Assembly: GCF_025144145.1 (NCBI RefSeq)
Contig: NZ_CP083548.1
Span: 62,001 to 126,000, forward strand
Source: Leisingera sp. M658
GTDB lineage: Bacteria > Pseudomonadota > Alphaproteobacteria > Rhodobacterales > Rhodobacteraceae
Direction of reading: 5' to 3'
DNA: 64,000 nt
Shown: positions 1 to 64,000 of the stretch, piece after piece
Layout: the number at the start of each line of letters is the position of its first letter
Position numbering within the stretch: position 1 is the stretch's first letter
Notes under the pieces: generated by a model
What the model was told of the DNA's origin: nothing
Database searches by the model: none
The model's input: the letters and a program-made list of their open reading frames with translations, nothing else
Made by a program: the position numbers and the translations under genes

Positions 1-9
1 ATCCGCCGG

Positions 10-1011
10 TCAGCCATGCGCCCGGCGTCCCAGCAGCATATACAGAAACACTGCAGCGCCGAAGATGCCGAAAACGGTGCCGACTGGGATCTCATACGGG
101 TAACGCAGCAGCCGCCCCAGGATATCGCACAGCAGCAGCAGCCCCGCCCCGGTTCCGGCAACCACCGGCAGGCTGGCGCGCAGGTTGTCACCCATGATGC
201 GTGAAACCAGATTGGGCACCACCAGCCCGATGAAGGGCAGCATCCCGACGGTCACGATCACCAGCGCCGACACCAACGATACGGTAACAATACCGAACCC
301 TAGCACCTGCCCGTAGCGCAGCCCAAGGTTCAGGCTGACATTCCGGCCCAGCCCCGCAATGGTGAACTGATCTGCCGCAAAATAGGACAGCACCGCCAGC
401 CCGCCCGCCAGCCACAGCAGCTCATACCTCCCCGCCAGCACGCCGGAAAACTCGCCGCTCATCCAGATGCCAAGATACTGCAGCAGGTCGGTCTGAATGG
501 CGACGAAGGTTGCGCAGGCCGTCAGCACCCCGCCGTAAACCAACCCGGACAGCGGGATCAGCAATGGCCGCTCGGGCGGAATGCGGCGGGCCAGCAGGAT
601 GAACAGGGCGGTGCCCGCCAAGGCCGCAGCCGAGGCTGCCAGCATCTTGCCGAACAGGGACATCGAGGGCGCCAGCAGCGTCACCGCCAGCAATCCCAGC
701 ATGGCGGCTTCATTGGTGCCGGTGGTGCCGGGCTCGACGAATTTATTGCGCACCAGCAGCTGCATGATGACACCCGCCACCGCCATCGACGCGCCGGTCA
801 GCAGTACCGCAGCGGTGCGGGGAATGCGGCTGACCGCCAGCAGCTGCAGTGCCTGCGGATCACTCAGCACTGCCCCCGGGCTCAGCCGGTTGACCCCCAC
901 AAACAGGCTGACCGCAGCGAGCAGACACAACAGCAGCCCCATCAGAACCAGAGTATTCCGGCCCCCGGCGCCGCGGCTATCCAGGGCGGCAGGATCAGCC
1001 ACCAGTTGCAA
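10..1011 (-). CDS. FecCD-family ferric-siderophore ABC permease
   Basis: Inner-membrane permease of an iron-siderophore ABC importer, 333 aa with about nine to ten hydrophobic segments and a single FecCD domain across the whole length. The segment RNKFVEPGTTGT near residue 90 is typical of the FatC/FatD/YclN/FpuB type permeases that move catecholate siderophores such as petrobactin and anguibactin. The start overlaps the end of the binding-protein gene by 17 bases, so the two are co-transcribed and translationally coupled. A partner permease and ATPase would be expected further left, outside the window. No lesion is seen. The substrate is inferred from the neighbouring petrobactin-type genes. 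Confidence 0.9.
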   Translation of the reverse strand: MQLVADPAALDSRGAGGRNTLVLMGLLLCLLAAVSLFVGVNRLSPGAVLSDPQALQLLAVSRIPRTAAVLLTGASMAVAGVIMQLLVRNKFVEPGTTGTNEAAMLGLLAVTLLAPSMSLFGKMLAASAAALAGTALFILLARRIPPERPLLIPLSGLVYGGVLTACATFVAIQTDLLQYLGIWMSGEFSGVLAGRYELLWLAGGLAVLSYFAADQFTIAGLGRNVSLNLGLRYGQVLGFGIVTVSLVSALVIVTVGMLPFIGLVVPNLVSRIMGDNLRASLPVVAGTGAGLLLLCDILGRLLRYPYEIPVGTVFGIFGAAVFLYMLLGRRAHG

Positions 1012-1906
1012 ACCCCGCCAGAACCTCCTCTAGCGCCGCCGTCATTGACTGGATGCCGCCGCCCGCAATATAGACGTTGGCCGCATTCAGATAGACCACC
1101 TGCTGCCGGCGCCAGGCTGTGGTGCCCGCAACCAGCGCATTGTCCAGGGTGACCGCGGCTGCCTGATTGCCCTGGCCAATCGCTGCGGCACGGTCGATGA
1201 CGATCAGCCAATCGGGGTTGGCCGCGGCGATGAACTCAAAGGAAACAGCCTCGCCGTGGGTCTGTGCTGCGACGCTTTCCACCGCCTCCGGCAGGTCCAG
1301 CGCGGTGTGCAACCAGCCGAACCGCGACCCGGCACCATAGACGGACACTTTGGGGCCGTTGGTCATCAGGATCATTGCATTGCCGCGGCCACCAACGGCG
1401 GCGCGGGTGTGCTCCAGCTTGGCGGTGAAGGCCGCTTCCAGATCCGCCGCCCGCGCCTCCTGCCCGGTCAGGTGGCCATAGCTGCGCAGCCGCGCCAGCG
1501 ATTGGGCAATGTGGTCTTCGCCCCATATTGTCATGTCGATGGCCGGTGCGATCCCGGCCAGCGCCTCAACCTGCACCGAGGACCGCCCGCCCGCCACGAT
1601 CAGATCAGGCGCCAGCATGGCAATGGCTTCAAAATCCGGTTCAAACAGGGTGCCCACCGGCACGGCCCTGTCCTGCAGATCCTGCAGGTAGCTGACATAC
1701 AGTTTGGACGGGACACCGGCGATTGGCACCTGCAGGGCCTCTAATGTGTCCGCCGCCGCGGCATCCAGAACGACGATCTTCTGTGGAATTCCAGGCAGTT
1801 CGACCGCGCCGCGCGCGGTGTCAACGGCAATGCTTTGCGCCTGCGCTGCACCGGCCAGGGCAACAGCAATTGATGCAGCCAGCTGCAAAATCTTCCGATG
1901 GGCCAT
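995..1906 (-). CDS. Periplasmic siderophore-binding protein (FatB/YclQ/FpuA type)
   Basis: Solute-binding protein of 303 aa that would carry a ferric siderophore from the outer-membrane receptor to the permease encoded just downstream. It has a Sec signal peptide (MAHRKILQ... cleaved after AQAQ, about residue 24) and no lipobox, so it is probably a soluble periplasmic protein. It has the cluster A2 layout of the periplasmic binding fold: the segment PQKIVVLD near residue 42, LAPDLIVAGGRSS near residue 100 and NPDWLIVIDR in the C-terminal lobe. It is transcribed away from the TonB-dependent receptor at 2179, from the shared 272-base gap. The siderophore is inferred, not shown, to be petrobactin-like. 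Confidence 0.88.
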   Translation of the reverse strand: MAHRKILQLAASIAVALAGAAQAQSIAVDTARGAVELPGIPQKIVVLDAAAADTLEALQVPIAGVPSKLYVSYLQDLQDRAVPVGTLFEPDFEAIAMLAPDLIVAGGRSSVQVEALAGIAPAIDMTIWGEDHIAQSLARLRSYGHLTGQEARAADLEAAFTAKLEHTRAAVGGRGNAMILMTNGPKVSVYGAGSRFGWLHTALDLPEAVESVAAQTHGEAVSFEFIAAANPDWLIVIDRAAAIGQGNQAAAVTLDNALVAGTTAWRRQQVVYLNAANVYIAGGGIQSMTAALEEVLAGFATGG

Positions 1907-2178
1907 TTTCTATCCTGTTAAGATGGAATTTGGCTGGCGGGGTTGGCTTGCTCAAAATCGAGAGCGGCTTAGCCGCCTGCGCTGAAGAAGTCCAGCCGCG
2001 CTGCTGCAGCGCCATCCGCAGGTTGCGGGCCGCGCATAAATGCAACATCAGCATAATAACGGAAAGTCGCCAGGACTGGGGCTTGCAGCCGCTGGAATTG
2101 CTCCCTATCAGGCCCCAGCCTTTGCAAGGCCAGCCAGGATTTGACCCAAGCTAACAGCTCTTAGAACACGGGTTTATC

Positions 2179-4164
2179 ATGGCACGAACTTCCAACATCC
2201 GCCTGTCAGGGCTGCTGTGCAGCACCGCTCTGACTCTTATCTCTGCCCCCGCCGCCTTTGCTGCGGACGACGAGGTCCTGTCGCTGGATCCGATCATCGT
2301 CAAACAGCGCGATCCCGCAGGCAACGCCGCCGACCGCGCAACATCGATCTATGTGGCCGACGCCGAGATCGAACGCGCCGCGATGGGCGACCTCAAGGAT
2401 CTCTTTGCCGGCATCGCCTCGGTCTCGGTCGGCGGCGGCATTCCGATTGCGCAGAAAATCTTTGTCAACGGCGTCGACATGCTGAACCTTGCGGTGCAGG
2501 TGGACGGCGTCAGCCAGAACAACCGCACCTTCCACCACGTCAGCGCCAACGCCTTTGACCCTGGCCTGATGAAATCGGTGCGCGTCGATCCCGGCGTTGC
2601 CCCTGCTGACGCAGGCCCCCGCGCGCTGGCGGGCCGGGTGGTGATGGAAACCATCGACGCCGAAGACATTATCGAAGACGGCGAGACCTTCGGCGGCCGG
2701 TCCCGCCTGTCCTATTCCAGCAATGGCAGCACCGCCCAGGGTTCGCTGACCCTGGCAGGCCGCAGCGGCGGTTTTGAAATCCTTGGCTATGCCAAACGCG
2801 CAACCGGCGACAATTACGAGGACGGCGACGGCAACGAGGTGACAGGTTCTGCGGCAAACCTGACTGCGGGCCTGTTGAAATTCGCCTATGAGGGTGATCA
2901 GGGCGACCGGATCGAGCTGTCGCTGCAAGAGGCGCAGGATAACGAAATCCGCAACTTCCAGCCCAACTTCGGTTCCAGCACCCGCGGCTTTGCCCCCTAT
3001 TTCACCAAACGCCGCATTGCCTCGCTGCGCTATGAAAGCGGGAATGAAACCGGTCTCTGGGACCCGTCTGCGACCTTTGGTTTCTCTGAAATCAACGTTG
3101 ACCGCCCGTCGGACCCGTTCGGCGATTCAACATCCACCAGCTCCAGCACCTACGCGCTGACGCTGAAAAACGATTTTCACCTGTCGGACAGCAACACCAT
3201 CACGGCCGGCGTGGATTATCAGGTCCGCGAAAGCACGGTGAATGCTACCTGGGTCAACGGGCTGACCGGCGAGGAAAGCAAGAACCTGGGCGTCTTTGCC
3301 CAGGCTCGGCTTGAACCCACCGACCGCCTTAGCGTTTCTGCCGGCCTGCGCTATGACTGGCAGGATTTCACTGGCCAGGATTTCGCCCAGACCGGCACCG
3401 CCTTCACCGGCTCCACCTCCGGCGCAAGCGGAAACCTGTCGCTGGTCTATGACCTGACCGACTCCCTGTCACTGCGAGCGGGATACTCCAACGTCTTTGG
3501 CGGTTATGATCTCGAGGACAACTTCTTGTTCTACCAGGCCTGGGACTATTCTGTCCTGCAGTCCTCCCGCGCAAAAAACATCATCGTCGCCGCCGACTGG
3601 CAGCGCGGCAACTGGACCCTGGGCGGCGAGCTGTTCAAGACCAGCATCGGCAACCTCCGCGGTGTTACCCGGACCGGTGCTGTCGTCGGCAACGACTTTG
3701 AAAGCAAAGGCTTCAATCTGGCCGCCACCTATGGCTGGGACAGCGGCTTTGCCCGCTTCACCATGAACAGCAGCGACATCGAATTCAACGGCCAGCCGGC
3801 CGAGAGCTTCTTTGTCGTCGATTCGGGCACCCCGATCGGCAAAGTGCTGGCGTTTGAGGTGCAGCAGGAAATCCCAACCATGAACCTGCTGGTCGGCGGC
3901 AGCGTCGAGGCCGCCTTGTCCAACGACAATGGCGTCTATGAAACTTACACTCAAAAGCAGGAAAGCTATCAGGTTCTGAACCTCTTTGCCGAATACAGCC
4001 CGCCGTCCCTTGGCAATGTCACCATCCGGGCGGCCATCGATAACGTGTTCGACACGCAGTACGCCGACCGCGCGACCTATGGCACCGAATACACTGCCGC
4101 ATCGATCAACACGATCAAGGAGCCGGGCCGCAATATCTCGGTTGTTGCCACGCTCAAGTTCTGA
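2179..4164 (+). CDS. TonB-dependent siderophore receptor
   Basis: Outer-membrane beta-barrel receptor of 661 aa for energy-dependent import of a ferric siderophore. It begins with a clear signal peptide ending AAFAADD (about residue 29), followed by a TonB-box-like segment around DPIIVKQRD. A plug domain follows, with the typical VNGVDM and VQVDGVSQNN segments (residues 95-115). The barrel ends in the expected aromatic residue (final residues ATLKF). The reading frame is undamaged. It is divergent from the binding protein and permease and lies just upstream of the decayed asb genes, so it was probably the receptor for their product. A strong rho-independent terminator follows the stop. Confidence 0.92.
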   Translation: MARTSNIRLSGLLCSTALTLISAPAAFAADDEVLSLDPIIVKQRDPAGNAADRATSIYVADAEIERAAMGDLKDLFAGIASVSVGGGIPIAQKIFVNGVDMLNLAVQVDGVSQNNRTFHHVSANAFDPGLMKSVRVDPGVAPADAGPRALAGRVVMETIDAEDIIEDGETFGGRSRLSYSSNGSTAQGSLTLAGRSGGFEILGYAKRATGDNYEDGDGNEVTGSAANLTAGLLKFAYEGDQGDRIELSLQEAQDNEIRNFQPNFGSSTRGFAPYFTKRRIASLRYESGNETGLWDPSATFGFSEINVDRPSDPFGDSTSTSSSTYALTLKNDFHLSDSNTITAGVDYQVRESTVNATWVNGLTGEESKNLGVFAQARLEPTDRLSVSAGLRYDWQDFTGQDFAQTGTAFTGSTSGASGNLSLVYDLTDSLSLRAGYSNVFGGYDLEDNFLFYQAWDYSVLQSSRAKNIIVAADWQRGNWTLGGELFKTSIGNLRGVTRTGAVVGNDFESKGFNLAATYGWDSGFARFTMNSSDIEFNGQPAESFFVVDSGTPIGKVLAFEVQQEIPTMNLLVGGSVEAALSNDNGVYETYTQKQESYQVLNLFAEYSPPSLGNVTIRAAIDNVFDTQYADRATYGTEYTAASINTIKEPGRNISVVATLKF

Positions 4165-4171
4165 TCCGCTC

Positions 4172-4200
4172 GGGGGCGCCTGTCTTGGCGCCCCCGTTTC
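4172..4200 (+). terminator. Rho-independent terminator after the TonB receptor
   Basis: A perfect 9-bp GC-rich inverted repeat (GGGGGCGCC at 4172-4180 and GGCGCCCCC at 4187-4195) with a 6-base loop is followed by GTTTC. It starts 8 bases after the receptor stop codon. It implies that the asb genes need their own promoter. The remaining 4201-4395 holds no other gene or recognisable site. Confidence 0.75.
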
Positions 4201-4395
4201 GGATTATTGCCATGCGCGGTCTTCTGCCGGATACTGTAAACCCTTCGTATTTTTGGAAAACCCGCTTCCCCGCCCACCGGAATCCGATTAATGAGAGTGG
4301 TGTGAATTCAACGTCACACCAGGCATCGCGCTGTCCGCCGGTGCCGCTCAGCAGCCAGCTATCCCGCCAGTTCACGTCGAAACAGACCCGGTTGA

Positions 4396-5874
4396 CCTGA
4401 ATGCTTTGCACATCTGAACGCCCGCGATCCCGGTAAGCTGCCAGAGTTCCTGCGCGGCGTCTTCAACAGCAACGCCGAAATCTAAAAGGTCCTGCGCCGC
4501 AAGGCCGGCACGCCCGGCCCAGACAGCTTTCTGACAGCTGAGCAGGCGCTTTCCTACGGCCACTGGCTGCACCCCACTCCCAAAAGCCACGACGGGCTGA
4601 CCGGCTGGCAGCAGGCGGCATACGCTCCCGAATACGCAAGCCGGTTTCCGCTCACCTTCTTTGCTGCCGACAAGAGCATCGTCTCGCAAGGCGCCGCACA
4701 AGGGGCCGCCACGGACATGGTTCATCAGATCCCAGGCATCGCCGGGGCGTTTCAGCTGCAAGCCCATGAAATCCTGATCCCGGCGCACCCGCTGCAGGCG
4801 CAGATGCTGCGGCTGGATCCGGCGGTGCAGGCGCTGCTCGCCTCGGGCAAACTGCGCGACCTGGGCGCGGCGGGGGGGAATTTTGCCGCCACCTCCTCGG
4901 TGGGCACGGTTTATGCTCCGGATTGCCCCTGGAAGCTGAAATACTCAATCCCGATGCGGCTGACCAACTCGCTGCGCGTCACCCTGCGCAGCGAATTGGA
5001 CGTGGGTGTGTCCATGGCCCGGCTGCTGCGCCGGCTGGACGCCGCGAAACTCAGCCCGTGTTTTTGCATCATCGACGACCCCGCCTATTTGACCCTGGAC
5101 ATGCCGGGCCGCCGCGAAAGCGGGTTTGAGGTGATCTTCCGCGACAAACCCTTCATGGGTGCGGCGGACAAGGGTGTCTACAACCTCGCGGCCCTCACCG
5201 CCGGCCCGCTGCCCGGCCGCAGTGTGCTTTTGATCACCCTCATCAAACGGCTGGCAGCCGCCCGCGGCCAGTCCTGCGCCGAAACCGCCCGTCTGTGGTT
5301 CGAAGCCTATCTCGACTGCATGCTCGACCCGATGCTGCAGCTTTATGACCGGCACGGCATCGCGCTTGAGGCGCACCAGCAGAACAGCCTGCTGGACCTC
5401 AGCACCGGCCTGCCGTCCTACGCCTATTTCCGTGACAATCAGGGCTATTTCATCACCCGCGACGCTTTTCCCAGCCTCAGCGCGCTGGAGCCGTCGCTGG
5501 CGGGCCAACCAGCGCTGGTCTGCCCGCGCGGCCACATCAACGAACGATTGGCCTATTACCTGGTGGTGAACCAGATCTCTGCGGTGATCCACCGTCTGGG
5601 CTGCGACGAGCTGACCCAGGAAACCGCACTGCTCTTGCAGCTGCACCGCCGTCTGACTGCCGCAGCCAGCCGGTTTACCGGTGCTGCGGCAGAGTTTGCC
5701 CGCTACCTGCTGACCGCTCCGTCGCTGGCCGCCAAAGCCAACCTGCTGACCCGCGTCCATAACATTGACGAGCTGGAGGCCGCCGCGCAGGAGGGGATGT
5801 TCCTGCAGATGCGGAACCCCATCGCGGCAGCCCAGCCGCAGCCCGCGCCGGAGCTTGCCGATGTCCCTGCATGA
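4396..5874 (+). pseudogene. asbA: asbA-like NIS siderophore synthetase, broken by a stop codon and lacking its N-terminus
   Basis: IucA/IucC-family (NRPS-independent siderophore) synthetase that would join citrate to a polyamine in petrobactin synthesis. Homology starts abruptly near 4402 (CFAHLNARDPGKLPEFL) and runs into an in-frame TAA at 4483-4485, then continues in the same frame. The conserved HPTPKS motif follows at 4570-4587, and KLKYSIPMRLTNS, GIALEAHQQNS and the C-terminal FhuF-like half are all present up to the stop at 5872. The first Met after the stop is at 4717, which would remove the HPTPKS substrate/ATP-binding region, so a restart product should be inactive. About 100 N-terminal residues usual for the family cannot be found upstream. 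It overlaps asbB by 14 bases. Confidence 0.8.
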
Positions 5875-7336
5875 GCCATTGAACCGCGCCAGCGCTGCCC
5901 CCCGTGTGCTGCGCCAGCTGTGCGAGGCGCTCTTGTGCGAGGGCGGCAGAAATTGGCGCCCCGCTATGACCGAGGACGTCCTGACAGCAGTGGCGGACCC
6001 CTCTCCCGCAATGGAGATTCTGCGCACCGACCTCTGCCACACCGAACACCTCAGCGATCTGACTGCGCTGCATGTTCCGGCGGCAGCCCGGCGGCACAGG
6101 CTAAGTATCTCAGCATTGGAAACCGCCCTGCACGAAGGCCACCCCTATCACCCCTGCTACAAGGCCCGCAGCGGGTTTTCGGACGCCGACCATCTCGCCT
6201 ACGGACCAGAGGGCGGCGCAACCTTCCGCCTGACCGGCGTGCTGTTCCTCCATGATTTGGTGCAGCAGGTGCTGCCCTGCAAAAACTTCTGGGAACAGGA
6301 GCTGGGCCGGGATGAATGGCAGCGCATCACCGCGCTGGCGGAGGCACAGGGCGCACCGCTCAGCTCCCACTGCCTGCTCCCCTTGCACCCCTGGCAGCAC
6401 GCCAAACTGCAGGACGATCCGCTGTTCAACACATGGTGCGATGCGGGCCAGCTGGCAGAGATCGGCCCCATCGGCGCGCAGTACCGCGCCACCCGGTCGG
6501 TTCGTACCCTGATGAACGCCGACACCCCCGCCTGCGCCCATGTGAAAACCGCGATGATGATACGCAACACCTCCGCCCTGCGCGCCCTGGCGCCGGAATC
6601 CGTGACCGTCGCCCCCGCCATTTCCGGGTGGCTGGCGGATGTGCTGGACAGCGACCCGCTGTTCACCAGCCGCTACCCGCTGACCATTCTGCCGGAATAC
6701 GCCGCCATCACCGCCGGCCGCGGCACTGCGCTCGATGGGCATCTGGCCGCGATCTGGCGCCGCAGCCCGCAGTCCCTCGGCTTGCCCGCGGACAGCATGA
6801 TGCCGATGAACGGTCTCGCGCTGACCGAACCGGACGGCACGCCCCTGATTGCCCCCTGGATCGCACAGCACGGACTGGATGCCTGGCTGGACAGGCTGAT
6901 CGAAGTGGCCGTGCTGCCCGTCTGGCACCTCATGGTCGCCCACGGCATCGGGCTTGAGGCACACGGCCAGAACCTGATCCTGCAGCATGAAAACGGCTGG
7001 CCTACCGGCCTGATCGCCCGCGATTTCCACGAAAGCCTCGAATACGTGCAAGAGTTGCTGCCGCGCCCTGACCTCTGCCTGGATCTGTCGCAAATCGGCC
7101 CGGTATATGCGGCCCCAGCATTGGACCAATGCCTCCGGATGTCCAGCCCCGAGGAACTGCGCTGGCTGGTGATGGACACGCTGTTTGTCTTCAACCTCGC
7201 CGACCTCTCTGACCTGCTGCAGCGCCGCTACGGCCTGGCAGAGACCGCTTTCTGGCGCCGGGTGCGCACCCGGCTGGATTGCTATGCGTCCGAGCACGGG
7301 ATGCAGGACAGGCATCCCGCCGGAAACCGCCCGTGA
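5861..7336 (+). pseudogene. asbB: asbB-like NIS siderophore synthetase, C-terminally truncated by a deletion
   Basis: Second IucA/IucC-family synthetase. The start ATG at 5861 lies inside the 3' end of asbA. Motifs GHPYHPCYKARSGF (about residue 95), LLPLHPWQH, KTAMMIRNTSALRAL and HGIGLEAHGQN are intact. The protein keeps the family's CYASEHG segment and then changes to an unrelated tail (HPAGNRP). The usual last ~50 residues, including the KALTRMRL-like and PNPL-like end, are missing. The break, near 7305-7312, coincides with the point where the asbC frame starts in mid-domain, so one deletion removed the end of asbB and the start of asbC. At 491 aa it is clearly shorter than the usual ~600 aa. 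Activity is doubtful. Confidence 0.75.
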
Positions 7337-8251
7337 AATGGCCCAGGCGGCGGGCTGCGATGTGATGCTCAGCGACGGGCTGAAGCAAACCGAGCTGCCG
7401 CAAGACCAGGACTCCCCGCGCAGGGGTGTTCTGGTGCAGATGAGTTCGGGCACCACGGGTGCGGCCAAGGTGATCACCCGCACATGGGAGGAAATCGCGA
7501 CTGATGTCGAAAGCTACGCCGCCTTCTTCACCGCCAGCGCCGCGATGACGCCAGTGATCGCCTGCCCCGTTACCCATTCCTACGGGCTGATTGCCGGCGT
7601 CTTCGTGGCGCTGCACCGCGGCCATGTGCTGGTGGTGCTCGACAGCCTGAACCCGAAATACACCTTGCGCCGCCTGCGCGAGACGGATCAGCCGCTGCTC
7701 TATACCTCGCCCGCGATGCTGCACACGCTGGCCCGCCTCCTGCCTGCGGAGCAAAGGCTCTACGCTGCCAACACCTCTGGCACCGTCCTGCTGGAGGCCT
7801 GGTTCCAGCTGATCCGCGCCCGCACCATCCATCTGTTCCAGCAGTACGGCTGCTCCGAGGCTGGATGTGTTGCCATCAACCCCGACCTGCAGTCCCCCTA
7901 TGACGTCGGCCACCCGTTGCCGCACGTTACCCTGACTGCAGGCCGCAACGGCACTCCGGATGCAGTGCGTATCAACGTAGCCGGACGTTCAATCGACACC
8001 GGCGACCTCGGCCACCTGAATGATACCGGCATGCTGGTCTTTACCGCCCGCGCCGATGACATGATCAATGTGGCGGGCCTAAACGTTTACCCGCAGGACA
8101 TCGAGCAAGCCGTCATGGCGCTGCCTGGCGTCAGTGACGCCGTCGCCTTCCGCATTGCGGACCCGCACAGCGGCACCCGCGCCGGGCCAACGACAAGATC
8201 AGCCGCCGCGAGATCGCCGCAAAATTCACACCGGAGAGTGCAGACGCATGA
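7311..8251 (+). pseudogene. asbC: asbC-like aryl/AMP ligase, missing N-terminus and frameshifted at the C-terminus
   Basis: AMP-forming acid:CoA/ACP ligase that would activate 3,4-dihydroxybenzoate for loading onto AsbD. The preserved core has the P-loop VQMSSGTTGAAKV (7435-7473), YGCSEAG and NVAGLNVYPQDIEQ. The frame opens in mid-domain at IPPETAREMAQAAGCDV with no proper start, because the first ~80 residues are gone. After DPHSGTRA (about 8180) the frame shifts: the expected C-terminal NDKISRREIAAKF with its catalytic Lys is read in another frame and ends at 8251, overlapping asbD. In its own frame the ORF runs on to 8270 with a nonsense tail. The two lesions together indicate loss of function. 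Confidence 0.72.
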
Positions 8252-9498
8252 CCTACGACCATGTCCTTGAGGCCATCCGCCAGACCCTCGCCGGACCGCT
8301 CGCCAATCCGCATATGCAGAACTTCAGCGCGCAAGCCATGCTGAACGACGACCTGCACATCGACTCGGTGATCCTCATCAATCTGATGCTGCATCTGGAG
8401 ACGGACCATGGCGTTGAGATGCCCGAACGCGAGCTGTCCAAGAGCGATTTTGCCACCGTCGACGGCCTGATCCGCATGCTGCTGGGCGCGACTCCCGCGC
8501 CTGAGCCGGACACCGCCCCCGCCCCCAGCGAAATCACCGTGCATTGCTTTGTCAGCTGCCTCTGCGCCGCCATTCGACGGCATGAGCATCTGAATTTCCA
8601 CCCCTTCTACTTTGGCACCTGGGACAGCAGCTTTGCCGTCACACCCGCGATGCAGCTCGCCTACCACAGCGAAGAAATCACCCAGGATCTGTACGCGGGC
8701 TGGGTCGAACGGCTCTACAATATCCCGGTGCGCGAATGGTACGACCACGGACAGACCAAGGAGCAGAACCTGATCCGTTTCGAACAGCTCCTCTCGCCCA
8801 AATCCGATGATGAGCAGCTGGTGATTTTCCTCGACATGTTCCACCTGCCGGAGCGCGAGAACAAGTACAACCAGAACCCCTTCCCGCATTATGTCATCAT
8901 TGAGCTGACAGATGATCCGGACCTCTGGCATCTTTATGACCCGGATTACCGCTGGCGCGGCGGCCTGCCGCGCGAGGCGATCCTGAATGCGATGGCGCAG
9001 CCCACCGTCGCGGGCGGCTACATTCTGCACAGTGGCCATGCGCAGGCGCCCCGGCCGCAGGATTTTGCCGCCTATTTTGCCGGGACCTTTCGCGTGAATG
9101 ACAACCTGCTGACCTCCGCCCTGCGGCGGATCTTCAGCTACCACTGCGATCCCGCCCGTCTGCTGGCGCTGGCCGACCTTGGACGCGCGGTGCGGGAAAT
9201 GCCGGTGTTCTCCTTTCGCAAATACGCCTATGAACACGCCTTTGCCTTCTTCTGGCAGGCGCTGTGCGAGGGGTTCCGAAGCCTGCATTTTCTGGCCGCC
9301 CGCATCGCCCATAAAGGCGACCGTGCCTTGAACCCCGACCTGTTCACGGCGCTGGATGCGCTGGATCAGCTTGAATTCACCATCAAAGGGGCGCTCAAGG
9401 CCCAGTTCGGCATCTGGTGCGCCATCAACCTGCCAGCGCAGGCCACTCTTCAGGCCAGTTCCCCGGCCAGCCCCCAGCCGCAGGAGGTTCCGGCATGA
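8248..9498 (+). CDS. asbDE: Fused AsbD-AsbE: aryl carrier protein plus petrobactin condensing-like protein
   Basis: One 416-aa ORF contains what are two genes in Bacillus petrobactin loci. Residues 1-85 form an acyl/aryl carrier domain with the phosphopantetheine site HIDSV (Ser40). A short Pro/Ala linker (about residues 86-97) follows, then an AsbE-type domain (about residues 98-400; DUF6005-like) that transfers 3,4-dihydroxybenzoyl from the carrier to the spermidine/citrate intermediate. The start overlaps the asbC stop (ATGA type), and the end overlaps the asbF start by four bases. It is the only gene of the set with no obvious lesion, although its partners are damaged. The split into functions follows the known AsbD and AsbE; the fusion itself is read directly from the sequence. 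Confidence 0.75.
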   Translation: MTYDHVLEAIRQTLAGPLANPHMQNFSAQAMLNDDLHIDSVILINLMLHLETDHGVEMPERELSKSDFATVDGLIRMLLGATPAPEPDTAPAPSEITVHCFVSCLCAAIRRHEHLNFHPFYFGTWDSSFAVTPAMQLAYHSEEITQDLYAGWVERLYNIPVREWYDHGQTKEQNLIRFEQLLSPKSDDEQLVIFLDMFHLPERENKYNQNPFPHYVIIELTDDPDLWHLYDPDYRWRGGLPREAILNAMAQPTVAGGYILHSGHAQAPRPQDFAAYFAGTFRVNDNLLTSALRRIFSYHCDPARLLALADLGRAVREMPVFSFRKYAYEHAFAFFWQALCEGFRSLHFLAARIAHKGDRALNPDLFTALDALDQLEFTIKGALKAQFGIWCAINLPAQATLQASSPASPQPQEVPA

Positions 9499-9992
9499 AA
9501 ATCTCGCTTTGCACCATTTCCTTCCGCCACCAGCTGATCGGGCTCAAGGACATTGCCTACTGGGCCCGCGACAACGGCTTTCAGGGCATCGAATTATGGG
9601 CCATTCACGCGCGCAAACAATTCCCCTTGGCCATTCACAATGCCCAGTGGATGGCCGCGCAGGGGTTGTCGGTGCCGATGATCAGCGACTACCTGCCGCT
9701 GCATGATCCGGATCTGCTGCGCAGCCGCACCCTGGCGCTTTGTGCCCAGGCCCGGACCTGGGGGGCTGGCAAGATGCGCACCTTTGCAGGCCGGCAAGCC
9801 AGCGCTGCGGCCACCCCGGACGAGCGCCGCCAGACCATCCGCGCCCTGCGCGAGGCCTGCATCATCGCGGCCGCCCACGGGCTGCGGCTTTTGGTCGAAA
9901 CCCACTCCGGTTCCTTGGCCGATACGCTGGCCAGCACCGGCCATCAGATCAGCCAAGGGTCTGTTCCGGTAAGGGGCCGAACAGTACGATAA
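9495..9992 (+). pseudogene. asbF: asbF-like 3-dehydroshikimate dehydratase, truncated to about half
   Basis: AsbF converts 3-dehydroshikimate to 3,4-dihydroxybenzoate, the catechol of petrobactin. The N-terminus (KISLCTISFRHQLIGLKDIA, GFQGIELWAIHARK) closely follows the AsbF pattern, and the first ~150 residues of the TIM-barrel sugar-isomerase fold are present up to LLVETHSGSLADTL. After ASTGHQI the sequence leaves the family (SQGSVPVRGRTVR) and stops at 165 aa, against about 280 in the family. The second half of the barrel, with several metal-binding residues, is missing. The start ATG at 9495 overlaps the asbDE stop and has an upstream AGGAGG-like site. Confidence 0.78.
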
Positions 9993-10025
9993 GGCCCGAA
10001 ATTTCAGGAGTGATATCCGAAGCAA

Positions 10026-10058
10026 GCAGCAGCCAACCCCCTATCGTTTGGCTGCTGC
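10026..10058. terminator. Hairpin downstream of the truncated asbF
   Basis: A perfect 11-bp inverted repeat (GCAGCAGCCAA at 10026-10036, TTGGCTGCTGC at 10048-10058) with an 11-base loop. There is no strong T-run after it, so it may be a weak or bidirectional terminator that closes the asb region. The rest of the gap from 9993 to 10165 holds no gene. Confidence 0.5.
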
Positions 10059-10165
10059 CTCGCGGCTTTCCCCCGCTACGCTTAATCAGCTAACACAACA
10101 TTGTTGCATGAATCTCTGTTCTGGCCTAGTTCTGAAACATTCGGTACAGAATGGTTGAGAGCACT

Positions 10166-10747
10166 ATGAGGCCAAGAGAATTTGATGAAGGCGCGGTGGT
10201 TGACGCGGTCATGCGCACATTCTGGCGCAATGGCTATGCTGCGACCTCCATGAATGATCTGGTGGAAGCAACCGGCCTGTCCCGCAGCACCATTTACAAT
10301 TCCTTCGGGGGCAAGAAAACGCTTTTTGCGCTTGCCCTTAAAGAATACCGGAGGGTAACCACCGAGAATGTCGCGCTGATCTCCCGGCCAGGTGATGTAA
10401 GAAACAACCTCCGGGCACTGCTGCTGTCCATCGTTGACAGCGAGCTGAGCGACCATGAGGGTTTTGGCTGTTTTGCCGCCAACAGCAGCCTGGAGGTTTC
10501 CGGCCGGGATCCGGAACTCAGCGCGCTGGTCGCGCAGCATTTCGAGCGGCTGGAGAGCGGGTTGCTGCGCCTTCTAAAGCGCGGCCAAAAGGCCGGAGAA
10601 ATTTCGCCTGATCAGGACTGTCAAATGCTATCCCGGTACTTTGTTGCGGTAATACAAGGCATTAGAGTTGTCAGTAAAGGGCTTCCAGCGGCCTGCCGCC
10701 AGCCCTATCTGCACAGTATCGTCGAAGCCTCCATCGAAACGGTGTAA
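10166..10747 (+). CDS. TetR/AcrR-family transcriptional regulator, likely regulator of the indigoidine operon
   Basis: A 193-aa one-component regulator. An N-terminal TetR helix-turn-helix (residues 20-50, with TSMNDLVEATGLSRSTIYNSF) is followed by a ligand-binding domain of the CopR/TetR_C type. The ATG at 10166 is preferred over 10151 because GAGAG lies just upstream and related proteins begin MRPREFD. It sits directly before, and on the same strand as, the five indigoidine genes. This matches the igiRBCDFE order described in Leisingera-type roseobacters, so it probably corresponds to igiR. A perfect 8-bp palindrome at 10783-10804, between this gene and the operon, is its best candidate binding site. 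The effector is unknown. Confidence 0.85.
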   Translation: MRPREFDEGAVVDAVMRTFWRNGYAATSMNDLVEATGLSRSTIYNSFGGKKTLFALALKEYRRVTTENVALISRPGDVRNNLRALLLSIVDSELSDHEGFGCFAANSSLEVSGRDPELSALVAQHFERLESGLLRLLKRGQKAGEISPDQDCQMLSRYFVAVIQGIRVVSKGLPAACRQPYLHSIVEASIETV

Positions 10748-10775
10748 CAGTAGCATGAAGTTCTCCTATTGGTTG

Positions 10776-10804
10776 TTGACTGTTATGGAATGATTGTTCC
10801 ATAA
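10776..10804 (+). promoter_or_regulatory. Probable igi operon promoter with TetR-type operator
   Basis: A TTGACT -35-like hexamer at 10776-10781 is followed 17 bases later by CCATAA at 10799-10804, a poor -10. Between and over them lies a perfect inverted repeat TTATGGAA-N6-TTCCATAA (10783-10804). The overlap of operator and core promoter is the classical arrangement for repression by a TetR-family protein. Binding is inferred. Confidence 0.6.
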
Positions 10805-10879
10805 GCGGTTTTAAATGCGGCCGCCCCAGTGGGGTTAACTTCACAGCGGTCGCTGGAACCCAAGAAACAGAGGTTAAAC

Positions 10880-11773
10880 ATGACACCGGACGCAATTTCG
10901 CCGCCACCCCGTTCCGCCCTGTGCGTGGCAGTTCTGGGAGCCGGGCTGATGGGGGCCCCGATGGCACGCAACATCGCTGCGGCCGGCTGCCAGGTCCATG
11001 TATGGAACCGCTCCCCAGACAAGGTTTTAACCTTGGCGGCCCCGAATATCACAGTAGCTGCGGATCCCGCCGAGGCGGTTCAGAACGCCAGAGTCATTGT
11101 GACCATGCTGAAAGACGCAAGGGCCATCGCGGAAGTCATGTCGGCGCTGCCGGACGCTGAGAGCGTGCCGGAGACACCTGTCTGCTGGCTGCAGATGAGC
11201 ACAGTCGGGCCGGCCGACATGTCCGGGCTGAAGACGCTGGCGGACCGCAAGGGGCTTACCCTGATCGACGCACCAGTGCTTGGCACCCGCCAGCCGGCAG
11301 AGGCCGGGCAGCTTCTTGTGCTGGCTGCCGGTCCGGACAGTACAAAGGAAGCTGTGCAGCCGGTGCTGGATGCTGTTGGCAAAGCGACCCGCTGGCTGGA
11401 CACCGCCCCCGGAATGGCAACCCGGCTGAAGCTGGCGCTGAACAGCTGGGTTTTCGCACTGACCCATGGAGCGGCAGAGAGCCTGGCCCTGGCTCGCGGC
11501 CTGGGACTGGATCCGGAACTGGTGGCGGAGATTCTGCGTGGCGGGCCACTGGATACCCCCTTCTTTCAAATGAAAGCCCAGGCCATGGCATCGGGAGATT
11601 TCACTCCGGCTTTCACCGTAGACAACGCCGTCAAGGACAGTGGGCTGATCCTTGATGCCGCTCGGGAGGCAGGCGTGCGGGCGGATTTGGCCGAGGCAGG
11701 CCTGAATCGCTACCGGCGGGTGCAGGCGCAAGGCCGGGGCGATGCTGATATGGCAGCCTCAATCCTTGCCTGA
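10880..11773 (+). CDS. igiB: NAD(P)-dependent 3-hydroxyisobutyrate / 6-phosphogluconate dehydrogenase-like protein
   Basis: A 297-aa beta-hydroxyacid dehydrogenase-family oxidoreductase. The N-terminal Rossmann domain has the motif VLGAGLMGAPMARNI (about residues 17-31), followed by DAPVLGTRQPAE in the substrate region and the C-terminal helical domain with the Lys-bearing segment LKLALNSW. The ATG at 10880 has AGAGG 9 bases upstream. It is the first gene of the indigoidine operon. Its exact role in pigment production is not known; it could supply or tailor a precursor. The symbol is assigned from gene order in the published igi locus, so the family call is firmer than the symbol. Confidence 0.82.
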   Translation: MTPDAISPPPRSALCVAVLGAGLMGAPMARNIAAAGCQVHVWNRSPDKVLTLAAPNITVAADPAEAVQNARVIVTMLKDARAIAEVMSALPDAESVPETPVCWLQMSTVGPADMSGLKTLADRKGLTLIDAPVLGTRQPAEAGQLLVLAAGPDSTKEAVQPVLDAVGKATRWLDTAPGMATRLKLALNSWVFALTHGAAESLALARGLGLDPELVAEILRGGPLDTPFFQMKAQAMASGDFTPAFTVDNAVKDSGLILDAAREAGVRADLAEAGLNRYRRVQAQGRGDADMAASILA

Positions 11774-11837
11774 ACTCCGCAGCGGCGGCCATTGGGCCGC
11801 TGCCCTCAAGAATTTTTCATATTTACAGGATCTGACT

Positions 11838-12587
11838 ATGAGTAATTTTCTCGGCAAGCGGCTGCGCATTGGCGTTGCCATTCCGTCAACCAACACTTCA
11901 GCGCAGCCTGAAATGGAGGACATGCGCCCCTTTGGCGTCACCAATCACATCGGCAGGATGCTTATTGATGATGATTCCCTGACCCATACGGATGGCTTTA
12001 ACCGGGTGATTGAAAACATCCGTAGCTCCACCCCGGACGCCATCCGCAGCCTGCGCCATTGCGGCACCGGGGCGATCATTGCTGCGGTATCGCCAGATGG
12101 CTATTGGGAAGGCCACGCTGCGCATGAGGCTTTGCATGGCCGTCTTGCGGAAGCAGCAGGTGGTGCAAAGATCATTATGAGCGCAGATGCAATCCTGGCA
12201 GCGTTGAAGGCACTTGGCGGAATCCGGCGAATTGGCCTTATTTCGCCCTATCTGGAACTGGGCGATGAACCGGTTTCGCGGTTCTTCACTGACAGCGGGA
12301 TCGAGGTTGCAGCCACGCATGGCCTTGGCGGGCGGACACCGTCAAATATCTCGGATGTTTCCCCGGCAAATCTGCGTGACGCGGTGCTGGACGTTGACGG
12401 ACCGGATGTGGAAGCCATTGTCCAGGTCGGAACCAATGTTCCCATGGCGGATTTTGCCGCTGCCGCGGAAACCTGGATTGGAAAACCGGTGCTGTCGAAT
12501 AATGCGGTTCTCTACTGGCACGCTTTGCGTAGCTGCGGCGTGACCGACCCGATCTCCGGCCGAGGTCTTCTCTACGAAAACCACTGA
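11838..12587 (+). CDS. igiC: Maleate isomerase / Asp-Glu racemase superfamily protein
   Basis: A 249-aa protein related to arylmalonate decarboxylase and maleate cis-trans isomerase (Asp/Glu racemase fold). The conserved N-terminal segment VAIPSTNTSAQPEME and a second-half segment PVLSNNAVLYWHALR are visible. Family members normally use a pair of Cys residues. In this protein the first-half position reads STNTSA with no Cys, while a Cys occurs in RSCGVTD near the C-terminus, so chemistry may differ from a true racemase. It is the second gene of the indigoidine operon, 64 bases after igiB, with AGGA before the ATG. The role is unproven. The symbol follows igi gene order. Confidence 0.78.
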   Translation: MSNFLGKRLRIGVAIPSTNTSAQPEMEDMRPFGVTNHIGRMLIDDDSLTHTDGFNRVIENIRSSTPDAIRSLRHCGTGAIIAAVSPDGYWEGHAAHEALHGRLAEAAGGAKIIMSADAILAALKALGGIRRIGLISPYLELGDEPVSRFFTDSGIEVAATHGLGGRTPSNISDVSPANLRDAVLDVDGPDVEAIVQVGTNVPMADFAAAAETWIGKPVLSNNAVLYWHALRSCGVTDPISGRGLLYENH

Positions 12588-12640
12588 CTCGTTCCGTAGC
12601 AGGCGTACCTGCTGCCGGCATCTATTCTGAAAAGCAACTT

Positions 12641-12706
12641 CTCACTGCCGGCCTGCCTCGGCGGTGAGTGGCCACCAGTTTTGTAATGAACATTCCAATA
12701 CTTGAC
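12641..12706. promoter_or_regulatory. Hairpin and half-operator upstream of the NRPS gene
   Basis: The 129-base gap before igiD has a 10-bp stem (CTCACTGCCG at 12641-12650 and CGGCGGTGAG at 12659-12668, one G-T pair). After it comes ATGAACATTCCAATA (about 12686-12700), whose reverse complement shares TGGAATG and TTC with the palindrome at 10783-10804. It may be a processing or attenuation site plus a second, weaker regulator site. This is an inference from pattern only. Confidence 0.35.
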
Positions 12707-12716
12707 AGGACATACC

Positions 12717-15700
12717 ATGAGCACCCCCAACTCGCTCCTCTCCAGACCCGTTACCGCCCGCCCGCAGCAGACCGATATCACCCGCGCGCTGCTGCGCACC
12801 GCGTCGGAACGCACCTCGCTGGTTGATATGCTGATGCTGCAGGTGCGCTGCCGCGGTGAAGAAATCGCGGTATGCGACGATACCAGCGCATTGCGCTATA
12901 ACGATCTGGCCGAATATGCCGCCCGCCTGGCCGCCCGCCTGAAACGCACAGGTGTCGGCGCGGGAAGCCGGGTGGGGCTGTTCGCGGACTCCTCTGCCGA
13001 GATGATGGCCGGCCTCTGGGGTATTCTGTTCTCAGGCGGCACCTATCTGCCGCTGGGCACCGATTACCCAGTGGACCGGCTGAGCTATATGATCCGCGAT
13101 GCGGGTATTGACGTGATTGTCACCCAGGACAAGCTGCGCGGCCGCCTGGCCGAGATGATCCTGCCGGAAGTTACCGTGATCACCTTGGATGCGCTGGATG
13201 CGGTCCCTGGCCGGGAAGACAGCGATTGTTTGTGCGGCCCTGCGCTGCTGGAGGATGATCTGGCCTATATGATCTACACCTCCGGCACCACCGGTGCCCC
13301 TAAGGGTGTTGGCATTTCCCATGCGGCGATCCTCAACCAGCTGTCCTGGCTGCAGACTGAGCAGAAGCTGCGTGTAGGCGAAGTCATCCTGCAGAAAACC
13401 CCTGTCAGCTTTGACGCTGCGCAGTGGGAGCTGCTGGCAGTCTGCTGCGGCGTTCAGGTGGTGATGGGCCGCCCCGGCGTTTACCGCGACCCGGAAGCGC
13501 TGATTGAGCAGGTCAAACAGCATGGAGTTACTATGCTGCAGGGGGTTCCGACCTTGCTGCAGGCATTGGTCGACCTGCCGGAATTCGAAACTTGCACCAG
13601 CCTGACCAGCCTGTTCAGCGGCGGTGAAGCCTTGACCCGCAAACTGGCCGCCCGGATTTTTGAGTCCCGCCCCGGCTGCCGACTGGTGAATCTCTACGGC
13701 CCGACCGAATGCACCATTAACGCCACCGCCCATACGGTGGATCCGGCAGCGCTGGAGAATGGCCCGGAGATGATCCCGATCGGCCAGCCAGCCGCCAATA
13801 CAAGCTGCTGGATTCTGGATGGAAATCTGCAACCCGTTGCCGATGGCGCTGCCGGGGAGCTCTATATCGGCGGCCGTCAGCTGGCCAATGGCTATCATGA
13901 TCGCGGCGACCTGACCGCCGAGCGTTTTATCACCTGGATCAGCCCGGCTGGCGGCATGCCGCTGCGGCTGTACAAAACCGGGGATCTGGTGCGGCGCAAC
14001 CCCGATGGCAGTCTGCAATTCCAGGGCCGCGCCGACAATCAGGTCAAATTCCGCGGCTACCGGATTGAACTGGATGAAATCCGTTTGGCGATTGAGAACC
14101 ACGACTGGGTCAAGGCCGCCGGGGTGTTTGTGAAACCGCATGCCCGCACCGGCCAGCCGGTTCTTGCTGCCGGTATTGAGCTGAACCAGCGTGAAGCACC
14201 GCTGATGGATCAGGGCAATGCCGGTGCCCACCACCACAGCAAGAAAAGCCGCCTGCAAGTGCGCGCGCAGCTGTCCGGCGCGGGCTTGCGCAGCACGGCG
14301 GAAACCGAAGGGCGCAAAACCTATGCCCTGGCGGGTGCCGATGCGGACGCAGCCCAGCGGCAGCTGGCTTTTGCCCGCAAGACCTATCGTTTCTACGAAG
14401 GCGGAGAGGTCTCAGCCGAGGATGTGCTTTCGGTTCTGGCGCAGCCGGAACAACCGGCCTCAGCCGCAGGCGGGCTTGAGGCGCTCAGCCCCGGCGATCT
14501 GGGTTTTCTGCTGCGCTGGCTGGGTCAGTTCACCAGCGGGGAAAGGTTGCTGCCCAAGCATGCCTATGCCTCACCGGGCGCACTGAACGCGACACAGGTA
14601 TATGTAGAGCTGGCCAATGTGGCGGGGTTTGAGCCCGGTTATTACTATTACCATCCGGCCCGCCATGAACTGGTTCTGACAGCGCCGCGCCCGGCCTCGG
14701 CCAAGCCGGTAATGCAGCTGCATTTCGTGGGCAATATTCCGGCGATTGAACCGGTATACAAGAACAACCTCTGCGAGGTGCTGGAATTTGAAACCGGCCA
14801 TATTCTGGGCCTGATGGATCATGTCCTGCCCGCCCATGGCCTGGGAATCGGTGCGGGTACAGCTGGGCCTGATGCGCTGACGCATCTGCAATGCGGCCCG
14901 GATCATATCTATATTGCGGGCTATGCGGTCACTGCACATGCCGACCGGCAAACAGATCTGCCGGTGGATTTCTATGTGCAGGCCCATGGCAGCAAGGTGT
15001 CGGGATTGGAGCCGGGACATTATGCCTACCGGGACGGCGGCTTGCAGCCGTTCTCGCGCCACATCATGGAACAGCGCCATGTGATCGCCATCAACCAGCG
15101 TGTTTATCAGCGCGCCAGCGGCATGATCTCGATGGTCAGCCGGGATGCGGAGCGCTGGCACGCCTATATCGACCTGGGCCGCAGTCTGCAGCGTGTGCAG
15201 CAGAACAGCCGCCGGATCGGGACCATGTCGTCCGGCTACAGCTCCAAATCGGGAAATGATCTTGTTGCGGCGGTCCGTCTTAAGGACATTCTGAACGCGC
15301 AGGGCTTTACTTCCGGTGCCTGCTACAGTGCCGTTTTCGGCAAGGTCAGCGCCGAACAAATCGCGCATGAAGGCATGCACGAAGACAGCGTGCATATGGA
15401 AGGCCCGGCTGAACTGATCCGCCGCGACCTGCAGTCATTGCTGCCCGATTATATGGTGCCCAGCAAACTGGCGCTGGTGCCGTCGATCCCCTGCAGCGCG
15501 TCGGGCAAAGTGGATGTGAATGCCCTTAAGGCGCTCCCTGAGTTCGACGATGCCGCTGCCGAACGTGAGATCATCAACCCCCGCAACGATACGGAAACCC
15601 GGTTGGCAGGGATCTGGTGTGCGGAAATGGGCATCGAGGACGTCTCGGTACAGGACGATTTCTTTGAAATCGGCGGCGACTCGCTGAAGGCCGTCAAACT

Positions 15701-16658
15701 GGTGCAGGGCATCAACCGGACCTTTGAGGCCAGCCTGCCGGTGCAGGTGCTGTTTGAGGACACGACCATCGAAGCACTGGCGCGCCGGTTGGATGGCGGC
15801 AGCGCAGACTCCAGCCTGTCGCGTGCAGTGCCATTGAAGAAAGGTACAGGCGCCCCGGTGTTCTGCTGGCCCGGCCTTGGCGGCTACCCGATGAACCTGC
15901 GCCATCTTGCGCGGGAGATTGACACGCCCCGTCCCGTCATCGGCGTGCAGGCCTCGGGCGTGAACCCGGGCGAGAAGGTCTGCGGTTCGATCCAGGAAAT
16001 GGCAGCTCGCGATGCCGAACTGATCCGTCAGGCGCAGCCGGAGGGGCCCTACACGCTCTGGGGATATTCCTTTGGCGCGCGTGTGGCTTATGAGACCGCC
16101 TATCAGCTGGAGCAGGCGGGCAGCGAGGTAGCGGAGCTGACCCTGATCGCGCCAGGCTCTCCGGAGTTGCCCGGCGGAGATCCCGTTCGTGCGGATGAGG
16201 CCGCGCTGTTCCGCGATCCGTCCTTCCTGACCATCCTGTATTCAGTCTTTGCGCAGACTATCGCTGCGGACCGGGTGGCCCCGGTGATCGAACAGGTCTC
16301 GGATCTGGATGGCTTCGTAACGTATATCGCTGCCGAAAAGCCGGATCTCGGCCTGGGCATGATCGGCCGTATCACCCGGTTGGTGGCACAGACCTATGCG
16401 CCGGAATACGGGCTGCAGATGGAACAGCGCCAGGTGACCGCGCCGGTGCGCCTGTTCAGGGCATCAGGCGACAATCTCTCCTTCCTGGAGGAAGCCACCC
16501 GCACTCTTGCCGCTCCGGCACCGGTCCACACGCTTGCTGCGGACCACTATCAGCTGCTCAAACCCGGCGGCGTTTCCGAATTGGCCGCTGCAATTCGCCG
16601 CCACGTTCCGGCATGGCAGCCGGCCCGCCCTGAAACCCCTAATCTGCAAGAGGCCTGA
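12717..16658 (+). CDS. igiD: Indigoidine synthase, single-module NRPS (A-Ox-T-TE)
   Basis: A 1313-aa enzyme that would cyclise and oxidise two L-glutamines into the blue pigment indigoidine. The adenylation domain covers about residues 40-520 (YTSGTTGAPKG at ~185, LYGPTECTINAT, YKTGDLVRR, and VKFRGYRIELDEI). A nitroreductase/SagB-like oxidase domain of about 350 residues (roughly 525-880) is inserted between core motifs A8 and A10, as in BpsA and IndC. A10 (CSASGKVDV) is near residue 925. The carrier domain has the phosphopantetheine site EIGGDSLKAVKL (~985) and the thioesterase has GYSFGA (~1118). Length fits BpsA (~1280 aa). The ATG at 12717 is chosen over an in-frame TTG at 12702. No lesion is seen, so pigment production is expected. 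Confidence 0.93.
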   Translation: MSTPNSLLSRPVTARPQQTDITRALLRTASERTSLVDMLMLQVRCRGEEIAVCDDTSALRYNDLAEYAARLAARLKRTGVGAGSRVGLFADSSAEMMAGLWGILFSGGTYLPLGTDYPVDRLSYMIRDAGIDVIVTQDKLRGRLAEMILPEVTVITLDALDAVPGREDSDCLCGPALLEDDLAYMIYTSGTTGAPKGVGISHAAILNQLSWLQTEQKLRVGEVILQKTPVSFDAAQWELLAVCCGVQVVMGRPGVYRDPEALIEQVKQHGVTMLQGVPTLLQALVDLPEFETCTSLTSLFSGGEALTRKLAARIFESRPGCRLVNLYGPTECTINATAHTVDPAALENGPEMIPIGQPAANTSCWILDGNLQPVADGAAGELYIGGRQLANGYHDRGDLTAERFITWISPAGGMPLRLYKTGDLVRRNPDGSLQFQGRADNQVKFRGYRIELDEIRLAIENHDWVKAAGVFVKPHARTGQPVLAAGIELNQREAPLMDQGNAGAHHHSKKSRLQVRAQLSGAGLRSTAETEGRKTYALAGADADAAQRQLAFARKTYRFYEGGEVSAEDVLSVLAQPEQPASAAGGLEALSPGDLGFLLRWLGQFTSGERLLPKHAYASPGALNATQVYVELANVAGFEPGYYYYHPARHELVLTAPRPASAKPVMQLHFVGNIPAIEPVYKNNLCEVLEFETGHILGLMDHVLPAHGLGIGAGTAGPDALTHLQCGPDHIYIAGYAVTAHADRQTDLPVDFYVQAHGSKVSGLEPGHYAYRDGGLQPFSRHIMEQRHVIAINQRVYQRASGMISMVSRDAERWHAYIDLGRSLQRVQQNSRRIGTMSSGYSSKSGNDLVAAVRLKDILNAQGFTSGACYSAVFGKVSAEQIAHEGMHEDSVHMEGPAELIRRDLQSLLPDYMVPSKLALVPSIPCSASGKVDVNALKALPEFDDAAAEREIINPRNDTETRLAGIWCAEMGIEDVSVQDDFFEIGGDSLKAVKLVQGINRTFEASLPVQVLFEDTTIEALARRLDGGSADSSLSRAVPLKKGTGAPVFCWPGLGGYPMNLRHLAREIDTPRPVIGVQASGVNPGEKVCGSIQEMAARDAELIRQAQPEGPYTLWGYSFGARVAYETAYQLEQAGSEVAELTLIAPGSPELPGGDPVRADEAALFRDPSFLTILYSVFAQTIAADRVAPVIEQVSDLDGFVTYIAAEKPDLGLGMIGRITRLVAQTYAPEYGLQMEQRQVTAPVRLFRASGDNLSFLEEATRTLAAPAPVHTLAADHYQLLKPGGVSELAAAIRRHVPAWQPARPETPNLQEA

Positions 16659-16662
16659 TCCC

Positions 16663-16896
16663 ATGCCCCACGTCATCATCAAACATTTCGACGCCACTCT
16701 GACGGCGGAACAGCACGCCGCCCTTTCCGAAGCCATTACCCGGTCGGTCACTCAGGCATTTGGCTGCTCCCCGCACGCGGTATCCATCGCACTGCGTCCG
16801 GTGGCGCCGGATGACTGGCACGGCAGCGTCTTTGTTCCGGATATCAAAACCCGTCCGCAAGAATTGCTCAAATCGCCGGATTATTCGGCGGTTTGA
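16663..16896 (+). CDS. igiF: 4-oxalocrotonate tautomerase-like small protein
   Basis: A 77-aa protein of the tautomerase superfamily. It starts MPHVIIKHF, so Met removal exposes the catalytic N-terminal proline of the family, and it has the usual central helix (TAEQHAALSEAITRSV). It lies 4 bases after igiD and is thus tightly coupled to the NRPS gene. A role in tautomerising the 2,6-diaminopyridine-type intermediate or product is conceivable but speculative. Symbol by order in the igi locus. Confidence 0.8.
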   Translation: MPHVIIKHFDATLTAEQHAALSEAITRSVTQAFGCSPHAVSIALRPVAPDDWHGSVFVPDIKTRPQELLKSPDYSAV

Positions 16897-16928
16897 CCCC
16901 CGCATACCACCTGTTGAAAGGACACCCT

Positions 16929-18167
16929 ATGACCACACGCATTGCCAAAGCATCACCAGCGTTACTGCTGGTCGCGATATTCCTGATCTCACTGAACCTA
17001 CGCCCTGCAGTTGCTGCCATCGGCCCGCTGGTGTCGCAAATCCTGGGCGATACCGGTGTCAATTCCACCATCATCGGCTTCCTGACCATGATCCCCGTGT
17101 TTCTGATGGGCATTGGCGCCATCTATGTGCGCCAGCTGCGTGCGGCATTGGGTGAGCGCGGCGGCATCACGCTGGGCGCGGTGATCATCGCCCTGTCCTG
17201 TGCAGCCCGCATGTGGCTGCCCACCGGTGCCGGCCTTCTTGTCACCGCCGCCGGGGCCGGGATTGGCATTGCCATGGTGCAATCGCTAATGCCGGGCTTC
17301 GCCAAGCGCAATTTCGGTGCGGCAACCGGCCGGGTGATTGGCCTCTACTCCACCGGGATCGTGGCGGGGGCTTGCATCGCAGCGGGTACGGCTGCAGGGC
17401 TTGCGTCTTCGCTGGATTGGACCGGTACTCTGGCGGCCTGGGGCCTGCCCGCAGTTCTCGCGGTTCTGATCTGGGCCATGGCCGCACGCAACGCCGATAG
17501 CGAGCGCGCAGCACCTGCCCCCGCAGCGGGCACCACGCCGCCGCAGTTCTGGCGCAGCGCGCGCTGCTGGTCGCTGATGCTGTTTTTCGGGGTCGGCACC
17601 GGCGCCTTCATGCTGGTGATGGCCTGGATCCCGCCCTTCTATCTGGAACAGGGACTGGATCAAGGTGCTGCAGGCCTGTTGCTGTCGGTGCTGACGGTGA
17701 TCGAAGCGGCAACAGCCTTGGGCGTGGCGGCTTTCATTCACCATTTCCCGGACCGCCGCGGCCCGCTGGTTGTTGCGCTGATCCTGACAGCTTTGGGTTT
17801 CGGCGTGCTGTACACCGCCCCGATTGACATGTCCTTCCTGGCAATGGCGTTGCTGGGTGTTGGCATCGGCATTCTGTTCCCGCTGTCAATCATCGTAGCC
17901 ATCGATCACGTTGATGATCCCACAACCGCAGGCAACTTCACCTCTTTCGTGCAGGGCGGCGGCTATATTCTGGCAAGCTTCGTGCCTTTGACCGCTGGTG
18001 CGGTTCGGGATGCAATGTCAGACCTTAGCAACGTCTGGCTGGTGATGGCGGCAGGGTCGCTCCTGATGATCTTCCTTGCTGTGCGCTACTCTCCTGAAAG
18101 CTACAAACGCTTCTCCACCATGCTGCGCAGCGTTTCTCTGGGCCGCGGACTGCGCGCAGCCAGCTGA
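16929..18167 (+). CDS. igiE: MFS transporter, CynX/NimT type, probable indigoidine exporter
   Basis: A 412-aa major facilitator with about 12 hydrophobic segments, beginning TRIAKASPALLLVAIF and containing LNLRPAVAAIGPL, a hallmark of the CynX/NimT (cyanate/2-nitroimidazole) branch. It is the last gene of the operon, 32 bases after igiF and followed by a strong hairpin terminator. The context suggests export of indigoidine, an intermediate or a shunt product. The substrate is not known from sequence. Symbol by order in the igi locus. Confidence 0.8.
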   Translation: MTTRIAKASPALLLVAIFLISLNLRPAVAAIGPLVSQILGDTGVNSTIIGFLTMIPVFLMGIGAIYVRQLRAALGERGGITLGAVIIALSCAARMWLPTGAGLLVTAAGAGIGIAMVQSLMPGFAKRNFGAATGRVIGLYSTGIVAGACIAAGTAAGLASSLDWTGTLAAWGLPAVLAVLIWAMAARNADSERAAPAPAAGTTPPQFWRSARCWSLMLFFGVGTGAFMLVMAWIPPFYLEQGLDQGAAGLLLSVLTVIEAATALGVAAFIHHFPDRRGPLVVALILTALGFGVLYTAPIDMSFLAMALLGVGIGILFPLSIIVAIDHVDDPTTAGNFTSFVQGGGYILASFVPLTAGAVRDAMSDLSNVWLVMAAGSLLMIFLAVRYSPESYKRFSTMLRSVSLGRGLRAAS

Positions 18168-18203
18168 CACCGGTTCCTCCCCAAGCAGGGCCTATCCTGC
18201 CGC

Positions 18204-18240
18204 GCTATCCCCGTTGCAAAACGGGGATAGCATTTGTTGT
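18204..18240 (+). terminator. Terminator of the indigoidine operon
   Basis: A perfect 11-bp inverted repeat (GCTATCCCCGT at 18204-18214, ACGGGGATAGC at 18221-18231) with a 6-base loop is followed by ATTTGTTGT. It is 36 bases after the MFS stop. A short GCTGAT repeat (about four units, 18240-18260) follows. Confidence 0.75.
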
Positions 18241-18287
18241 GCTGATGCTGATGCTGATGCAAAAAATGTACCTAGCATCTGTATTGT

Positions 18288-18455
18288 TCAGACGGTCTGA
18301 GCGGCCCGTTTCCGGCGGGAATTGCAGAGTGTGCTGACCATTGATACGAGCTTGCGGGCAACGGCAATAATGACGACTTTGTGCGGTCTTCCTGCCTTCC
18401 GCAGCCGGTCTGCAAAGGGTTTCAGGACCGGATTGTGATGCGCTTCATCTCAGGC
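18288..18455 (-). pseudogene. Remnant of an IS110-family transposase (C-terminal end)
   Basis: On the minus strand the frame reads HNPVLKPFADRLRKAGRPHK followed by VVIIAVARKLV and a stop at 18288, which is the typical C-terminus of IS110/IS1111-type transposases. The frame is stopped by TGA just upstream, so only about 50 residues remain. No inverted or direct terminal repeats were recognised. Confidence 0.72.
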
Positions 18456-18471
18456 ATGCTTCACAGCCTTG

Positions 18472-18859
18472 CCGGGCAACGGGAACGAGAAAGGCATCTT
18501 CGCGCGGATTATGGCCGACCTGGCTGCCGAGCACTGCGAAGAGCAGACGATCATGATCCCCTCTCGGGACTTCGCTGAGTGATGCCCTGCCGGGCAGTGG
18601 ACGCGACCTATCTCAAGGCACACTGCACCGCGGCCGGTATGGCCGCGAAAAAGGGAGGCGTGGCCGCCTATTCGGCAGAACCAAGGGTGGCATGAATACC
18701 AAACTGCATGCCGTCTGTGAAAGCCAAGGGCGCCCGCTCAACCCGTTTGTTACCGCCGGGCAAGTCAGCGGCTGCATCGGTGCCCGGGCTTTGCTCAGCA
18801 GTCACCCGGTCGTGGGCTGGCTGCCAAGTGATCGCGGGCATGACGCCGGTTGGCTATGA
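18472..18859 (+). pseudogene. Remnant of an IS5-family transposase, internally stopped and frameshifted
   Basis: The first frame reads NEKGIFARIMADLAAE and reaches a stop near 18578. The DDE-domain segments DATYLKAHCTAAGMAAKK and, after a frameshift near 18655, LFGRTKGGMNTKLHAVCES and SDRGHDAGW follow. These segments are characteristic of IS5 group (IS427/IS1031-like) transposases. The remnant ends at a TGA (18857-18859) that overlaps the stop of the HtrA protease on the other strand, so the element fragment directly abuts or cuts that gene. Confidence 0.75.
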
Positions 18860-19972
18860 AACCTGACCCTGGCTGGCGCGGTCGCCCAAGGTGACATCCA
18901 GGGTGACTTCCTTGCCCCTGCGCAGCACCTCGATCTGTGCCGCTTCTCCGGGGGCATTCATCGCCACCGCTGCGGTCAGATCGCGCAGCTCATTGACGTC
19001 AGCCCCGCGAAACCGCAGCACCACGTCGCCCGGCTTGAGGCCGGCTTCAGCTGCGGGGCTGTCAGCCGCCACGCTTTCGATCACCACGCCCTTGCCTGCC
19101 TCGCGGCCCAGCACGTTGGCGGCGTCCTCGGACAGCGGTTTGATTTGCACGCCCAGCCAGCCGCGGGTGATCTCGCCATCATCCTCCAGATCAGCGACGA
19201 TCTGCTGCACCATGTCCGAGGGCACGGCAAAGCCGATCCCGACCGAGCCGCCGCCGGGCGAATAGATCATAGTGTTGACGCCGACAACCTCCCCTTCGGC
19301 ATTGAACAGCGGACCGCCGGAATTGCCCCGGTTGATCGCCGCGTCGGTCTGGATGAAGTCATCAAACGGCCCGGCGTTGATATTGCGGGAGGTGGCCGAG
19401 ACGATGCCCGATGTCACCGTGCCCGCCAGGCCGAAGGGGCTTCCCATGGCAAGCACTTCGTCACCCACCCGCAGCGCGTCTGAGGATCCGAATTCCACCA
19501 CCGTGAGCGGCGCGGCGGCCTCGACCTTAAGCAGGGCAATATCAGTCAGCGGGTCGGCCCCGATCACGGTGGCTTCATGCACGCTGCCATCGGCCAGGGT
19601 GACGGATACGGTCTGGGCATTGTCGATCACGTGGTGGTTGGTGACGATCAGCCCGTCTCCGGAGATCACGAAGCCGGAGCCTGCGCCCTTCACCGGGCGG
19701 CTGTCGTCGAACCGGGGCATTTTGCCGCCGAACCGGCGCATGAATTCTTCCATGAACTTGTCATTCGGCATGGTCTGCCGGCCGGAAGCTGGCTGCGCCT
19801 TGCCGGTGACCTCGACAAACACAACCGCAGGCGAGATGGTTTCGACCAGATCCGCATAACCGCCCGCCGGCACCGCCAGTGCGGGTGCAGGCGCCAGGGT
19901 AAACATCGCCGCTGCTGAGGCGGCAGCGGTCAGGGCAAAGGCAAACCGTTTGGGAGCATGGGCTTTGGGCAT
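18854..19972 (-). CDS. HtrA/Deg-family periplasmic serine protease with one PDZ domain
   Basis: Envelope quality-control protease of 372 aa. It has a signal peptide (cleaved after PALA, about residue 33) and a trypsin-like domain with the triad His in TNHHVID, Asp in DPLTDIALL and Ser in RGNSGGPLFN. One PDZ domain follows (GWLGVQIKPL through GDVVLRFRG). Family members of the DegP/MucD type have two PDZ domains and about 470-500 aa. This protein ends right after PDZ1 at the junction with an IS5 remnant, so it may be truncated, although one-PDZ proteases of the DegS/HtrA type are also natural. The Met at 19972 is chosen because the signal peptide starts there. It is divergent from a two-component system. 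Confidence 0.85.
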   Translation of the reverse strand: MPKAHAPKRFAFALTAAASAAAMFTLAPAPALAVPAGGYADLVETISPAVVFVEVTGKAQPASGRQTMPNDKFMEEFMRRFGGKMPRFDDSRPVKGAGSGFVISGDGLIVTNHHVIDNAQTVSVTLADGSVHEATVIGADPLTDIALLKVEAAAPLTVVEFGSSDALRVGDEVLAMGSPFGLAGTVTSGIVSATSRNINAGPFDDFIQTDAAINRGNSGGPLFNAEGEVVGVNTMIYSPGGGSVGIGFAVPSDMVQQIVADLEDDGEITRGWLGVQIKPLSEDAANVLGREAGKGVVIESVAADSPAAEAGLKPGDVVLRFRGADVNELRDLTAAVAMNAPGEAAQIEVLRRGKEVTLDVTLGDRASQGQVS

Positions 19973-20113
19973 CTTCGTTTCCTTGCGTTGAAGTGATGCA
20001 AGGCAGATGGCGGGTGCGGATTTCAATGTCCTGACGTCTTCTATACAGATCTGTAATGTGTGCAGAGGCGCGACACGGTGTATCACCGGGCCGGCAGCAA
20101 AGCGGGGGAAGCC

Positions 20114-20785
20114 TTGAAGATCCTGGTGATGGAAGACGACACGACCACGGGGCCTTATGTGGCCACGGGGTTGCGCGAGGAGGGGCATAGTGTTGATCTC
20201 GTCACTGATGGCCGCGAGGGGCTGCTGCAGGCCAACGCGGCTGACTACGACGTGCTGATCATCGACCGGATGCTGCCCGGCCTGGACGGGCTGAGCCTGA
20301 TCAAGACCCTGCGCGGCGCCGGGCTGCGCACGCCTGCGATCATGCTGACCGCACTCAGCGGCGTGAACGACCGGATCGACGGGCTGGAGGCTGGGGCGGA
20401 CGATTACCTGGTCAAACCCTTCGCCTTTGGCGAGTTGGCCGCCCGTGTTGCTGCCCTCGCCCGCCGCCCAGGGCTGCAGACACAGGAAACTGTGCTCCGG
20501 GCCGGTGATCTGGAGATGGATCTGGTCCGCCGCAAGGTGACCCGCGAAGGGCAGGAGATTGACCTGCTGCCGCGCGAATTCCGCCTGCTGGAGCATTTGA
20601 TGCGCCGCAAGGGCCGGGTGCAGACCCGCACCATGCTGCTGGAGGCGGTCTGGGACATCAGTTTCGACCCGCAGACCAATGTGGTGGAGACCCATATCTC
20701 CCGTTTGCGCGCCAAGATGGACAAGCCCTTTGCCAGCGATCTGATCGAAACCGTCCGCGGTGCGGGGTACCGGATTGCCGGGTGA
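20114..20785 (+). CDS. OmpR/PhoB-family response regulator
   Basis: About 223 aa: a receiver domain with acidic pocket MEDD, phospho-acceptor in LIIDRMLPGLDG and the switch Lys in VKPFAFGEL, followed by a winged-helix output domain (EFRLLEHLMRRKGRVQ, TNVVETHISRLRAKM). The start is taken as TTG 20114, preceded by GGGGGAA, because the family begins LKILVMEDD. A GTG at 20078 or ATG at 20060 would add an atypical leader. It overlaps no gene; the kinase starts 40 bases after its stop. The divergent HtrA protease suggests a CpxR-like envelope-stress role, which is inference from position. Confidence 0.88.
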   Translation: MKILVMEDDTTTGPYVATGLREEGHSVDLVTDGREGLLQANAADYDVLIIDRMLPGLDGLSLIKTLRGAGLRTPAIMLTALSGVNDRIDGLEAGADDYLVKPFAFGELAARVAALARRPGLQTQETVLRAGDLEMDLVRRKVTREGQEIDLLPREFRLLEHLMRRKGRVQTRTMLLEAVWDISFDPQTNVVETHISRLRAKMDKPFASDLIETVRGAGYRIAG

Positions 20786-20825
20786 CCGGCGGAGCCGTAC
20801 GCGGGCTTTGCTGCGCTCGTCGCCG

Positions 20826-22133
20826 ATGCGGCAGTCGCTGTGGCTGTCGCTGCTGTTTGTGGCGGCCAGTGCGCTCAGCCTTGGGATCACCTACTATGTT
20901 GCGCATGGTTCCCAGCGGCAGGCGATCGAGGAGAGCCTGACTCAGGATATGGCGGGTTTCCGGGCCACGCCTTCCGCCGCTGCACTGGCCGCATTGGTCA
21001 ATGCTGAGACTGCCGAGACCGATCCGCAACGGCGCCTTCTCAGCTACCGCCGCCCGGGCGGGCGGATCGTGGCCGGCAATGCGGCGATCATGCAGCAGCA
21101 GGAAGGGTTCCGGGTTGTGGCACTGGGGCCGGCCCCGGTTGAGATCACCGGCCGCTTCATCTCTCTTAGCGAATACATCCACGGCGGGCTGCTGACCGTC
21201 GCGCAGACTGCCAAGCCTCTGGACGACCTGCGGCAGACCTATCTGCGGGTGCTGTTTTTCAGCCTGCTGCCGGCCATTGCCATCGCAGTCCTGGGCGGCG
21301 TGCTGCTGGCGCGGCGCTCGGCCCGGTCGCTGGCGGGGATTGAGCACACCCTGTCGGCGCTGACCTCCGGCGATCTTGGCGCTCGGGTGCCGGAAGCGGC
21401 GCGCCGGAGCGACATCACCCGTATCGGCCAGAGCGTGAATCGCATGGCCCGGGCACAGCAGCAATCAACCGAGGCGCTGCGGCAGGTCTCTGCCGATATT
21501 GCCCATGACCTGAAAACGCCGATCCAGCGGGTGGCGGTGCAGCTTGCCCGCTTGCAGGAAATGCCGGACCTGCCGTCAAATGCGCAATCGCTGGCGGATC
21601 AGGCGCTTGCGGAGACCCGCGGCATCACCCGTATTTTTCAGGCGCTGCTGCAGATTGCCCAGCTGGAAGGCGGCACGCCGAGATCGCGGTTCGAACCGGT
21701 GGACCTCTGCGAAATCGCAGCCACCTTTGCCGAAATCTATGAACCGGCCGCCGAAGAGCAAAACCGGACGTTCACGCTCAGCCTGCCTGAAATGCCGGTC
21801 CTGGTCAGCGGTGACCGGGCGCTGCTCGGCCAGTTGCTGGCAAATCTGATCGAAAACGCTCTGCGCCACACGCCGGAAGGTTCCGGCATCAGCTTGTCGC
21901 TGCAGCACAACAGGGAGACAATCCTGTCCCTGCGCGATCACGGCCCCGGCATTCCCGAGGCCGAGCACCAGAATGTGCTGCGCCGCCTTTACCGCCTGGA
22001 ACAAAGCCGCACCACCCAGGGCAGCGGCCTCGGCCTCAGCCTGGTAGCGGCAATTGCCGAGCTGCATGGCGCCAGGCTGACCCTGTCCGATGCAAATCCC
22101 GGCTTGCAAGTTGAGGTGGCCTTCAGCGGTTAG
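20826..22133 (+). CDS. Membrane sensor histidine kinase
   Basis: A 435-aa partner of the preceding regulator. It has an N-terminal TM segment (residues 5-27), a short periplasmic domain, and a second TM segment (about 138-162). Then come HAMP (ARRSARSLAGIEHTL...), the H-box IAHDLKTPIQ (His at about residue 230), the N-box LIENALRHT and the G-boxes DHGPGIPE and GSGLGLSLV. The short sensor loop gives no clue to the signal. The stop codon overlaps the convergent MocR regulator by four bases. Confidence 0.9.
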   Translation: MRQSLWLSLLFVAASALSLGITYYVAHGSQRQAIEESLTQDMAGFRATPSAAALAALVNAETAETDPQRRLLSYRRPGGRIVAGNAAIMQQQEGFRVVALGPAPVEITGRFISLSEYIHGGLLTVAQTAKPLDDLRQTYLRVLFFSLLPAIAIAVLGGVLLARRSARSLAGIEHTLSALTSGDLGARVPEAARRSDITRIGQSVNRMARAQQQSTEALRQVSADIAHDLKTPIQRVAVQLARLQEMPDLPSNAQSLADQALAETRGITRIFQALLQIAQLEGGTPRSRFEPVDLCEIAATFAEIYEPAAEEQNRTFTLSLPEMPVLVSGDRALLGQLLANLIENALRHTPEGSGISLSLQHNRETILSLRDHGPGIPEAEHQNVLRRLYRLEQSRTTQGSGLGLSLVAAIAELHGARLTLSDANPGLQVEVAFSG

Positions 22134-23620
22134 TGCGCTGACCTGAGTTCCTTCAGCACCTCCGCCAGCCGTTTGACCAGCCGTGGAATGATCCGTTCAT
22201 CCACGCCGGAAAAGCCAAGCACCAGCGCCGCGCGGTCAATCGGTTCGATGCAGTAGACCGAGATTGGCAGCGAGTCGATGCCCGCCGCCAACAGTGCCTC
22301 ATGCGCGGCCTGATCATCAATACCGTGTTTCAGCCAGGCCACCATATGCATGCCGGCATCGGTGCGCTGCGGCTCCAGGAATTCACTGCATTCGCGTGCC
22401 AGGCTCTCAAACAGCACATCCCGGCGGACCCGGTATAGCTTGCGCATCTTGCGGATATGCTCGGTGAATCGCCCGTCCGCCATAAAACGCGCCATCGCCT
22501 CTTCCACCACGGCGGAGGAGTTCTGCCCCAAAAGGTTGCGCGCGGTGGCAAAGGTTCCGGCGAATTCCGGCGGCACCACCACATAGCCCAGCCGCATTGC
22601 CGCAAACATCGATTTCGAGAACGTGCCCACGTAAAACACCCGCCGCGCGCTGTCCAAGGCGCTGAGCGCGGGCAGCGGCCGGCCGCGGTAGCGGAACTCG
22701 CTGTCGTAATCGTCCTCGATGATCCAGGCGTTGTTTTCCTGTGCGTAATTCAGCAGTGCCAGCCGCCGCCCCAGGCTCATCGTGGTGCCCAATGGCTGCT
22801 GATGCGACGGGGTGGTGAAAATCAGCGCGGGCTTCGGATACCGGCGGACAGCGTGGTCCAGATCCAGCCCCTCGCCGTCCACCGGCACCGGTGCCACCTG
22901 GGCCCCCATGATCTGCATCACGTCCCGTCCTGCGATATGGCCGGGGTTTTCGTACCAGACCGTATCCCCCTGATTGAGCAAAACAAAAGCAATCAGAACA
23001 AAGGCTTGCTGCGCGCCGGAGGTGATGATGACCCGCTCCGCATCAACCTTCATGCCGCGGGCATCACCCAGATGCCTGGCAATCGCCTCGCGCAGGGCTG
23101 CATTGCCATTCACCTGCCCGTAACTCAAGCTGCGCCGCGCGTTCCGTTCCATCGCCCCGGCCATGTATTTCTGCCAGAGCTTCGCCGGAAACTGTTCCAG
23201 CGCAGGCACGCCGGGACGAAAGGGCGCGGTCTCGCCGTAGCGCGCAAGGGACTTTGACGCGGTGATGGTTCGCGCGTGGTCGGAAATCTCGAAATCTGCC
23301 GGTTTTTCTCTGCGCCGCGGTGCGCGGACCTGCGGAAAAGCCTCTGTATCCAGCCCCTCGGCAACAAACGTGCCGGCCCCGGTCTTGGCCTGGGCATAGC
23401 CCTCCGCGATGATCTGTTCATAGACATTCTTGACCGTGATCCGCGAAATCCCCAGCTCCTGTGCCAGTTCGCGGGTGGAGGGCAGCTTTTGCCCCGGCGC
23501 AAGCGACCCGTCCAGGATCAGCCGCCGCAAGGAAGCATCCAGCTGCCGGTAGATCGGCACCGGGGAGTCGCGTTCGATTGTGAAACCTTGCAGCAAGGCG
23601 CCGCCCGGGGATTTCGGCAT
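22130..23620 (-). CDS. MocR-type GntR regulator with PLP aminotransferase-like domain
   Basis: A 496-aa fusion: an N-terminal GntR winged helix (PIYRQLDASLRRLILDG, STRELAQELGISRITVKNVY) and a fold-type I aminotransferase-like effector domain (YENPGHIAGRD, the PLP-binding region IIEDDYDSEFRYRG and the Schiff-base Lys in TFSKSMFAAMRLGY). MocR proteins such as PdxR, GabR and TauR sense amino compounds through PLP. The Met at 23620 is preferred because the longer ORF from 23674 would run through the promoter repeats. It is divergent from the URO-D-superfamily gene at 23743, its likely target. Confidence 0.88.
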   Translation of the reverse strand: MPKSPGGALLQGFTIERDSPVPIYRQLDASLRRLILDGSLAPGQKLPSTRELAQELGISRITVKNVYEQIIAEGYAQAKTGAGTFVAEGLDTEAFPQVRAPRRREKPADFEISDHARTITASKSLARYGETAPFRPGVPALEQFPAKLWQKYMAGAMERNARRSLSYGQVNGNAALREAIARHLGDARGMKVDAERVIITSGAQQAFVLIAFVLLNQGDTVWYENPGHIAGRDVMQIMGAQVAPVPVDGEGLDLDHAVRRYPKPALIFTTPSHQQPLGTTMSLGRRLALLNYAQENNAWIIEDDYDSEFRYRGRPLPALSALDSARRVFYVGTFSKSMFAAMRLGYVVVPPEFAGTFATARNLLGQNSSAVVEEAMARFMADGRFTEHIRKMRKLYRVRRDVLFESLARECSEFLEPQRTDAGMHMVAWLKHGIDDQAAHEALLAAGIDSLPISVYCIEPIDRAALVLGFSGVDERIIPRLVKRLAEVLKELRSAH

Positions 23621-23627
23621 TGGTACA

Positions 23628-23675
23628 AGTGGGTCTATAGTTGGGTCAATAACGGGTATAGTTGATGTACCCACT
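23628..23675. promoter_or_regulatory. Candidate MocR operator: two direct repeats inside an inverted repeat
   Basis: TATAGTTG occurs at 23636-23643 and again at 23657-23664, exactly 21 bp (two helical turns) apart and each next to GGGT. They are flanked by AGTGGGT (23628-23634) and its reverse complement ACCCACT (23669-23675). Direct repeats about two turns apart are typical of GabR/TauR/PdxR sites. The site is in the divergent promoter region. Its function is inferred. Confidence 0.5.
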
Positions 23676-23742
23676 CTTTAGTAGCCTCAATCCAAACTGG
23701 TGCAAAACGCGCCACGGGTTCACGAAGGTTTGAGGCCGATCC

Positions 23743-25077
23743 ATGACCAGAATTGAAGATTACGCATTCCCCAAGGGTCTTGACCTGTTGCGGGCCTGGC
23801 AGGCGGGCGATGCCGGGGCCAAGGCAGAAATGAAGCGGGTGTTCGACGCGGCCATCGCCGGCGGTTTTGACGCCAATTTCGGGCAAAAGGCCGACCCGAA
23901 CCGGGTCAACAGCGTTGCCTCGGTCCACATGCTGGCACTGGCGGTGCTGAACGATCTTTATGGGATTGAGACCCGCGAGTATTACCACGAGGACCCCTAT
24001 CGCTATGTCCGCGCCAACCTTGCGGTCAGCCGCCTGCTGGGGGTGAACAAGTTCTACATCACCTGGGCGCTTTATGCTTGGTCCTGCGAGCCGCTGGGCC
24101 AGACCATGATGTATCCGGATAAATACCCGCCGGGTGCCGACCCCGATAACATGCTGATCAGCAAGGACAACTGGCGCGACTTGAAGACTCCGGATTTCAC
24201 CTCTGGGGTGCCGCTGGCGATCACCAGGATCCTGCGGGTGCATGAGGAGCTGACCGGTCTGCCGCCGCTGTTGCAGATCACCGCGCCTTACAGCCTGGCC
24301 GCTGACATCTATGGGCAGGAGCCGCTGCTGGGCGATGTGGTGAATGATCCGGATGAGGTGAACGCACTGCTGGATCATCTGGGCGACGTGGTGCTGGGGC
24401 CGTGGATGGACCACCATATCGCCACCTTCCCGAACGGCTGGATCGAACTGTCGGATGCCTCCGGCTCGCCTTTCTTCATTGGGCCTGAGAACTGCAAAAA
24501 CATGTCGATCCGCGCGATCCGGCACATGCTGAGGGACAAGCCCTATGCCGGCCGGGCGTTCGACAACAACTACCGCGGCGACCACGTGACGCTGGCCAGG
24601 AAGAAAGACCGCCGCTCCCGCCGCCGCGGCGGCACCGAGGCAAGCACCGCCGCCACACCCGAACCGGCGCCCTTGGAAAACCCGGCCCTGTTGGAACTGA
24701 CAGATGCAAAGGTGAGCGTGAACCCGGTCTTCATAATGCGGCTGGCTGCGGACAAGGTTGACATCTCTTTCTATGAACAGCAGGCGATCGCCCGGAACAT
24801 GCCGCTGACCTCGGGTATCGGCTCACCCGAAATCGACCGTAACAGCATCGAGGATCTGGACGCCGCCAAGGCAGAAACCCGCGGGATGGCCCGTACCCAT
24901 GTGGCGGCAATCCGCAACGTCTGCGCCCATGTGGATCTGCCCGAGGACAACCACGTCAGCCAGGCTTGGCCGAGCCACATCTATTTCGAGGACGTCAACC
25001 TGCACACAGAGTTCGATCTAGTCGAGATTATACTTGAGGAAGTTTATGGCGCGGAGCCGGTCCAGCGCCGTTCCTGA
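23743..25077 (+). CDS. URO-D superfamily (uroporphyrinogen decarboxylase/methyltransferase-like) protein of unknown function
   Basis: A 444-aa protein. Residues 1-280 look like the URO-D/MtaA TIM-barrel fold: an N-terminal ALAVLNDLYGIETREYY segment, GVPLAITRILRVHEELTGLPPL, the conserved PYSLAADIYGQEPLLGDV, DPDEVNALLDHL and the strand IELSDASGSPFFIGPENC. After residue 280 comes a basic, low-complexity linker (KKDRRSRRRGG, then Ala/Thr/Pro-rich), then a C-terminal part (VFIMRLAADKVDISFYEQQAIARN...) that I cannot assign. True HemE is about 340 aa without such a linker, so this is probably not the haem enzyme. Corrinoid methyltransferases of this superfamily act with partner proteins that are not seen here. 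It is likely controlled by the adjacent MocR regulator. Confidence 0.7.
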   Translation: MTRIEDYAFPKGLDLLRAWQAGDAGAKAEMKRVFDAAIAGGFDANFGQKADPNRVNSVASVHMLALAVLNDLYGIETREYYHEDPYRYVRANLAVSRLLGVNKFYITWALYAWSCEPLGQTMMYPDKYPPGADPDNMLISKDNWRDLKTPDFTSGVPLAITRILRVHEELTGLPPLLQITAPYSLAADIYGQEPLLGDVVNDPDEVNALLDHLGDVVLGPWMDHHIATFPNGWIELSDASGSPFFIGPENCKNMSIRAIRHMLRDKPYAGRAFDNNYRGDHVTLARKKDRRSRRRGGTEASTAATPEPAPLENPALLELTDAKVSVNPVFIMRLAADKVDISFYEQQAIARNMPLTSGIGSPEIDRNSIEDLDAAKAETRGMARTHVAAIRNVCAHVDLPEDNHVSQAWPSHIYFEDVNLHTEFDLVEIILEEVYGAEPVQRRS

Positions 25078-25119
25078 AGGTTTCACTCCCTGCCGGGACG
25101 CCTCTGTCCGGCAGCTATG

Positions 25120-25146
25120 GACCGGCCCTTGGGCCGGTCTTTTTTC
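25120..25146. terminator. Rho-independent terminator between convergent genes
   Basis: A perfect 9-bp inverted repeat GACCGGCCC / GGGCCGGTC (25120-25128, 25131-25139) is followed by a run of six T. It ends the URO-D-like gene on the plus strand just before the stop of guaD. Confidence 0.8.
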
Positions 25147-25155
25147 AACGGATAC

Positions 25156-26454
25156 TCAAACCTTCATCGGTTTGCCAGCCGCATAGGTCTGCGCGATGGA
25201 GCGGTCGTCGCCCAGGGTCTGCAGGATAAACAGCTCCTCGGACAGGGTTTCGGCCCGCTGCATCCGCAGATCCATCGCCGGGGTGGCGCGGGAATCGAGC
25301 ACCACGATGTCGGCCTCGGTGCCGGCGTCCAGCGTGCCGATTTTGTTCGCCAGCCCAAGCGCCACCGCGTTGCCGCGAGTGATCCAGTGGAAAGCGCGCA
25401 AGGGATGCAGTTTCTGGTTCTGCAGCTGCAGGACCTTGTAGCCTTCGTTCAGGGTCTGCAGCATCGAATAGCTGGTGCCGGCGCCGATATCGGTGGCAAT
25501 TGCATTGGTGATGCCGCGGCCGCGCAGCCCTGCGTCGTCGAACAGCCCGCTGCCCAGGAACAGGTTCGAGGTCGGGCAGAACACCGGCTTGGCCTGGGTC
25601 TCGGCCAGCGCATCGATCTCGCGCGGTTTCAGGTGGATCGAGTGGCCCAGCAGCATCTTTTCCGTCAGCAGCCCGTAGGACTGGTAGACATCCAGATAAT
25701 CGCGTGTCTGCGGGTACAGTTCGGCGGTAAAGGCTATCTCGTCATGGTTTTCCGACAGATGGGTTTGCACGTAGCACTCGGGGTGCTCCTTCACCAGTGC
25801 ACCCGCCATCTCCATCTGATCAGGGGTGGAGGTGATGGCGAAGCGCGGGGTGACCGCATACATCCCGCGGCCTTTGCCGTGGTACCTCGCGATCAGCTCC
25901 TTAGTATCGTCGTAGCCGCTGACGGGCGTGTCCAGCAGCCCCTCGGGTGCGTTGCGGTCCATCAGGACCTTGCCGCCGATCATCCGCATGTTGCGGCGCG
26001 CGGCCTCGTCGAAATACGCCTCGGCTGAAGTTTTGTGGACCGAGCAATAGGCGACAGCCGTGGTGGTGCCGTGGCTGGCCAACAGGTCAAAGAAATGCCC
26101 GGCCATCTGCGCGCTGTGGCCGGCATCGGCAAAGCGGACCTCCTCGGGGAAGGTATAATTGTTCAGCCATTCCAGCAGTTGTGACCCCCAGGAAGCGATC
26201 ACCTGCACCTGCGGGAAATGCAGGTGGGTGTCGATGAAGCCGGCCATAAGGATGTTCGGGCGATGGTCGATCACCTGCGCCTCCGCCGCCTGCGCGGCCA
26301 GATCGCCATAGCTGCCCTTGGCCAGGATCATACCGTCCGCCAGCAAGAGCGCACCGTCCTCGATGAACTGATAGGCGCTGGTGTCGTCAGCGCCTTGCGG
26401 TTCAGCGGTGAAGGTCAGCACCCGCCCGCGCAGCAGCGTCTGTTTCGATGTCAT
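25156..26454 (-). CDS. guaD: Guanine deaminase
   Basis: A 432-aa amidohydrolase that converts guanine to xanthine, feeding xanthine dehydrogenase. Zinc-site and active-site motifs are visible: GFIDTHLHFPQ (HxH), QTHLSENHDE, LGHSIHL and the Asp region TDIGAGTSYSML. The Met at 26454 (TSKQTLL) is chosen over an upstream in-frame start at 26511 that would add a non-homologous leader. It is the last gene of a minus-strand set with the permease and xdh genes. Confidence 0.93.
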   Translation of the reverse strand: MTSKQTLLRGRVLTFTAEPQGADDTSAYQFIEDGALLLADGMILAKGSYGDLAAQAAEAQVIDHRPNILMAGFIDTHLHFPQVQVIASWGSQLLEWLNNYTFPEEVRFADAGHSAQMAGHFFDLLASHGTTTAVAYCSVHKTSAEAYFDEAARRNMRMIGGKVLMDRNAPEGLLDTPVSGYDDTKELIARYHGKGRGMYAVTPRFAITSTPDQMEMAGALVKEHPECYVQTHLSENHDEIAFTAELYPQTRDYLDVYQSYGLLTEKMLLGHSIHLKPREIDALAETQAKPVFCPTSNLFLGSGLFDDAGLRGRGITNAIATDIGAGTSYSMLQTLNEGYKVLQLQNQKLHPLRAFHWITRGNAVALGLANKIGTLDAGTEADIVVLDSRATPAMDLRMQRAETLSEELFILQTLGDDRSIAQTYAAGKPMKV

Positions 26455-26517
26455 GTCTTTGATGTCCTTGGTTCGCAGGCAGGGGACGCGGTGCCCCCTG
26501 CCCCTTTTCATTTGGGA

Positions 26518-28101
26518 TTATTCGCCTGCAGGCAGGTGCGGCACATGGGGTTTGGCAGCGTCCTCATGCTCATCCGCCTTGTGGAAGATCGGATAGATGA
26601 ACAGGAACGCAGCCGCGATCAGGTAGCCCATTGCGACGCCGCTGAATTCCGGCCAGTGCAGGCTGGCAGAATGGATCACACCGACCAGCGACATCACCGC
26701 CGCCGCCAGGGCAAAGCCGCCCGCGTTGCGGAAGTCGCCGTCGATCACGCTGGCGACAATGGCGCCCCAGATCAGCCCGGTCAGGATGGCACCCTGGCTG
26801 AGAGCCAGATGACCTTCGTAATGCGCGCCCTGCTGCAGCAGCGCCGCGGTCAGCTCAGCATCACCCAGCTGCGCCATGCCGGTGGCACCCAATGCGCCCA
26901 ATGCGCCGGCCAGTGCGCCCCATTTGATCACCAGGAAGGCCGAGACATGCGGCATCATCGCGATGGTCACCGCCGCGATATGGTCTGTCTTCACCGAATG
27001 CGCGGTGTTGGTCACCAGGCTGAGCGCCACAAACACCAGAACCGGCGCGGCAGCGGCCACGGGGATCAGGTTGTTGAGGAACGCCAAGAGGCCAAAGAAG
27101 GCGGCAAAGGGGATCACCAGGCCAACGCCGATGATATAGCCCGAGCGCGCGCCCATGCGTTTATAGGCCGGATGGCCGATATAGGCGGTGGTCGGGAACG
27201 GCGAGCCGAAGACCGCACCGATCATGGTGCCGACACCGTCGGTCACCTGGCACAGACCGACCGGATAGTGGTCGCCTGCCGCTTCGGCGCTTTCGACGTT
27301 GTTCATGGTCTCAATAAAGTTGTAGATCTGCACCGGCACCAGAACCAGGAACAGCTCCGGGTTGGCAAACAGATGCTGGATGCCGGCAATCAGGTCCCCG
27401 AAGTAGGGGATCGGCAGGTAGACGCCCACACCCTCGAACGAGACCGAAGCCTTGCCCATTCCCAGCGCTACAACGGTGCCGACGATCAGCGCCAGAAGGC
27501 CCGCCGGAATGTTGAACGGCAGCCGGTGACGGCCGACCAGGCCCCACAGGATGATGATCATCGAGGCAAAGCCAATGAACGGATCCTCGAAAATCGTGGC
27601 CAGCGGCACGGTGCCGATGAACACCAGTGCAATGCCGCACAGCGTGCCCAGCATGCCGGCGCGCGGGGTCACGCGTTTGAGCCATGGGCCGACGATGGCG
27701 CCAAGGCCAGCCACGATACCGCCCATGAAGCCCGCGCCAATGCCCACCTGCCAGGCCAGCATGGCGTCATTGGTGGACCAGTAGATCGGCCCGATCACGC
27801 CGAACAGATAGACGAACATGACGGGCGTTGAGATGCCATAGGGCAGCGCAGTCACGTCGCGCCCCTCTTTCTCGGCTGTATGTTTGGCCAGCCAGGTGTA
27901 AACCGCGACACCGGCCAGGATCGCCACTGCGGCACCCGGCACGATGCGGCCGAACACGATCTCTGCAGGCATGTTGAAGACAAACTGACAGATGCCCGAA
28001 AGCACAATCAGGTTGATCAGGTTGTCGGTAAACAACGCCCAGAATGCACTGAAGTCATTCCGCGCGAACAGTTTGTATGTGTAGCTCCGCCCTGTGGTCA
28101 T
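26518..28101 (-). CDS. NCS2-family purine permease
   Basis: A 527-aa integral membrane transporter with about 12-14 hydrophobic segments of the nucleobase:cation symporter-2 / xanthine-uracil permease superfamily. Features include LPYGISTPVMFVYLFG near residue 85, NFIETMNNVESAEAAGD and SPFPTTAYIGHPAYKRMG. It lies between guanine deaminase and xdhC, so guanine, hypoxanthine or xanthine are the likely substrates. It differs in sequence from the second NCS2 permease at 39331, suggesting division of labour (bases versus urate). Confidence 0.82.
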   Translation of the reverse strand: MTTGRSYTYKLFARNDFSAFWALFTDNLINLIVLSGICQFVFNMPAEIVFGRIVPGAAVAILAGVAVYTWLAKHTAEKEGRDVTALPYGISTPVMFVYLFGVIGPIYWSTNDAMLAWQVGIGAGFMGGIVAGLGAIVGPWLKRVTPRAGMLGTLCGIALVFIGTVPLATIFEDPFIGFASMIIILWGLVGRHRLPFNIPAGLLALIVGTVVALGMGKASVSFEGVGVYLPIPYFGDLIAGIQHLFANPELFLVLVPVQIYNFIETMNNVESAEAAGDHYPVGLCQVTDGVGTMIGAVFGSPFPTTAYIGHPAYKRMGARSGYIIGVGLVIPFAAFFGLLAFLNNLIPVAAAAPVLVFVALSLVTNTAHSVKTDHIAAVTIAMMPHVSAFLVIKWGALAGALGALGATGMAQLGDAELTAALLQQGAHYEGHLALSQGAILTGLIWGAIVASVIDGDFRNAGGFALAAAVMSLVGVIHSASLHWPEFSGVAMGYLIAAAFLFIYPIFHKADEHEDAAKPHVPHLPAGE

Positions 28102-28132
28102 GGCGGCCTCCTCCTATCAGAGGACGCAGTCC

Positions 28133-29026
28133 TTAACGGCTGATCACTCCAGCCGTGTCTCCCTCTGCGTCCGGTTGCTTGCCCGTTTGAGGCAAATCAA
28201 TGCTCCGTGCTGGAGCGGACGCGGCAGTTTCAGAGGTCAATTCAGCGATCACTTCCGCAGCCACGAAGGCCGCGATGACGCTGGGCCGCTTGTCGCGGCT
28301 GCCGCTTGCCCCGATGGGGCAGATGAGACGGTCGGTTCGCTGACCGTCGCAATGATCCCGGCACCAGCGGCGGAATTTCTCCCGCTTGGTGGCCGATCCG
28401 ATCAGGCCCACGTACCCGGCATCACCGCGCTGCAGGGCAGCGGAGGCAAGCAGGAAGTCGAGCGCGTGATCATGGGTGAGAACAACAAAGGCGCTGCCCG
28501 CCGGGGCGGTGGCAATGTCGATCTCGGGAATGGCGCTTTGGCGGATTTCCACATCCGCTTGGGCTTGGGCCAATTCTTCGGCGCGCTGGTCAATCAGGAT
28601 GCAGCGCACCGGCATATGCTGGAACAGATCCGTCAGGGCGCGGCCCACGTGGCCTGCGCCCATCACATAGACATGCGGCAGGGTCTGCTCATCAACCTGC
28701 TGGCGGGCAATGGCATCGTCGCGGTCTGCCTGGCGCATCTGCGCCAGCGACATTTCCACCCGGCCGCCGCAGCACTGGCCGATTTCCGGCCCCAATGGCA
28801 CGTCCAGCGTGTCGCTGATCACATCCTGCTTCAGCATCCGCCGGGCGTGGTCGATGGCGATATATTCAAGCTGGCCGCCGCCAATGGTGCCCCACAGGCC
28901 GTCCGCCGCCACAAACATGCAGGTGCCGGCCCCGCGCGGGGAGGATCCGCGAACGCGGGTCAGCGCGACCTGCACCACACGGCTGTGGCTGGCCAGAAAA
29001 TCCTGGAGGGAGAGGCGGCGGGCCAT
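28133..29026 (-). CDS. xdhC: XdhC, molybdenum cofactor sulfuration/insertion chaperone for xanthine dehydrogenase
   Basis: A 297-aa accessory protein that delivers sulfurated molybdenum cofactor to XdhB. The N-terminal XdhC/CoxI domain has RGSSPRGAGTCMFV and GTIGGGQLEY, and the C-terminal Rossmann domain has YVMGAGHVGRAL and YVGLIGSATKREKF, followed by ICPIGASG...KRPSVIAAFVAAEV. It starts 3 bases after the xdhB stop, in operon with xdhA and xdhB. Confidence 0.92.
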   Translation of the reverse strand: MARRLSLQDFLASHSRVVQVALTRVRGSSPRGAGTCMFVAADGLWGTIGGGQLEYIAIDHARRMLKQDVISDTLDVPLGPEIGQCCGGRVEMSLAQMRQADRDDAIARQQVDEQTLPHVYVMGAGHVGRALTDLFQHMPVRCILIDQRAEELAQAQADVEIRQSAIPEIDIATAPAGSAFVVLTHDHALDFLLASAALQRGDAGYVGLIGSATKREKFRRWCRDHCDGQRTDRLICPIGASGSRDKRPSVIAAFVAAEVIAELTSETAASAPARSIDLPQTGKQPDAEGDTAGVISR

Positions 29027-29029
29027 GGC

Positions 29030-31348
29030 TCAGCCCTGCCCTTTGAGGGTTTCGATCGCCATCAGCACGCGCTCCGGCGTGGCGGGTGCGTCCAGACGCG
29101 GGCAGACCTTGTAATCCGCCGTGCTGGCAACCGCCATCGACAGCGCCTCGAACACCGAGATGCCCAGCATGAACGGCGGCTCGCCCACGGCCTTGGACCG
29201 CTTGATGGTGCGCTTCTTGTTTACTGACCATTGGGCCAGCTGGGTGTTGAAGATGCGCGGCCGGTCAGACGCCAGCGGGATCTTGTAGGTTGAGGGCGCA
29301 TGGGTGCGCAGTCGGCCCTCGCCGTCCCACCACAGCTCCTCGGTGGTCAGCCAGCCCATACCTTGGATAAAGGCGCCCTCCACCTGGCCCTTGTCCAGCA
29401 CTGGATTCAGCGAGCGGCCCACGTCATGCAGGATGTCGGTGCGCTCGACCCGGTATTCACCGGTCAGCGTATCGACGGAGACTTCCGAGCAGGACGCGCC
29501 ATAGGCGTAGTAGAAGAACGGCTGCCCCTTGCCCGCCGCGCGGTCCCAGTGGATTTCCGGCGTCTTGTAGAAACCCGCCGCCGACAGCTGGACACGGGCC
29601 ATGTAGGCGGCTTTCACCAGCGTATCAAAGGGGATCTCCTCGCTGCCGACCCGCACGCGGTTGGGCAGGAACTCGACCTCTGCCTCGGAGACTTCATATT
29701 TCTCAGCTGCGAATTTGGTCAGCCGGGCAATGATCTGCTCCGCTGCATCCAGCGCCGCCATGCCGTTGAGGTCCGAGCCTGAAGAGGCCGCGGTGGCGGA
29801 GGTGTTCGGCACCTTCTCGGTGGTGGTCTTAGTGATCTTGATGCGCTCGAAATCCACCTGGAAGGCATCGGCCACAACCTGCGCCACCTTGGTGTTGAGG
29901 CCCTGCCCCATCTCGGTGCCGCCGTGGTTCAGATGGATAGAGCCGTCATTGTAGACATGGATCAGCGAACCCGCCTGATTGTACCAGGTCGCGGTGAAGG
30001 AGATGCCGAATTTCACCGGCGTGAGCGCAATGCCCTTCTTGATAATCTTCGACTCCTTGTTGAAGGCGATGATTTCTTCGCGGCGCTTGCGGTATTCGGC
30101 GTTTTCCTCCAGCTCCCCGATCAGCCGGTCGAGGATGTTGTCCTCCACCTTCTGATGATAAGGCGTCAGGTCGCGGCCTTCCTCGCCATAGAAGTTGGCC
30201 TTGCGCACATCCAGCGGGTCTTTGCCGAGGGCATAGGCGATTTCTTCGATCATCCGTTCAGCAGCGATCACACCCTGCGGGCCGCCAAAGCCGCGGAAGG
30301 CGGTGTTGGAGACGGTGTTGGTCTTCATCGGGCGGCTTTTCAGCAGCACGTTCGGGTAGAAGTAAGCGTTATCCGCATGGAACAGCGCCCGGTCGGTGAC
30401 CGGCCCGGACAGGTCCGAGGAAAAGCCGCAGCGCGCGGCAAAGCCGCCCTCAACGGCCTGAATACGGCCCTCGCCATCAAAGGCCACGTCATAGTCGATC
30501 ACGAAGTCATGGCGCTTGCCGGTGGCGGTCATGTCCTGGTCGCGGTCGGGACGGATCTTGACGGCGCGGTTGTGTTTCTTTGCGGCAATCGCAGCCACCG
30601 CGCAGAACAGGTTCATCTGGCTTTCCTTGCCGCCAAAGCCGCCGCCCATGCGGCGCACGTTGACGGTCACCGCGTTGTTTGCCACGCCAAGAACATGCGC
30701 CACCATATGCTGCGCCTCGCTCGGGTGCTGGGTGGAGCAATGCACGGTCACATCCTCGTCTTCGCCCGGAATGGCAAAGGCGATGTGGCCCTCCAGATAC
30801 ATGTGGTCCTGGCCGCCTACAGTCATCTGCGCCTGGATGCGGTGCGGGGCACCCTTGCGGCCCGCCTCCACGTCGCCGCGCTCCAGCTTTAGCGGGTCGG
30901 TGATCATCGGATAGCCCGCCTCCTGCGCCTGGACCGGGTCCAGCGCGTGCGGCAGCACCTCGTAATCCACCTGCGCCAGTTCGGCAGCACGGCGGGCGGC
31001 ATCGCGGGTTTCGGCGATCACCGCAAACATCGGCTGGCCGTGGAATTCGACCTTATCGGTCGGGAACACCGGCTCGTCATGTTTGCCGGTGGGGCTGATG
31101 TCGTTGACGCCGGGAATGTCATCGGCGGTCAGCACATCTACCACACCGGGCGCGGCGCGCACGGCACTGAGGTCGATGCCTTTGATATTGGCGTGCGCCA
31201 CGGTTGAGACACCCAGGTAGGCGTGCAGCGTGCCATAGGGTTCAGCGATATCGTCGGTGTATTCGGCGCGTCCCGTCACATGCTTGATCGCACTGTCGTG
31301 CTGGCGGTCATGGTGCACGGCGCCGCTGATGGTCTGATGGTCTTTCAT
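29030..31348 (-). CDS. xdhB: Xanthine dehydrogenase molybdenum-binding subunit
   Basis: A 772-aa catalytic subunit that oxidises hypoxanthine/xanthine to urate. Mo-cofactor motifs are GGGFGGKESQ (about residue 230), NTAFRGFGGPQG and the active-site Glu region VGEPPFMLGISVF near the C-terminus. EGAFIQGMGWLTTEE is also present. The Met at 31348 (KDHQTISG) is chosen because family proteins begin near here; the ORF extends to 31477 only through the 3' end of xdhA. It works with XdhA (FeS/FAD) and depends on XdhC and on molybdate, for which modABC lies 18 kb away. Confidence 0.94.
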   Translation of the reverse strand: MKDHQTISGAVHHDRQHDSAIKHVTGRAEYTDDIAEPYGTLHAYLGVSTVAHANIKGIDLSAVRAAPGVVDVLTADDIPGVNDISPTGKHDEPVFPTDKVEFHGQPMFAVIAETRDAARRAAELAQVDYEVLPHALDPVQAQEAGYPMITDPLKLERGDVEAGRKGAPHRIQAQMTVGGQDHMYLEGHIAFAIPGEDEDVTVHCSTQHPSEAQHMVAHVLGVANNAVTVNVRRMGGGFGGKESQMNLFCAVAAIAAKKHNRAVKIRPDRDQDMTATGKRHDFVIDYDVAFDGEGRIQAVEGGFAARCGFSSDLSGPVTDRALFHADNAYFYPNVLLKSRPMKTNTVSNTAFRGFGGPQGVIAAERMIEEIAYALGKDPLDVRKANFYGEEGRDLTPYHQKVEDNILDRLIGELEENAEYRKRREEIIAFNKESKIIKKGIALTPVKFGISFTATWYNQAGSLIHVYNDGSIHLNHGGTEMGQGLNTKVAQVVADAFQVDFERIKITKTTTEKVPNTSATAASSGSDLNGMAALDAAEQIIARLTKFAAEKYEVSEAEVEFLPNRVRVGSEEIPFDTLVKAAYMARVQLSAAGFYKTPEIHWDRAAGKGQPFFYYAYGASCSEVSVDTLTGEYRVERTDILHDVGRSLNPVLDKGQVEGAFIQGMGWLTTEELWWDGEGRLRTHAPSTYKIPLASDRPRIFNTQLAQWSVNKKRTIKRSKAVGEPPFMLGISVFEALSMAVASTADYKVCPRLDAPATPERVLMAIETLKGQG

Positions 31349-31361
31349 CTCAAAATCCTCC

Positions 31362-32825
31362 TCAGGCGACGGCCAGCCGGACGGCACCGGCGGTTCCCGC
31401 ATCATGTTCCAGGTAGAAGCGGCGCAGCAGGTTGCTGGCCGTGAGCGCGCGGTACTTCGCGGAGGCACGCCAGTCACTGAGCGGAGTGAAATCCTGCTTC
31501 ACCGCCTCCGCCGCCGCGTCAAATGCGGCTTCGCTCCAGGGCTGGCCCACCAGTGCGGCCTCGGCGCCTGCAGCGCGTTTCGGCGTTGCCGCCATGCCGC
31601 CAAAGGCGATGCGGGCCGCGGTGATCACACCATCTGCCACCTCCACGCTGACACCAGCAGCAACCGAGGAGATATCCTCGTCCCGGCGTTTGGAGATCTT
31701 GTAGGCGGCATCAATCTGGCCAGCCATAGGTCTCGGGATGCGGATTGAGGCCACAAAATCGCCCGGCTCGCGGTCCTGCTTGCCATAGTCGATAAAGAAG
31801 TCTTCCAGCGGCAGCGTGCGGCTGCCGCCTTGTTTCTGCAGCGTCACCTCGGCGCCGAGCGAGATCAGCACTGGCGGGGTGTCCCCGATGGGTGAGCCAT
31901 TGGCGATATTGCCGCCGATGGTGCCCATGTTGCGCACCTGCCAGCCGGCAATGCGGTCCCAATATGCGCTAAGGTGCGGGAAGGCATCGCGGATTGCAGC
32001 TTCGCTTTCGGTATAGGTGACGCCCGCGCCGATGGTCAGCGCCTGATCGGTCAGCTCAACTGCCTTCAGCTCCTCCAGGTGGGACACAAACACCACCGGG
32101 GAAATCGGCTTCATGAATTTGGTCACCCACAGGCCCACATCAGTGGAACCGGCCACGATGGTTGCCTTGGGGTTCTCGGCCAGCACCTGTGCAAGGTCGC
32201 TTGCGTCCAGCGGCAGGATGGCGCGGTCGTCTTCGGGGCCGGTCACTACACGGGCCTGTGGCTGGATGGCCTTGAGATTGGCGGTCAGGCTGTCACGCTC
32301 GGTGGTCAGATAGTCGTTGGCCGGGGTGCCGTACTGGTTCACTGCCAGGGCGGCGCGGACAATCGGCTCATAACCCGTGCAGCGGCAAAGGTTGCCCTGC
32401 ACGGCGGTTTCCACCTGCGTCTCGTTCGGCTGCGGGTTTTCCATCCAGAGCGCATAAAGCGACATCACGAAACCGGGGGTGCAAAAGCCGCATTGGCTGC
32501 CGTGGTATTCGACCATAGCCTGCTGTACCGGATGCAGACGGCCATTGGGGCCGGCCAGATGCTCCACCGTTACCACATGGCAACCGTTCAGCGAGGCCAG
32601 GAAACGGATGCAAGCGTTGATCGCCTCATAGCGCAGGGCGCCATTCTGCAGCCGCCCCACCAGCACGGTGCAGGCGCCGCAGTCGCCCTCGGCGCAGCCC
32701 TCCTTGGTGCCGGTCAGGCGCTGTTCCAGGCGCAGGAAATCCAACAGGGTGGTGGTTGCCTTCACGTCCTGAAGTACGATGTTCTGGCCGTTCAGCAGAA
32801 AGCGGATGTCGGTTTGATGTGTCAT
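31362..32825 (-). CDS. xdhA: Xanthine dehydrogenase iron-sulfur/FAD subunit
   Basis: A 487-aa electron-transfer subunit. Two [2Fe-2S] domains are at the N-terminus (CAEGDCGACTVLVG, then GSQCGFCTPGFVMSL and GNLCRCTGYEPIV). They are followed by the FAD domain (TIVAGSTDVGLWVTK, MGTIGGNIANGSPIGDTPP) and the CO-dehydrogenase flavoprotein C-terminal domain. The Met at 32825 has GGAGG 6 bases upstream on its strand and is preferred over 32855. It is the first gene of the minus-strand xdhABC-permease-guaD series, divergent from a LysR regulator. Confidence 0.94.
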   Translation of the reverse strand: MTHQTDIRFLLNGQNIVLQDVKATTTLLDFLRLEQRLTGTKEGCAEGDCGACTVLVGRLQNGALRYEAINACIRFLASLNGCHVVTVEHLAGPNGRLHPVQQAMVEYHGSQCGFCTPGFVMSLYALWMENPQPNETQVETAVQGNLCRCTGYEPIVRAALAVNQYGTPANDYLTTERDSLTANLKAIQPQARVVTGPEDDRAILPLDASDLAQVLAENPKATIVAGSTDVGLWVTKFMKPISPVVFVSHLEELKAVELTDQALTIGAGVTYTESEAAIRDAFPHLSAYWDRIAGWQVRNMGTIGGNIANGSPIGDTPPVLISLGAEVTLQKQGGSRTLPLEDFFIDYGKQDREPGDFVASIRIPRPMAGQIDAAYKISKRRDEDISSVAAGVSVEVADGVITAARIAFGGMAATPKRAAGAEAALVGQPWSEAAFDAAAEAVKQDFTPLSDWRASAKYRALTASNLLRRFYLEHDAGTAGAVRLAVA

Positions 32826-32919
32826 CTGGCCTCCGGAGTGTTGTTGGGCCGTCATGGCCCGCTTAGGTTTGTTTTACCCTGTCTGACTGCCCCGGTTAAC
32901 GGGTGCAATTGCGAAAGGC

Positions 32920-32938
32920 TTTCAACACCTTGTTGAAA
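32920..32938. promoter_or_regulatory. LysR-type box between xdhA and the LysR gene
   Basis: A perfect 7-bp inverted repeat TTTCAAC-N5-GTTGAAA lies midway in the divergent gap, about 94 bases from each start codon. It has the T-N11-A form of LysR recognition sites, so it is the best candidate site for the adjacent regulator at 33032. Confidence 0.55.
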
Positions 32939-33031
32939 ATGGTTAGGCTATAGGTGCCGGAACCGGCGTGTCCGCCGCCTGCTGCTGTGAAACGGCAAGC
33001 GGCAAACGCGCCCAGTAAGGGTCTGTAGAAC

Positions 33032-33949
33032 ATGTCTTATCTGGAATCTCTGCGGGTCTTTACCCGAGTCGTCGAACTGGGCAGCATCACCTCGGGCGGA
33101 CGTGATCTGCGGCTGACTCCCGCCGTGGCCAGCAAACGGATTAAGGAGCTGGAAAAGCACCTTGGCGTGCGGCTGTTCAACCGTACCACGAGGTCGCTGA
33201 CCCCGACCGAGGCCGGGCAGCTGTTTTACACCGAAGCCAAGAAGGTTCTCGAATCGATTGAGGATGCCGAGGCGGTGGTCTCGCAATTCTCCGCTGCACC
33301 GCGCGGGGTAATCCGGGTGACCGCGCCGTTGGGTGTTGGCCGCCGCATCATCGCACCGCTGGTGCCAGGCTTTGTCGAGGATTACCCGGCCACCGAAATC
33401 CGTATGCGCATGTCGGATCGCAAGGTCGACATTCTCGCGGACGGGCTGGATGTGGCGTTCTTCATCGGCACCCCGCATGACTCGACCCTGAAGATGCGCA
33501 AGATCACCGATTGCGCCCGTGTGCTGTGTGCCGCGCCGGCATATCTGGAACGCCACGGTACCCCTCAGATGCCGGAGGACCTGCTGAGCGGCCACAACTG
33601 CCTGCTGCTGCGCTATCCGCGTTCGCCCGAGTATTTCTGGACGCTGACCACGCCGGAAGGCCCGCGCAAGCTGGAAGTCTCAGGCAGATACGACGCCGAT
33701 GACAGTGACGTGCTGACCAATTGGGCGCTTGACGGGCGGGGTATTGTCAACAAGCCGCGGTTTGACGTCGCTTCGCATTTGCAGAGCGGCGCGCTGGTTG
33801 AGGTGCTGCCGGACACGCCGCCTGAGCCGACGATCTTCGGCTGCCTTTACCCGCACAGGAAACTGCAGGATCCCAAGATACGCCTGTTCGTGGATTACGC
33901 TGTGAAACACGGGCTGGCAGCCTTCCGGCGGATCGAGACTGGCAGTTAA
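33032..33949 (+). CDS. LysR-family regulator (probable purine-catabolism regulator 1)
   Basis: A 305-aa regulator: N-terminal helix-turn-helix (ITSGGRDLRLTPAVASKRIK, NRTTRSLTPTEAG) and a type 2 periplasmic-binding effector domain of the CrgA/DmlR-like branch (PRGVIRVTAPLGVGRRIIAP, RKVDILADGLDVAF). It is divergent from xdhA with a clear LysR box between. It is visibly similar along its whole length to the LysR protein at 35865 (shared DCARVLCAAP, LDG.GI..KP), indicating a duplicated pair. Confidence 0.88.
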   Translation: MSYLESLRVFTRVVELGSITSGGRDLRLTPAVASKRIKELEKHLGVRLFNRTTRSLTPTEAGQLFYTEAKKVLESIEDAEAVVSQFSAAPRGVIRVTAPLGVGRRIIAPLVPGFVEDYPATEIRMRMSDRKVDILADGLDVAFFIGTPHDSTLKMRKITDCARVLCAAPAYLERHGTPQMPEDLLSGHNCLLLRYPRSPEYFWTLTTPEGPRKLEVSGRYDADDSDVLTNWALDGRGIVNKPRFDVASHLQSGALVEVLPDTPPEPTIFGCLYPHRKLQDPKIRLFVDYAVKHGLAAFRRIETGS

Positions 33950-33961
33950 GGGCAAAAGGAA

Positions 33962-33984
33962 AGGCGGGCACCGCTTGCCCGCCT
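33962..33984. terminator. Terminator hairpin between the LysR gene and the small lipoprotein gene
   Basis: AGGCGGGC (33962-33969) and GCCCGCCT (33977-33984) form an 8-bp stem. On the minus strand it is followed by TTTCCTTTT, so it mainly serves the lipoprotein gene. On the plus strand it directly follows the LysR stop but has an A-run instead of T. Confidence 0.5.
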
Positions 33985-34007
33985 CAAAAAAAACGAGGGT
34001 TCTCGCC

Positions 34008-34211
34008 TTAGCAGCGGTGCGGATTTTCCTCGCAATAGACCAGGTTTGCCGCGGCACCGACAGCGGCACCTGTTACCAGATTCGCGTCCAGCACAGCAGC
34101 ACCGGCAGCGCCGGCGCCTGCTCCATAGACCAGCCGCTCGCCGGTGGTGTCCCCGCAGGCGGCCAAAGCGGCGCAGAGTGCAAGTCCGATGGCGATGGTT
34201 TTTCTAAGCAT
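34008..34211 (-). CDS. Small lipoprotein of unknown function
   Basis: A 67-aa protein that starts LRKTIAIGLALCAALAAC: a signal peptide with lipobox LAAC (Cys18), then a Gly/Ala-rich stretch resembling glycine-zipper outer-membrane proteins, and ends YCEENPHRC. The start at 34211 is preceded by GGAGGAAA, a strong ribosome site, and is preferred over 34235. It is unrelated to its purine-gene neighbours by sequence. Likely an outer-membrane or periplasmic lipoprotein; function unknown. Confidence 0.75.
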   Translation of the reverse strand: MLRKTIAIGLALCAALAACGDTTGERLVYGAGAGAAGAAVLDANLVTGAAVGAAANLVYCEENPHRC

Positions 34212-34446
34212 CGTGTTTCCTCCTTCAACGTCCAAACCCCGCAGTTTTGCCGCGGTCCCAAACGGCCGGTTCCCGGCTTTTGCCGCCAGGAAAGGGTGCC
34301 CGAAAGGGATTGGCGCTGTGGCTGAACAGGCCGGAAGACCCCGGGTATCCGGCGCAGTTGGGCAAACCCTGTATCAGTATAACACACGGCGGGGCTGTTT
34401 GGTTCCATGCTCTTGCTGCGGTGGGGGCACAGGCGTGGTGGCGGAC

Positions 34447-34474
34447 GAAAAAGGCCCCGCCACGGGGGCGGAGC
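34447..34474 (-). terminator. Terminator of puuD
   Basis: On the minus strand GGCTCCGCC and GGCGGGGCC form a 9-bp stem with one mismatch and a short loop, followed by TTTTT, starting 26 bases after the puuD stop. The gap 34212-34446 holds no other gene; it probably includes the promoter of the lipoprotein gene, but no clear hexamers were picked. Confidence 0.65.
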
Positions 34475-34500
34475 CATTGGGCATGTCAGACGGTTTTGCG

Positions 34501-35760
34501 TCAGTTTGCGGCCAGTGCAAACGGCAGATCTTTGGCGGCGCTGCCGTACCAGCGGCGGATCAGCGCGCGCTCCTCGTCCTCCATGTAGGTCACATTGGCG
34601 GGCGGCATCGCATGGGTTGCGCCGGCCTGGAGGTAGATGTCCCTGGCGTATTTCGCCACATCGGCCGGGGTCTCCAGCAGCACGTTCTTGGGCGCGCGGC
34701 GGATGCCGTCATAGTAGGGCTCCCGCGCGTGGCACATGGCGCAGCGGCCCGGCACCACATTCATCACATCCTCGAAATGCTGGTTGCTGGCAAAGACCTG
34801 TTCACCCTTGGTCAGCTCCCGCGCCTCGGACTCTTCGTAGGTGTCCTGCTGCAGCGGCGCCTGGCTCAGGATCATGATGCCGATGAACAGGATCGCGGTC
34901 ACCGGCCAGGTCCAGGTCGGGTTGCTGGTGCCCGCGTGGTTGCTGTTGAAGTAGTGGCGGATGGTCACGCCCATCAGGAACACCAGCGCCGCGATCAGCC
35001 AGTTGTACTCGGTGGCAAAGGCCAGCGGGTAGTGGTTCGACAGCATCAGGAACACCACCGGCAGCGTCAGGTAGTTGTTGTGGGTCGAACGCAGCTTGGC
35101 GATTTTGCCGTATTTGGCATCCGGCGTGCGGCCCTCCTGCAGGTCCTTCACCACGATGCGCTGGTTCGGCATGATGATGAAAAAGACGTTTGCAGTCATG
35201 ATGGTAGCCGTAAAGGCGCCCAGATGCAGCATTACGGCGCGGCCAGTGAAGATCTGGTTGTAGCCCCAGCCCATCGCGACAAGCAGCACAAACAGCAGCA
35301 CCATCAGGAAGGTTGGCTTCTCCCCCAGCGGCGATTTGCACAGGAAGTCATAGATGATCCAGCCGATGGTCAGCGACGCGCCGGAAATCAGGATGCCTTG
35401 CCACAGGGCCAGATCGGCCTTGGCCGCGTCGATCAGGTACAGCTCACCACCCGCCCAGTAGACGATCATCAACAGGCCGGCACCCGATAGCCAGGTGGCG
35501 TAGCTCTCCCATTTGAACCAGATCAGATGCTCCGGCATGTTTTCCGGCGCCACCAGGTATTTCTGGATGTGATAGAAACCGCCGCCGTGAACCTGCCACT
35601 CCTCGCCATGCGCGCCAACCGGCAGATGCGGAACTTTCCGCAAGCCGAGGTCCAGCGCGACGAAGTAAAAGGACGATCCGATCCAGGCAATGGCGGTGAT
35701 GACGTGAAGCCAGCGGACCGCAAAGCCCAGCCAGTCCCACATGATCACAAGCTCTTCCAT
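34501..35760 (-). CDS. puuD: Urate oxidase PuuD: membrane urate hydroxylase with cytochrome c domain
   Basis: A 419-aa membrane protein that oxidises urate to 5-hydroxyisourate. Its N-terminal part has about eight TM segments of the PuuD type (GFAVRWLHVITAIAWIGSSF at the start, then LTIGWIIYD and further helices). The C-terminal ~90 residues form a c-type cytochrome domain with haem-binding CAMCH (about residue 338) and a possible axial Met in THAMPPANV. Electrons would pass to the respiratory chain instead of giving H2O2. It is divergent from the LysR gene at 35865. Confidence 0.92.
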   Translation of the reverse strand: MEELVIMWDWLGFAVRWLHVITAIAWIGSSFYFVALDLGLRKVPHLPVGAHGEEWQVHGGGFYHIQKYLVAPENMPEHLIWFKWESYATWLSGAGLLMIVYWAGGELYLIDAAKADLALWQGILISGASLTIGWIIYDFLCKSPLGEKPTFLMVLLFVLLVAMGWGYNQIFTGRAVMLHLGAFTATIMTANVFFIIMPNQRIVVKDLQEGRTPDAKYGKIAKLRSTHNNYLTLPVVFLMLSNHYPLAFATEYNWLIAALVFLMGVTIRHYFNSNHAGTSNPTWTWPVTAILFIGIMILSQAPLQQDTYEESEARELTKGEQVFASNQHFEDVMNVVPGRCAMCHAREPYYDGIRRAPKNVLLETPADVAKYARDIYLQAGATHAMPPANVTYMEDEERALIRRWYGSAAKDLPFALAAN

Positions 35761-35864
35761 TGTTCTCTCCTCATAAGCTTTGACCCAAGACTAGAGCATG
35801 CCGCTATTTTCATGTATTAGGTAAAAAACCCAAGCTGTTTCAAAATAACACAAAGAATACTTGA

Positions 35865-36773
35865 ATGGCCTATCTCGACAACATCCGCACCTTCGTCCGT
35901 GTCTATGAACTTGGCAATATGTCTGCCGCGGCGCGCGACATGCGGATTTCGGCGGCGGTGGCGTCGTCGCGGATTTCACAGCTGGAGGACCACCTGAATG
36001 TGCGGCTGTTCCAGCGCACCACCCGGCTGCTTAATCCGACCGAACAGGGCAACTTGTTTTATCACGGCGCGGTCAAGATCCTGGAAGCGGTGGACGAGGC
36101 CGAGGCCGATATCAGCAACGTGACGCAAACCCCGCGCGGCACGCTCTATGTGGCCGCACCCTTGGGGCTGGGGCAGCACCTGATTGCGCCGGCGGTGCCG
36201 AATTTCAATGAGGCCTATCCGCTGATCTCAATCCGGCTGCGGCTGTCGGACCGCAAGCTGGACCTGGCCGCCGAAGGTCTGGATGCGGCGTTCTTTCTCG
36301 GCGTGCCGGAGGATTCCAACCTGCGCATCCGCAAGATTGCCGATTGTGCGCGGGTGCTGTGCGCGGCGCCGGAGTACATCAGGCAGCGCGGCCAGCCTGC
36401 CAGCAGCGACGAGCTGAAGACCGAGGCGCACGACTGCCTGAACCTGCGCTATCCCGGCGCACCGGAGTTCCAATGGCCGTTGCGCAGCCAGGACGGGGTC
36501 AAGCGGGTAACCGTCACCGGACCGTTTGAATCGGATCACGGTGATGTGCTGACCAGCTGGGCGTTGGACGGGCATGGGATCATCCTGAAGCCGGTGTTCG
36601 AGATTTCTGAACACCTTGCCTCAGGCCGGCTGGTGCCGGTGCTGGCAGAGGAGCCGCCAGTCCCGATCCAGATGGCCTGCCTCTATGTCCACCGCCGCCA
36701 TCAGGACCCCAAGGTGCGGCTGTTCATGGACTTCATGGTGGATCACATCCAGGCGTCCCTGCCCTCGGAATGA
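35865..36773 (+). CDS. LysR-family regulator (probable purine-catabolism regulator 2)
   Basis: A 302-aa paralogue of the LysR protein at 33032. It has a helix-turn-helix (MSAAARDMRISAAVASSRIS, QRTTRLLNPTEQG) and an effector domain (LGLGQHLIAPAVPNF, RKLDLAAEGLDAAF, DCARVLCAAP). It lies divergent from puuD and convergent with uraH, so it may control urate oxidation and the downstream steps. Possible ligands are urate or a ring-opened intermediate, by context only. Confidence 0.87.
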   Translation: MAYLDNIRTFVRVYELGNMSAAARDMRISAAVASSRISQLEDHLNVRLFQRTTRLLNPTEQGNLFYHGAVKILEAVDEAEADISNVTQTPRGTLYVAAPLGLGQHLIAPAVPNFNEAYPLISIRLRLSDRKLDLAAEGLDAAFFLGVPEDSNLRIRKIADCARVLCAAPEYIRQRGQPASSDELKTEAHDCLNLRYPGAPEFQWPLRSQDGVKRVTVTGPFESDHGDVLTSWALDGHGIILKPVFEISEHLASGRLVPVLAEEPPVPIQMACLYVHRRHQDPKVRLFMDFMVDHIQASLPSE

Positions 36774-36852
36774 AAAAGCCCGCCCCAGTTGCTTGGGACG
36801 GGAACCGCCGGCAGATGCCAAGCGGGAGGAGAGGTATCTTGGGGATTGCGGC

Positions 36853-37209
36853 TCAGCTGCCGCGGTAGGTGGAATAGCCGTAGGGCGACAAGAGCAGCGG
36901 CACGTGATAGTGGCTGTCCGCCTCGCTCATGCCAAAGCGCAGCGGCACCTCGTCCAGAAACAGCGGGTCCGCGCCGGCCTGGCCGGTAGCGCGCAGATAG
37001 CCGCCGGCATGGAACACCAGCTCATAAGTGCCGGTTACGAATTCACCTGCCGGCAGGATCTGTTCATCCGTGCGGCCATCGTCATTGGTGGTCAGACTGC
37101 GCAGATGGATGCGCTCGCTGCCGTCGATCCGGTAAAGGTCGATCATCAGCCCTTCCGCCGGGCAGCCGCGGGCGGTGTCCAGCACATGGGTGGTCAGAAA
37201 TCCGGTCAT
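36853..37209 (-). CDS. uraH: 5-hydroxyisourate hydrolase
   Basis: A 118-aa transthyretin-like enzyme that hydrolyses 5-hydroxyisourate (the PuuD product) to OHCU. It starts [19 protein letters not shown], with the active-site His in TTHVLD, has [19 protein letters not shown] at the end, and carries the diagnostic YRGS C-terminus. The Met at 37209 has GGAGG 7 bases upstream. It is divergent from the puuE-uraD fusion, whose second half acts on its product. Confidence 0.94.
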
Positions 37210-37239
37210 GCCAGCCTCCATTCAATTCTGTTGACTTAG

Positions 37240-37307
37240 GTATGCGCTGTTCAGCCCAGTGCATACAGAAGGAAGAGTCAAAAAGTTCTTTCAAAAATAT
37301 ACTGAAA
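37240..37307. promoter_or_regulatory. Two inverted repeats in the uraH / puuE-uraD divergent promoter
   Basis: GTATGC-N15-GCATAC at 37240-37266 and TTTCA-N9-TGAAA at 37289-37307 lie in the 149-base divergent gap. Both have LysR-like dyad form. One or both may be regulator sites for the urate genes; this is inferred from symmetry and position only. Confidence 0.4.
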
Positions 37308-37358
37308 GCGGGGTGGGATTATCTGTTCTATACATATTAAAAAGACAGGAGACCTGAC

Positions 37359-38774
37359 GTGACGCGCTATCCTCGTGACTTGCGCGGATACGGTGCTGCC
37401 GCACCTGACCCGCAGTGGCCTAATGGGGCCAAAACCGCCGTGCAATTTGTTCTGAACTACGAAGAAGGCGGTGAAAACTGCATCCTGCACGGGGATGCGG
37501 CGTCCGAGGCCTTTTTGTCCGACATTCCCGGCGCTGCGCAATGGCCCGGCCAGCGCCATTGGAACATGGAGTCGGTTTATGAATACGGCAGCCGCGCCGG
37601 CTTCTGGCGGTTGCACCGGCTGTTCACCGGCGCCGGTATTCCGCTGACCATCTATGGCGTCGCCACCGCGCTGGCCCGCTCACCCGAACAGGTGCAGGCG
37701 ATGAAAGACGCGAACTGGGAGATTGCCAGCCACGGGTTGAAATGGGTCGAGCATAAAGACATGCCCGAGGACGAAGAACGCGCCGCGATTGCCGAGGCGG
37801 TGCGCCTTCATACTGAGGTCACCGGCGACCGTCCGCGCGGCTGGTACACCGGACGTTGCAGCGCCAACACCGTGCGGCTTGCGGCGGAGGAAGGCGGGTT
37901 TGATTATATTTCAGACACCTATGACGACGACCTGCCCTATTGGCTGGAGACCGGCGGGCGCGATCAGCTGATCATCCCCTACACGCTGGAAGCCAACGAC
38001 ATGCGGTTTGCCAATTCGCCGGGCTGGATCACGGGCGAGCATTTCTTCCAGTATCTGAGGGATGCCTTTGACGTGATCTATGCCGAGGGCGAGGCCGGTG
38101 CGCCGAAGATGATGACCATCGGTCTGCATTGCCGCTTGATCGGACGTCCGGGCAAGATTGCGGGCCTCAAACGTTTCATTGAGTATATTCAGGGCTTTGA
38201 TGGTGTCTGGTGTCCGCGCCGGATCGACATTGCCGAGCACTGGGCCGAAACCCACCCACCAGTGAAGCGCGAGCGCCCCAGCCAAATGGACCGCGCGGAT
38301 TTTGTCGCCAAGTTCGGTTCGATCTTCGAGCATTCGCCTTGGATCGCCGACCGCGCCTATGATCTGGAGCTTGGCCCTGCGCATGACTGCGCCGCTGGCG
38401 TTCACAACGCGCTGTGCCGCAAATTCCGCACCGCCAGCGAGGAAGAACGCCTGGGCGTGCTGACCGCGCACCCGGATCTGGCGGGCAAACTGGCCGCTGC
38501 CGGGCGTCTGACCGCCGAGAGCACATCGGAACAATCCAGTGCCGGGCTGGATATGCTGACAGATGACGAGCGCGAGAGCTTCACCCGGCTCAACACCGAG
38601 TATGTGGAAAAGCACGGCTTCCCCTTCATCATTGCGGTGCGCGACCACAACAAGACGTCAATCATGGAGGCGTTCCACCGCCGTATCCACAATGACCGGG
38701 CGACCGAGTTCGATGAGGCCTGCCGCCAGGTCGAGCGCATTGCCCAGTTCCGCCTGCAGGACCTGCTGCCGTGA
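37359..38774 (+). CDS. puuE-uraD: Fused allantoinase (PuuE type) and OHCU decarboxylase (UraD)
   Basis: A 471-aa two-domain enzyme. Residues 1-300 are a polysaccharide-deacetylase-fold allantoinase, PuuE: YPRDLRGYGAAAPDPQWP, VLNYEEGGEN, ASHGLKWVEH and TIGLHCRLIGRPGK. Residues 315-471 are OHCU decarboxylase, UraD: DRADFVAKFGSIFEHSPW, the catalytic His in FRTASEEER...TAHPDLAGK, and PFIIAVRDHNK. UraD makes S-allantoin from OHCU and PuuE opens it to allantoate, so consecutive steps are joined in reverse order along the chain. The start is GTG with AGGAG 8 bases before. It overlaps allA by four bases. Confidence 0.92.
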   Translation: MTRYPRDLRGYGAAAPDPQWPNGAKTAVQFVLNYEEGGENCILHGDAASEAFLSDIPGAAQWPGQRHWNMESVYEYGSRAGFWRLHRLFTGAGIPLTIYGVATALARSPEQVQAMKDANWEIASHGLKWVEHKDMPEDEERAAIAEAVRLHTEVTGDRPRGWYTGRCSANTVRLAAEEGGFDYISDTYDDDLPYWLETGGRDQLIIPYTLEANDMRFANSPGWITGEHFFQYLRDAFDVIYAEGEAGAPKMMTIGLHCRLIGRPGKIAGLKRFIEYIQGFDGVWCPRRIDIAEHWAETHPPVKRERPSQMDRADFVAKFGSIFEHSPWIADRAYDLELGPAHDCAAGVHNALCRKFRTASEEERLGVLTAHPDLAGKLAAAGRLTAESTSEQSSAGLDMLTDDERESFTRLNTEYVEKHGFPFIIAVRDHNKTSIMEAFHRRIHNDRATEFDEACRQVERIAQFRLQDLLP

Positions 38775-39262
38775 GCGGGCGGCTGACAGCGAAGCCGCTG
38801 ACAGCGGCGGCTTTTGCACCCTATGGCGACGTGATCGAGGTTGCAGGCGCGCCGGACAAGATGATCAATCAGGGCATGTGCGGTCGTCACCACGACCTCG
38901 CGGCCCTGAACTTCGGCGAGGACGGACGGGCCGGCATCAGCATGTTTGACGCCAAGGCCCGCCACCTGCCGCACAAAGTGGACATGGTGGAACGCCACCC
39001 GGAGGGCAGCCAGGCCTTTGTGCCCGTCAACGGCGTGCCGATGCTGGTTGTGGTGGCGGATGATGACGGCGGCCAGCCGGTCAATCTGCAGGCCTTCATC
39101 AGCCAGCCGGGCCAGTCCATCAACCTGCACCGCGGCACCTGGCACGGGGTGCTCGCACCCCTTGGCGCGCCCGGCCAATACATCGTTTTCGACCGCATCG
39201 GCACCACGCCTAATCTTGAAGAGCACTGGTTCAAGGAGCCTTTCACTGTGGTCGCAGACTGA
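38771..39262 (+). CDS. allA: Ureidoglycolate lyase, releases glyoxylate and urea
   Basis: A 163-aa cupin-type enzyme: SGRLTAKPLTAAAFAPYGDV at the start, GISMFDAKARHLPHKVDMVERHPEGSQ in the middle, and NLHRGTWHGVLAPL with likely active-site residues. It cleaves S-ureidoglycolate to glyoxylate and urea, linking purine breakdown to the bhc operon that starts 6 kb away. The start is GTG overlapping the puuE-uraD stop (GTGA). Confidence 0.92.
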   Translation: MSGRLTAKPLTAAAFAPYGDVIEVAGAPDKMINQGMCGRHHDLAALNFGEDGRAGISMFDAKARHLPHKVDMVERHPEGSQAFVPVNGVPMLVVVADDDGGQPVNLQAFISQPGQSINLHRGTWHGVLAPLGAPGQYIVFDRIGTTPNLEEHWFKEPFTVVAD

Positions 39263-39330
39263 CCGCACAACTCGAAGCCGCCAACAACAAAAAAGAAGCG
39301 GCAAGATCCCCATGACCAACAGGAGAAGAC

Positions 39331-40767
39331 ATGGCTGATACTTCCATCGGGACGCCGGCACAGCTGCGCGACCCGAATTACACCCCGCCTTTGCACAAGG
39401 CGGTCCCGCTGGGCATCCAGCATGTGCTGGCGATGTTTGTTTCAAACGTGACACCTGCGATCATCGTGGCCGGCGCCGCCGGTTTCGGGTTCGGATCCAA
39501 CTCGCCGGATTTCCCGGAGCTGCTGTACCTGATCCAGATGTCGATGCTGTTTGCCGGTATTGCCACACTGCTGCAGACAATCACCCTGGGGCCGATCGGT
39601 TCTGCGCTGCCGATTGTGCAGGGTACATCTTTTGCCTTTTTGCCGATCATGATCCCGCTGGTTGCAGGCAAGGGTGTGGATGGGCTGGCAGCCCTTTTCA
39701 CCGGCGTCATTGTCGGCGGCATCTTTCATGGGCTGCTCGGCACAGTAATTGGCAAGATCCGCTTTGCCCTGCCGCCGCTGGTCACCGGGCTGGTGGTGAC
39801 AATGATCGGCCTGGCGCTGGTCAAGGTCGGCATCCAATACGCGGCGGGCGGCGTTCCCGCCATTGGCACGCCGGAATACGGCTCGCTGTTGAACTGGTCG
39901 GCGGCGCTGGTGGTGATCATTGTCACCCTTGGCCTGAAATTCTTTACCAAGGGCATGCTGTCGGTCTCGGCCGTGCTGCTGGGGCTGATCGTGGGCTACA
40001 TCTATGCATTGATGACCGGCATGCTGACGTTTGAAGCCGTCTCCGGCTCCTGGTCGCAAGCCGCAGCCTTTGCCCTGCCGCAGCCGTTCAAATACGGGGT
40101 CGAGTTCTCCGCCGCCGCGATCATCGGCTTTTGCCTGATGAGCTTTGTCTCTGCCGTTGAAACCGTGGGCGATGTGTCCGGCGTGACCAAGGGCGGCGCA
40201 GGCCGCGAGGCCACCGAGCAGGAAATCGAAGGCGCCACTTATGCTGATGGTGTCGGCACCGCGGTTGCGGGCTTCTTTGGCGCCTTCCCCAATACATCAT
40301 TCAGCCAGAACGTCGGCCTGATTGCGATGACCGGGGTGATGAGCCGCCATGTGGTGACCTGCGGCGCCATCTTCCTGATCATCTGCGGGCTGGTGCCCAA
40401 GGTGGGTGCGGTGATCCGCACGGTGCCGATCGAAGTGCTGGGCGGCGGTGTGATTGTGATGTTCGGTATGGTGGTTGCGGCCGGTGTGTCGATGCTGTCG
40501 GATGTGGACTGGAACCGCCGCAACATGGTGATCTTTGCGATTTCCCTGTCCATTGGCCTGGGTCTGCAGCTGGAACCCGGTGCTTTGCAGCATATGCCCG
40601 ATACCGCGCGGATCCTGCTGACCAGCGGTCTGCTGCCAGCCGCGCTGATTGCCATCGTGCTGAACCTGGTTCTGCCGCAAGAGCTGGCGGGTGAAGCAAC
40701 CGAAGAAGTCTCAGGCGGGATGAGCGGCCATGGCCGCGGATCGCTACCGCATGAGGATCGCAGCTGA
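39331..40767 (+). CDS. NCS2-family urate/xanthine permease
   Basis: A 478-aa symporter of the uracil/xanthine permease (COG2233) branch that includes UacT, PucK and YgfU. It has QHVLAMFVSNVTPAI in TM1, PIVQGTSFAFLPIM, and the NCS2 signature SQNVGLIAMTGVMSRHV near residue 325. It is downstream of allA with AGGAG before the ATG, so urate uptake is the most likely role; xanthine is an alternative. A bidirectional terminator follows. Confidence 0.87.
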   Translation: MADTSIGTPAQLRDPNYTPPLHKAVPLGIQHVLAMFVSNVTPAIIVAGAAGFGFGSNSPDFPELLYLIQMSMLFAGIATLLQTITLGPIGSALPIVQGTSFAFLPIMIPLVAGKGVDGLAALFTGVIVGGIFHGLLGTVIGKIRFALPPLVTGLVVTMIGLALVKVGIQYAAGGVPAIGTPEYGSLLNWSAALVVIIVTLGLKFFTKGMLSVSAVLLGLIVGYIYALMTGMLTFEAVSGSWSQAAAFALPQPFKYGVEFSAAAIIGFCLMSFVSAVETVGDVSGVTKGGAGREATEQEIEGATYADGVGTAVAGFFGAFPNTSFSQNVGLIAMTGVMSRHVVTCGAIFLIICGLVPKVGAVIRTVPIEVLGGGVIVMFGMVVAAGVSMLSDVDWNRRNMVIFAISLSIGLGLQLEPGALQHMPDTARILLTSGLLPAALIAIVLNLVLPQELAGEATEEVSGGMSGHGRGSLPHEDRS

Positions 40768-40790
40768 CACGCGGGGATGCCGAAAACAGA

Positions 40791-40818
40791 AAGGGCGCCG
40801 CTTTGGCGCCCTTTTTAT
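40791..40818. terminator. Bidirectional terminator between the permease and bhcD
   Basis: AAGGGCGCC (40791-40799) and GGCGCCCTT (40805-40813) form a perfect 9-bp stem with T-run on the plus strand (and A/T symmetry on the other). It separates the purine and bhc transcription units that converge here. Confidence 0.8.
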
Positions 40819-40836
40819 TTGATGCTTTGAACCGGT

Positions 40837-41802
40837 TCAGAAGTCGACCTCGATGGCGATGCCCTTTTCAACCGCCGCTTCAACAACCGAAGCCGCGACG
40901 GCCAGATCCTGCAGGCCGACGCCAGTGCCGTCGAACAGGGTGATCTGATCGTCTGAAATGCGTCCAGGGTTGGTGCCATTGATCACCGCACCGATCTGGG
41001 CCACGTCCGTCTCCTGGATCAGGCCCTGGGCCACCGCGTGCTGGGCCTCACCGATAGAGATCGACTGGGCGACCTCGTCGGTGAATACATCTGCCGCGAC
41101 CAGCAGCTGCGGATCGACCTCTTGCTTGCCCTTGGTGTCGGTGCCCATGCAGGCAATGTGGGTGCCAGGGCTGACCTGGCCCGCCTTCAGGATCGCATCA
41201 AAGGAGGAGGTGATCGAGATGATCACATCCGCCTCGCGTATACCGTCCAGCTCCACCGCTTCAAAGGGCAGCCCGGCCTCGTCCGCCACTTCCTGCAGGT
41301 TCGGCAGCATGTCAGGATGCAGGTTCCAGCCAATCACTTTTTCAAACTGCCGCTGCTCCAGTGCTGCACGCAGCTGGAACTTGGCCTGATGGCCCGCGCC
41401 GATCATGCCGATCACCTTGGCGTCCTTGCGGGCCAGATGCTTGATCGACACCGAGGAGGCCGCGGCGGTGCGCAGCGCGGTCAGCAGGTTGCCACCCACC
41501 ATCGCCTTCACCTTGCCAGTGTCCGGATCGAACAGGAAAACGGTGGACTGGTGGTTGATCAGCCCGCGTTTTTCCAGGTTGTTCGGCCAGTAGCCGCCTG
41601 CCTTGAGGCCCAGGGTAAGACCAGCTTGGTCAAATCCGCCTTTGAAGCCGTAAAGCGCGTCCTCGTGACCGATCGCCTCCCGCACCACGGGGAAGTTGTA
41701 GGCATCACCTGCGGCCATGGCGGCAAAGACCTTCTCGACCGCGTCGAACGAGGCTTTACGGGTCACCAGGTCCGCAATCGCCTTTTCCGGAACGATGTAC
41801 AT
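40837..41802 (-). CDS. bhcD: Iminosuccinate reductase
   Basis: A 321-aa ornithine cyclodeaminase/mu-crystallin family enzyme that reduces iminosuccinate to L-aspartate, closing the beta-hydroxyaspartate cycle. Features are YIVPEKAIADLVTRKAS at the start, GGLTLGLKAGGYW-like LGLKAGGYWPNN, and the NAD(P) site VIGMIGAGHQAKFQL (about residue 132). It is the fourth gene of the bhcABCD operon, 73 bases after bhcC. Alone the family would suggest ornithine cyclodeaminase; the operon decides the call. Confidence 0.9.
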   Translation of the reverse strand: MYIVPEKAIADLVTRKASFDAVEKVFAAMAAGDAYNFPVVREAIGHEDALYGFKGGFDQAGLTLGLKAGGYWPNNLEKRGLINHQSTVFLFDPDTGKVKAMVGGNLLTALRTAAASSVSIKHLARKDAKVIGMIGAGHQAKFQLRAALEQRQFEKVIGWNLHPDMLPNLQEVADEAGLPFEAVELDGIREADVIISITSSFDAILKAGQVSPGTHIACMGTDTKGKQEVDPQLLVAADVFTDEVAQSISIGEAQHAVAQGLIQETDVAQIGAVINGTNPGRISDDQITLFDGTGVGLQDLAVAASVVEAAVEKGIAIEVDF

Positions 41803-41875
41803 GTCTGTTTCTCCTCAACAAAAAAAGCCGGCGGAGGGCGGCCTGCGCACCTCCGCCAGTTCGGGGATCATTTGA

Positions 41876-43039
41876 TTAGTAGGCTTTGCCACGGGCCGAG
41901 ACCGGCCAGACGGTTTCAACCTTGCCGTCTCTGACACCGACGTACCAGTCATGCACGTTGGCGGTGGGGTCGCAGTGGCCCGGCACCAGGCGCAGCTTGT
42001 CGCCCACTTTCAGCGCGCCGTTCGGGTCGGAAACCACGCCGTGCTCGTCCGAGCATTTGATGTATTCCACGTCGTCGCGGCCAAAGATGAAGGGCAGCCC
42101 GCTGTCCACCGACTGCGCTTTGAGGCCGGCGTCAACAATGGCCTTGTCGGATTTGGCGTGGCTCATCACCTGGGTCAGCAGGAAGAAGGCGTTTTCCCAC
42201 TCACCTTGGTCGATCCGGTTGCCGTCCTTGTCCAGGATGCGACCGTAATCGGCGTCCATGAAGGCGTAAGAGCCGCACTGCAGTTCGTTGTACACGCCGG
42301 AGTTTGATTCAAAGTAGTAGGAGCCAGTGCCGCCGCCGGACACCAGCTCGCAGTCGATGCCTTCGGCCTTCAGGCCCTCAACCGCATCGGCAACCTGGGC
42401 GATGGCGATGTCCAGCTTGGCCTTGCGGTCTGCGTAGCTGTCCATGTGCTGCATCGCACCCTGATAGGCCTGAATGCCTGTGAACTTGAGGTTCTCGGCC
42501 GCGTTCACAGCTTTGGCGATGATCACAACAGCCTCGGTGGTGGTCACGCCGCAGCGCCCCGCGCCGCAGTCGATCTCAATCAGGACTTCCAACTGGGTGC
42601 CATGCTTCTGCGCTGCTGCCGACAGGTCGGCCACATTGTCGATATCATCGACGCAGACAATGGTGCGCGCACCCAGATTGGGCAGGCGGGCCAGACGGTC
42701 GATCTTCTGCGGGTCGCGCACTTGGTTCGAGACCAGAACGTCCTTGATGCCGCCGCGGGCAAAAACCTCTGCCTCAGATACCTTCTGGCAGCAGACGCCA
42801 ACCGCGCCGCCCAGAGATTCCTGCAGTTTGGCCACATCCACCGATTTATGCATCTTGCCGTGCACCCGGTGGCGCATGCCGTGCGCCTTGGCATAGTCGC
42901 CCATCTTCTTGATGTTGCGCTCCAGCGCGTCCAGGTCCAGCACCAGCGCCGGGGTCTGGATGTCAGCCTCATCCATGCCCGGGATCGCCGGGACATCATA
43001 GCCGACTTCGAGGTCGTCAAATTTGGTCTGTGCGTTCAT
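41876..43039 (-). CDS. bhcC: Beta-hydroxyaspartate aldolase
   Basis: A 387-aa PLP-dependent enzyme of the D-threonine aldolase / alanine-racemase-fold type. It condenses glycine and glyoxylate to (2R,3S)-beta-hydroxyaspartate. It has LVLDLDALERNIKKM with the Lys-bearing HRVHGKMHKS near residue 60, EIDCGAGRCGVTT and ELVSGGGTGSYYFES. The Met at 43039 (NAQTKFDD) has GGGAG upstream and is preferred over an earlier in-frame Met at 43054. The gene is 17 bases after bhcB. Confidence 0.92.
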   Translation of the reverse strand: MNAQTKFDDLEVGYDVPAIPGMDEADIQTPALVLDLDALERNIKKMGDYAKAHGMRHRVHGKMHKSVDVAKLQESLGGAVGVCCQKVSEAEVFARGGIKDVLVSNQVRDPQKIDRLARLPNLGARTIVCVDDIDNVADLSAAAQKHGTQLEVLIEIDCGAGRCGVTTTEAVVIIAKAVNAAENLKFTGIQAYQGAMQHMDSYADRKAKLDIAIAQVADAVEGLKAEGIDCELVSGGGTGSYYFESNSGVYNELQCGSYAFMDADYGRILDKDGNRIDQGEWENAFFLLTQVMSHAKSDKAIVDAGLKAQSVDSGLPFIFGRDDVEYIKCSDEHGVVSDPNGALKVGDKLRLVPGHCDPTANVHDWYVGVRDGKVETVWPVSARGKAY

Positions 43040-43056
43040 TGTGGTAACTCCCAAAA

Positions 43057-44010
43057 TCAGCTGTTCATCCAGGGCAGCGTGTCGAGATCGACATTGCCGC
43101 CGGTGACAATCAGGCCCACGCGTTTGCCAGCGAAGGCATCCTTGTTTTTCAGAATGGTAGCGAGCGGCACCGCGCTGGACGGCTCCATCACGACCCGCAG
43201 GTGCTTCCAGATCAGCTTCATCGCATCGATGATCTCCGCGTCCGACGCGGTGTAGATCTCGCTGACGTGATTGCTGACGAAGTGCCAGGTCAGCTCCTTC
43301 AGCGGTACCAGCAGCCCGTCGGCAATGGTCTTGGGCGCATCATCGGCGATGATGTAACCCGCCTTGAAGCTGCGGTAGGCGTCGTCGGCCTGCTCCGGTT
43401 CCGCTGCGATCACCTGGGTTTCCGGCGCCAACGTCGACAGTGTCAGGCAGGTGCCCGAGATCATGCCGCCGCCGCCGATCGGGGCCACTACCATGTCGAG
43501 GCCATCAGCCTGTTCCACAAACTCCTTGGCGCAGGTGCCCTGCCCCGCAATGACGCGGTGGTCATTGTAAGGATGCACGAAATCGCCGCCGGTCTCCGCT
43601 TGCACCTTGGCAAAGGTCTCCTCGCGCGAGCTGGTGGACGGCTCGCATTCGGTGATCTTGCCGCCATAGCGGCGCACGGTGTCCTTTTTGGCCTGCGGCG
43701 CGGTGCGCGGCATCACCACGTTGCACGGGATGCCGCGCCGCATTGCGGCATAAGACAGGCAGGAGGCATGGTTGCCCGAGGAATGCGTCGCCACACCCTT
43801 GGCAGCCTGGACCTCATCCAGTCCGAAAACCGCGTTGCTGGCGCCGCGCACCTTGAAGGCTCCCGGCTCCTGAAAGTTCTCGCATTTAAAGAATAGATCA
43901 GCGCCGGTCAGTTCATTTAGATATGCCGAGGTGCGCACCGGCGTGCGCCGGATATGCGGCTGGATACGCTCATGCGCGGCCAGCATGTCCTCGTAAGTGG
44001 GGATATACAT
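43057..44010 (-). CDS. bhcB: Beta-hydroxyaspartate dehydratase
   Basis: A 317-aa PLP enzyme of the threonine dehydratase/serine racemase family that converts beta-hydroxyaspartate to iminosuccinate. It shows CENFQEPGAFKVRGA with the Schiff-base Lys (about residue 53), SSGNHASCLSYAA and VAPIGGGGMISG. The start is taken at 44010 (YIPTYEDML), which has AAGGAT 8 bases upstream; an upstream Met at 44025 overlaps the bhcA stop. Confidence 0.92.
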   Translation of the reverse strand: MYIPTYEDMLAAHERIQPHIRRTPVRTSAYLNELTGADLFFKCENFQEPGAFKVRGASNAVFGLDEVQAAKGVATHSSGNHASCLSYAAMRRGIPCNVVMPRTAPQAKKDTVRRYGGKITECEPSTSSREETFAKVQAETGGDFVHPYNDHRVIAGQGTCAKEFVEQADGLDMVVAPIGGGGMISGTCLTLSTLAPETQVIAAEPEQADDAYRSFKAGYIIADDAPKTIADGLLVPLKELTWHFVSNHVSEIYTASDAEIIDAMKLIWKHLRVVMEPSSAVPLATILKNKDAFAGKRVGLIVTGGNVDLDTLPWMNS

Positions 44011-44024
44011 AGTGTTATCCTTCA

Positions 44025-45215
44025 TCAGGCGGCAGCCTTGGCGCTGTTGGCGGTGTTGCCGCGGTAGTAATCCTGTGCCGCTGCCACGCCAGAACCCAGC
44101 TGGATGTTCAGGCCAAGGTCGGCCATGACCATTTCGGCGGTGGCAATGCCCGACAGCGCCATCACATCGGTCAGGCTGCCCAGATGGCCGATGCGGAACA
44201 CCTTGCCTGCGACCTCGCCCAGGCCGGTGCCAAAGGCGACGCCGTATTTCTCGGCTGCCAGGCTCACAAACTTGTTGGCATCAAACCCGTCCGGCGTGCG
44301 GATGGCGCTGACACTGTCGGAGCAGACATCCGGCGACACGGCGCACAGTTCCAGCCCCCAGGCGCTGACCGCAGCGCGAACGCCTTCGGCAATCCGGTGG
44401 TGCCGGGCAAAGACGTTCTCCAGCCCTTCGTTCAGCAGCATACCACAGGCCATGTTCAGACCGTTCAGCAGGCCGACAGAGGGCGTGTAGGGATAGGCGC
44501 TGTTGGCATAACCGGCGGCCATGTCCTTGATATCAAAGAAGGTGCGCGGCAAGGTCGCCGTCTCGGCAGCCTTCATAGCCTTGGGAGAGAAGCCGACAAT
44601 GGCCAGTCCAGGCGGCAGCATGAAGCCCTTTTGCGAGCCGGTGACGGCAATATCGACGCCCCATTCGTCCATGCGGAAGTCCATCGAAGCGATCGAGGAC
44701 ACGCCATCCACAAACAGCAGCGCCGGGTGGCCAGCGGCATCCAGTGCCCGGCGGACGGCGGCGATGTCGGATTTAACGCCGGTTGCGGTCTCGTTATGGG
44801 TGGCCAGAACCACCTTGATTTCGTGGCCCTTGTCGGCGGTCAGGATTTCCTCGTAGCGGTCGGCTGGAATGCCCTCGCCCCAAGGGGTCTCAACGACTTG
44901 AACATTCAGCCCGTGACGCTGGCACATATCGATCCAGCGGTGGCTGAACATGCCGTTGCGGGCAGCCAAAATCTTGTCACCTGGGTTCAGCGTGTTGGTG
45001 ATCGCGGTTTCCCAGCCGCCGGTGCCGGTCGACGGAAAGACGAAGATTTCGGCGGTCTCGCTTTTCAGAACCTTCTTCACGCCGGCCAGTGCCGGATGCA
45101 GAATCTGACCGAACAGCGGCGAGCGGTGGTCCAGCGTCGGCATGTCCACTGCTTTGCGCAGCACTTCGGGCATATTGGTCGGACCGGGGATGAAAACCGG
45201 ATTTTGAAAGCTCAT
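44025..45215 (-). CDS. bhcA: L-aspartate:glyoxylate aminotransferase
   Basis: A 396-aa fold-type I aminotransferase of the serine-glyoxylate/alanine-glyoxylate class. It transfers the amino group of aspartate to glyoxylate, giving glycine and oxaloacetate, the net product of the cycle. It shows FIPGPTNMPEVLRKAVDM, FVFPSTGTGGWETAI, LFVDGVSSIASMDFRMDEW and the PLP Lys in VTGSQKGFMLPPG. The Met at 45215 has AGGAGGG 7 bases upstream. It is the first gene of bhcABCD, divergent from bhcR. Confidence 0.93.
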   Translation of the reverse strand: MSFQNPVFIPGPTNMPEVLRKAVDMPTLDHRSPLFGQILHPALAGVKKVLKSETAEIFVFPSTGTGGWETAITNTLNPGDKILAARNGMFSHRWIDMCQRHGLNVQVVETPWGEGIPADRYEEILTADKGHEIKVVLATHNETATGVKSDIAAVRRALDAAGHPALLFVDGVSSIASMDFRMDEWGVDIAVTGSQKGFMLPPGLAIVGFSPKAMKAAETATLPRTFFDIKDMAAGYANSAYPYTPSVGLLNGLNMACGMLLNEGLENVFARHHRIAEGVRAAVSAWGLELCAVSPDVCSDSVSAIRTPDGFDANKFVSLAAEKYGVAFGTGLGEVAGKVFRIGHLGSLTDVMALSGIATAEMVMADLGLNIQLGSGVAAAQDYYRGNTANSAKAAA

Positions 45216-45275
45216 TTTGTGCCCTCCTGTGGCGATTTCCTTCACTGTAAGGGGGAGATATGCGTGGAGATACTT

Positions 45276-45296
45276 TTTTGAAAAACGATTTCAAAA
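45276..45296. promoter_or_regulatory. Candidate BhcR operator in the bhcA-bhcR gap
   Basis: A perfect inverted repeat TTTTGAAA-N5-TTTCAAAA lies 60 bases upstream of bhcA and 117 bases before bhcR. BhcR is known in Paracoccus to bind the bhc promoter and to respond to glyoxylate. This palindrome is the most symmetric sequence in the gap; binding here is inferred. Confidence 0.6.
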
Positions 45297-45413
45297 GGTG
45301 GTTCGCAACGATTTATCCGTGGAAAAACAAATGATTGTATTTTTTCACTGTACAGAACTGATTTTCAGTTTTATCCATAAGCTGCTGTTTGAATTGCCCA
45401 AGAAGACCTGAAA

Positions 45414-46247
45414 ATGCCTCAACCGCCACGCCGCAAAGGCCGCCCGAAAAGCTTTGATTCCGCCAGCCAGCCAGCCACGATCCAGTCGCTGGACCGGGCG
45501 CTGGATGTGTTGGACGCGTTGGCCGGCGCCAACGGTATGACACTGACAGAACTCTCTTTCGCGCTGGATCAGTCGGCGGCCACCATGTACCGGGTGCTGG
45601 CAACCCTGGAGGCGCGCCAGATTGTCGAGATGGAGCCGCAGTCGCAGACCTGGCACATCGGTGCGATGGCGTTCCGGCTCGGCTCCGCCTTTCTGCGCCG
45701 CTCCAGTGTGATCGAACGGGCACGGCCGGTGATGCGGGAACTGATGGAGGCCACTGGCGAAACCTCTAACCTCGGGATCGAACGCAATGGCGATGTGATG
45801 TTTGTGAGCCAGGTGGAAACGCATGAATCGATCCGTGCATTCTTCCCGCCGGGAACGACCTCCCCAATGCACGCCTCCGGCATCGGCAAGGCGCTGCTCA
45901 GCTGTTTCGGAGAGGACCGTCTGATCCGCTTTCTGCGCGGCCGGACGCTGGAGAGGTTCACGGCGAAAACGCTCACCTCAGCGGATGCCCTACGTGCTGA
46001 CCTCACGCAGATCCGCACCCGAGGCTGGTCTTTTGATGACGAAGAAAAGGCGCCGGGAATGCGCTGCGTTGCGGCGCCGGTTTTTGGCATGCAGGGTGAA
46101 GTGCTGGCGGGGATCTCCATCTCCGGCCCAACCGCGCGGATGCCGGACGGCGGCATCAACGGCATCGGCGCCCTGGTCAAGGACGCCGCGCAGAAACTGT
46201 CATATGGATTGGGCGCGCCTGCAACTGTGGAAACCCTGCCCGGCTGA
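45414..46247 (+). CDS. bhcR: IclR-family regulator of the beta-hydroxyaspartate cycle
   Basis: A 277-aa regulator: a basic N-terminal tail (RRKGRPKSF), an IclR winged helix (ALDVLDALAGANGMTLTELS, AATMYRVLATLEARQ) and an IclR effector domain (TSPMHASGIGKALLSCF, RGWSFDDEEKAPGMRCVAAPVF). It is divergent from bhcA, as in described bhc clusters, where BhcR senses glyoxylate. Convergent with allE across a GC-rich hairpin. Confidence 0.92.
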   Translation: MPQPPRRKGRPKSFDSASQPATIQSLDRALDVLDALAGANGMTLTELSFALDQSAATMYRVLATLEARQIVEMEPQSQTWHIGAMAFRLGSAFLRRSSVIERARPVMRELMEATGETSNLGIERNGDVMFVSQVETHESIRAFFPPGTTSPMHASGIGKALLSCFGEDRLIRFLRGRTLERFTAKTLTSADALRADLTQIRTRGWSFDDEEKAPGMRCVAAPVFGMQGEVLAGISISGPTARMPDGGINGIGALVKDAAQKLSYGLGAPATVETLPG

Positions 46248-46257
46248 ACAGCCGGGC

Positions 46258-46288
46258 AGCGCCCGGGCACATATCAGGGCCGGGCGCT
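46258..46288. terminator. Hairpin between convergent bhcR and allE
   Basis: AGCGCCCGG (46258-46266) and CCGGGCGCT (46280-46288) form a perfect 9-bp stem. There is no T-run on either side, so efficiency is uncertain. Confidence 0.5.
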
Positions 46289-46299
46289 CCCGCCGCCGC

Positions 46300-47130
46300 T
46301 CAGCGCAGCGGCGCCAGCGGCATGTGCCGGTTCACATCCTTGTACAGCAGATAGCGGAATTTGCCCGGGCCGCCCGCATAACAGGCCTGCGGGCAGAAGG
46401 CACGCAGCCACATGTAATCGCCGGCCTCAACCTCGACCCAATCCTGGTTCAGCCGGTACACCGCCTTGCCCTCCAGCACATAAAGCCCGTGTTCCATCAC
46501 ATGGGTCTCGGCAAACGGGATCACCGCACCGGGCTCGAAAGTCACGATCGTCACATGCATATCGTGGCGCAGATCGTTCGGATCGACAAACCGCGTTGTT
46601 GCCCATTTACCTTCGGTCCCCGGCATCGGGGTCGGATCGACATGATTTTCATTGGTGACAAAGGCTTCGGGGGTGTCCAGCCCGGCAACAGCTTGATACG
46701 CCTTGCGGATCCAGTGGAACCGGACCGGCGCATCGCCATTGTTGCGCAAGCTCCAATTGGCATGCGGCGGCAGGAAGGCATAGCCGCCCTCCTCCATTTC
46801 ATGCGCAGTGCCGTCAATGGTCAGGGTCATCGCACCTTGCACCACAAACAGCACCGCCTCAGTGCCCGCTTCGGTTTCGGGACGATCACTGCCGCCGCCT
46901 GGCTGAACCTCAGCGATATACTGCGAAAATGTTTCGGCAAATCCGGACAATGGCCGTGACAAGACCCAGAACCGGGCCTTGTCCCAGAACGGCAGAAAAC
47001 TGGTCACGATGTCGCTCATCGTGCCTTTGGGGATCACCGCATAGGCCTCGGTGAACATCGCGCGGTCGGTCAGCAGCTGGGTCTGCGGCGGCAGCCCGCC
47101 TTCCGGTGCGTAATAGGATCGTTTGGTCAT
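46300..47130 (-). CDS. allE: (S)-ureidoglycine aminohydrolase
   Basis: A 276-aa bicupin enzyme that converts S-ureidoglycine to S-ureidoglycolate with release of ammonia, supplying the substrate of AllA. It has SYYAPEGGLPPQTQLLTDRA at the start, cupin segments EGGYAFLPPHANWSLRN and TFEPGAVIPFAETHVMEHGLYVLEGKAVYRLN, and the metal-site Glu/His/Gln pattern in VEAGDYMWLRAFCPQACYAGG. The Met at 47130 has AGGAAAG-like sequence upstream. It lies beyond the bhc operon, apart from the other purine genes. Confidence 0.9.
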   Translation of the reverse strand: MTKRSYYAPEGGLPPQTQLLTDRAMFTEAYAVIPKGTMSDIVTSFLPFWDKARFWVLSRPLSGFAETFSQYIAEVQPGGGSDRPETEAGTEAVLFVVQGAMTLTIDGTAHEMEEGGYAFLPPHANWSLRNNGDAPVRFHWIRKAYQAVAGLDTPEAFVTNENHVDPTPMPGTEGKWATTRFVDPNDLRHDMHVTIVTFEPGAVIPFAETHVMEHGLYVLEGKAVYRLNQDWVEVEAGDYMWLRAFCPQACYAGGPGKFRYLLYKDVNRHMPLAPLR

Positions 47131-47252
47131 GGGCTGCCTTTCCTGCTGAACTGCTGCCACATTGATAGCGGCCTGCGCCACGCAACCGAACTTAATTCCG
47201 TATCAAGAATGCTTGAAGGATTGTTTTGGTATTTTTGAAGACGCGGGCTGCC

Positions 47253-48338
47253 CTATCCGCCCCCGCCGATATCCTCCGGCGCGATGGAGACGGTCTTGAC
47301 CACAGCAAAGCACTCCACTCCCGCCTCCAGCCCCAAGGCCTGGGCAGAACGCCGGGTGACCCGGGCCAGCACCCGCCCGGCGGGCGTTTGCAGCGAGACC
47401 ATGGCCCCCGGACCGTCGCCAGTGCGGATATGCTCAATCGTGCCGGGCAGAATGTTAAGCGCCGAGAGACCTTCGGGGCGCTGGCGTGACAGGATCACCT
47501 CATGCGCCGAGATCCTGACCCGTACCACACTGCCCACAGCTTTTGCGATCTGCGGCAGGAACAGCGGGACACCGCCCGCGTCGAGTTCTGTCAGCCCGTC
47601 GTTGTGGTGACTGGCAACACATGCCTCCAGCAGCGCCCCGGCGGCCCGAACCCCTGCGGGCATGACGGCAGAGTCTCCCAGCACCTGCGCCGCGGTTCCT
47701 TGCCGCTGCACCTTGCCGTCCTGCAGCACCACAACCGTGGTGGCCAGCCGTGCCACTTCCGCTGCAGAGTGGCTGACATAAAGCATCGGAATGCCGATCT
47801 CGTCGCGCAACCGCTCAAAATAGGGCAGGATTTCCGCCTTGCGCGCCTCATCCAAAGCTGACAGCGGCTCATCCGCCAGGATCATCCGCGGCGCCGCCAG
47901 CAACGCCCGGCCAATTGCAACCCGCTGCTTCTCGCCGCCTGACAGCAGCCCGGGACGGCGCTGCAGCAGAGGACCAATGCCCAGCATCTCCACAACCCGG
48001 TCCAGGCTCTCCCGCTTGGCACCCCGCGGCGCAAACCATTGCCCGAACGCCAGGTTCTGCCGCACGGTCAGATGCGGGAACAGCCGGCCCTCCTGAAACA
48101 CATAGCCCATGCGGCGCTTGTGCGGCGGCAGCCAGTGCCGCTGTGTGGTATCAAACAGCACCTCCCTGTCCAGAGCCACCCGCCCCTGATCCGGACGCAA
48201 CAGGCCGGCCACCGCCTGTATCACGGTTGTCTTGCCGGTTCCGGAGCGGCCGAACAGCACGGTGACACCTGGTGGCGCCTCGAATTGCACATCCAGCCCG
48301 AACCCCGGCAGCGCATGCCGTAGCGAGACAGTCAGCAT
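47253..48338 (-). CDS. modC: Molybdate ABC transporter ATPase
   Basis: A 361-aa ATPase with Walker A GRSGTGKTT (about residue 30), signature LSGGEKQRVAIGRAL, Walker B ILADEPLSALD and switch His in LYVSHSAAEVA. A C-terminal MOP/TOBE domain (LSALNILPGTIEHIRTGDG, SLQTPAGRVLARVTRRSA) binds molybdate. It is the last gene of modABC; its start shares a base with the modB stop. Confidence 0.93.
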   Translation of the reverse strand: MLTVSLRHALPGFGLDVQFEAPPGVTVLFGRSGTGKTTVIQAVAGLLRPDQGRVALDREVLFDTTQRHWLPPHKRRMGYVFQEGRLFPHLTVRQNLAFGQWFAPRGAKRESLDRVVEMLGIGPLLQRRPGLLSGGEKQRVAIGRALLAAPRMILADEPLSALDEARKAEILPYFERLRDEIGIPMLYVSHSAAEVARLATTVVVLQDGKVQRQGTAAQVLGDSAVMPAGVRAAGALLEACVASHHNDGLTELDAGGVPLFLPQIAKAVGSVVRVRISAHEVILSRQRPEGLSALNILPGTIEHIRTGDGPGAMVSLQTPAGRVLARVTRRSAQALGLEAGVECFAVVKTVSIAPEDIGGGG

Positions 48339-49042
48339 CAGCGTCCCCCTGCCCGGTCAGCAACCCTGCGCGCCAGCAGTTCTGACAGCAGCAGCGCAGT
48401 CAATGCGATAGCAATCGACACCAGCGTCAGCCGCAATGCTGCGGTCTCACCGCCTGGCACCTGCAGGAAAGTGTAAATCGCCGACGGCAAGGTCTGCGTC
48501 TGTCCCGGAATGCTTGAAACAAATGTGATTGTGGCCCCGAATTCCCCCATTGCCTTGGCAAACCCCAGCACGGTGCCGGCAATCAGCCCCGGCAGGATCA
48601 TCGGCAGGGTGACAGTGGCAAAGCACAGCGCCCGCGAGGCACCCAGCGTGGCGGCAGCCTGTTCCAGCTTGGGGTCCACCGCCTCAACCGACAGGCGGAT
48701 CGCCCGGACCATCAGAGGAAAGGCCATAATACCCGCGGCCAGCGCAGCGCCAGTCCAGCGGAAAGCAAAGACGATACCAATCTGCTGCAACGCGCCGCCG
48801 ATTGGCCCCTTGGTGCCAAACACCATCAAAAGCAGATAGCCGGTCACCACCGGTGGCAGGATCAGCGGCAGATGCACCAGGCTGTTCACGAGCTGCTTGC
48901 CGGGAAACTGCCAGCGTGCCAGCGCATAGGCTACAAACACCGCCAGCGGCAGCGCGGCCAGTGTTGCCCACAGCGAGACCCGCAGTGACAGCATCACTGC
49001 CTGCCACTCCTCGGGACCCAGCCATGCGGCCTCAGCGTTCAC
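48338..49042 (-). CDS. modB: Molybdate ABC transporter permease
   Basis: A 234-aa BPD-type permease with about five TM segments and the EAA-like loop (EQAAATLGASRALCFATVTLPMI, ending GLIAGTVLGFAKAMGEFGAT). It overlaps modA by four bases and modC by one. Molybdate taken up here would serve the XdhB cofactor. Confidence 0.93.
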   Translation of the reverse strand: MNAEAAWLGPEEWQAVMLSLRVSLWATLAALPLAVFVAYALARWQFPGKQLVNSLVHLPLILPPVVTGYLLLMVFGTKGPIGGALQQIGIVFAFRWTGAALAAGIMAFPLMVRAIRLSVEAVDPKLEQAAATLGASRALCFATVTLPMILPGLIAGTVLGFAKAMGEFGATITFVSSIPGQTQTLPSAIYTFLQVPGGETAALRLTLVSIAIALTALLLSELLARRVADRAGGR

Positions 49043-49845
49043 GGATCAGGCACTCCGAACCCGTGGCGCAGAAAGATGCCGCGGGCCGCCGGGCTGCGCA
49101 AATAGTTTAAGAACGCCTGGGCCTCAGCCGCATTGCCGCTTGAGATTGCCGCGGCGGGGTAGATGACCGGGGGATGGCTGTCCTCGGGAAACACGGCAAC
49201 CACTGTGACATTGCTGCCTGCAGCAGCGTCCGAGGCATAAACCACGCCCATTGGCGCTTCGCCCGATGCGACCAGCGCCAGCGCGGCGCGCACATTGGCG
49301 GCTTGGGCGGTTTTGGACACAATAGAGGGCCATTGCCCCAATGCGGTCAGCGCGGCTTTGCCGTAGATCCCGGCCGGCACCGCTTCGACCAGCGCCATGG
49401 CAAGCCGGTTTTCCCCCAGCAGCGCACCGAGGTCGGCGGTTTCCAGGTCCATCGGCGCGGCATCTGCTCCATGAGCGATCAAAACCAGCCGGTTTGTCAG
49501 CAGATCCAACCGTGAGGCAGGAACAATCAGCCCGTCTTGCTGCAACACGTCCATCCATCCGGGATTGGCTGAGATGTAGACATCCGCCGGGGCGCCAAGC
49601 TGGATCTGCCGTGCCAAAGCCGGGGAGCCTGCGTAAGACAAAGCAGCGGACCGGCCGGTTTCAGCCATGTAGGCTGCTGCGGCCTCATCCAGCGCTGTTT
49701 TGGTGCTGGCTGCCGCGAAGACCGTGATCTGCGCCTGCACCATGGATGCCAAGCCCAAAAGCAAGACGACAGGCATCAAAAGGCCCCGCCAGGCTCCAGG
49801 CGGAACCAGGAATGCCAAAACTGCAGCCTGGATTGTCGTCATCAC
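49039..49845 (-). CDS. modA: Molybdate-binding periplasmic protein
   Basis: A 268-aa binding protein. After the signal peptide (ending MVQAQ) the mature part begins ITVFAAASTKTALDEAAAAY, with the oxyanion-binding ASTKTAL segment, SYAGSPALARQIQLGAPADV and PMGVVYASDAAAG. The ATG at 49845 gives a long leader; the Met at 49776 gives a more compact signal peptide and cannot be excluded. First gene of modABC. The 80 bases before cheD show no recognisable site. Confidence 0.92.
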   Translation of the reverse strand: MMTTIQAAVLAFLVPPGAWRGLLMPVVLLLGLASMVQAQITVFAAASTKTALDEAAAAYMAETGRSAALSYAGSPALARQIQLGAPADVYISANPGWMDVLQQDGLIVPASRLDLLTNRLVLIAHGADAAPMDLETADLGALLGENRLAMALVEAVPAGIYGKAALTALGQWPSIVSKTAQAANVRAALALVASGEAPMGVVYASDAAAGSNVTVVAVFPEDSHPPVIYPAAAISSGNAAEAQAFLNYLRSPAARGIFLRHGFGVPDP

Positions 49846-49925
49846 TCTTAGGACCTACCTCTGCAGGCAGGCACGGGCAAACGAAAATTTCGGATGCCCA
49901 AGCTGTTCCTTGCCGGCGGTCTAAG

Positions 49926-50489
49926 TCAGAAAAGGTCGACCGCACCTGCACTTCCGCCTGCCGGAGCCGGGGCCGGAACCGGCCGTGCGGCGGCGCGCTG
50001 CTCCAATTCGCCGAGCTTGCGGTCGTCCTTCACGTGGGTCTGCTGGGCTGCGCCAGAGCACGCATGGAACCGCACCCGGCGTGCCGAGGTGCCACCAACA
50101 CTGGAAGAGATGCAAGGGATGCCTTCATCCCGCAGGAACCGCTGCACAAAATCGGCATTGGCCGCGCCGATGTCCGACAGATTTGCGGACATCTTGGCCC
50201 CGCCGAACACTTTGACCTTCAGATTGGAACGGATTGCCCCCTTCTTCAGAACGCCGTTGATCAGAAGTTCCATCGCATGGATGCCGTAACGGGCATTGGC
50301 TGCGCCGCCCTGACGGGCGTTGGCGAGCAGAAAATGATTCATTCCGCCCACTCCGTTTTCCGGATCGTAAATGCAGGCCGCGATACATGAGCCGAGCACC
50401 GTAGAAAACACGATCTTCGGATCTGTGGCCACCCGGTATTCCCCCTGCAGAACCGTTACAGACTTTGAGTTGGCGAAAACAGTGGTCAA
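49926..50489 (-). CDS. cheD: Chemoreceptor glutamine deamidase CheD
   Basis: A 187-aa enzyme that deamidates receptor glutamines. Catalytic Cys is in VLGSCIAACIYD (about residue 34) and His in GGMNHFLLA, with the conserved KVFGGAKM. A Pro/Ala-rich tail follows. It is downstream of cheB and the receptor gene on the minus strand. No cheC was found in the window, although CheC often partners CheD. Confidence 0.92.
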   Translation of the reverse strand: MTTVFANSKSVTVLQGEYRVATDPKIVFSTVLGSCIAACIYDPENGVGGMNHFLLANARQGGAANARYGIHAMELLINGVLKKGAIRSNLKVKVFGGAKMSANLSDIGAANADFVQRFLRDEGIPCISSSVGGTSARRVRFHACSGAAQQTHVKDDRKLGELEQRAAARPVPAPAPAGGSAGAVDLF

Positions 50490-50515
50490 TGTTTTGGTTC
50501 CTTCCTGTGGTGCGT

Positions 50516-51526
50516 TCAGGCTTTGCTCGCCTGTAGCAGTGTGCTGGCCATCTGCGGCAGCGGCACCTGCTTCTGTGCGGCGCCGATATCCCAGGCGACC
50601 CTGGGCATCCCGTAGACAACCGAAGACTTTTCGTCCTGGGCAAATGTTTTCGCGCCGGCCTTGCGCAATTCCAAAAGCCCCCTGGCGCCATCCTGGCCCA
50701 TGCCGGTCAGGATGGTGGCCACAACCTCCCTCCCATATGGCACGGCAGAGGTGAACAGAGCGTCAACAGACGGAGTATGTCCGGAAATATCAGGCCCTTC
50801 CTTCATCCGCAGGCGCAGTGGTTTGCGGCTGCTCAGCCCCATGTGGCGGCGCTGGCCTGCAGCAATATAGACATAGCCCGGTTCCAGCGTTGTTCCGTCT
50901 TCGGCAGCACGCACCCGCGCCGGGCACAGCCGGTCAAGAAGCGACACCAGGCCGGATCCGAAGTTCTTGCCGGTATGCTGCACGATCAGCGTCGGCGGGC
51001 AGTCAAAGGGGAAGCCGACCAGAATGCTGCGCAAAGCTTCGACACCGCCGGTAGAAGACCCGATCAGGATCAGCTTTTTGCTGGCAGCTGCTGCGGCAGA
51101 GGGCCGGGCAGCGGATGCACCCGGGGCCGCACGGGCGCTGCGCCGCGGCGCATTGATCATCATGTCGAAATACTGGGCAAACTGGCTGGGATGATCCGCT
51201 TTTGTCAGTTCGAAGATGCCCGCCCCGACATCCAGCAGCGGCGAGGATTTTCTGGCCGGCGTCGCGCCTTGAGTGTCCATGACGGCCACCCATCGGGTAT
51301 CCATGGCGGAAAACAGCGCCATCATCATTTCGAATTCAGGCAGTTTGGAAAAACCGTCTTCCACAAAAGCAAAAACCGGTTGTGCGGCCTCTGCTTGATT
51401 GTAGGCCATCATCAGATTGTTGGCCAAGAGAACCTTCATGCCGGGATAGGCAGATTCCATGTAGCTTTGCAAATTCCGGGCAAAGCTGCGGTCAGTGGTA
51501 ATGATCAATAAGTTTCGCGAAGACAA
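50516..51526 (-). CDS. cheB: Chemotaxis methylesterase CheB with a degenerate receiver domain
   Basis: A 336-aa protein. The C-terminal esterase domain is intact: Ser in LIGSSTGGVEAL (about residue 155), His in LIVQHTGKNFG and Asp in LTGMGQDGARGL. The N-terminal receiver-like domain (residues 1-120) lacks the usual pattern: the acidic pair near residue 12 is TTDRS, and the phospho-acceptor strand reads FAFVEDGFSK instead of the LDxEMP form. Activation by CheA phosphotransfer may therefore be lost or altered. The start is TTG at 51526, with GGGGA upstream; the next Met lies well inside the domain. Confidence 0.88.
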   Translation of the reverse strand: MSSRNLLIITTDRSFARNLQSYMESAYPGMKVLLANNLMMAYNQAEAAQPVFAFVEDGFSKLPEFEMMMALFSAMDTRWVAVMDTQGATPARKSSPLLDVGAGIFELTKADHPSQFAQYFDMMINAPRRSARAAPGASAARPSAAAAASKKLILIGSSTGGVEALRSILVGFPFDCPPTLIVQHTGKNFGSGLVSLLDRLCPARVRAAEDGTTLEPGYVYIAAGQRRHMGLSSRKPLRLRMKEGPDISGHTPSVDALFTSAVPYGREVVATILTGMGQDGARGLLELRKAGAKTFAQDEKSSVVYGMPRVAWDIGAAQKQVPLPQMASTLLQASKA

Positions 51527-51584
51527 TGGGATCCCCAGTCAATTTGCAATGCCCTCAGAATTGCAGGCACAGGTTGACATGTGT

Positions 51585-51616
51585 GAAGGCGCCGCAACCA
51601 AAGCCGCGGCGCCTTC
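51585..51616 (-). terminator. Hairpin after the chemoreceptor gene
   Basis: GAAGGCGCCGC (51585-51595) and GCGGCGCCTTC (51606-51616) form a perfect 11-bp stem, starting 10 bases after the receptor stop on the minus strand. There is no T-run, so cheB and cheD may still be reached by readthrough. Confidence 0.55.
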
Positions 51617-51625
51617 GGTGTGTGT

Positions 51626-53983
51626 TTAAAAGTCCTGCCATAGATCGCGCGCGGCGTTGCCGCTGGCGGCCGCGGCGGCTGGCACCGGGCTGGCTTCAAT
51701 CTCCCAATCCGCCTCGCCATGTGCCGAGGGCGCAGGTTTGGCCGCCGGAGCGGCGGCACGGGCCGGAGCGGGTGCTGCGCTGCCGCCGGCCACACGGAAA
51801 TGGGCGACCAGTTCGGACAGCTTGCCGGCATCCGTGTTCAGCATGTGCCCGGCCGCAGTGGCTTCTTCCACCATCGCCGCATTCTGCTGTGTCACCTGAT
51901 CCAGCTGGGTGACGCCGGTGTTAATTTCGTGCAAACCGGTTGACTGTTCGGCCGCGCCTTCGGCAATGCCGGAGACCAGCTGCGAGATATGGGTGACCTG
52001 CTCGACGATGCTTTGCAGCGCCTCGCCGGCCTTTCCGACCAATTCAACGCCGCGATCCACCTGTTTGGAACTGTCGCCGATCAGCGTCTTGATCTCCATC
52101 GCTGCATCCGAGGACCGCTGCGCCAGCGCCCGCACCTCGCTGGCGACCACGGCAAAGCCCTTGCCTGCCTCGCCGGCCCGCGCCGCCTCAACGCCGGCGT
52201 TCAGCGCCAGCAGATTGGTTTGGAAGGCGATGTCGTCAATCACCGAGATGATTTGCGAGATGTGGTTCGAGGACTGCTCGATCTCGGTCATTGCGGACAC
52301 GGCGCTTTGCACAACTTCCCGGTTGTTCTCCGCTTCGGTCCGGGCCTCGGCCATGGTGCTTTCAACGCTGCGGGCGCCTTCGGCGGCGGATTTCACCGAC
52401 GCAGTCAGCTCATCCAGCGCCGCAGCTGTCTCTTCCAGCGTAGCCGCCTGGCTTTCGGTGCGGTGCGACAGGTCGTCCGACGCCTGGCTGATCTCAGCGG
52501 CGCCATTACGGATGCTTCCCGAGGCTTCAATCACCTGCCGGACGGTAGAGCTGAGGTTGCTGACAGTGCTGTTGTAGTTCTCCCGCAGCTGCTCGTATTC
52601 CTGTGGAAACGCGTTTTTGATCGGCTGGGAAAAATCGCCTTCGGCCAATTGCATCAGCCCGGCGCTCAGGCTTTCGACAACATCTTGCTGCTGCCGCTGC
52701 ATTTCTGCGCGTTCCTCTTCCGCGGCGCGGGCCAGTTTCAGGTCGTCCTGCATTGAGACAAGGGTTTTGCCGATCTTGCCGATTTCATCGCTGCGGTTTG
52801 CGGCTTCGATATCGGTGTCGAGATTACCGGACGACACGGCTTCCATATTATTGCAGATCCGGTCGATCGGCCGGGTGATGGAGCGGGCGAACAGCCAGCC
52901 GAAGAAGGACATGCCAGCCGCACAGATCACTGACGCAAGAAGCAGCATGTTGCGTTTTTTGACTGCCGGAGCCATCAATTCGGCCCAGTCCTGTTCGGCA
53001 ATGATGGCCCAGTTTGCGAATTCCAGCGGCAGCGGCTCGGAATAGGCGAGTACCGGATGCCCGTTCAGACCCGGAACGCCCTTCTGCACATGGGATTCAC
53101 CGTCAAAGGCTGTTGTCACCTGCTCGGTCGAAGGCAATTGAGAAAGCACTTCGAAACCGCCGTCAAACCGTGATCTGGTCCGCGCTTTCATGTCAGAGCC
53201 TGCCAGGTAGATCTGGGTGGTCTGCCCCAAGCCTTGCTCATTGTTGACAATGGCCCCCAGCAAATTCACCGGAATCTGAACTGCAAGCACGCCGACCGTC
53301 AGATTGGCGTCGTTTACAACTGGCGCCGCAGCAAAGGCCGCGGCTGCGCCGGCAGAAGGCGCATAGGGCTCCAAATCGGCAAAGAACACTTCGCCGCGGC
53401 TGCCTTCCAGGGCAGAGCTGTACACTTTTGCTAGGCCTGAGTCTTTGTACGGGCCGGTCATCATGTTGGTTCCGAAATCACTTTCCTTGAACACCGAATA
53501 AACGATGTCCCCGGCCAGATTGATCAGAAAGGCATCATAGTAGCCCTTGCTTTCGATCAAAGTCTTATACGCCGGATGAAAGCTTTCGTGATGCATGTGA
53601 TAAGGCGAGTCACCTTTTGCACGCGCCAGCAGATGTTTCTGACCAAGCGGATTCGGGTTGTCGTCAATATAGGCCTGACGCAGGATCTGCCCCGGATTTC
53701 CGTCCAGATCGTTCCAGGTCATCGTCAGCCATTCGATCGCGGTAGCAGTCGACGGCACGGCCGCCAGGGTCTGCACATCCGCATGGATTCCATCCAGCAG
53801 TGTCTGTACCGAATACTTCCGGTCCGCCACCATGGAGCGGAACTGGTCTTCGGCGTTCTTCTCCGCACTGTTTTGGAAACTGATCGTGCTGATCGTGACG
53901 AGAATCGCCGTCACGAGCACACCGAACCCAACAATAAACAGCGGCAATTTATGTGCCAGTTTGAGCGATTTTAGCGCTTTCAT
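51626..53983 (-). CDS. Methyl-accepting chemotaxis protein
   Basis: A 785-aa receptor. TM1 is at about residues 13-35. A large periplasmic sensor domain of the dCache type follows (about 36-340), then TM2 (about 343-368), HAMP ([20 protein letters not shown]) and a long cytoplasmic signalling domain with the hairpin tip [26 protein letters not shown] (quoted in part: [20 protein letters not shown]). The last residues LWQDF resemble the aromatic-x-x-aromatic pentapeptide (NWETF in E. coli) that tethers CheR/CheB, after a flexible Ala/Pro-rich linker. Ligand unknown. Confidence 0.92.
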
Positions 53984-54395
53984 TCCGTCCTCCTAAGAGC
54001 ATTGCGGTCTAGGCTCCCGCAAAAGATGATGTTTCTCAGGATGCGCCGCATATATTAATTTGCGGCTTACGGAGGGGCAGATCCTTCCTGTGGCAAAGCA
54101 AAAAGTTGCTGATTTCTGCAGCGCAAAAGCGTCACTCCGTAAAGGCCGGGTAAAGATACACGCACAGGCTGCACTTGGATTGCGCTGCTCCCCGGCTGCA
54201 GCCGGCAGGTGATTCTCAACGCGTGGCAGCACAAATAAAAATTGACGGGATTTCCCTGGCTGAATTGCACCCGAACTCCTTATGAATCCCCCTCCGTGCG
54301 GGTGAGGCGGCAATCAAATGTTAAGGCCCGCCGCATATCAATTGCTTCATCGAACTCGAATTGATCGCCGACAACGGGGGTGCGAATCGCCGACA
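53984..54395. other. Divergent chemotaxis intergenic region (412 bp) with dyad and direct repeat
   Basis: The gap between the receptor gene and the STAS gene holds no credible ORF. It contains a dyad ATCAATT-N15-AATTGAT at 54337-54365 and an 11-base direct repeat ATCGCCGACAA at 54364-54374 and 54386-54396. The second copy supplies the A of the STAS start codon. These are the only structures noted, and a sigma-54 promoter was not found. Confidence 0.5.
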
Positions 54396-54683
54396 ATGAC
54401 TACGGAAACGCAAAAACATATTTTGGATCTGCCCAACGCCTTCGCGGAGCTGGATTCGCTGATCGCCTTTCTTCAAGGGGCACGCTCCAAAGCAGTCGAG
54501 GTTGACTGCCGCGGCGTTGCCTTGATGCCCTCGCGCTGTCTGCAGCTTCTGCTTGGTGCAGAGCAGCAGTGGCGGTCCGAGGGGGTGGGCTTCTCAGTCA
54601 CCAATATAACCGAACCCTGCCGCAAGTCCCTGACGCTTCTGGGGCTGGAGCCCAACCGTTTTGAAGACGAGGAAACAGCATGA
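54396..54683 (+). CDS. STAS-domain protein at the head of the che operon
   Basis: A 95-aa protein with a STAS (anti-sigma antagonist-like) fold: KAVEVDCRGVALMPSRCLQL in the central strand and loop, and SVTNITEPCRKSLTLLGLE near the end. Where anti-sigma antagonists have a phosphorylatable Ser, this protein reads MPSRCLQ, so a Ser is available. It overlaps cheY by four bases. In related alphaproteobacterial che clusters such a protein often precedes cheY and cheA; its function is not established. The start is weakly supported by a ribosome site; the ORF is open from 54318. Confidence 0.75.
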   Translation: MTTETQKHILDLPNAFAELDSLIAFLQGARSKAVEVDCRGVALMPSRCLQLLLGAEQQWRSEGVGFSVTNITEPCRKSLTLLGLEPNRFEDEETA

Positions 54684-55054
54684 AAACCAAAGTTCTGGCA
54701 ATCGACGATTCCCGCACCATCCGGAATCTTCTGGCCGCGACCCTGGAAGAGGCCGGATTTGAATACCACTGCGCGGTTGATGGCCGAGAAGGTGTAGACA
54801 TGTACCCGGATGTGGATCCGGACGTTGTGATCACCGACATCAACATGCCCAACCTCGACGGTTTCGGCGTGATTGAGGAGCTGCGCGGCACCGGAATAAA
54901 TTCCAAGGTGCCGATTCTGGTGCTGACCACTGAAAGCGCACCTGAACTGAAATCCCGCGCCCGTGGCGCCGGCGCCACCGGCTGGATCACCAAGCCGTTT
55001 GACGATGCCTCTTTGATCTTCGCTCTCAAGCGTGTGACAGGAGCTGCGGCCTAA
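54680..55054 (+). CDS. cheY: Chemotaxis response regulator CheY (first copy)
   Basis: A 124-aa single-domain receiver: acidic residues in LAIDDSRTIRNLL, phospho-acceptor Asp in VVITDINMPNLDG (about residue 54), Thr in LVLTTES and Lys in WITKPFDD. It overlaps the STAS gene and is one base from cheA. Confidence 0.92.
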   Translation: MKTKVLAIDDSRTIRNLLAATLEEAGFEYHCAVDGREGVDMYPDVDPDVVITDINMPNLDGFGVIEELRGTGINSKVPILVLTTESAPELKSRARGAGATGWITKPFDDASLIFALKRVTGAAA

Positions 55055-55055
55055 G

Positions 55056-57224
55056 ATGTCGGGTTCGATTCAGGATACCTTCTTTGAGGAGTGCGAAGAG
55101 CTCCTTGAAGCAACGGATGAGGGGCTGACCGCCATCGAAGGAGGCGATCACGACCCTGAGACAGTCAATGCAATCTTCCGCGCCGTGCACTCGATCAAAG
55201 GCGGTGCCGGGGCCTTTGGCTTGGACGACCTGGTGGCCTTTGCCCACCGGTTTGAAACCGTCTTTGACGAGGTGCGCGCCGGCCGGATGGAGCTGGACGC
55301 AAAGCTGATCCAGCTGCTGCTGCGCTCCAGCGATCAACTGTCGGCGCTGGTCGAAGCCGCCCGGGACGGTGGCGAGATAGACGAAGCGCACAATGATACG
55401 CTGCTGGCAGCGCTGGATGAATACATCCCCGAAGAAGAGGAAGACCTCACCTTCGAGCCGATGGGGCTTGGCGCTCCGGCGCCGGTGGCAGATCTGGGCA
55501 TTGTGCCGGAAGCACCGGCAGAGCCGCAGGAGGAAACCTACCGGATCCGGTTCCAGCCGCTGAAGGAAATGTACGGTACCGGCAATGAGCCGTTCTTCCT
55601 GTTCCAGGCGCTTAAGGACATGGGCGATCTGACCGTAAAGCTTGACGAAAACGAGCTGCCCGGCTTTGACGCAATGGATATGAGCGAAAGCTACCTGGCC
55701 TGGGACATCACTTTGGTGACCAAGGACTCCCGGTCGATTGTCGAGGCAGTCTTCGAATTTGTCGAAGGTCTCTGCGAGTTGTCGATCGATGGCGAAGGCG
55801 ACGCGGAAGCGGAAGCCAATGCACTGGCTGCCCTGGACGCCATGTTCAGCGCACCTGATGCTCCGCCCGCAGCGGACACAACAGAAGGGGAGGCGCCCGC
55901 AGTCCCTTTTGAACCGCCGGTCCCCGCACCTGAACCCGAAGCCAAGCCGGCACCTGCCGAAGAAAAGGCATCGGCCCCGAAAGCCGAGAGCGGCAAGCAG
56001 GAGCAGCGCGGCGGTCCCAAGCCCACGCTCCGCGTCGAGCTCGAGCGGGTGGACCGGCTGATCAACGCTGTCGGGGAGCTTATCATCAACCATTCGATGC
56101 TGGCGCAGCAAATCGCCAACCTCGATGTCTCTGATACACGGGACGTTGAAACAGAGCTCGAAGGTTTCAAAAACCTCGCACGCGACATCCAGGAAGGTGT
56201 CATGGCAATCCGTGCTCAGCCGGTGAAACCGCTGTTCCAGCGCATGGCCCGGATCGTCCGGGAAGCTTCGGCTGCGACAGGTAAAACCTGTAAACTCGTG
56301 AATGAGGGCGAAAACACCGAGGTCGACAAGACGGTGATCGAACGGCTGTCCGACCCGCTGACGCATATTCTGCGCAATGCGGTGGACCACGGGGTCGAAA
56401 AACCCGAGGACCGGGAAACCGCCGGGAAATCGAAAGTCGGTGAAATACGGCTGTCAGCTTCCCATCGTTCTGGAAGTGTTTGCATTGAAATCAAGGATGA
56501 CGGGGCCGGTGTGAACCGCCCGCGGGTCAAACAGATCGCCATTGAGAAGGGCCTGATCCCGGAAAATGCCGAGCTGACTGACGGCGAGATCGACAATCTC
56601 CTGTTCGCGCCTGGCTTCTCCACCGCCAAGGAGGTGTCAAACCTCTCCGGACGCGGTGTCGGTATGGATGTGGTGAAGAATGCGGTGACCGGCCTCGGCG
56701 GCCGCATCAACATCTCCTCCACACCCGGCAAGGGGTCAACGTTCACGATCATCCTGCCGCTGACCTTGGCGGTGATGGACGGCATGGTGGTGTCGGTCGC
56801 TGACCAGACCATGGTGGTGCCGATTACTTCTATCGTCGAAACCATGCGCGGCAGCGATGACATGATCAACAGCCTCGGCGCCGACGGCACCCTGCTGTCG
56901 ATCCGCGGCAATTTCGTGCCCATCTGCGACGTTGCCGGCAGCCTGGGGCTGTACCGCGAAAGCGACCGGCAGGCCGGCGTCTATCTGCTGGTGGAAACCG
57001 AAACCGGCCAGCGCTGCGCCTTGGCAGTCGATGATATCCACGACCAGCGCCAGGTGGTGATCAAAAGCCTGGACGGCGTCTGCGGGGAAATCGCGGGCGT
57101 TGCCGCAGCAACCATCCTTGGAGACGGCAAGATCGCCATGATCCTGGACCCTGAAAGCATCATTGCGGCCTCGCCCACAGCGGCCGCCTTTGACACCGAG
57201 CGGAGAATGAGCAATGCAAGCTGA
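55056..57224 (+). CDS. cheA: Chemotaxis histidine kinase CheA
   Basis: A 722-aa kinase. P1 has the phosphorylated His45 in AVHSIKGGAGAFGL, followed by an acidic/Pro-rich linker and P2-like region (about 160-320). Then come P3 dimerisation (RVELERVDRLINAVGELIIN), P4 catalytic motifs (HILRNAVDHGVE, KDDGAGVN, SGRGVGMDVVKNAV, GKGSTFTIILPL) and the P5 CheW-like domain. It overlaps cheW by 11 bases. Confidence 0.94.
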   Translation: MSGSIQDTFFEECEELLEATDEGLTAIEGGDHDPETVNAIFRAVHSIKGGAGAFGLDDLVAFAHRFETVFDEVRAGRMELDAKLIQLLLRSSDQLSALVEAARDGGEIDEAHNDTLLAALDEYIPEEEEDLTFEPMGLGAPAPVADLGIVPEAPAEPQEETYRIRFQPLKEMYGTGNEPFFLFQALKDMGDLTVKLDENELPGFDAMDMSESYLAWDITLVTKDSRSIVEAVFEFVEGLCELSIDGEGDAEAEANALAALDAMFSAPDAPPAADTTEGEAPAVPFEPPVPAPEPEAKPAPAEEKASAPKAESGKQEQRGGPKPTLRVELERVDRLINAVGELIINHSMLAQQIANLDVSDTRDVETELEGFKNLARDIQEGVMAIRAQPVKPLFQRMARIVREASAATGKTCKLVNEGENTEVDKTVIERLSDPLTHILRNAVDHGVEKPEDRETAGKSKVGEIRLSASHRSGSVCIEIKDDGAGVNRPRVKQIAIEKGLIPENAELTDGEIDNLLFAPGFSTAKEVSNLSGRGVGMDVVKNAVTGLGGRINISSTPGKGSTFTIILPLTLAVMDGMVVSVADQTMVVPITSIVETMRGSDDMINSLGADGTLLSIRGNFVPICDVAGSLGLYRESDRQAGVYLLVETETGQRCALAVDDIHDQRQVVIKSLDGVCGEIAGVAAATILGDGKIAMILDPESIIAASPTAAAFDTERRMSNAS

Positions 57225-57696
57225 AGCGAAGCATACCGATCAGGAAGTGAAACACGCTGAACACAGCGAGTTTGTCAGCTTCACCGTGGCCGGGCAGGCC
57301 TTCTGCCTGAAGATCACCCAAATTCGCGAGATCAGGCGCTGGTCACCGGTGACGATCCTGCCGCATGCTCCGGCCGACGTGCTGGGGGTGATGAACCTGC
57401 GCGGTGCGGTGATCCCGATCTACGATCTGTCCGCCCGTTTCGGCCTGCAGCAAACCGAAGCCAGCGAACGCAATGTCGTCATCGTCGTTTCGGTGCATGG
57501 CAAGCCGGTTGGCCTGCTGGCCGAGTCGGTCTCCGAGATTATCTCGATCAATCCGGACGACATTCAGGACACTCCGCCGGTCGATAGCCGCAACACGATG
57601 GAGTACATCCAGGGCATCATCTCGCATGATGACACCATGGTGCGCATCATCAATCTCGATGCGGTGATCTCGGCTCCGGAGCAGGTGATGCCGTGA
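57214..57696 (+). CDS. cheW: Chemotaxis coupling protein CheW
   Basis: A 160-aa CheW domain: EFVSFTVAGQAFCLKITQIREI, LPHAPADVLGVMNLRGAVIPIYDLS (shown as parts VLGVMNLRGAVIPIYD) and GLLAESVSEIISI. It couples receptors to CheA. It overlaps cheR by four bases. Confidence 0.94.
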   Translation: MQAEAKHTDQEVKHAEHSEFVSFTVAGQAFCLKITQIREIRRWSPVTILPHAPADVLGVMNLRGAVIPIYDLSARFGLQQTEASERNVVIVVSVHGKPVGLLAESVSEIISINPDDIQDTPPVDSRNTMEYIQGIISHDDTMVRIINLDAVISAPEQVMP

Positions 57697-58556
57697 GCGC
57701 AGCAGGTTCCATCTCCCCAAGCACAGAGAGCTTTTCGCTGTCGGACCAGGAATTCGAAGCCATTGCGCAGTTCGCGCATAAAAACTTCGGCCTGGCCATG
57801 GCGGCCAGCAAAAAGCCCCTGGTGTCTTCACGCCTGGCCCGCAAGCTGCGCCAGCGCAACATCACCAAATTCAAGGACTACCTTGCCAGCCTGGACGGCC
57901 CCAATGCCGACCAGGAACGCAGCGGGCTGCTGTCGCTGCTGACCACCAATGTGACCCATTTCTTCCGGGAGCCGCACCATTTCGAGACGCTGCGCAACGA
58001 CGTGCTGCCGCCGCTGATCGATCAGGCGCGCCGCGGCGGCCGGGTGCGGCTGTGGTCGGCGGGTTGCTCGAACGGGCAGGAGCCCTATTCGATTGCCATG
58101 ACCGTGTTGGATATCTGTCCCGAAGCGGCGCAGCTGGATTTCAAAATCCTGGGCACCGATATCGACCCGGTTGTGGTGCAGCACGCACAGGCGGCGAAGT
58201 ACCCCGAGGACGAGCTGGCCCAGATTGATACAAAATACAGCAAGCTGGTGCCCAAACGCGATCCCGACGGACGCTTTCCCGAAAGCCTGCGCAAGCTGAT
58301 CACTTTCGGGGTGCTGAACCTGATCGAACCTTTTCCCTTCCGCGGCAGGTTCGATGCGATTTTCTGCCGGAACGTTGCGATCTATTTCGACAACCCAACC
58401 CAGCAGAAGGTCTGGAGCGCTTTTCAGAATGCCCTGAACCCGGGCGGTTACCTCTTCATCGGTCATTCCGAGCGCATGTCAGGCCCGGCGGCGCAGCAGC
58501 TGAAGACGGCCGGGATCACCACTTATGTCAACTCATCCGCAGGCAGGAAAACCTGA
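57693..58556 (+). CDS. cheR: Chemotaxis receptor methyltransferase CheR
   Basis: A 287-aa SAM-dependent methyltransferase: N-terminal helical domain (SSRLARKLRQRNITKFKDYL, LTTNVTHFFREPHHF) and catalytic domain with SAM motif RLWSAGCSNGQEPYSIAM, FCRNVAIYFD and FIGHSERM. The start is GTG overlapping the cheW stop (GTGA). It probably docks on the LWQDF tail of the divergent receptor. Confidence 0.93.
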   Translation: MSAAGSISPSTESFSLSDQEFEAIAQFAHKNFGLAMAASKKPLVSSRLARKLRQRNITKFKDYLASLDGPNADQERSGLLSLLTTNVTHFFREPHHFETLRNDVLPPLIDQARRGGRVRLWSAGCSNGQEPYSIAMTVLDICPEAAQLDFKILGTDIDPVVVQHAQAAKYPEDELAQIDTKYSKLVPKRDPDGRFPESLRKLITFGVLNLIEPFPFRGRFDAIFCRNVAIYFDNPTQQKVWSAFQNALNPGGYLFIGHSERMSGPAAQQLKTAGITTYVNSSAGRKT

Positions 58557-58590
58557 CCGCGGCTGCAAGCAGAGCAGAAGGAAAGAAAAA

Positions 58591-58977
58591 ATGAGCTTGA
58601 AAGACTCTCTCCGCGTTATGGTCGTTGACGACATGTCGACAAGCCGGGGGATCATCACACAAAGCCTGGATGAGATCGGCATCAAGAACTATATGGTCGA
58701 GAACGCCGGCCAATCCGCCTTTCAAAAACTGACCCAAACACCAGTTCATCTGGTGCTGTCGGACTACAACATGCCGGGCATGGACGGGCTGGGGCTGCTG
58801 CAGGCCGTGCGCGGCCATCAGGTAACCCAGCGGGTTGGTTTCATTCTGGTAACCGGCAAACCAACGCCGGAAATGATCCAGATGGGCAAACAGCTGGGCC
58901 TGAATAACATTGTCCGCAAGCCGTTCACGGTGGCCACGATGAAACAGGCCATCGAACAGGTTGTCGGGCGGCTATAA
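58591..58977 (+). CDS. cheY: Second CheY-like response regulator
   Basis: A 128-aa receiver: MVVDDMSTSRGII, phospho-acceptor Asp in LVLSDYNMPGMDGLGLL, Thr in LVTGKPT and Lys in IVRKPFTVA. It is clearly different from the first CheY; two CheYs of which one acts as phosphate sink are known in alphaproteobacteria. The Met at 58591 has GAAGGAAAG upstream. Confidence 0.92.
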   Translation: MSLKDSLRVMVVDDMSTSRGIITQSLDEIGIKNYMVENAGQSAFQKLTQTPVHLVLSDYNMPGMDGLGLLQAVRGHQVTQRVGFILVTGKPTPEMIQMGKQLGLNNIVRKPFTVATMKQAIEQVVGRL

Positions 58978-58979
58978 CC

Positions 58980-59306
58980 ATGGAACGCCCCGACAAAGCC
59001 CTAGGCGAATTATGCGCCGCGTCGGCCTGGGAGATGGAGCAGTTGCGCAGCCAGATGCAAGCGTTGGAAGACGTTGTCCTGGACGTGCTGGAACGCGGCA
59101 CCGCCCCGACCAGCCAGGAACTGCGCTCGTTGCAGGACTTTGATCTGGTGATCCAGACTCTGTCCGGACTCTCCGGTTTCTACAAGCGCGTGCAGGCGCA
59201 AGTTGATGAATCCGGGCCTGCCGATCTGCCGACCGCAGCTGCCGGGGTCACCCTGGAAAAGCTGCGCGAGCGGCTGCGCGCCGCAGGCAGCATGGCAAGC
59301 ACCTGA
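58980..59306 (+). CDS. Small che-operon protein of unknown function
   Basis: A 108-aa mostly helical protein starting ERPDKALGELCAASAWEMEQ and containing LEDVVLDVLERGTAPTS and LQDFDLVIQTLSGLSGFYKR, then a Leu/Arg-rich end. It starts 2 bases after the second cheY, so it belongs to the operon. I do not recognise a family. The heptad-like spacing suggests a helical bundle or coiled coil, perhaps a CheZ-like or scaffold role, but that is speculation. Confidence 0.75.
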   Translation: MERPDKALGELCAASAWEMEQLRSQMQALEDVVLDVLERGTAPTSQELRSLQDFDLVIQTLSGLSGFYKRVQAQVDESGPADLPTAAAGVTLEKLRERLRAAGSMAST

Positions 59307-59313
59307 AATCAAG

Positions 59314-59346
59314 CGGCCCCGCCCGACCCGGGCGGGGCCGTTTTTT
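59314..59346 (+). terminator. Terminator of the che operon
   Basis: CGGCCCCGCC (59314-59323) and GGCGGGGCCG (59331-59340) form a perfect 10-bp stem followed by six T, 8 bases after the stop of the small che-linked gene. Confidence 0.85.
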
Positions 59347-59435
59347 CACCTTCAGCGGCGGCGAATTTCCTTTTTCTTTGCTGCCGCAGCGGACTACATT
59401 GGGCCATAGCTGAAACTGCCAGCCCGGGTGTTCGC

Positions 59436-60935
59436 ATGTCATTTCTCATCAAGCCTCTGATTTTCGCAGCCTGCTTGCTTGTTGCAACGGGTGCGCAGGC
59501 CGCAAGCGACCGCATTGCTCTGGTTATCGGCGTGGCGGACTACCAGTACCTGCCGCCGCTGGAGAACACCCGCAACGATGCCGTGGCAATGGCGGACACC
59601 CTGGAAGGGATCGGTTTTGACGTCAGCCTCGCATTGGATCCCGGCACCTCGGACATGGTGCAGCTGCTGGAGGATTTCACTTTCCGTTCCGAAGTGGCGG
59701 ATCTGGCTCTGGTCTATTTCGCCGGCCACGGGATTGAAGTGCAGGGCGAGAATTTTCTGATCCCGGCTGATGCCCAGGTGGCCAGCAACCGCGATGTGCA
59801 ACGCCAGTCCTTGTCGCTGAAACAACTGCTGGGGGCAGTGGACCGGGCCCGCAAGATGCGGATCGTGATCCTCGACAGCTGCCGCGACAACCCGCTGGGC
59901 GATTCCATTACGCTGGAACAAAGCAGCAGTGAAGCTGCCGAAACGAATGCAGCAACCCGCGGCGGCGGCGGCATGGCAGCAGCCGATCCGGACCGCGGCA
60001 CCCTGGTGGCCTTTGCCGCCAAAGACGGCCAGGTGGCGTTGGACGGCTCCGGCAGCAATTCGCCCTATGCCACTGCGCTGATAGAAAAAATGGTGCAGCC
60101 GGGGCTGGAGATCAGCCTGATGTTCCGCCAGGTGCGCGACCGGGTGATGGAAAACACTGCTAACCTGCAGGAACCGCATACTTATGGCTCACTGACCGGT
60201 GTGCCTTTCTATCTTGCCGGCCCGGGCAAGAATGATGCTCCGGTCACCGTTGCAGATGCTTCCGAAGCCTGGGCGGCGCTGAAACCCGACCAGGAAGAGC
60301 AGCTGCTGGCGCTGGCGGATCTTGGTGATACCCGCTCGATGCTGGGCCTGGCCTATATCCGGCTCAACCCCAATGAAGGCCGGTTTGATCCCGCCGCGGC
60401 GGTCGGTTTTCTGCAGCGCGCTTCCGATGCCGGCTCTCCCGAAGCGCAGTTCGAACTGGCCAAGCTTTATGAACGCGGCACAGGTGTCGCAACGGACCCC
60501 GCCAAGGCGTTGGAATTGTACCAGGCTGCTGCAGCGCAGGATTTTGCGGATGCGATCAACGACCTTGGCTTCTTGCACTACCAGGGCGGGCTGGGATTGC
60601 CTGCCAATCCGAAGAAAGCCCTGACCTTTTTTGAACGCGCCGCGGATCTGCGCCATCCGCAGGCCCAGTTCAATTTCGCTGCCTTGATAGATGACGGTCT
60701 GATCCCGTCGAAAGGTCCGGAAGATTCAGCGCATTATCTTTATGCAGCTCTGCGCAGCGGCAGTTCAGATGTGCTCAACCTGCTGAGCGAGCGGCCCAAT
60801 ATGTTCACTCCGCAAACCCGGCGCTCTCTTCAGCTGAAACTGAAGGAGAACAACTTTTATGCCGGTGCCATTGATGGCAATTTCGGGCCTGGAACCCAAC
60901 GGGGAATCCGGCAGGCTTACGGGCTGGAAGGCTGA
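59436..60935 (+). CDS. Secreted caspase-like (peptidase C14) protein with Sel1 repeats and peptidoglycan-binding domain
   Basis: A 499-aa protein. The signal peptide is cleaved after AQA (about residue 22). Metacaspase-type domain (residues 25-260): RIALVIGVADYQYLPPLENT, catalytic His98 in LVYFAGHGIE and Cys149 in VILDSCRDNPLG. Sel1/TPR-like repeats follow (about 280-430; SPEAQFELAKLYERGTGVA is one), then a C-terminal peptidoglycan-binding-type domain (FYAGAIDGNFGPGTQ). The combination points to a periplasmic or cell-wall-associated protease of unknown target. It is convergent with the peptidase gene that follows. Confidence 0.87.
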   Translation: MSFLIKPLIFAACLLVATGAQAASDRIALVIGVADYQYLPPLENTRNDAVAMADTLEGIGFDVSLALDPGTSDMVQLLEDFTFRSEVADLALVYFAGHGIEVQGENFLIPADAQVASNRDVQRQSLSLKQLLGAVDRARKMRIVILDSCRDNPLGDSITLEQSSSEAAETNAATRGGGGMAAADPDRGTLVAFAAKDGQVALDGSGSNSPYATALIEKMVQPGLEISLMFRQVRDRVMENTANLQEPHTYGSLTGVPFYLAGPGKNDAPVTVADASEAWAALKPDQEEQLLALADLGDTRSMLGLAYIRLNPNEGRFDPAAAVGFLQRASDAGSPEAQFELAKLYERGTGVATDPAKALELYQAAAAQDFADAINDLGFLHYQGGLGLPANPKKALTFFERAADLRHPQAQFNFAALIDDGLIPSKGPEDSAHYLYAALRSGSSDVLNLLSERPNMFTPQTRRSLQLKLKENNFYAGAIDGNFGPGTQRGIRQAYGLEG

Positions 60936-60957
60936 TTTTCAGGTCAGCGGAACACCA

Positions 60958-61800
60958 TCACAGCTGACCGTCCGCAATCCACGCATCCAGCTGGCGGCGG
61001 CTGATCTCAAAGTGCATGCTGTCTTCGCGCCGGAACCCGGCGCCCCAGACCCAGCCCTGATCATAAAAGAAATCCGCCATGATGGTCAGGCCCAGCTGGG
61101 TCTTGCCGTCGGTGAAATTATCCAGCTTGCCGTCGATATTCAGATCAACGGCCAGGCCGTAGCTGTGGGTGGACAATGAATTTGCGGTACCGCGGATCCG
61201 GCGCACACACAGCGCGCCGGCGGTGTTGATGCGGGCATAAAGGTCCGGGTCCGCCTGGCGGATGTTTTCAAACACTACCTTCAGGCTTTCGATCGCCGGG
61301 CGCAGCATGCTGACCCGGATCGGTCCGACCTGTTCGGTCACCAGCTTTTCCTTGAGGTTCGCATTGGTCATCGGCTGGCAGGTATCGTTCAAATCCTCCC
61401 GCGGGCGGCCCAGTTTCTCTGTCAGATACTTGCCGCCTGTGACCCGCAGGCCGCGGTTCACGTTCAGCCGGTCAGCGATCAGCACGACCTGGGCGTAATC
61501 CAGATCGGCGCCGCCGGTCTGGTTCCAGATTGCGGCCTCGCCCGCCGCGTCATCGGTAAAAGGGGTGCCGCCGCCTGCCCCTCCAGCGGGCAGGCTGGCA
61601 ACCTCGCTCTGCAGGTCCGTCATCCGGGATTGCAGATCCTCGACCTGCTGGCGCAGCATCTCGATCTCGATCCGCGCGGTCGAATCAACACCGCCCGCCC
61701 CTTGGAAGTCTTCTTCGCTCAGCAGCCAGCTGAGCCCGAACCAAACCGCCGGAGCCAGCACAAGGCCAATGGCGATTATCACTGCTGGCAGAACCCGCAT
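60958..61800 (-). CDS. Membrane-anchored M15-type peptidase (D-Ala-D-Ala carboxypeptidase-like)
   Basis: A 280-aa protein with an N-terminal TM segment (about residues 3-26), a coiled-coil stretch (ARIEIEMLRQQVEDLQSRMT) and a Gly-rich linker. The C-terminal catalytic domain has the zinc motifs SLSTHSYGLAVDLNID (SxHxxGxAxD) and SMHFEISR, typical of VanY/extensin-like M15 peptidases. It would cut peptide cross-links of peptidoglycan in the periplasm. The Met at 61800 has GGAGGG 5 bases upstream and is preferred over 61827 and the far upstream Met of the long ORF. Confidence 0.82.
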   Translation of the reverse strand: MRVLPAVIIAIGLVLAPAVWFGLSWLLSEEDFQGAGGVDSTARIEIEMLRQQVEDLQSRMTDLQSEVASLPAGGAGGGTPFTDDAAGEAAIWNQTGGADLDYAQVVLIADRLNVNRGLRVTGGKYLTEKLGRPREDLNDTCQPMTNANLKEKLVTEQVGPIRVSMLRPAIESLKVVFENIRQADPDLYARINTAGALCVRRIRGTANSLSTHSYGLAVDLNIDGKLDNFTDGKTQLGLTIMADFFYDQGWVWGAGFRREDSMHFEISRRQLDAWIADGQL

Positions 61801-61982
61801 TTTCCCTCCCGGATCATTTGCGCCCATTTCAATCCCTCGCCGCGCGGCAGTAAACCCCCTGATTACAACTTGCCGGAAACACCGTGTTTTTTTCCCTCGC
61901 TTCACTCTGCCTGCCATTGGCAGGCCGCAGGTGCTGGTATAGACTGCCAGCCATGTTGAAATGGCAGGGGAGGGCGCCGGGC

Positions 61983-62558
61983 ATGATCCGCCTTAAAGGA
62001 ATTTTTGCAAGTGTTCTGGGTGCGGGCCTGATTTTCGCCCCGCTGGCTCAGGCGCAGTCGAATGGCGGCGAATTGTCGGTCGAGGAAATCACCGAAGCCT
62101 TCAAGAAGCAGAAGACGCGCGGCCTTGTGATCGTGCCAAGCAGCGCAACTGCGGCCGAGGATCCTGCGGAGGAAACCGCAACCGTGGCCGCCGCGGCTGA
62201 GGAATACAATCCGGTCGACCGGCAAACCCAGATCAATGTCCAGATCTCCTTTGACTTTGACAGCGCCGCGCTGCGCGCCGATCAGGCGCCGAAACTGGCC
62301 AATATGTGCGCCTCGATGAAGGCGCTTGATGGCACCGTGTTCCAGATCATCGGCCATACCGACAGCTCTGGATCAGCGGCTTATAATGAACGGCTGTCGC
62401 TGCTGCGGGCGCAGGAAGTGCGCCGTCACCTGATCAGCTCCTGCGGTGTGGACGACGGCTTGCTCAAGGCCATCGGCATGGGTGAGACTGCGCCTTACAA
62501 CGAAAACAATACGCGCGCCGACGAAAACCGCCGTGTTGAATTCCAGGCTCTGGGCTGA
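61983..62558 (+). CDS. OmpA-family protein
   Basis: A 191-aa exported protein: signal peptide ending PLAQAQS (about residue 22), a linker rich in Ala/Glu, and a C-terminal OmpA/Pal domain that binds peptidoglycan (ISFDFDSAALRADQAPKL, IIGHTDSSGSAAYNERLSLL, GMGETAPYNENNTRADENRRVEF). The start at 61983 is chosen for the signal peptide; 61953 is an alternative Met. It lacks a lipobox. The kinase gene follows 44 bases later. Confidence 0.87.
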   Translation: MIRLKGIFASVLGAGLIFAPLAQAQSNGGELSVEEITEAFKKQKTRGLVIVPSSATAAEDPAEETATVAAAAEEYNPVDRQTQINVQISFDFDSAALRADQAPKLANMCASMKALDGTVFQIIGHTDSSGSAAYNERLSLLRAQEVRRHLISSCGVDDGLLKAIGMGETAPYNENNTRADENRRVEFQALG

Positions 62559-62602
62559 TCACAGCCCCGACCCGCGCCGGATGAAAGGCCAGGGAGACTT
62601 CC

Positions 62603-64000
62603 ATGCTTGAATCGCGCCCTGGCGACTTGTTCCAGCCGGGTGACCTGCTGAACAATACCTACAGGATTGAAGGCCTGCTGGGCCGCGGCGGCACGTCTCA
62701 TGTCTATAAGGCACGCTCGGAAATTTCCGGCAACCTGGTGGCGCTGAAGGTGCTGAAACAGGAACTTGCCGCCAATGAGGACTTTACTGTCTTGATGGCG
62801 CGCGAGGAGAATATCCGCGAAATCCGCCATGCTGCGGTGGTGCGCTATTCGGAAAACCACCGCACGCCGGACGGCCATATCTATCTGCTGATGGACTATG
62901 TCGAAGGCCCCGGTCTCGACAAGCGCCTGAAGCAGGGACCGATGGCGGCTGAGGACCTGCTGGTGATTTGCCGCCGCGTGGTCCAGGGCCTGCAGGCAGC
63001 GCACATCCGGAATATCGTCCACCGCGACCTTAGCCCGGACAACATCATTCTGCGCGGCGGTGAACCGGCCGAGGCTGTGATCATCGATTTCGGCATCGCC
63101 AAAGATACCAATCCGGGCGCCCAGACCATCGTCGGTAACGAGTTTGCCGGCAAATACTCCTATGCCGCACCGGAACAGATGAGCGGAAACACCGACGCCC
63201 GCTCGGACATCTATTCGCTGGGGGCTCTGCTTTTGGCCAACTTCCGCGGCGCGGCGCCGAAACTTGGCGCCAATCCGATGGAAGTAGTTGAAAACAAGCA
63301 AAAACCTCTCGACACAGAAGGCCTGCCCGAGCCTTTCAAAACCCTGATCGAGCGGATGTGCGCCCCGGATCCGAACGCGCGGTTCCAGAATGCAGGTGAA
63401 GTTCTGGCCTTTCTGGATGATCCCGATGGCGGCAGCCTGGGGGATATCCTGGATGGCCCGGCTGAAGACGCCACCATTATCGTGCCGCAGACCAGCAAAC
63501 CCGCCCCGCCGCCGCAACCCTCCGCCAAGCCGGTTCAGGGCAAGGCAGAGGAAACAAATGGCGGCCGCGGCGGTCTTTGGGCGGCCTTGGCGGTTTTGCT
63601 TCTGCTCGGCGGCGGCGGGGCCGGTGCCTATTTCAGCGGTATTCTCGACAGTGTTCTCCAGCCCTCCTATCCAGTCGCCCGCCCCTATTCTTTCATCGCC
63701 GAAAAACCCGCCGATGGTCCGGTCCAGATCGTTGGCAACGTGCCGAGCGAAGCCGCACGGGACGCACTTTTGGCGCTGTCCCAGGATGCCGATCTGACCC
63801 TGGCCACCGGCGCGATATCCGGCACGTGGGGCGCCGATGTGCTCGACACGGTTGAACCGCTTGAGGGTTTGCGCGAATGGCGCCTGGTGGTCAGCAACAA
63901 CAAGGCGCGGCTCACCGGCACCACCGACGACACCAACGTGGCCGAAATGCTGAACGAGCTGTTCCGCAACGGCCTGCCCGGCGCCTTGGAAGGCAAGGCC
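62603..64000 (+). CDS. Membrane-anchored Ser/Thr protein kinase, cut by the window end
   Basis: At least 466 aa, still open at the last base. The Hanks-type kinase domain (residues 18-260) has glycine loop LLGRGGTSHVYKA, catalytic Lys in VALKVLKQ, HRDLSPDN (about residue 140), DFGIAK and APEQMSG. A Pro-rich juxtamembrane stretch is followed by one TM segment (about 327-350) and then a periplasmic part (SFIAEKPADGPVQIVGNVPS...) that resembles BON/OmpA-linker repeats. The ATG at 62603 has AGGGAGA upstream. The order OmpA-kinase recalls the PpkA-type kinases near some type VI secretion loci, but no T6SS core gene is in the window. Confidence 0.87.
   Translation, partial: MLESRPGDLFQPGDLLNNTYRIEGLLGRGGTSHVYKARSEISGNLVALKVLKQELAANEDFTVLMAREENIREIRHAAVVRYSENHRTPDGHIYLLMDYVEGPGLDKRLKQGPMAAEDLLVICRRVVQGLQAAHIRNIVHRDLSPDNIILRGGEPAEAVIIDFGIAKDTNPGAQTIVGNEFAGKYSYAAPEQMSGNTDARSDIYSLGALLLANFRGAAPKLGANPMEVVENKQKPLDTEGLPEPFKTLIERMCAPDPNARFQNAGEVLAFLDDPDGGSLGDILDGPAEDATIIVPQTSKPAPPPQPSAKPVQGKAEETNGGRGGLWAALAVLLLLGGGGAGAYFSGILDSVLQPSYPVARPYSFIAEKPADGPVQIVGNVPSEAARDALLALSQDADLTLATGAISGTWGADVLDTVEPLEGLREWRLVVSNNKARLTGTTDDTNVAEMLNELFRNGLPGALEGKA

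Follow-up and report, generated by a model that had tools for sequence, protein, structure and literature searches.

Why the genes of purine breakdown should lie beside those of the beta-hydroxyaspartate cycle is the question raised by a 64,000-nucleotide stretch of the genome of the marine bacterium Leisingera sp. M658, here called the window. The cycle is discussed as a marine glycolate route, and in Paracoccus denitrificans, whose four enzymes and regulator have window counterparts above the NCBIfam equivalog cut-offs, it has been described for glycolate and ethylene glycol, whereas its neighbours in the window are purine genes and not glcDEF. The reading that we favor, and consider quite probable, is that the locus is a purine-catabolic island in which the cycle would serve as the terminal, carbon-keeping module, and that this island is probably plasmid-borne. 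In L. methylohalidivorans DSM 14336 the cluster is located on a plasmid.

The purine part begins with guaD (25156..26511, minus strand; TIGR02967, 545 bits, cut-off 375) for guanine deaminase, which converts guanine to xanthine and NH3. The adjacent predicted nucleobase permease (26518..28101, minus strand) is named after its positional counterpart in Leisingera sp. M527, annotated as a xanthine/uracil/vitamin C permease; its product gave no match in Pfam or NCBIfam and no useful match in the PDB. The genes xdhC, xdhB and xdhA (28133..32855, minus strand) encode xanthine dehydrogenase and its maturation factor and exceed the cut-offs of TIGR02964, TIGR02965 and TIGR02963 (278 bits against 162 for XdhC, 1331 against 850 for XdhB, 670 against 467 for XdhA). 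Divergent from xdhA is a first LysR-type regulator (33032..33949, plus strand; PF00126, PF03466), and a second with the same two domains (35865..36773, plus strand) lies between puuD for the membrane cytochrome-c urate oxidase (34501..35760, minus strand; PF06181, 442 bits in Pfam) and hiuH/uraH for 5-hydroxyisourate hydrolase (36853..37221, minus strand; PF00576, 121 bits in Pfam). On the plus strand follow a puuE-uraD fusion of allantoinase and OHCU decarboxylase (37359..38774), in whose single frame the PuuE part reaches 525 bits (TIGR03212, cut-off 425) and the UraD part 216 (TIGR03164, cut-off 96), then allA for ureidoglycolate lyase (38771..39262; NF002952, 277 bits, cut-off 260), the reaction of which yields glyoxylate and urea, and xanP for an NCS2 xanthine permease (39331..40767; TIGR03173, 427 bits, cut-off 414). 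Further on lies allE, for a bifunctional allantoicase/(S)-ureidoglycine aminohydrolase (46300..47181, minus strand; NF040771, 513 bits, cut-off 350); its relative annotated in M527 has 831 bases, and the same length here would place the start at 47130. The allantoate step is assigned to this AllE-type enzyme by the name of family NF040771. On the strand of allE, at a distance of 71 bp from the longest frame of that gene, are modC, modB and modA for molybdate uptake (47253..49845, minus strand; TIGR02142, NF006939 and TIGR01256, with 404 bits against 285, 351 against 262 and 176 against 62.5, respectively). Xanthine dehydrogenase requires a molybdenum cofactor.

By these profile matches, each step of the oxidative purine-ureide pathway from guanine to glyoxylate has a gene in the window. 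The first-pass annotation had described a run of guanine-to-ureidoglycolate genes ending in AllA, and the genes it named are indeed open frames at those places with NCBIfam or Pfam matches. PuuD, HiuH, UraD, PuuE and AllA of the PuuD-type oxidative urate pathway are all present, but the cluster differs from that pathway in ending in bhcABCD and, going by family name, in leaving allantoate to the bifunctional AllE-type enzyme. P. denitrificans is also among the PuuD species (PMC4562309, excerpt).

The bhc module was likewise called correctly, with allE beyond bhcR, and all of its products exceed the NCBIfam cut-offs across 40837..47181. The genes bhcD for iminosuccinate reductase (40837..41802; NF045643, 591 bits, cut-off 500), bhcC for 3-hydroxy-D-aspartate aldolase (41876..43054; NF045642, 765 bits, cut-off 690), bhcB for beta-hydroxyaspartate dehydratase (43057..44025; NF045641, 584 bits, cut-off 550) and bhcA for aspartate-glyoxylate aminotransferase (44025..45245; NF045640, 761 bits, cut-off 650) are contiguous on the minus strand; BhcD matches the solved iminosuccinate reductase 6rqa, and residues 6-392 of BhcC match the solved aldolase 6qkb. 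Divergent from bhcA is bhcR for an IclR-type regulator (45414..46247, plus strand; NF045644, 414 bits, cut-off 350). Its glyoxylate-contacting residues are conserved when the alignment, with positions counted by hand, is read against Table 1 of PMC11323563: at IclR positions 160, 161, 212, 239, 241, 146, 154 and 220 the window BhcR agrees with P. denitrificans BhcR in carrying G, I, D, S, S, A, S and M, at position 143 it has Ser against Thr, and the pyruvate-methyl patch is absent.

The two parts had been described as directly joined; they are neighbours, but the xanthine permease gene separates allA from bhcD. The allA/xanP group converges on bhcDCBA, so here the two are not a single transcript. 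A predicted BhcR operator, TGAAA-N5-TTTCA, lies upstream of bhcA (45279..45293) and is the sole exact copy in the window; among 90 intergenic regions between bhcR and bhcA, 51 contain an exact copy of this dyad, against a mean of 0.02 in shuffled sequence. Allowing up to one mismatch, the window holds 3 matches where 0.95 are expected, a number attained in 4 of 100 shuffles, and the two mismatched ones, at 31487 and 55253, are both outside purine promoters. The purine genes carry a different predicted operator, TTTCA-N9-TGAAA, exact in the xdhA/lysR1 promoter (32920..32938) and in the hiuH/puuE promoter (37289..37307), and found exact upstream of xdhA in 7 of 18 regions and of puuE in 16 of 46, with none in shuffled sequence. 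For the window we therefore do not propose a single operator common to both gene sets, as the two dyad types hardly occur in each other's promoters: the BhcR type is exact in 0/46 regions upstream of puuE, 0/45 of puuD, 0/18 of xdhA, 0/8 of guaD, 0/31 of xanP and 3/65 of allE, and the purine type in 1 of 90 bhc promoters. Given convergent units and no shared operator detected, coupling in the window probably runs through glyoxylate and BhcR.

The survey of genomes that had been proposed for such co-localisation was run on 79 bhc-positive genomes, about one per genus of the family, namely the assemblies of no more than about 110 contigs among the 102 above the BhcA cut-off. A purine marker lies within 25 kb of bhcA in at least 32 of them, a lower bound since an AllE place is listed for only 57 of the 79; the count uses BhcA places above cut-off only and leaves out 13 PuuE rows below cut-off, with G058 kept. 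A glcD-like gene is that close in 1 of 77 genomes, the comparator being GlcD-like and not proven GlcD because none of the 77 matches reaches the 567.9 bits set as the curated cut-off. Around the best 80 of 583 BhcB loci by similarity to the window BhcB, a sample biased to near relatives and including several short flanks, purine enzyme genes occur in 57 and glcD in 0. Co-localisation in this strain alone had been named beforehand as the outcome that would speak against a link; instead it turns up repeatedly within the family, with the genes in many different orders, and the linkage is more than chance.

Another explanation is that bhc serves mainly glycolate use and travels on plasmids or gene islands, its purine neighbours being hitchhikers or genes that share glyoxylate induction without a link in flux. 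With a limit of E 1e-80, BhcB matches 116 plasmid records, of which 40 are at least 80% identical; the annotation of R. pomeroyi DSS-3 shows no purine gene in the 10 kb around its megaplasmid copy; and in 47 of the 79 genomes no linkage was seen within 25 kb, although these are partly drafts with incomplete AllE places. Also counting against our favored reading are 20 unlinked loci hand-picked from the 47, in which the bhc genes are present and no searched purine gene was found at the thresholds used, and Agrobacterium, where bhc adjoins an alpha-hydroxy acid oxidase gene, a glycolate-like setting. We nevertheless think hitchhiking improbable, since re-linking is repeated and in differing gene orders. 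On a BhcC tree built by a quick method, in which 37 of the 101 inner branches are drawn open and the lone BhcC rows have long branches, linkage needs at least 17 label changes, and 57 linked loci show 20 combinations of nearest recognised neighbours, one of these being "none recognised", partly due to short flanks. The near-absence of glcD-like genes beside bhc also argues against it. In M658 itself the glcD-like gene is on contig C1 and bhc on C3; judged by this gene alone, the locus is not a glycolate-dedicated one with glcDEF beside bhc.

Hitchhiking is further opposed by purine and urea transport genes that lie inside bhc operons or directly after them. In 4 loci an NCS1 permease gene separates bhcC from bhcD, and in P. 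denitrificans, P. ferrooxidans and P. versutus the order is bhcABCD, purine permease, 8-oxoguanine deaminase and uraH, with gaps in Paracoccus of about 40, -1 and 16-17 bp and puuD some 200 bp further on; the bhc and purine genes of P. denitrificans form a putative single operon. AmiS/UreI genes are present in some bhc loci, and in Sulfitobacter this urea channel gene lies 126 bp past bhcD.

We next consider what the cell would gain. Glyoxylate carboligase is the key enzyme of the other known route of net glyoxylate assimilation. It was found in 0 of 248 family genomes, Leisingera sp. M658 included, at E 1e-200, a search in which the E. coli control was found and only 5 candidates were scored in many genomes. 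For urease alpha, searched in the M658 genome alone, the best match to TIGR01792 reaches 22 bits; for urea carboxylase the best there reaches 548 bits against the TIGR02712 cut-off of 1304 and covers positions 1-442, the biotin-carboxylase part only, and one of the 20 genomes searched (G175) exceeds that cut-off. With no urease, urea carboxylase or carboligase found, the cell would likely gain carbon and NADH and release the urea; what the ring supplies is thus likelier carbon and electrons than nitrogen.

The opposite weighting, in which purines are used for nitrogen and the cycle merely clears toxic glyoxylate with carbon as a by-product, we hold to be unlikely. For E. coli kinase mutants that obtain their nitrogen from allantoin, glyoxylate has been cited as the intermediate postulated to be toxic (PMC12694930, excerpt), and the AmiS/UreI genes could equally serve urea uptake. 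On the other hand, going by the urease and urea carboxylase searches, most purine nitrogen would remain in urea in M658, mutants of the gcl cluster showed good growth when given glucose together with allantoin (PMC12694930, excerpt), and the cycle recovers both carbons where detoxification needs less. Further fates and sources of glyoxylate do exist, as the glcD-like gene and a malate synthase domain indicate, and purine-derived glyoxylate could pass mainly through malate synthase, the bhc cycle being active at high flux only. We regard this as very unlikely: the domain is present once in the genome, and its gene is on contig C1, away from the cluster; moreover, malate synthase needs acetyl-CoA, which is no product of allantoin breakdown, an argument made for Pseudomonas aeruginosa (PMC12694930, excerpt).

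Purines as a carbon source, the reading first put forward for this locus, are thus supported by the recurrent linkage, the transport genes, the missing carboligase and the lack of a detected urease or urea carboxylase in M658, which suggests that in linked relatives too purines may serve for carbon and not for nitrogen alone. With enzymes taken from profile models and reactions from established pathway knowledge, guanine or xanthine would be taken up and oxidized via urate, allantoin, allantoate and ureidoglycolate, with glyoxylate, two ureas and CO2 as the products. Glyoxylate would act on BhcR to switch on bhcABCD, as others have shown in P. denitrificans and as conservation of BhcR and operator suggests here, and BhcABCD would convert two glyoxylates with one NADH to oxaloacetate without loss of CO2, the urea presumably being exported and carbon and NADH retained.

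Several known systems resemble this arrangement. Pseudomonas aeruginosa has an allantoin-inducible gcl cluster, PA1498-PA1502, mutants of which do not grow when allantoin is their only source of carbon (PMC12694930, excerpt), and Rubrobacter xylanophilus has glyoxylate-to-glycerate genes downstream of purine genes (PMC4016543, excerpt). In both, purine or allantoin breakdown is followed by a dedicated glyoxylate-assimilating module; theirs is the glycerate pathway, in which CO2 is lost, whereas bhc would fill the same role without that loss. For SAR11 without urease, purines have been inferred to supply carbon and energy while urea is released (PMC11698098, excerpt); the route of glyoxylate assimilation is not stated there, and "hydroxyaspartate" has 0 occurrences in the available text. 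In the available parts of the literature on the cycle, purines and allantoin are named as no more than a potential source of glyoxylate (PMC11323563) or are not mentioned (PMC12214560). If linked clusters do run on purines, a second marine organic pool, the nucleobases of dead cells and excreted urate or allantoin, would enter central metabolism by the same CO2-saving route. Strains without urease would then return nitrogen to other cells as urea, as proposed for SAR11, and the bhc operon of P. denitrificans, which serves as a model system, would gain a physiological setting absent from the available portions of its descriptions.

The place of bhc between xanP and allE suggests a wider but more doubtful idea. 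In 4 relatives without bhc the distance from xanP to allE is 91-134 bp, against 5532 bp in the window with bhcDCBA-bhcR inside. Regions without bhcA were represented by 20, hand-picked as high-scoring AllE matches on long contigs. Elsewhere a lone BhcC aldolase gene is joined to allE, with a stop/start overlap in two genomes, and in other bhc operons a gene for a divergent GAPDH-like dehydrogenase comes after bhcD; the bhc operon of Sulfitobacter is one that includes the GAPDH-like gene. Tentatively, and with somewhat less than even confidence, we propose that this place is an exchangeable glyoxylate-outlet site, which may be empty or hold full bhc, a lone BhcC-allE pair or the GAPDH-like gene; that in many lineages, among them Paracoccus, the cycle may serve above all for the use of purine carbon, with the urea exported; and that the GAPDH-like protein may be an undescribed enzyme of glyoxylate use. 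As a separate observation, the GAPDH-like gene is common to bhc operons and bhc-less purine clusters.

We find that the window encodes the complete route from guanine to glyoxylate, namely guanine deaminase, XdhABC, PuuD, HiuH, a PuuE-UraD fusion, a bifunctional allantoicase/ureidoglycine aminohydrolase and AllA, accompanied by permeases and ModABC. The slot between the xanthine permease gene (xanP) and allE, 5532 bp wide, is filled by bhcD, C, B and A of the beta-hydroxyaspartate cycle and the divergent regulator gene bhcR. The bhcDCBA genes (minus strand) are convergent with the puuE-uraD, allA and xanP group (plus strand), and modABC followed by allE also lie on the minus strand. The first-pass annotation, which had noted the purine breakdown genes next to those of this cycle, was right in that observation. 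The window is carried by a 176,417-base contig of a 4.89 Mb genome. As each of 16 plasmid records matches 80% or more of positions 33000–50000, and the 15 matches listed are all from Leisingera (87.5–96.1% identity, nearest Leisingera sp. M527), the purine-bhc island is probably plasmid-borne. The permease gene at 26518–28101 has no Pfam or NCBIfam match; the M527 gene at the same place is annotated as a xanthine/uracil/vitamin C permease.

The linkage is found across the family and not in M658 alone. Among 248 family genomes, about one per genus, BhcA was above cut-off in 102 and AllE in 218, while glyoxylate carboligase was detected in none of the 248, the E. coli positive control being detected. 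Of the 79 bhc-positive genomes in no more than about 110 contigs, at least 32 have one of three purine markers (PuuE, PuuD, or AllE where its place was listed) 25 kb or less from bhcA. Taken singly, PuuE is this close in 27/75, PuuD in 25/77 and AllE in 25 of the 57 genomes with a listed AllE place, whereas a GlcD-like gene is so in 1/77 (PuuE versus GlcD-like, Fisher test, p = 5e-9, ignoring kinship). Among the best 80 of 583 loci by BhcB similarity, 57 carry one or more genes for purine enzymes in their fetched flanks, and none carries glcD there.

The BhcC tree, built by a quick method from 104 rows (58 linked to purine genes, 36 unlinked, 4 lone and 6 uncertain), requires at least 17 changes between linked and unlinked, and its starred branches alone require at least nine between linked rows and all others. 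The nearest recognised neighbours form 20 combinations among the 57 linked loci if "none recognised" is taken as one of them; some of those cases are contig ends. The linkage therefore breaks and re-forms with differing purine genes. Ruegeria pomeroyi SZCCDBG043 has two bhc loci in separate parts of the tree (L023 and L079), one purine-linked and the other not. An actinobacterial record titled Enemella evansiae TN21-6 (L052) holds a bhc-purine cluster near that of Salipiger bermudensis, for which assembly contamination is likelier than transfer.

In 20 chosen bhcA-negative AllE regions, xanP and allE are both present in 12. They are only 91–134 bp apart in L094, L098, L101 and L105; the window's full gene order surrounds this short gap in the first three, and puuE-uraD was not recognised around it in L105. 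The slot is filled by a GAPDH-like gene in L089, L100 and L104, by a lone bhcC in L091 and L099, and by a DAO-GcvT fusion of sarcosine-oxidase type with an RpiR-type regulator in L090; it holds no gene of note in L106, and gene order differs in L107. Lone BhcC homologs adjoin allE in four of the 20 regions (L091:10467–11627, L093:10351–11517, L099:10337–11509 and L103:10343–11482; 58–75% identity to the window's BhcC), with stop/start overlap in L099 and L103, and also in L137:2443–3585; that of L138:8746–9906 adjoins allA. BhcB was above cut-off in none of these six genomes.

The GAPDH-like gene is common to bhc operons and bhc-less purine clusters, and is absent from the window. In the bhc-less clusters it is found at L089:8066–9055, L092:10792–11772 (between allE and allA), L100:11304–12287, L104:10962–12023 and L093:11615–12640. 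Of the best 80 of 583 BhcB loci, 15 have it downstream of bhcD and in the same orientation, nine of these within 150 bp. Loci with the gene after bhcD are L044, L045, L046, L049, L052, L053, L063, L065, L068, L073, L078, L080, L081, L088, L115, L124 and L132, and in L061 it follows about 2.9 kb after bhcD. The five proteins tested scored 323–351 bits, under the GAPDH-I cut-off of 367. Every aligned row retains the SCTTN cysteine motif, and the residue after a threonine that we take to be the phosphate site is serine in 20 of 23 distinct rows (three fall outside the pattern used) and glycine in the aligned solved GAPDH. Possible roles of the protein are those of an isozyme for gluconeogenesis or of a dehydrogenase that acts on glyoxylate.

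Genes for purine use and urea transport also occur within or behind bhc operons. In Salipiger bermudensis, a Nitratireductor MAG, Vannielia litorea and Puniceibacterium confluentis, bhcC and bhcD are separated by an NCS1 permease gene of the same orientation (assigned by Pfam in three, by 81% identity in Puniceibacterium); the Salipiger protein is allantoin permease-like (234 bits, below the family cut-off of 620). Downstream of bhcABCD in Paracoccus ferrooxidans, all on one strand, come a purine permease gene (after 39 bp), an 8-oxoguanine deaminase gene (overlapping the permease gene by one base) and uraH (after 17 bp); P. denitrificans HAMBI_2443 and P. versutus share this order with proteins 93–100% identical. 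The gene after uraH is annotated in P. ferrooxidans as cysteine desulfurase, but 70% identity to the window's PuuD marks it as PuuD. Urea comes from purine breakdown, not from the bhc cycle. An AmiS relative occurs in bhc loci L009, L010, L037, L045, L086, L088, L132 and L145, as the first gene after bhcD in L009, L010, L045 and L088; in Sulfitobacter OXR-159, bhcD is followed by 126 bp, an AmiS/UreI transporter gene, 2 bp and the GAPDH-like gene.

TGAAA-N5-TTTCA is exact in 51 of 90 bhcR-bhcA intergenic regions (shuffled mean 0.02), mostly 44–54 bp before bhcA. Another dyad, TTTCA-N9-TGAAA, is exact upstream of puuE in 16/46 and of xdhA in 7/18, with exact copies in the window at 37289 and 32920, and each dyad is scarcely found in the other's promoters. 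The window's BhcR, alignable with IclR chain 2o99, has Gly160, Ile161, Asp212, Ser239 and Ser241 when read against Table 1 of PMC11323563, and Ser143, Ala146, Ser154 and Met220 at the places of the IclR pyruvate-methyl patch. Coupling is likely through glyoxylate itself: the purine genes would be governed by their own regulators, probably of LysR type, and bhc by the product glyoxylate.

Two xanthines yield two glyoxylates and, through xanthine dehydrogenase, two NADH, while the bhc cycle spends one NADH per oxaloacetate. In the strain's own genome the highest score of the urease alpha model was 22 bits (E 1e-4), and matches to the urea carboxylase model covered biotin-carboxylase parts only. 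Barring another route (e.g. AllC), the cell would lose two ureas for each purine; comparable reasoning appears in a report on purine use by urease-free SAR11 (PMC11698098). That purines supply carbon through bhc is well supported by comparative evidence, the physiology being predicted. The possibility that glyoxylate comes from purines or allantoin is raised in PMC11323563, whose own work is on glycolate; PMC11166783 and PMC12214560 concern ethylene glycol. Mostly among titles and the opening lines of abstracts, we found no published union of purine breakdown and the bhc cycle by gene linkage, though the cycle's 2019 report in Nature may mention it; in function, the nearest precedent is a gcl cluster of P. 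aeruginosa that allantoin induces (PMC12694930).

Some bhc loci show further arrangements. On a Sulfitobacter sp. OXR-159 plasmid (L154:493–7242), Tn3-type and IS1380-type transposase genes lie between bhcA and a short IclR-family gene, which looks as if it were bhcR cut at the transposase site. Clusters of bhcBCD without a recognised adjoining bhcA (L022, L046, L064, L077, L084, L133, L134 and L140) are possibly a second type. In Ruegeria lacuscaerulensis, a malic enzyme-phosphotransacetylase fusion shortly after bhcD (L025:13867–16152) could plausibly provide a way out of oxaloacetate towards pyruvate. The Phaeobacter gallaeciensis plasmid pP75_g, typed as conjugative and with neither bhcA nor bhcD annotated there, carries bhcB-bhcC, two RidA genes, an FAD oxidoreductase and a TRAP transporter (L146:9274–17123), which looks like a set for hydroxyaspartate uptake and breakdown.
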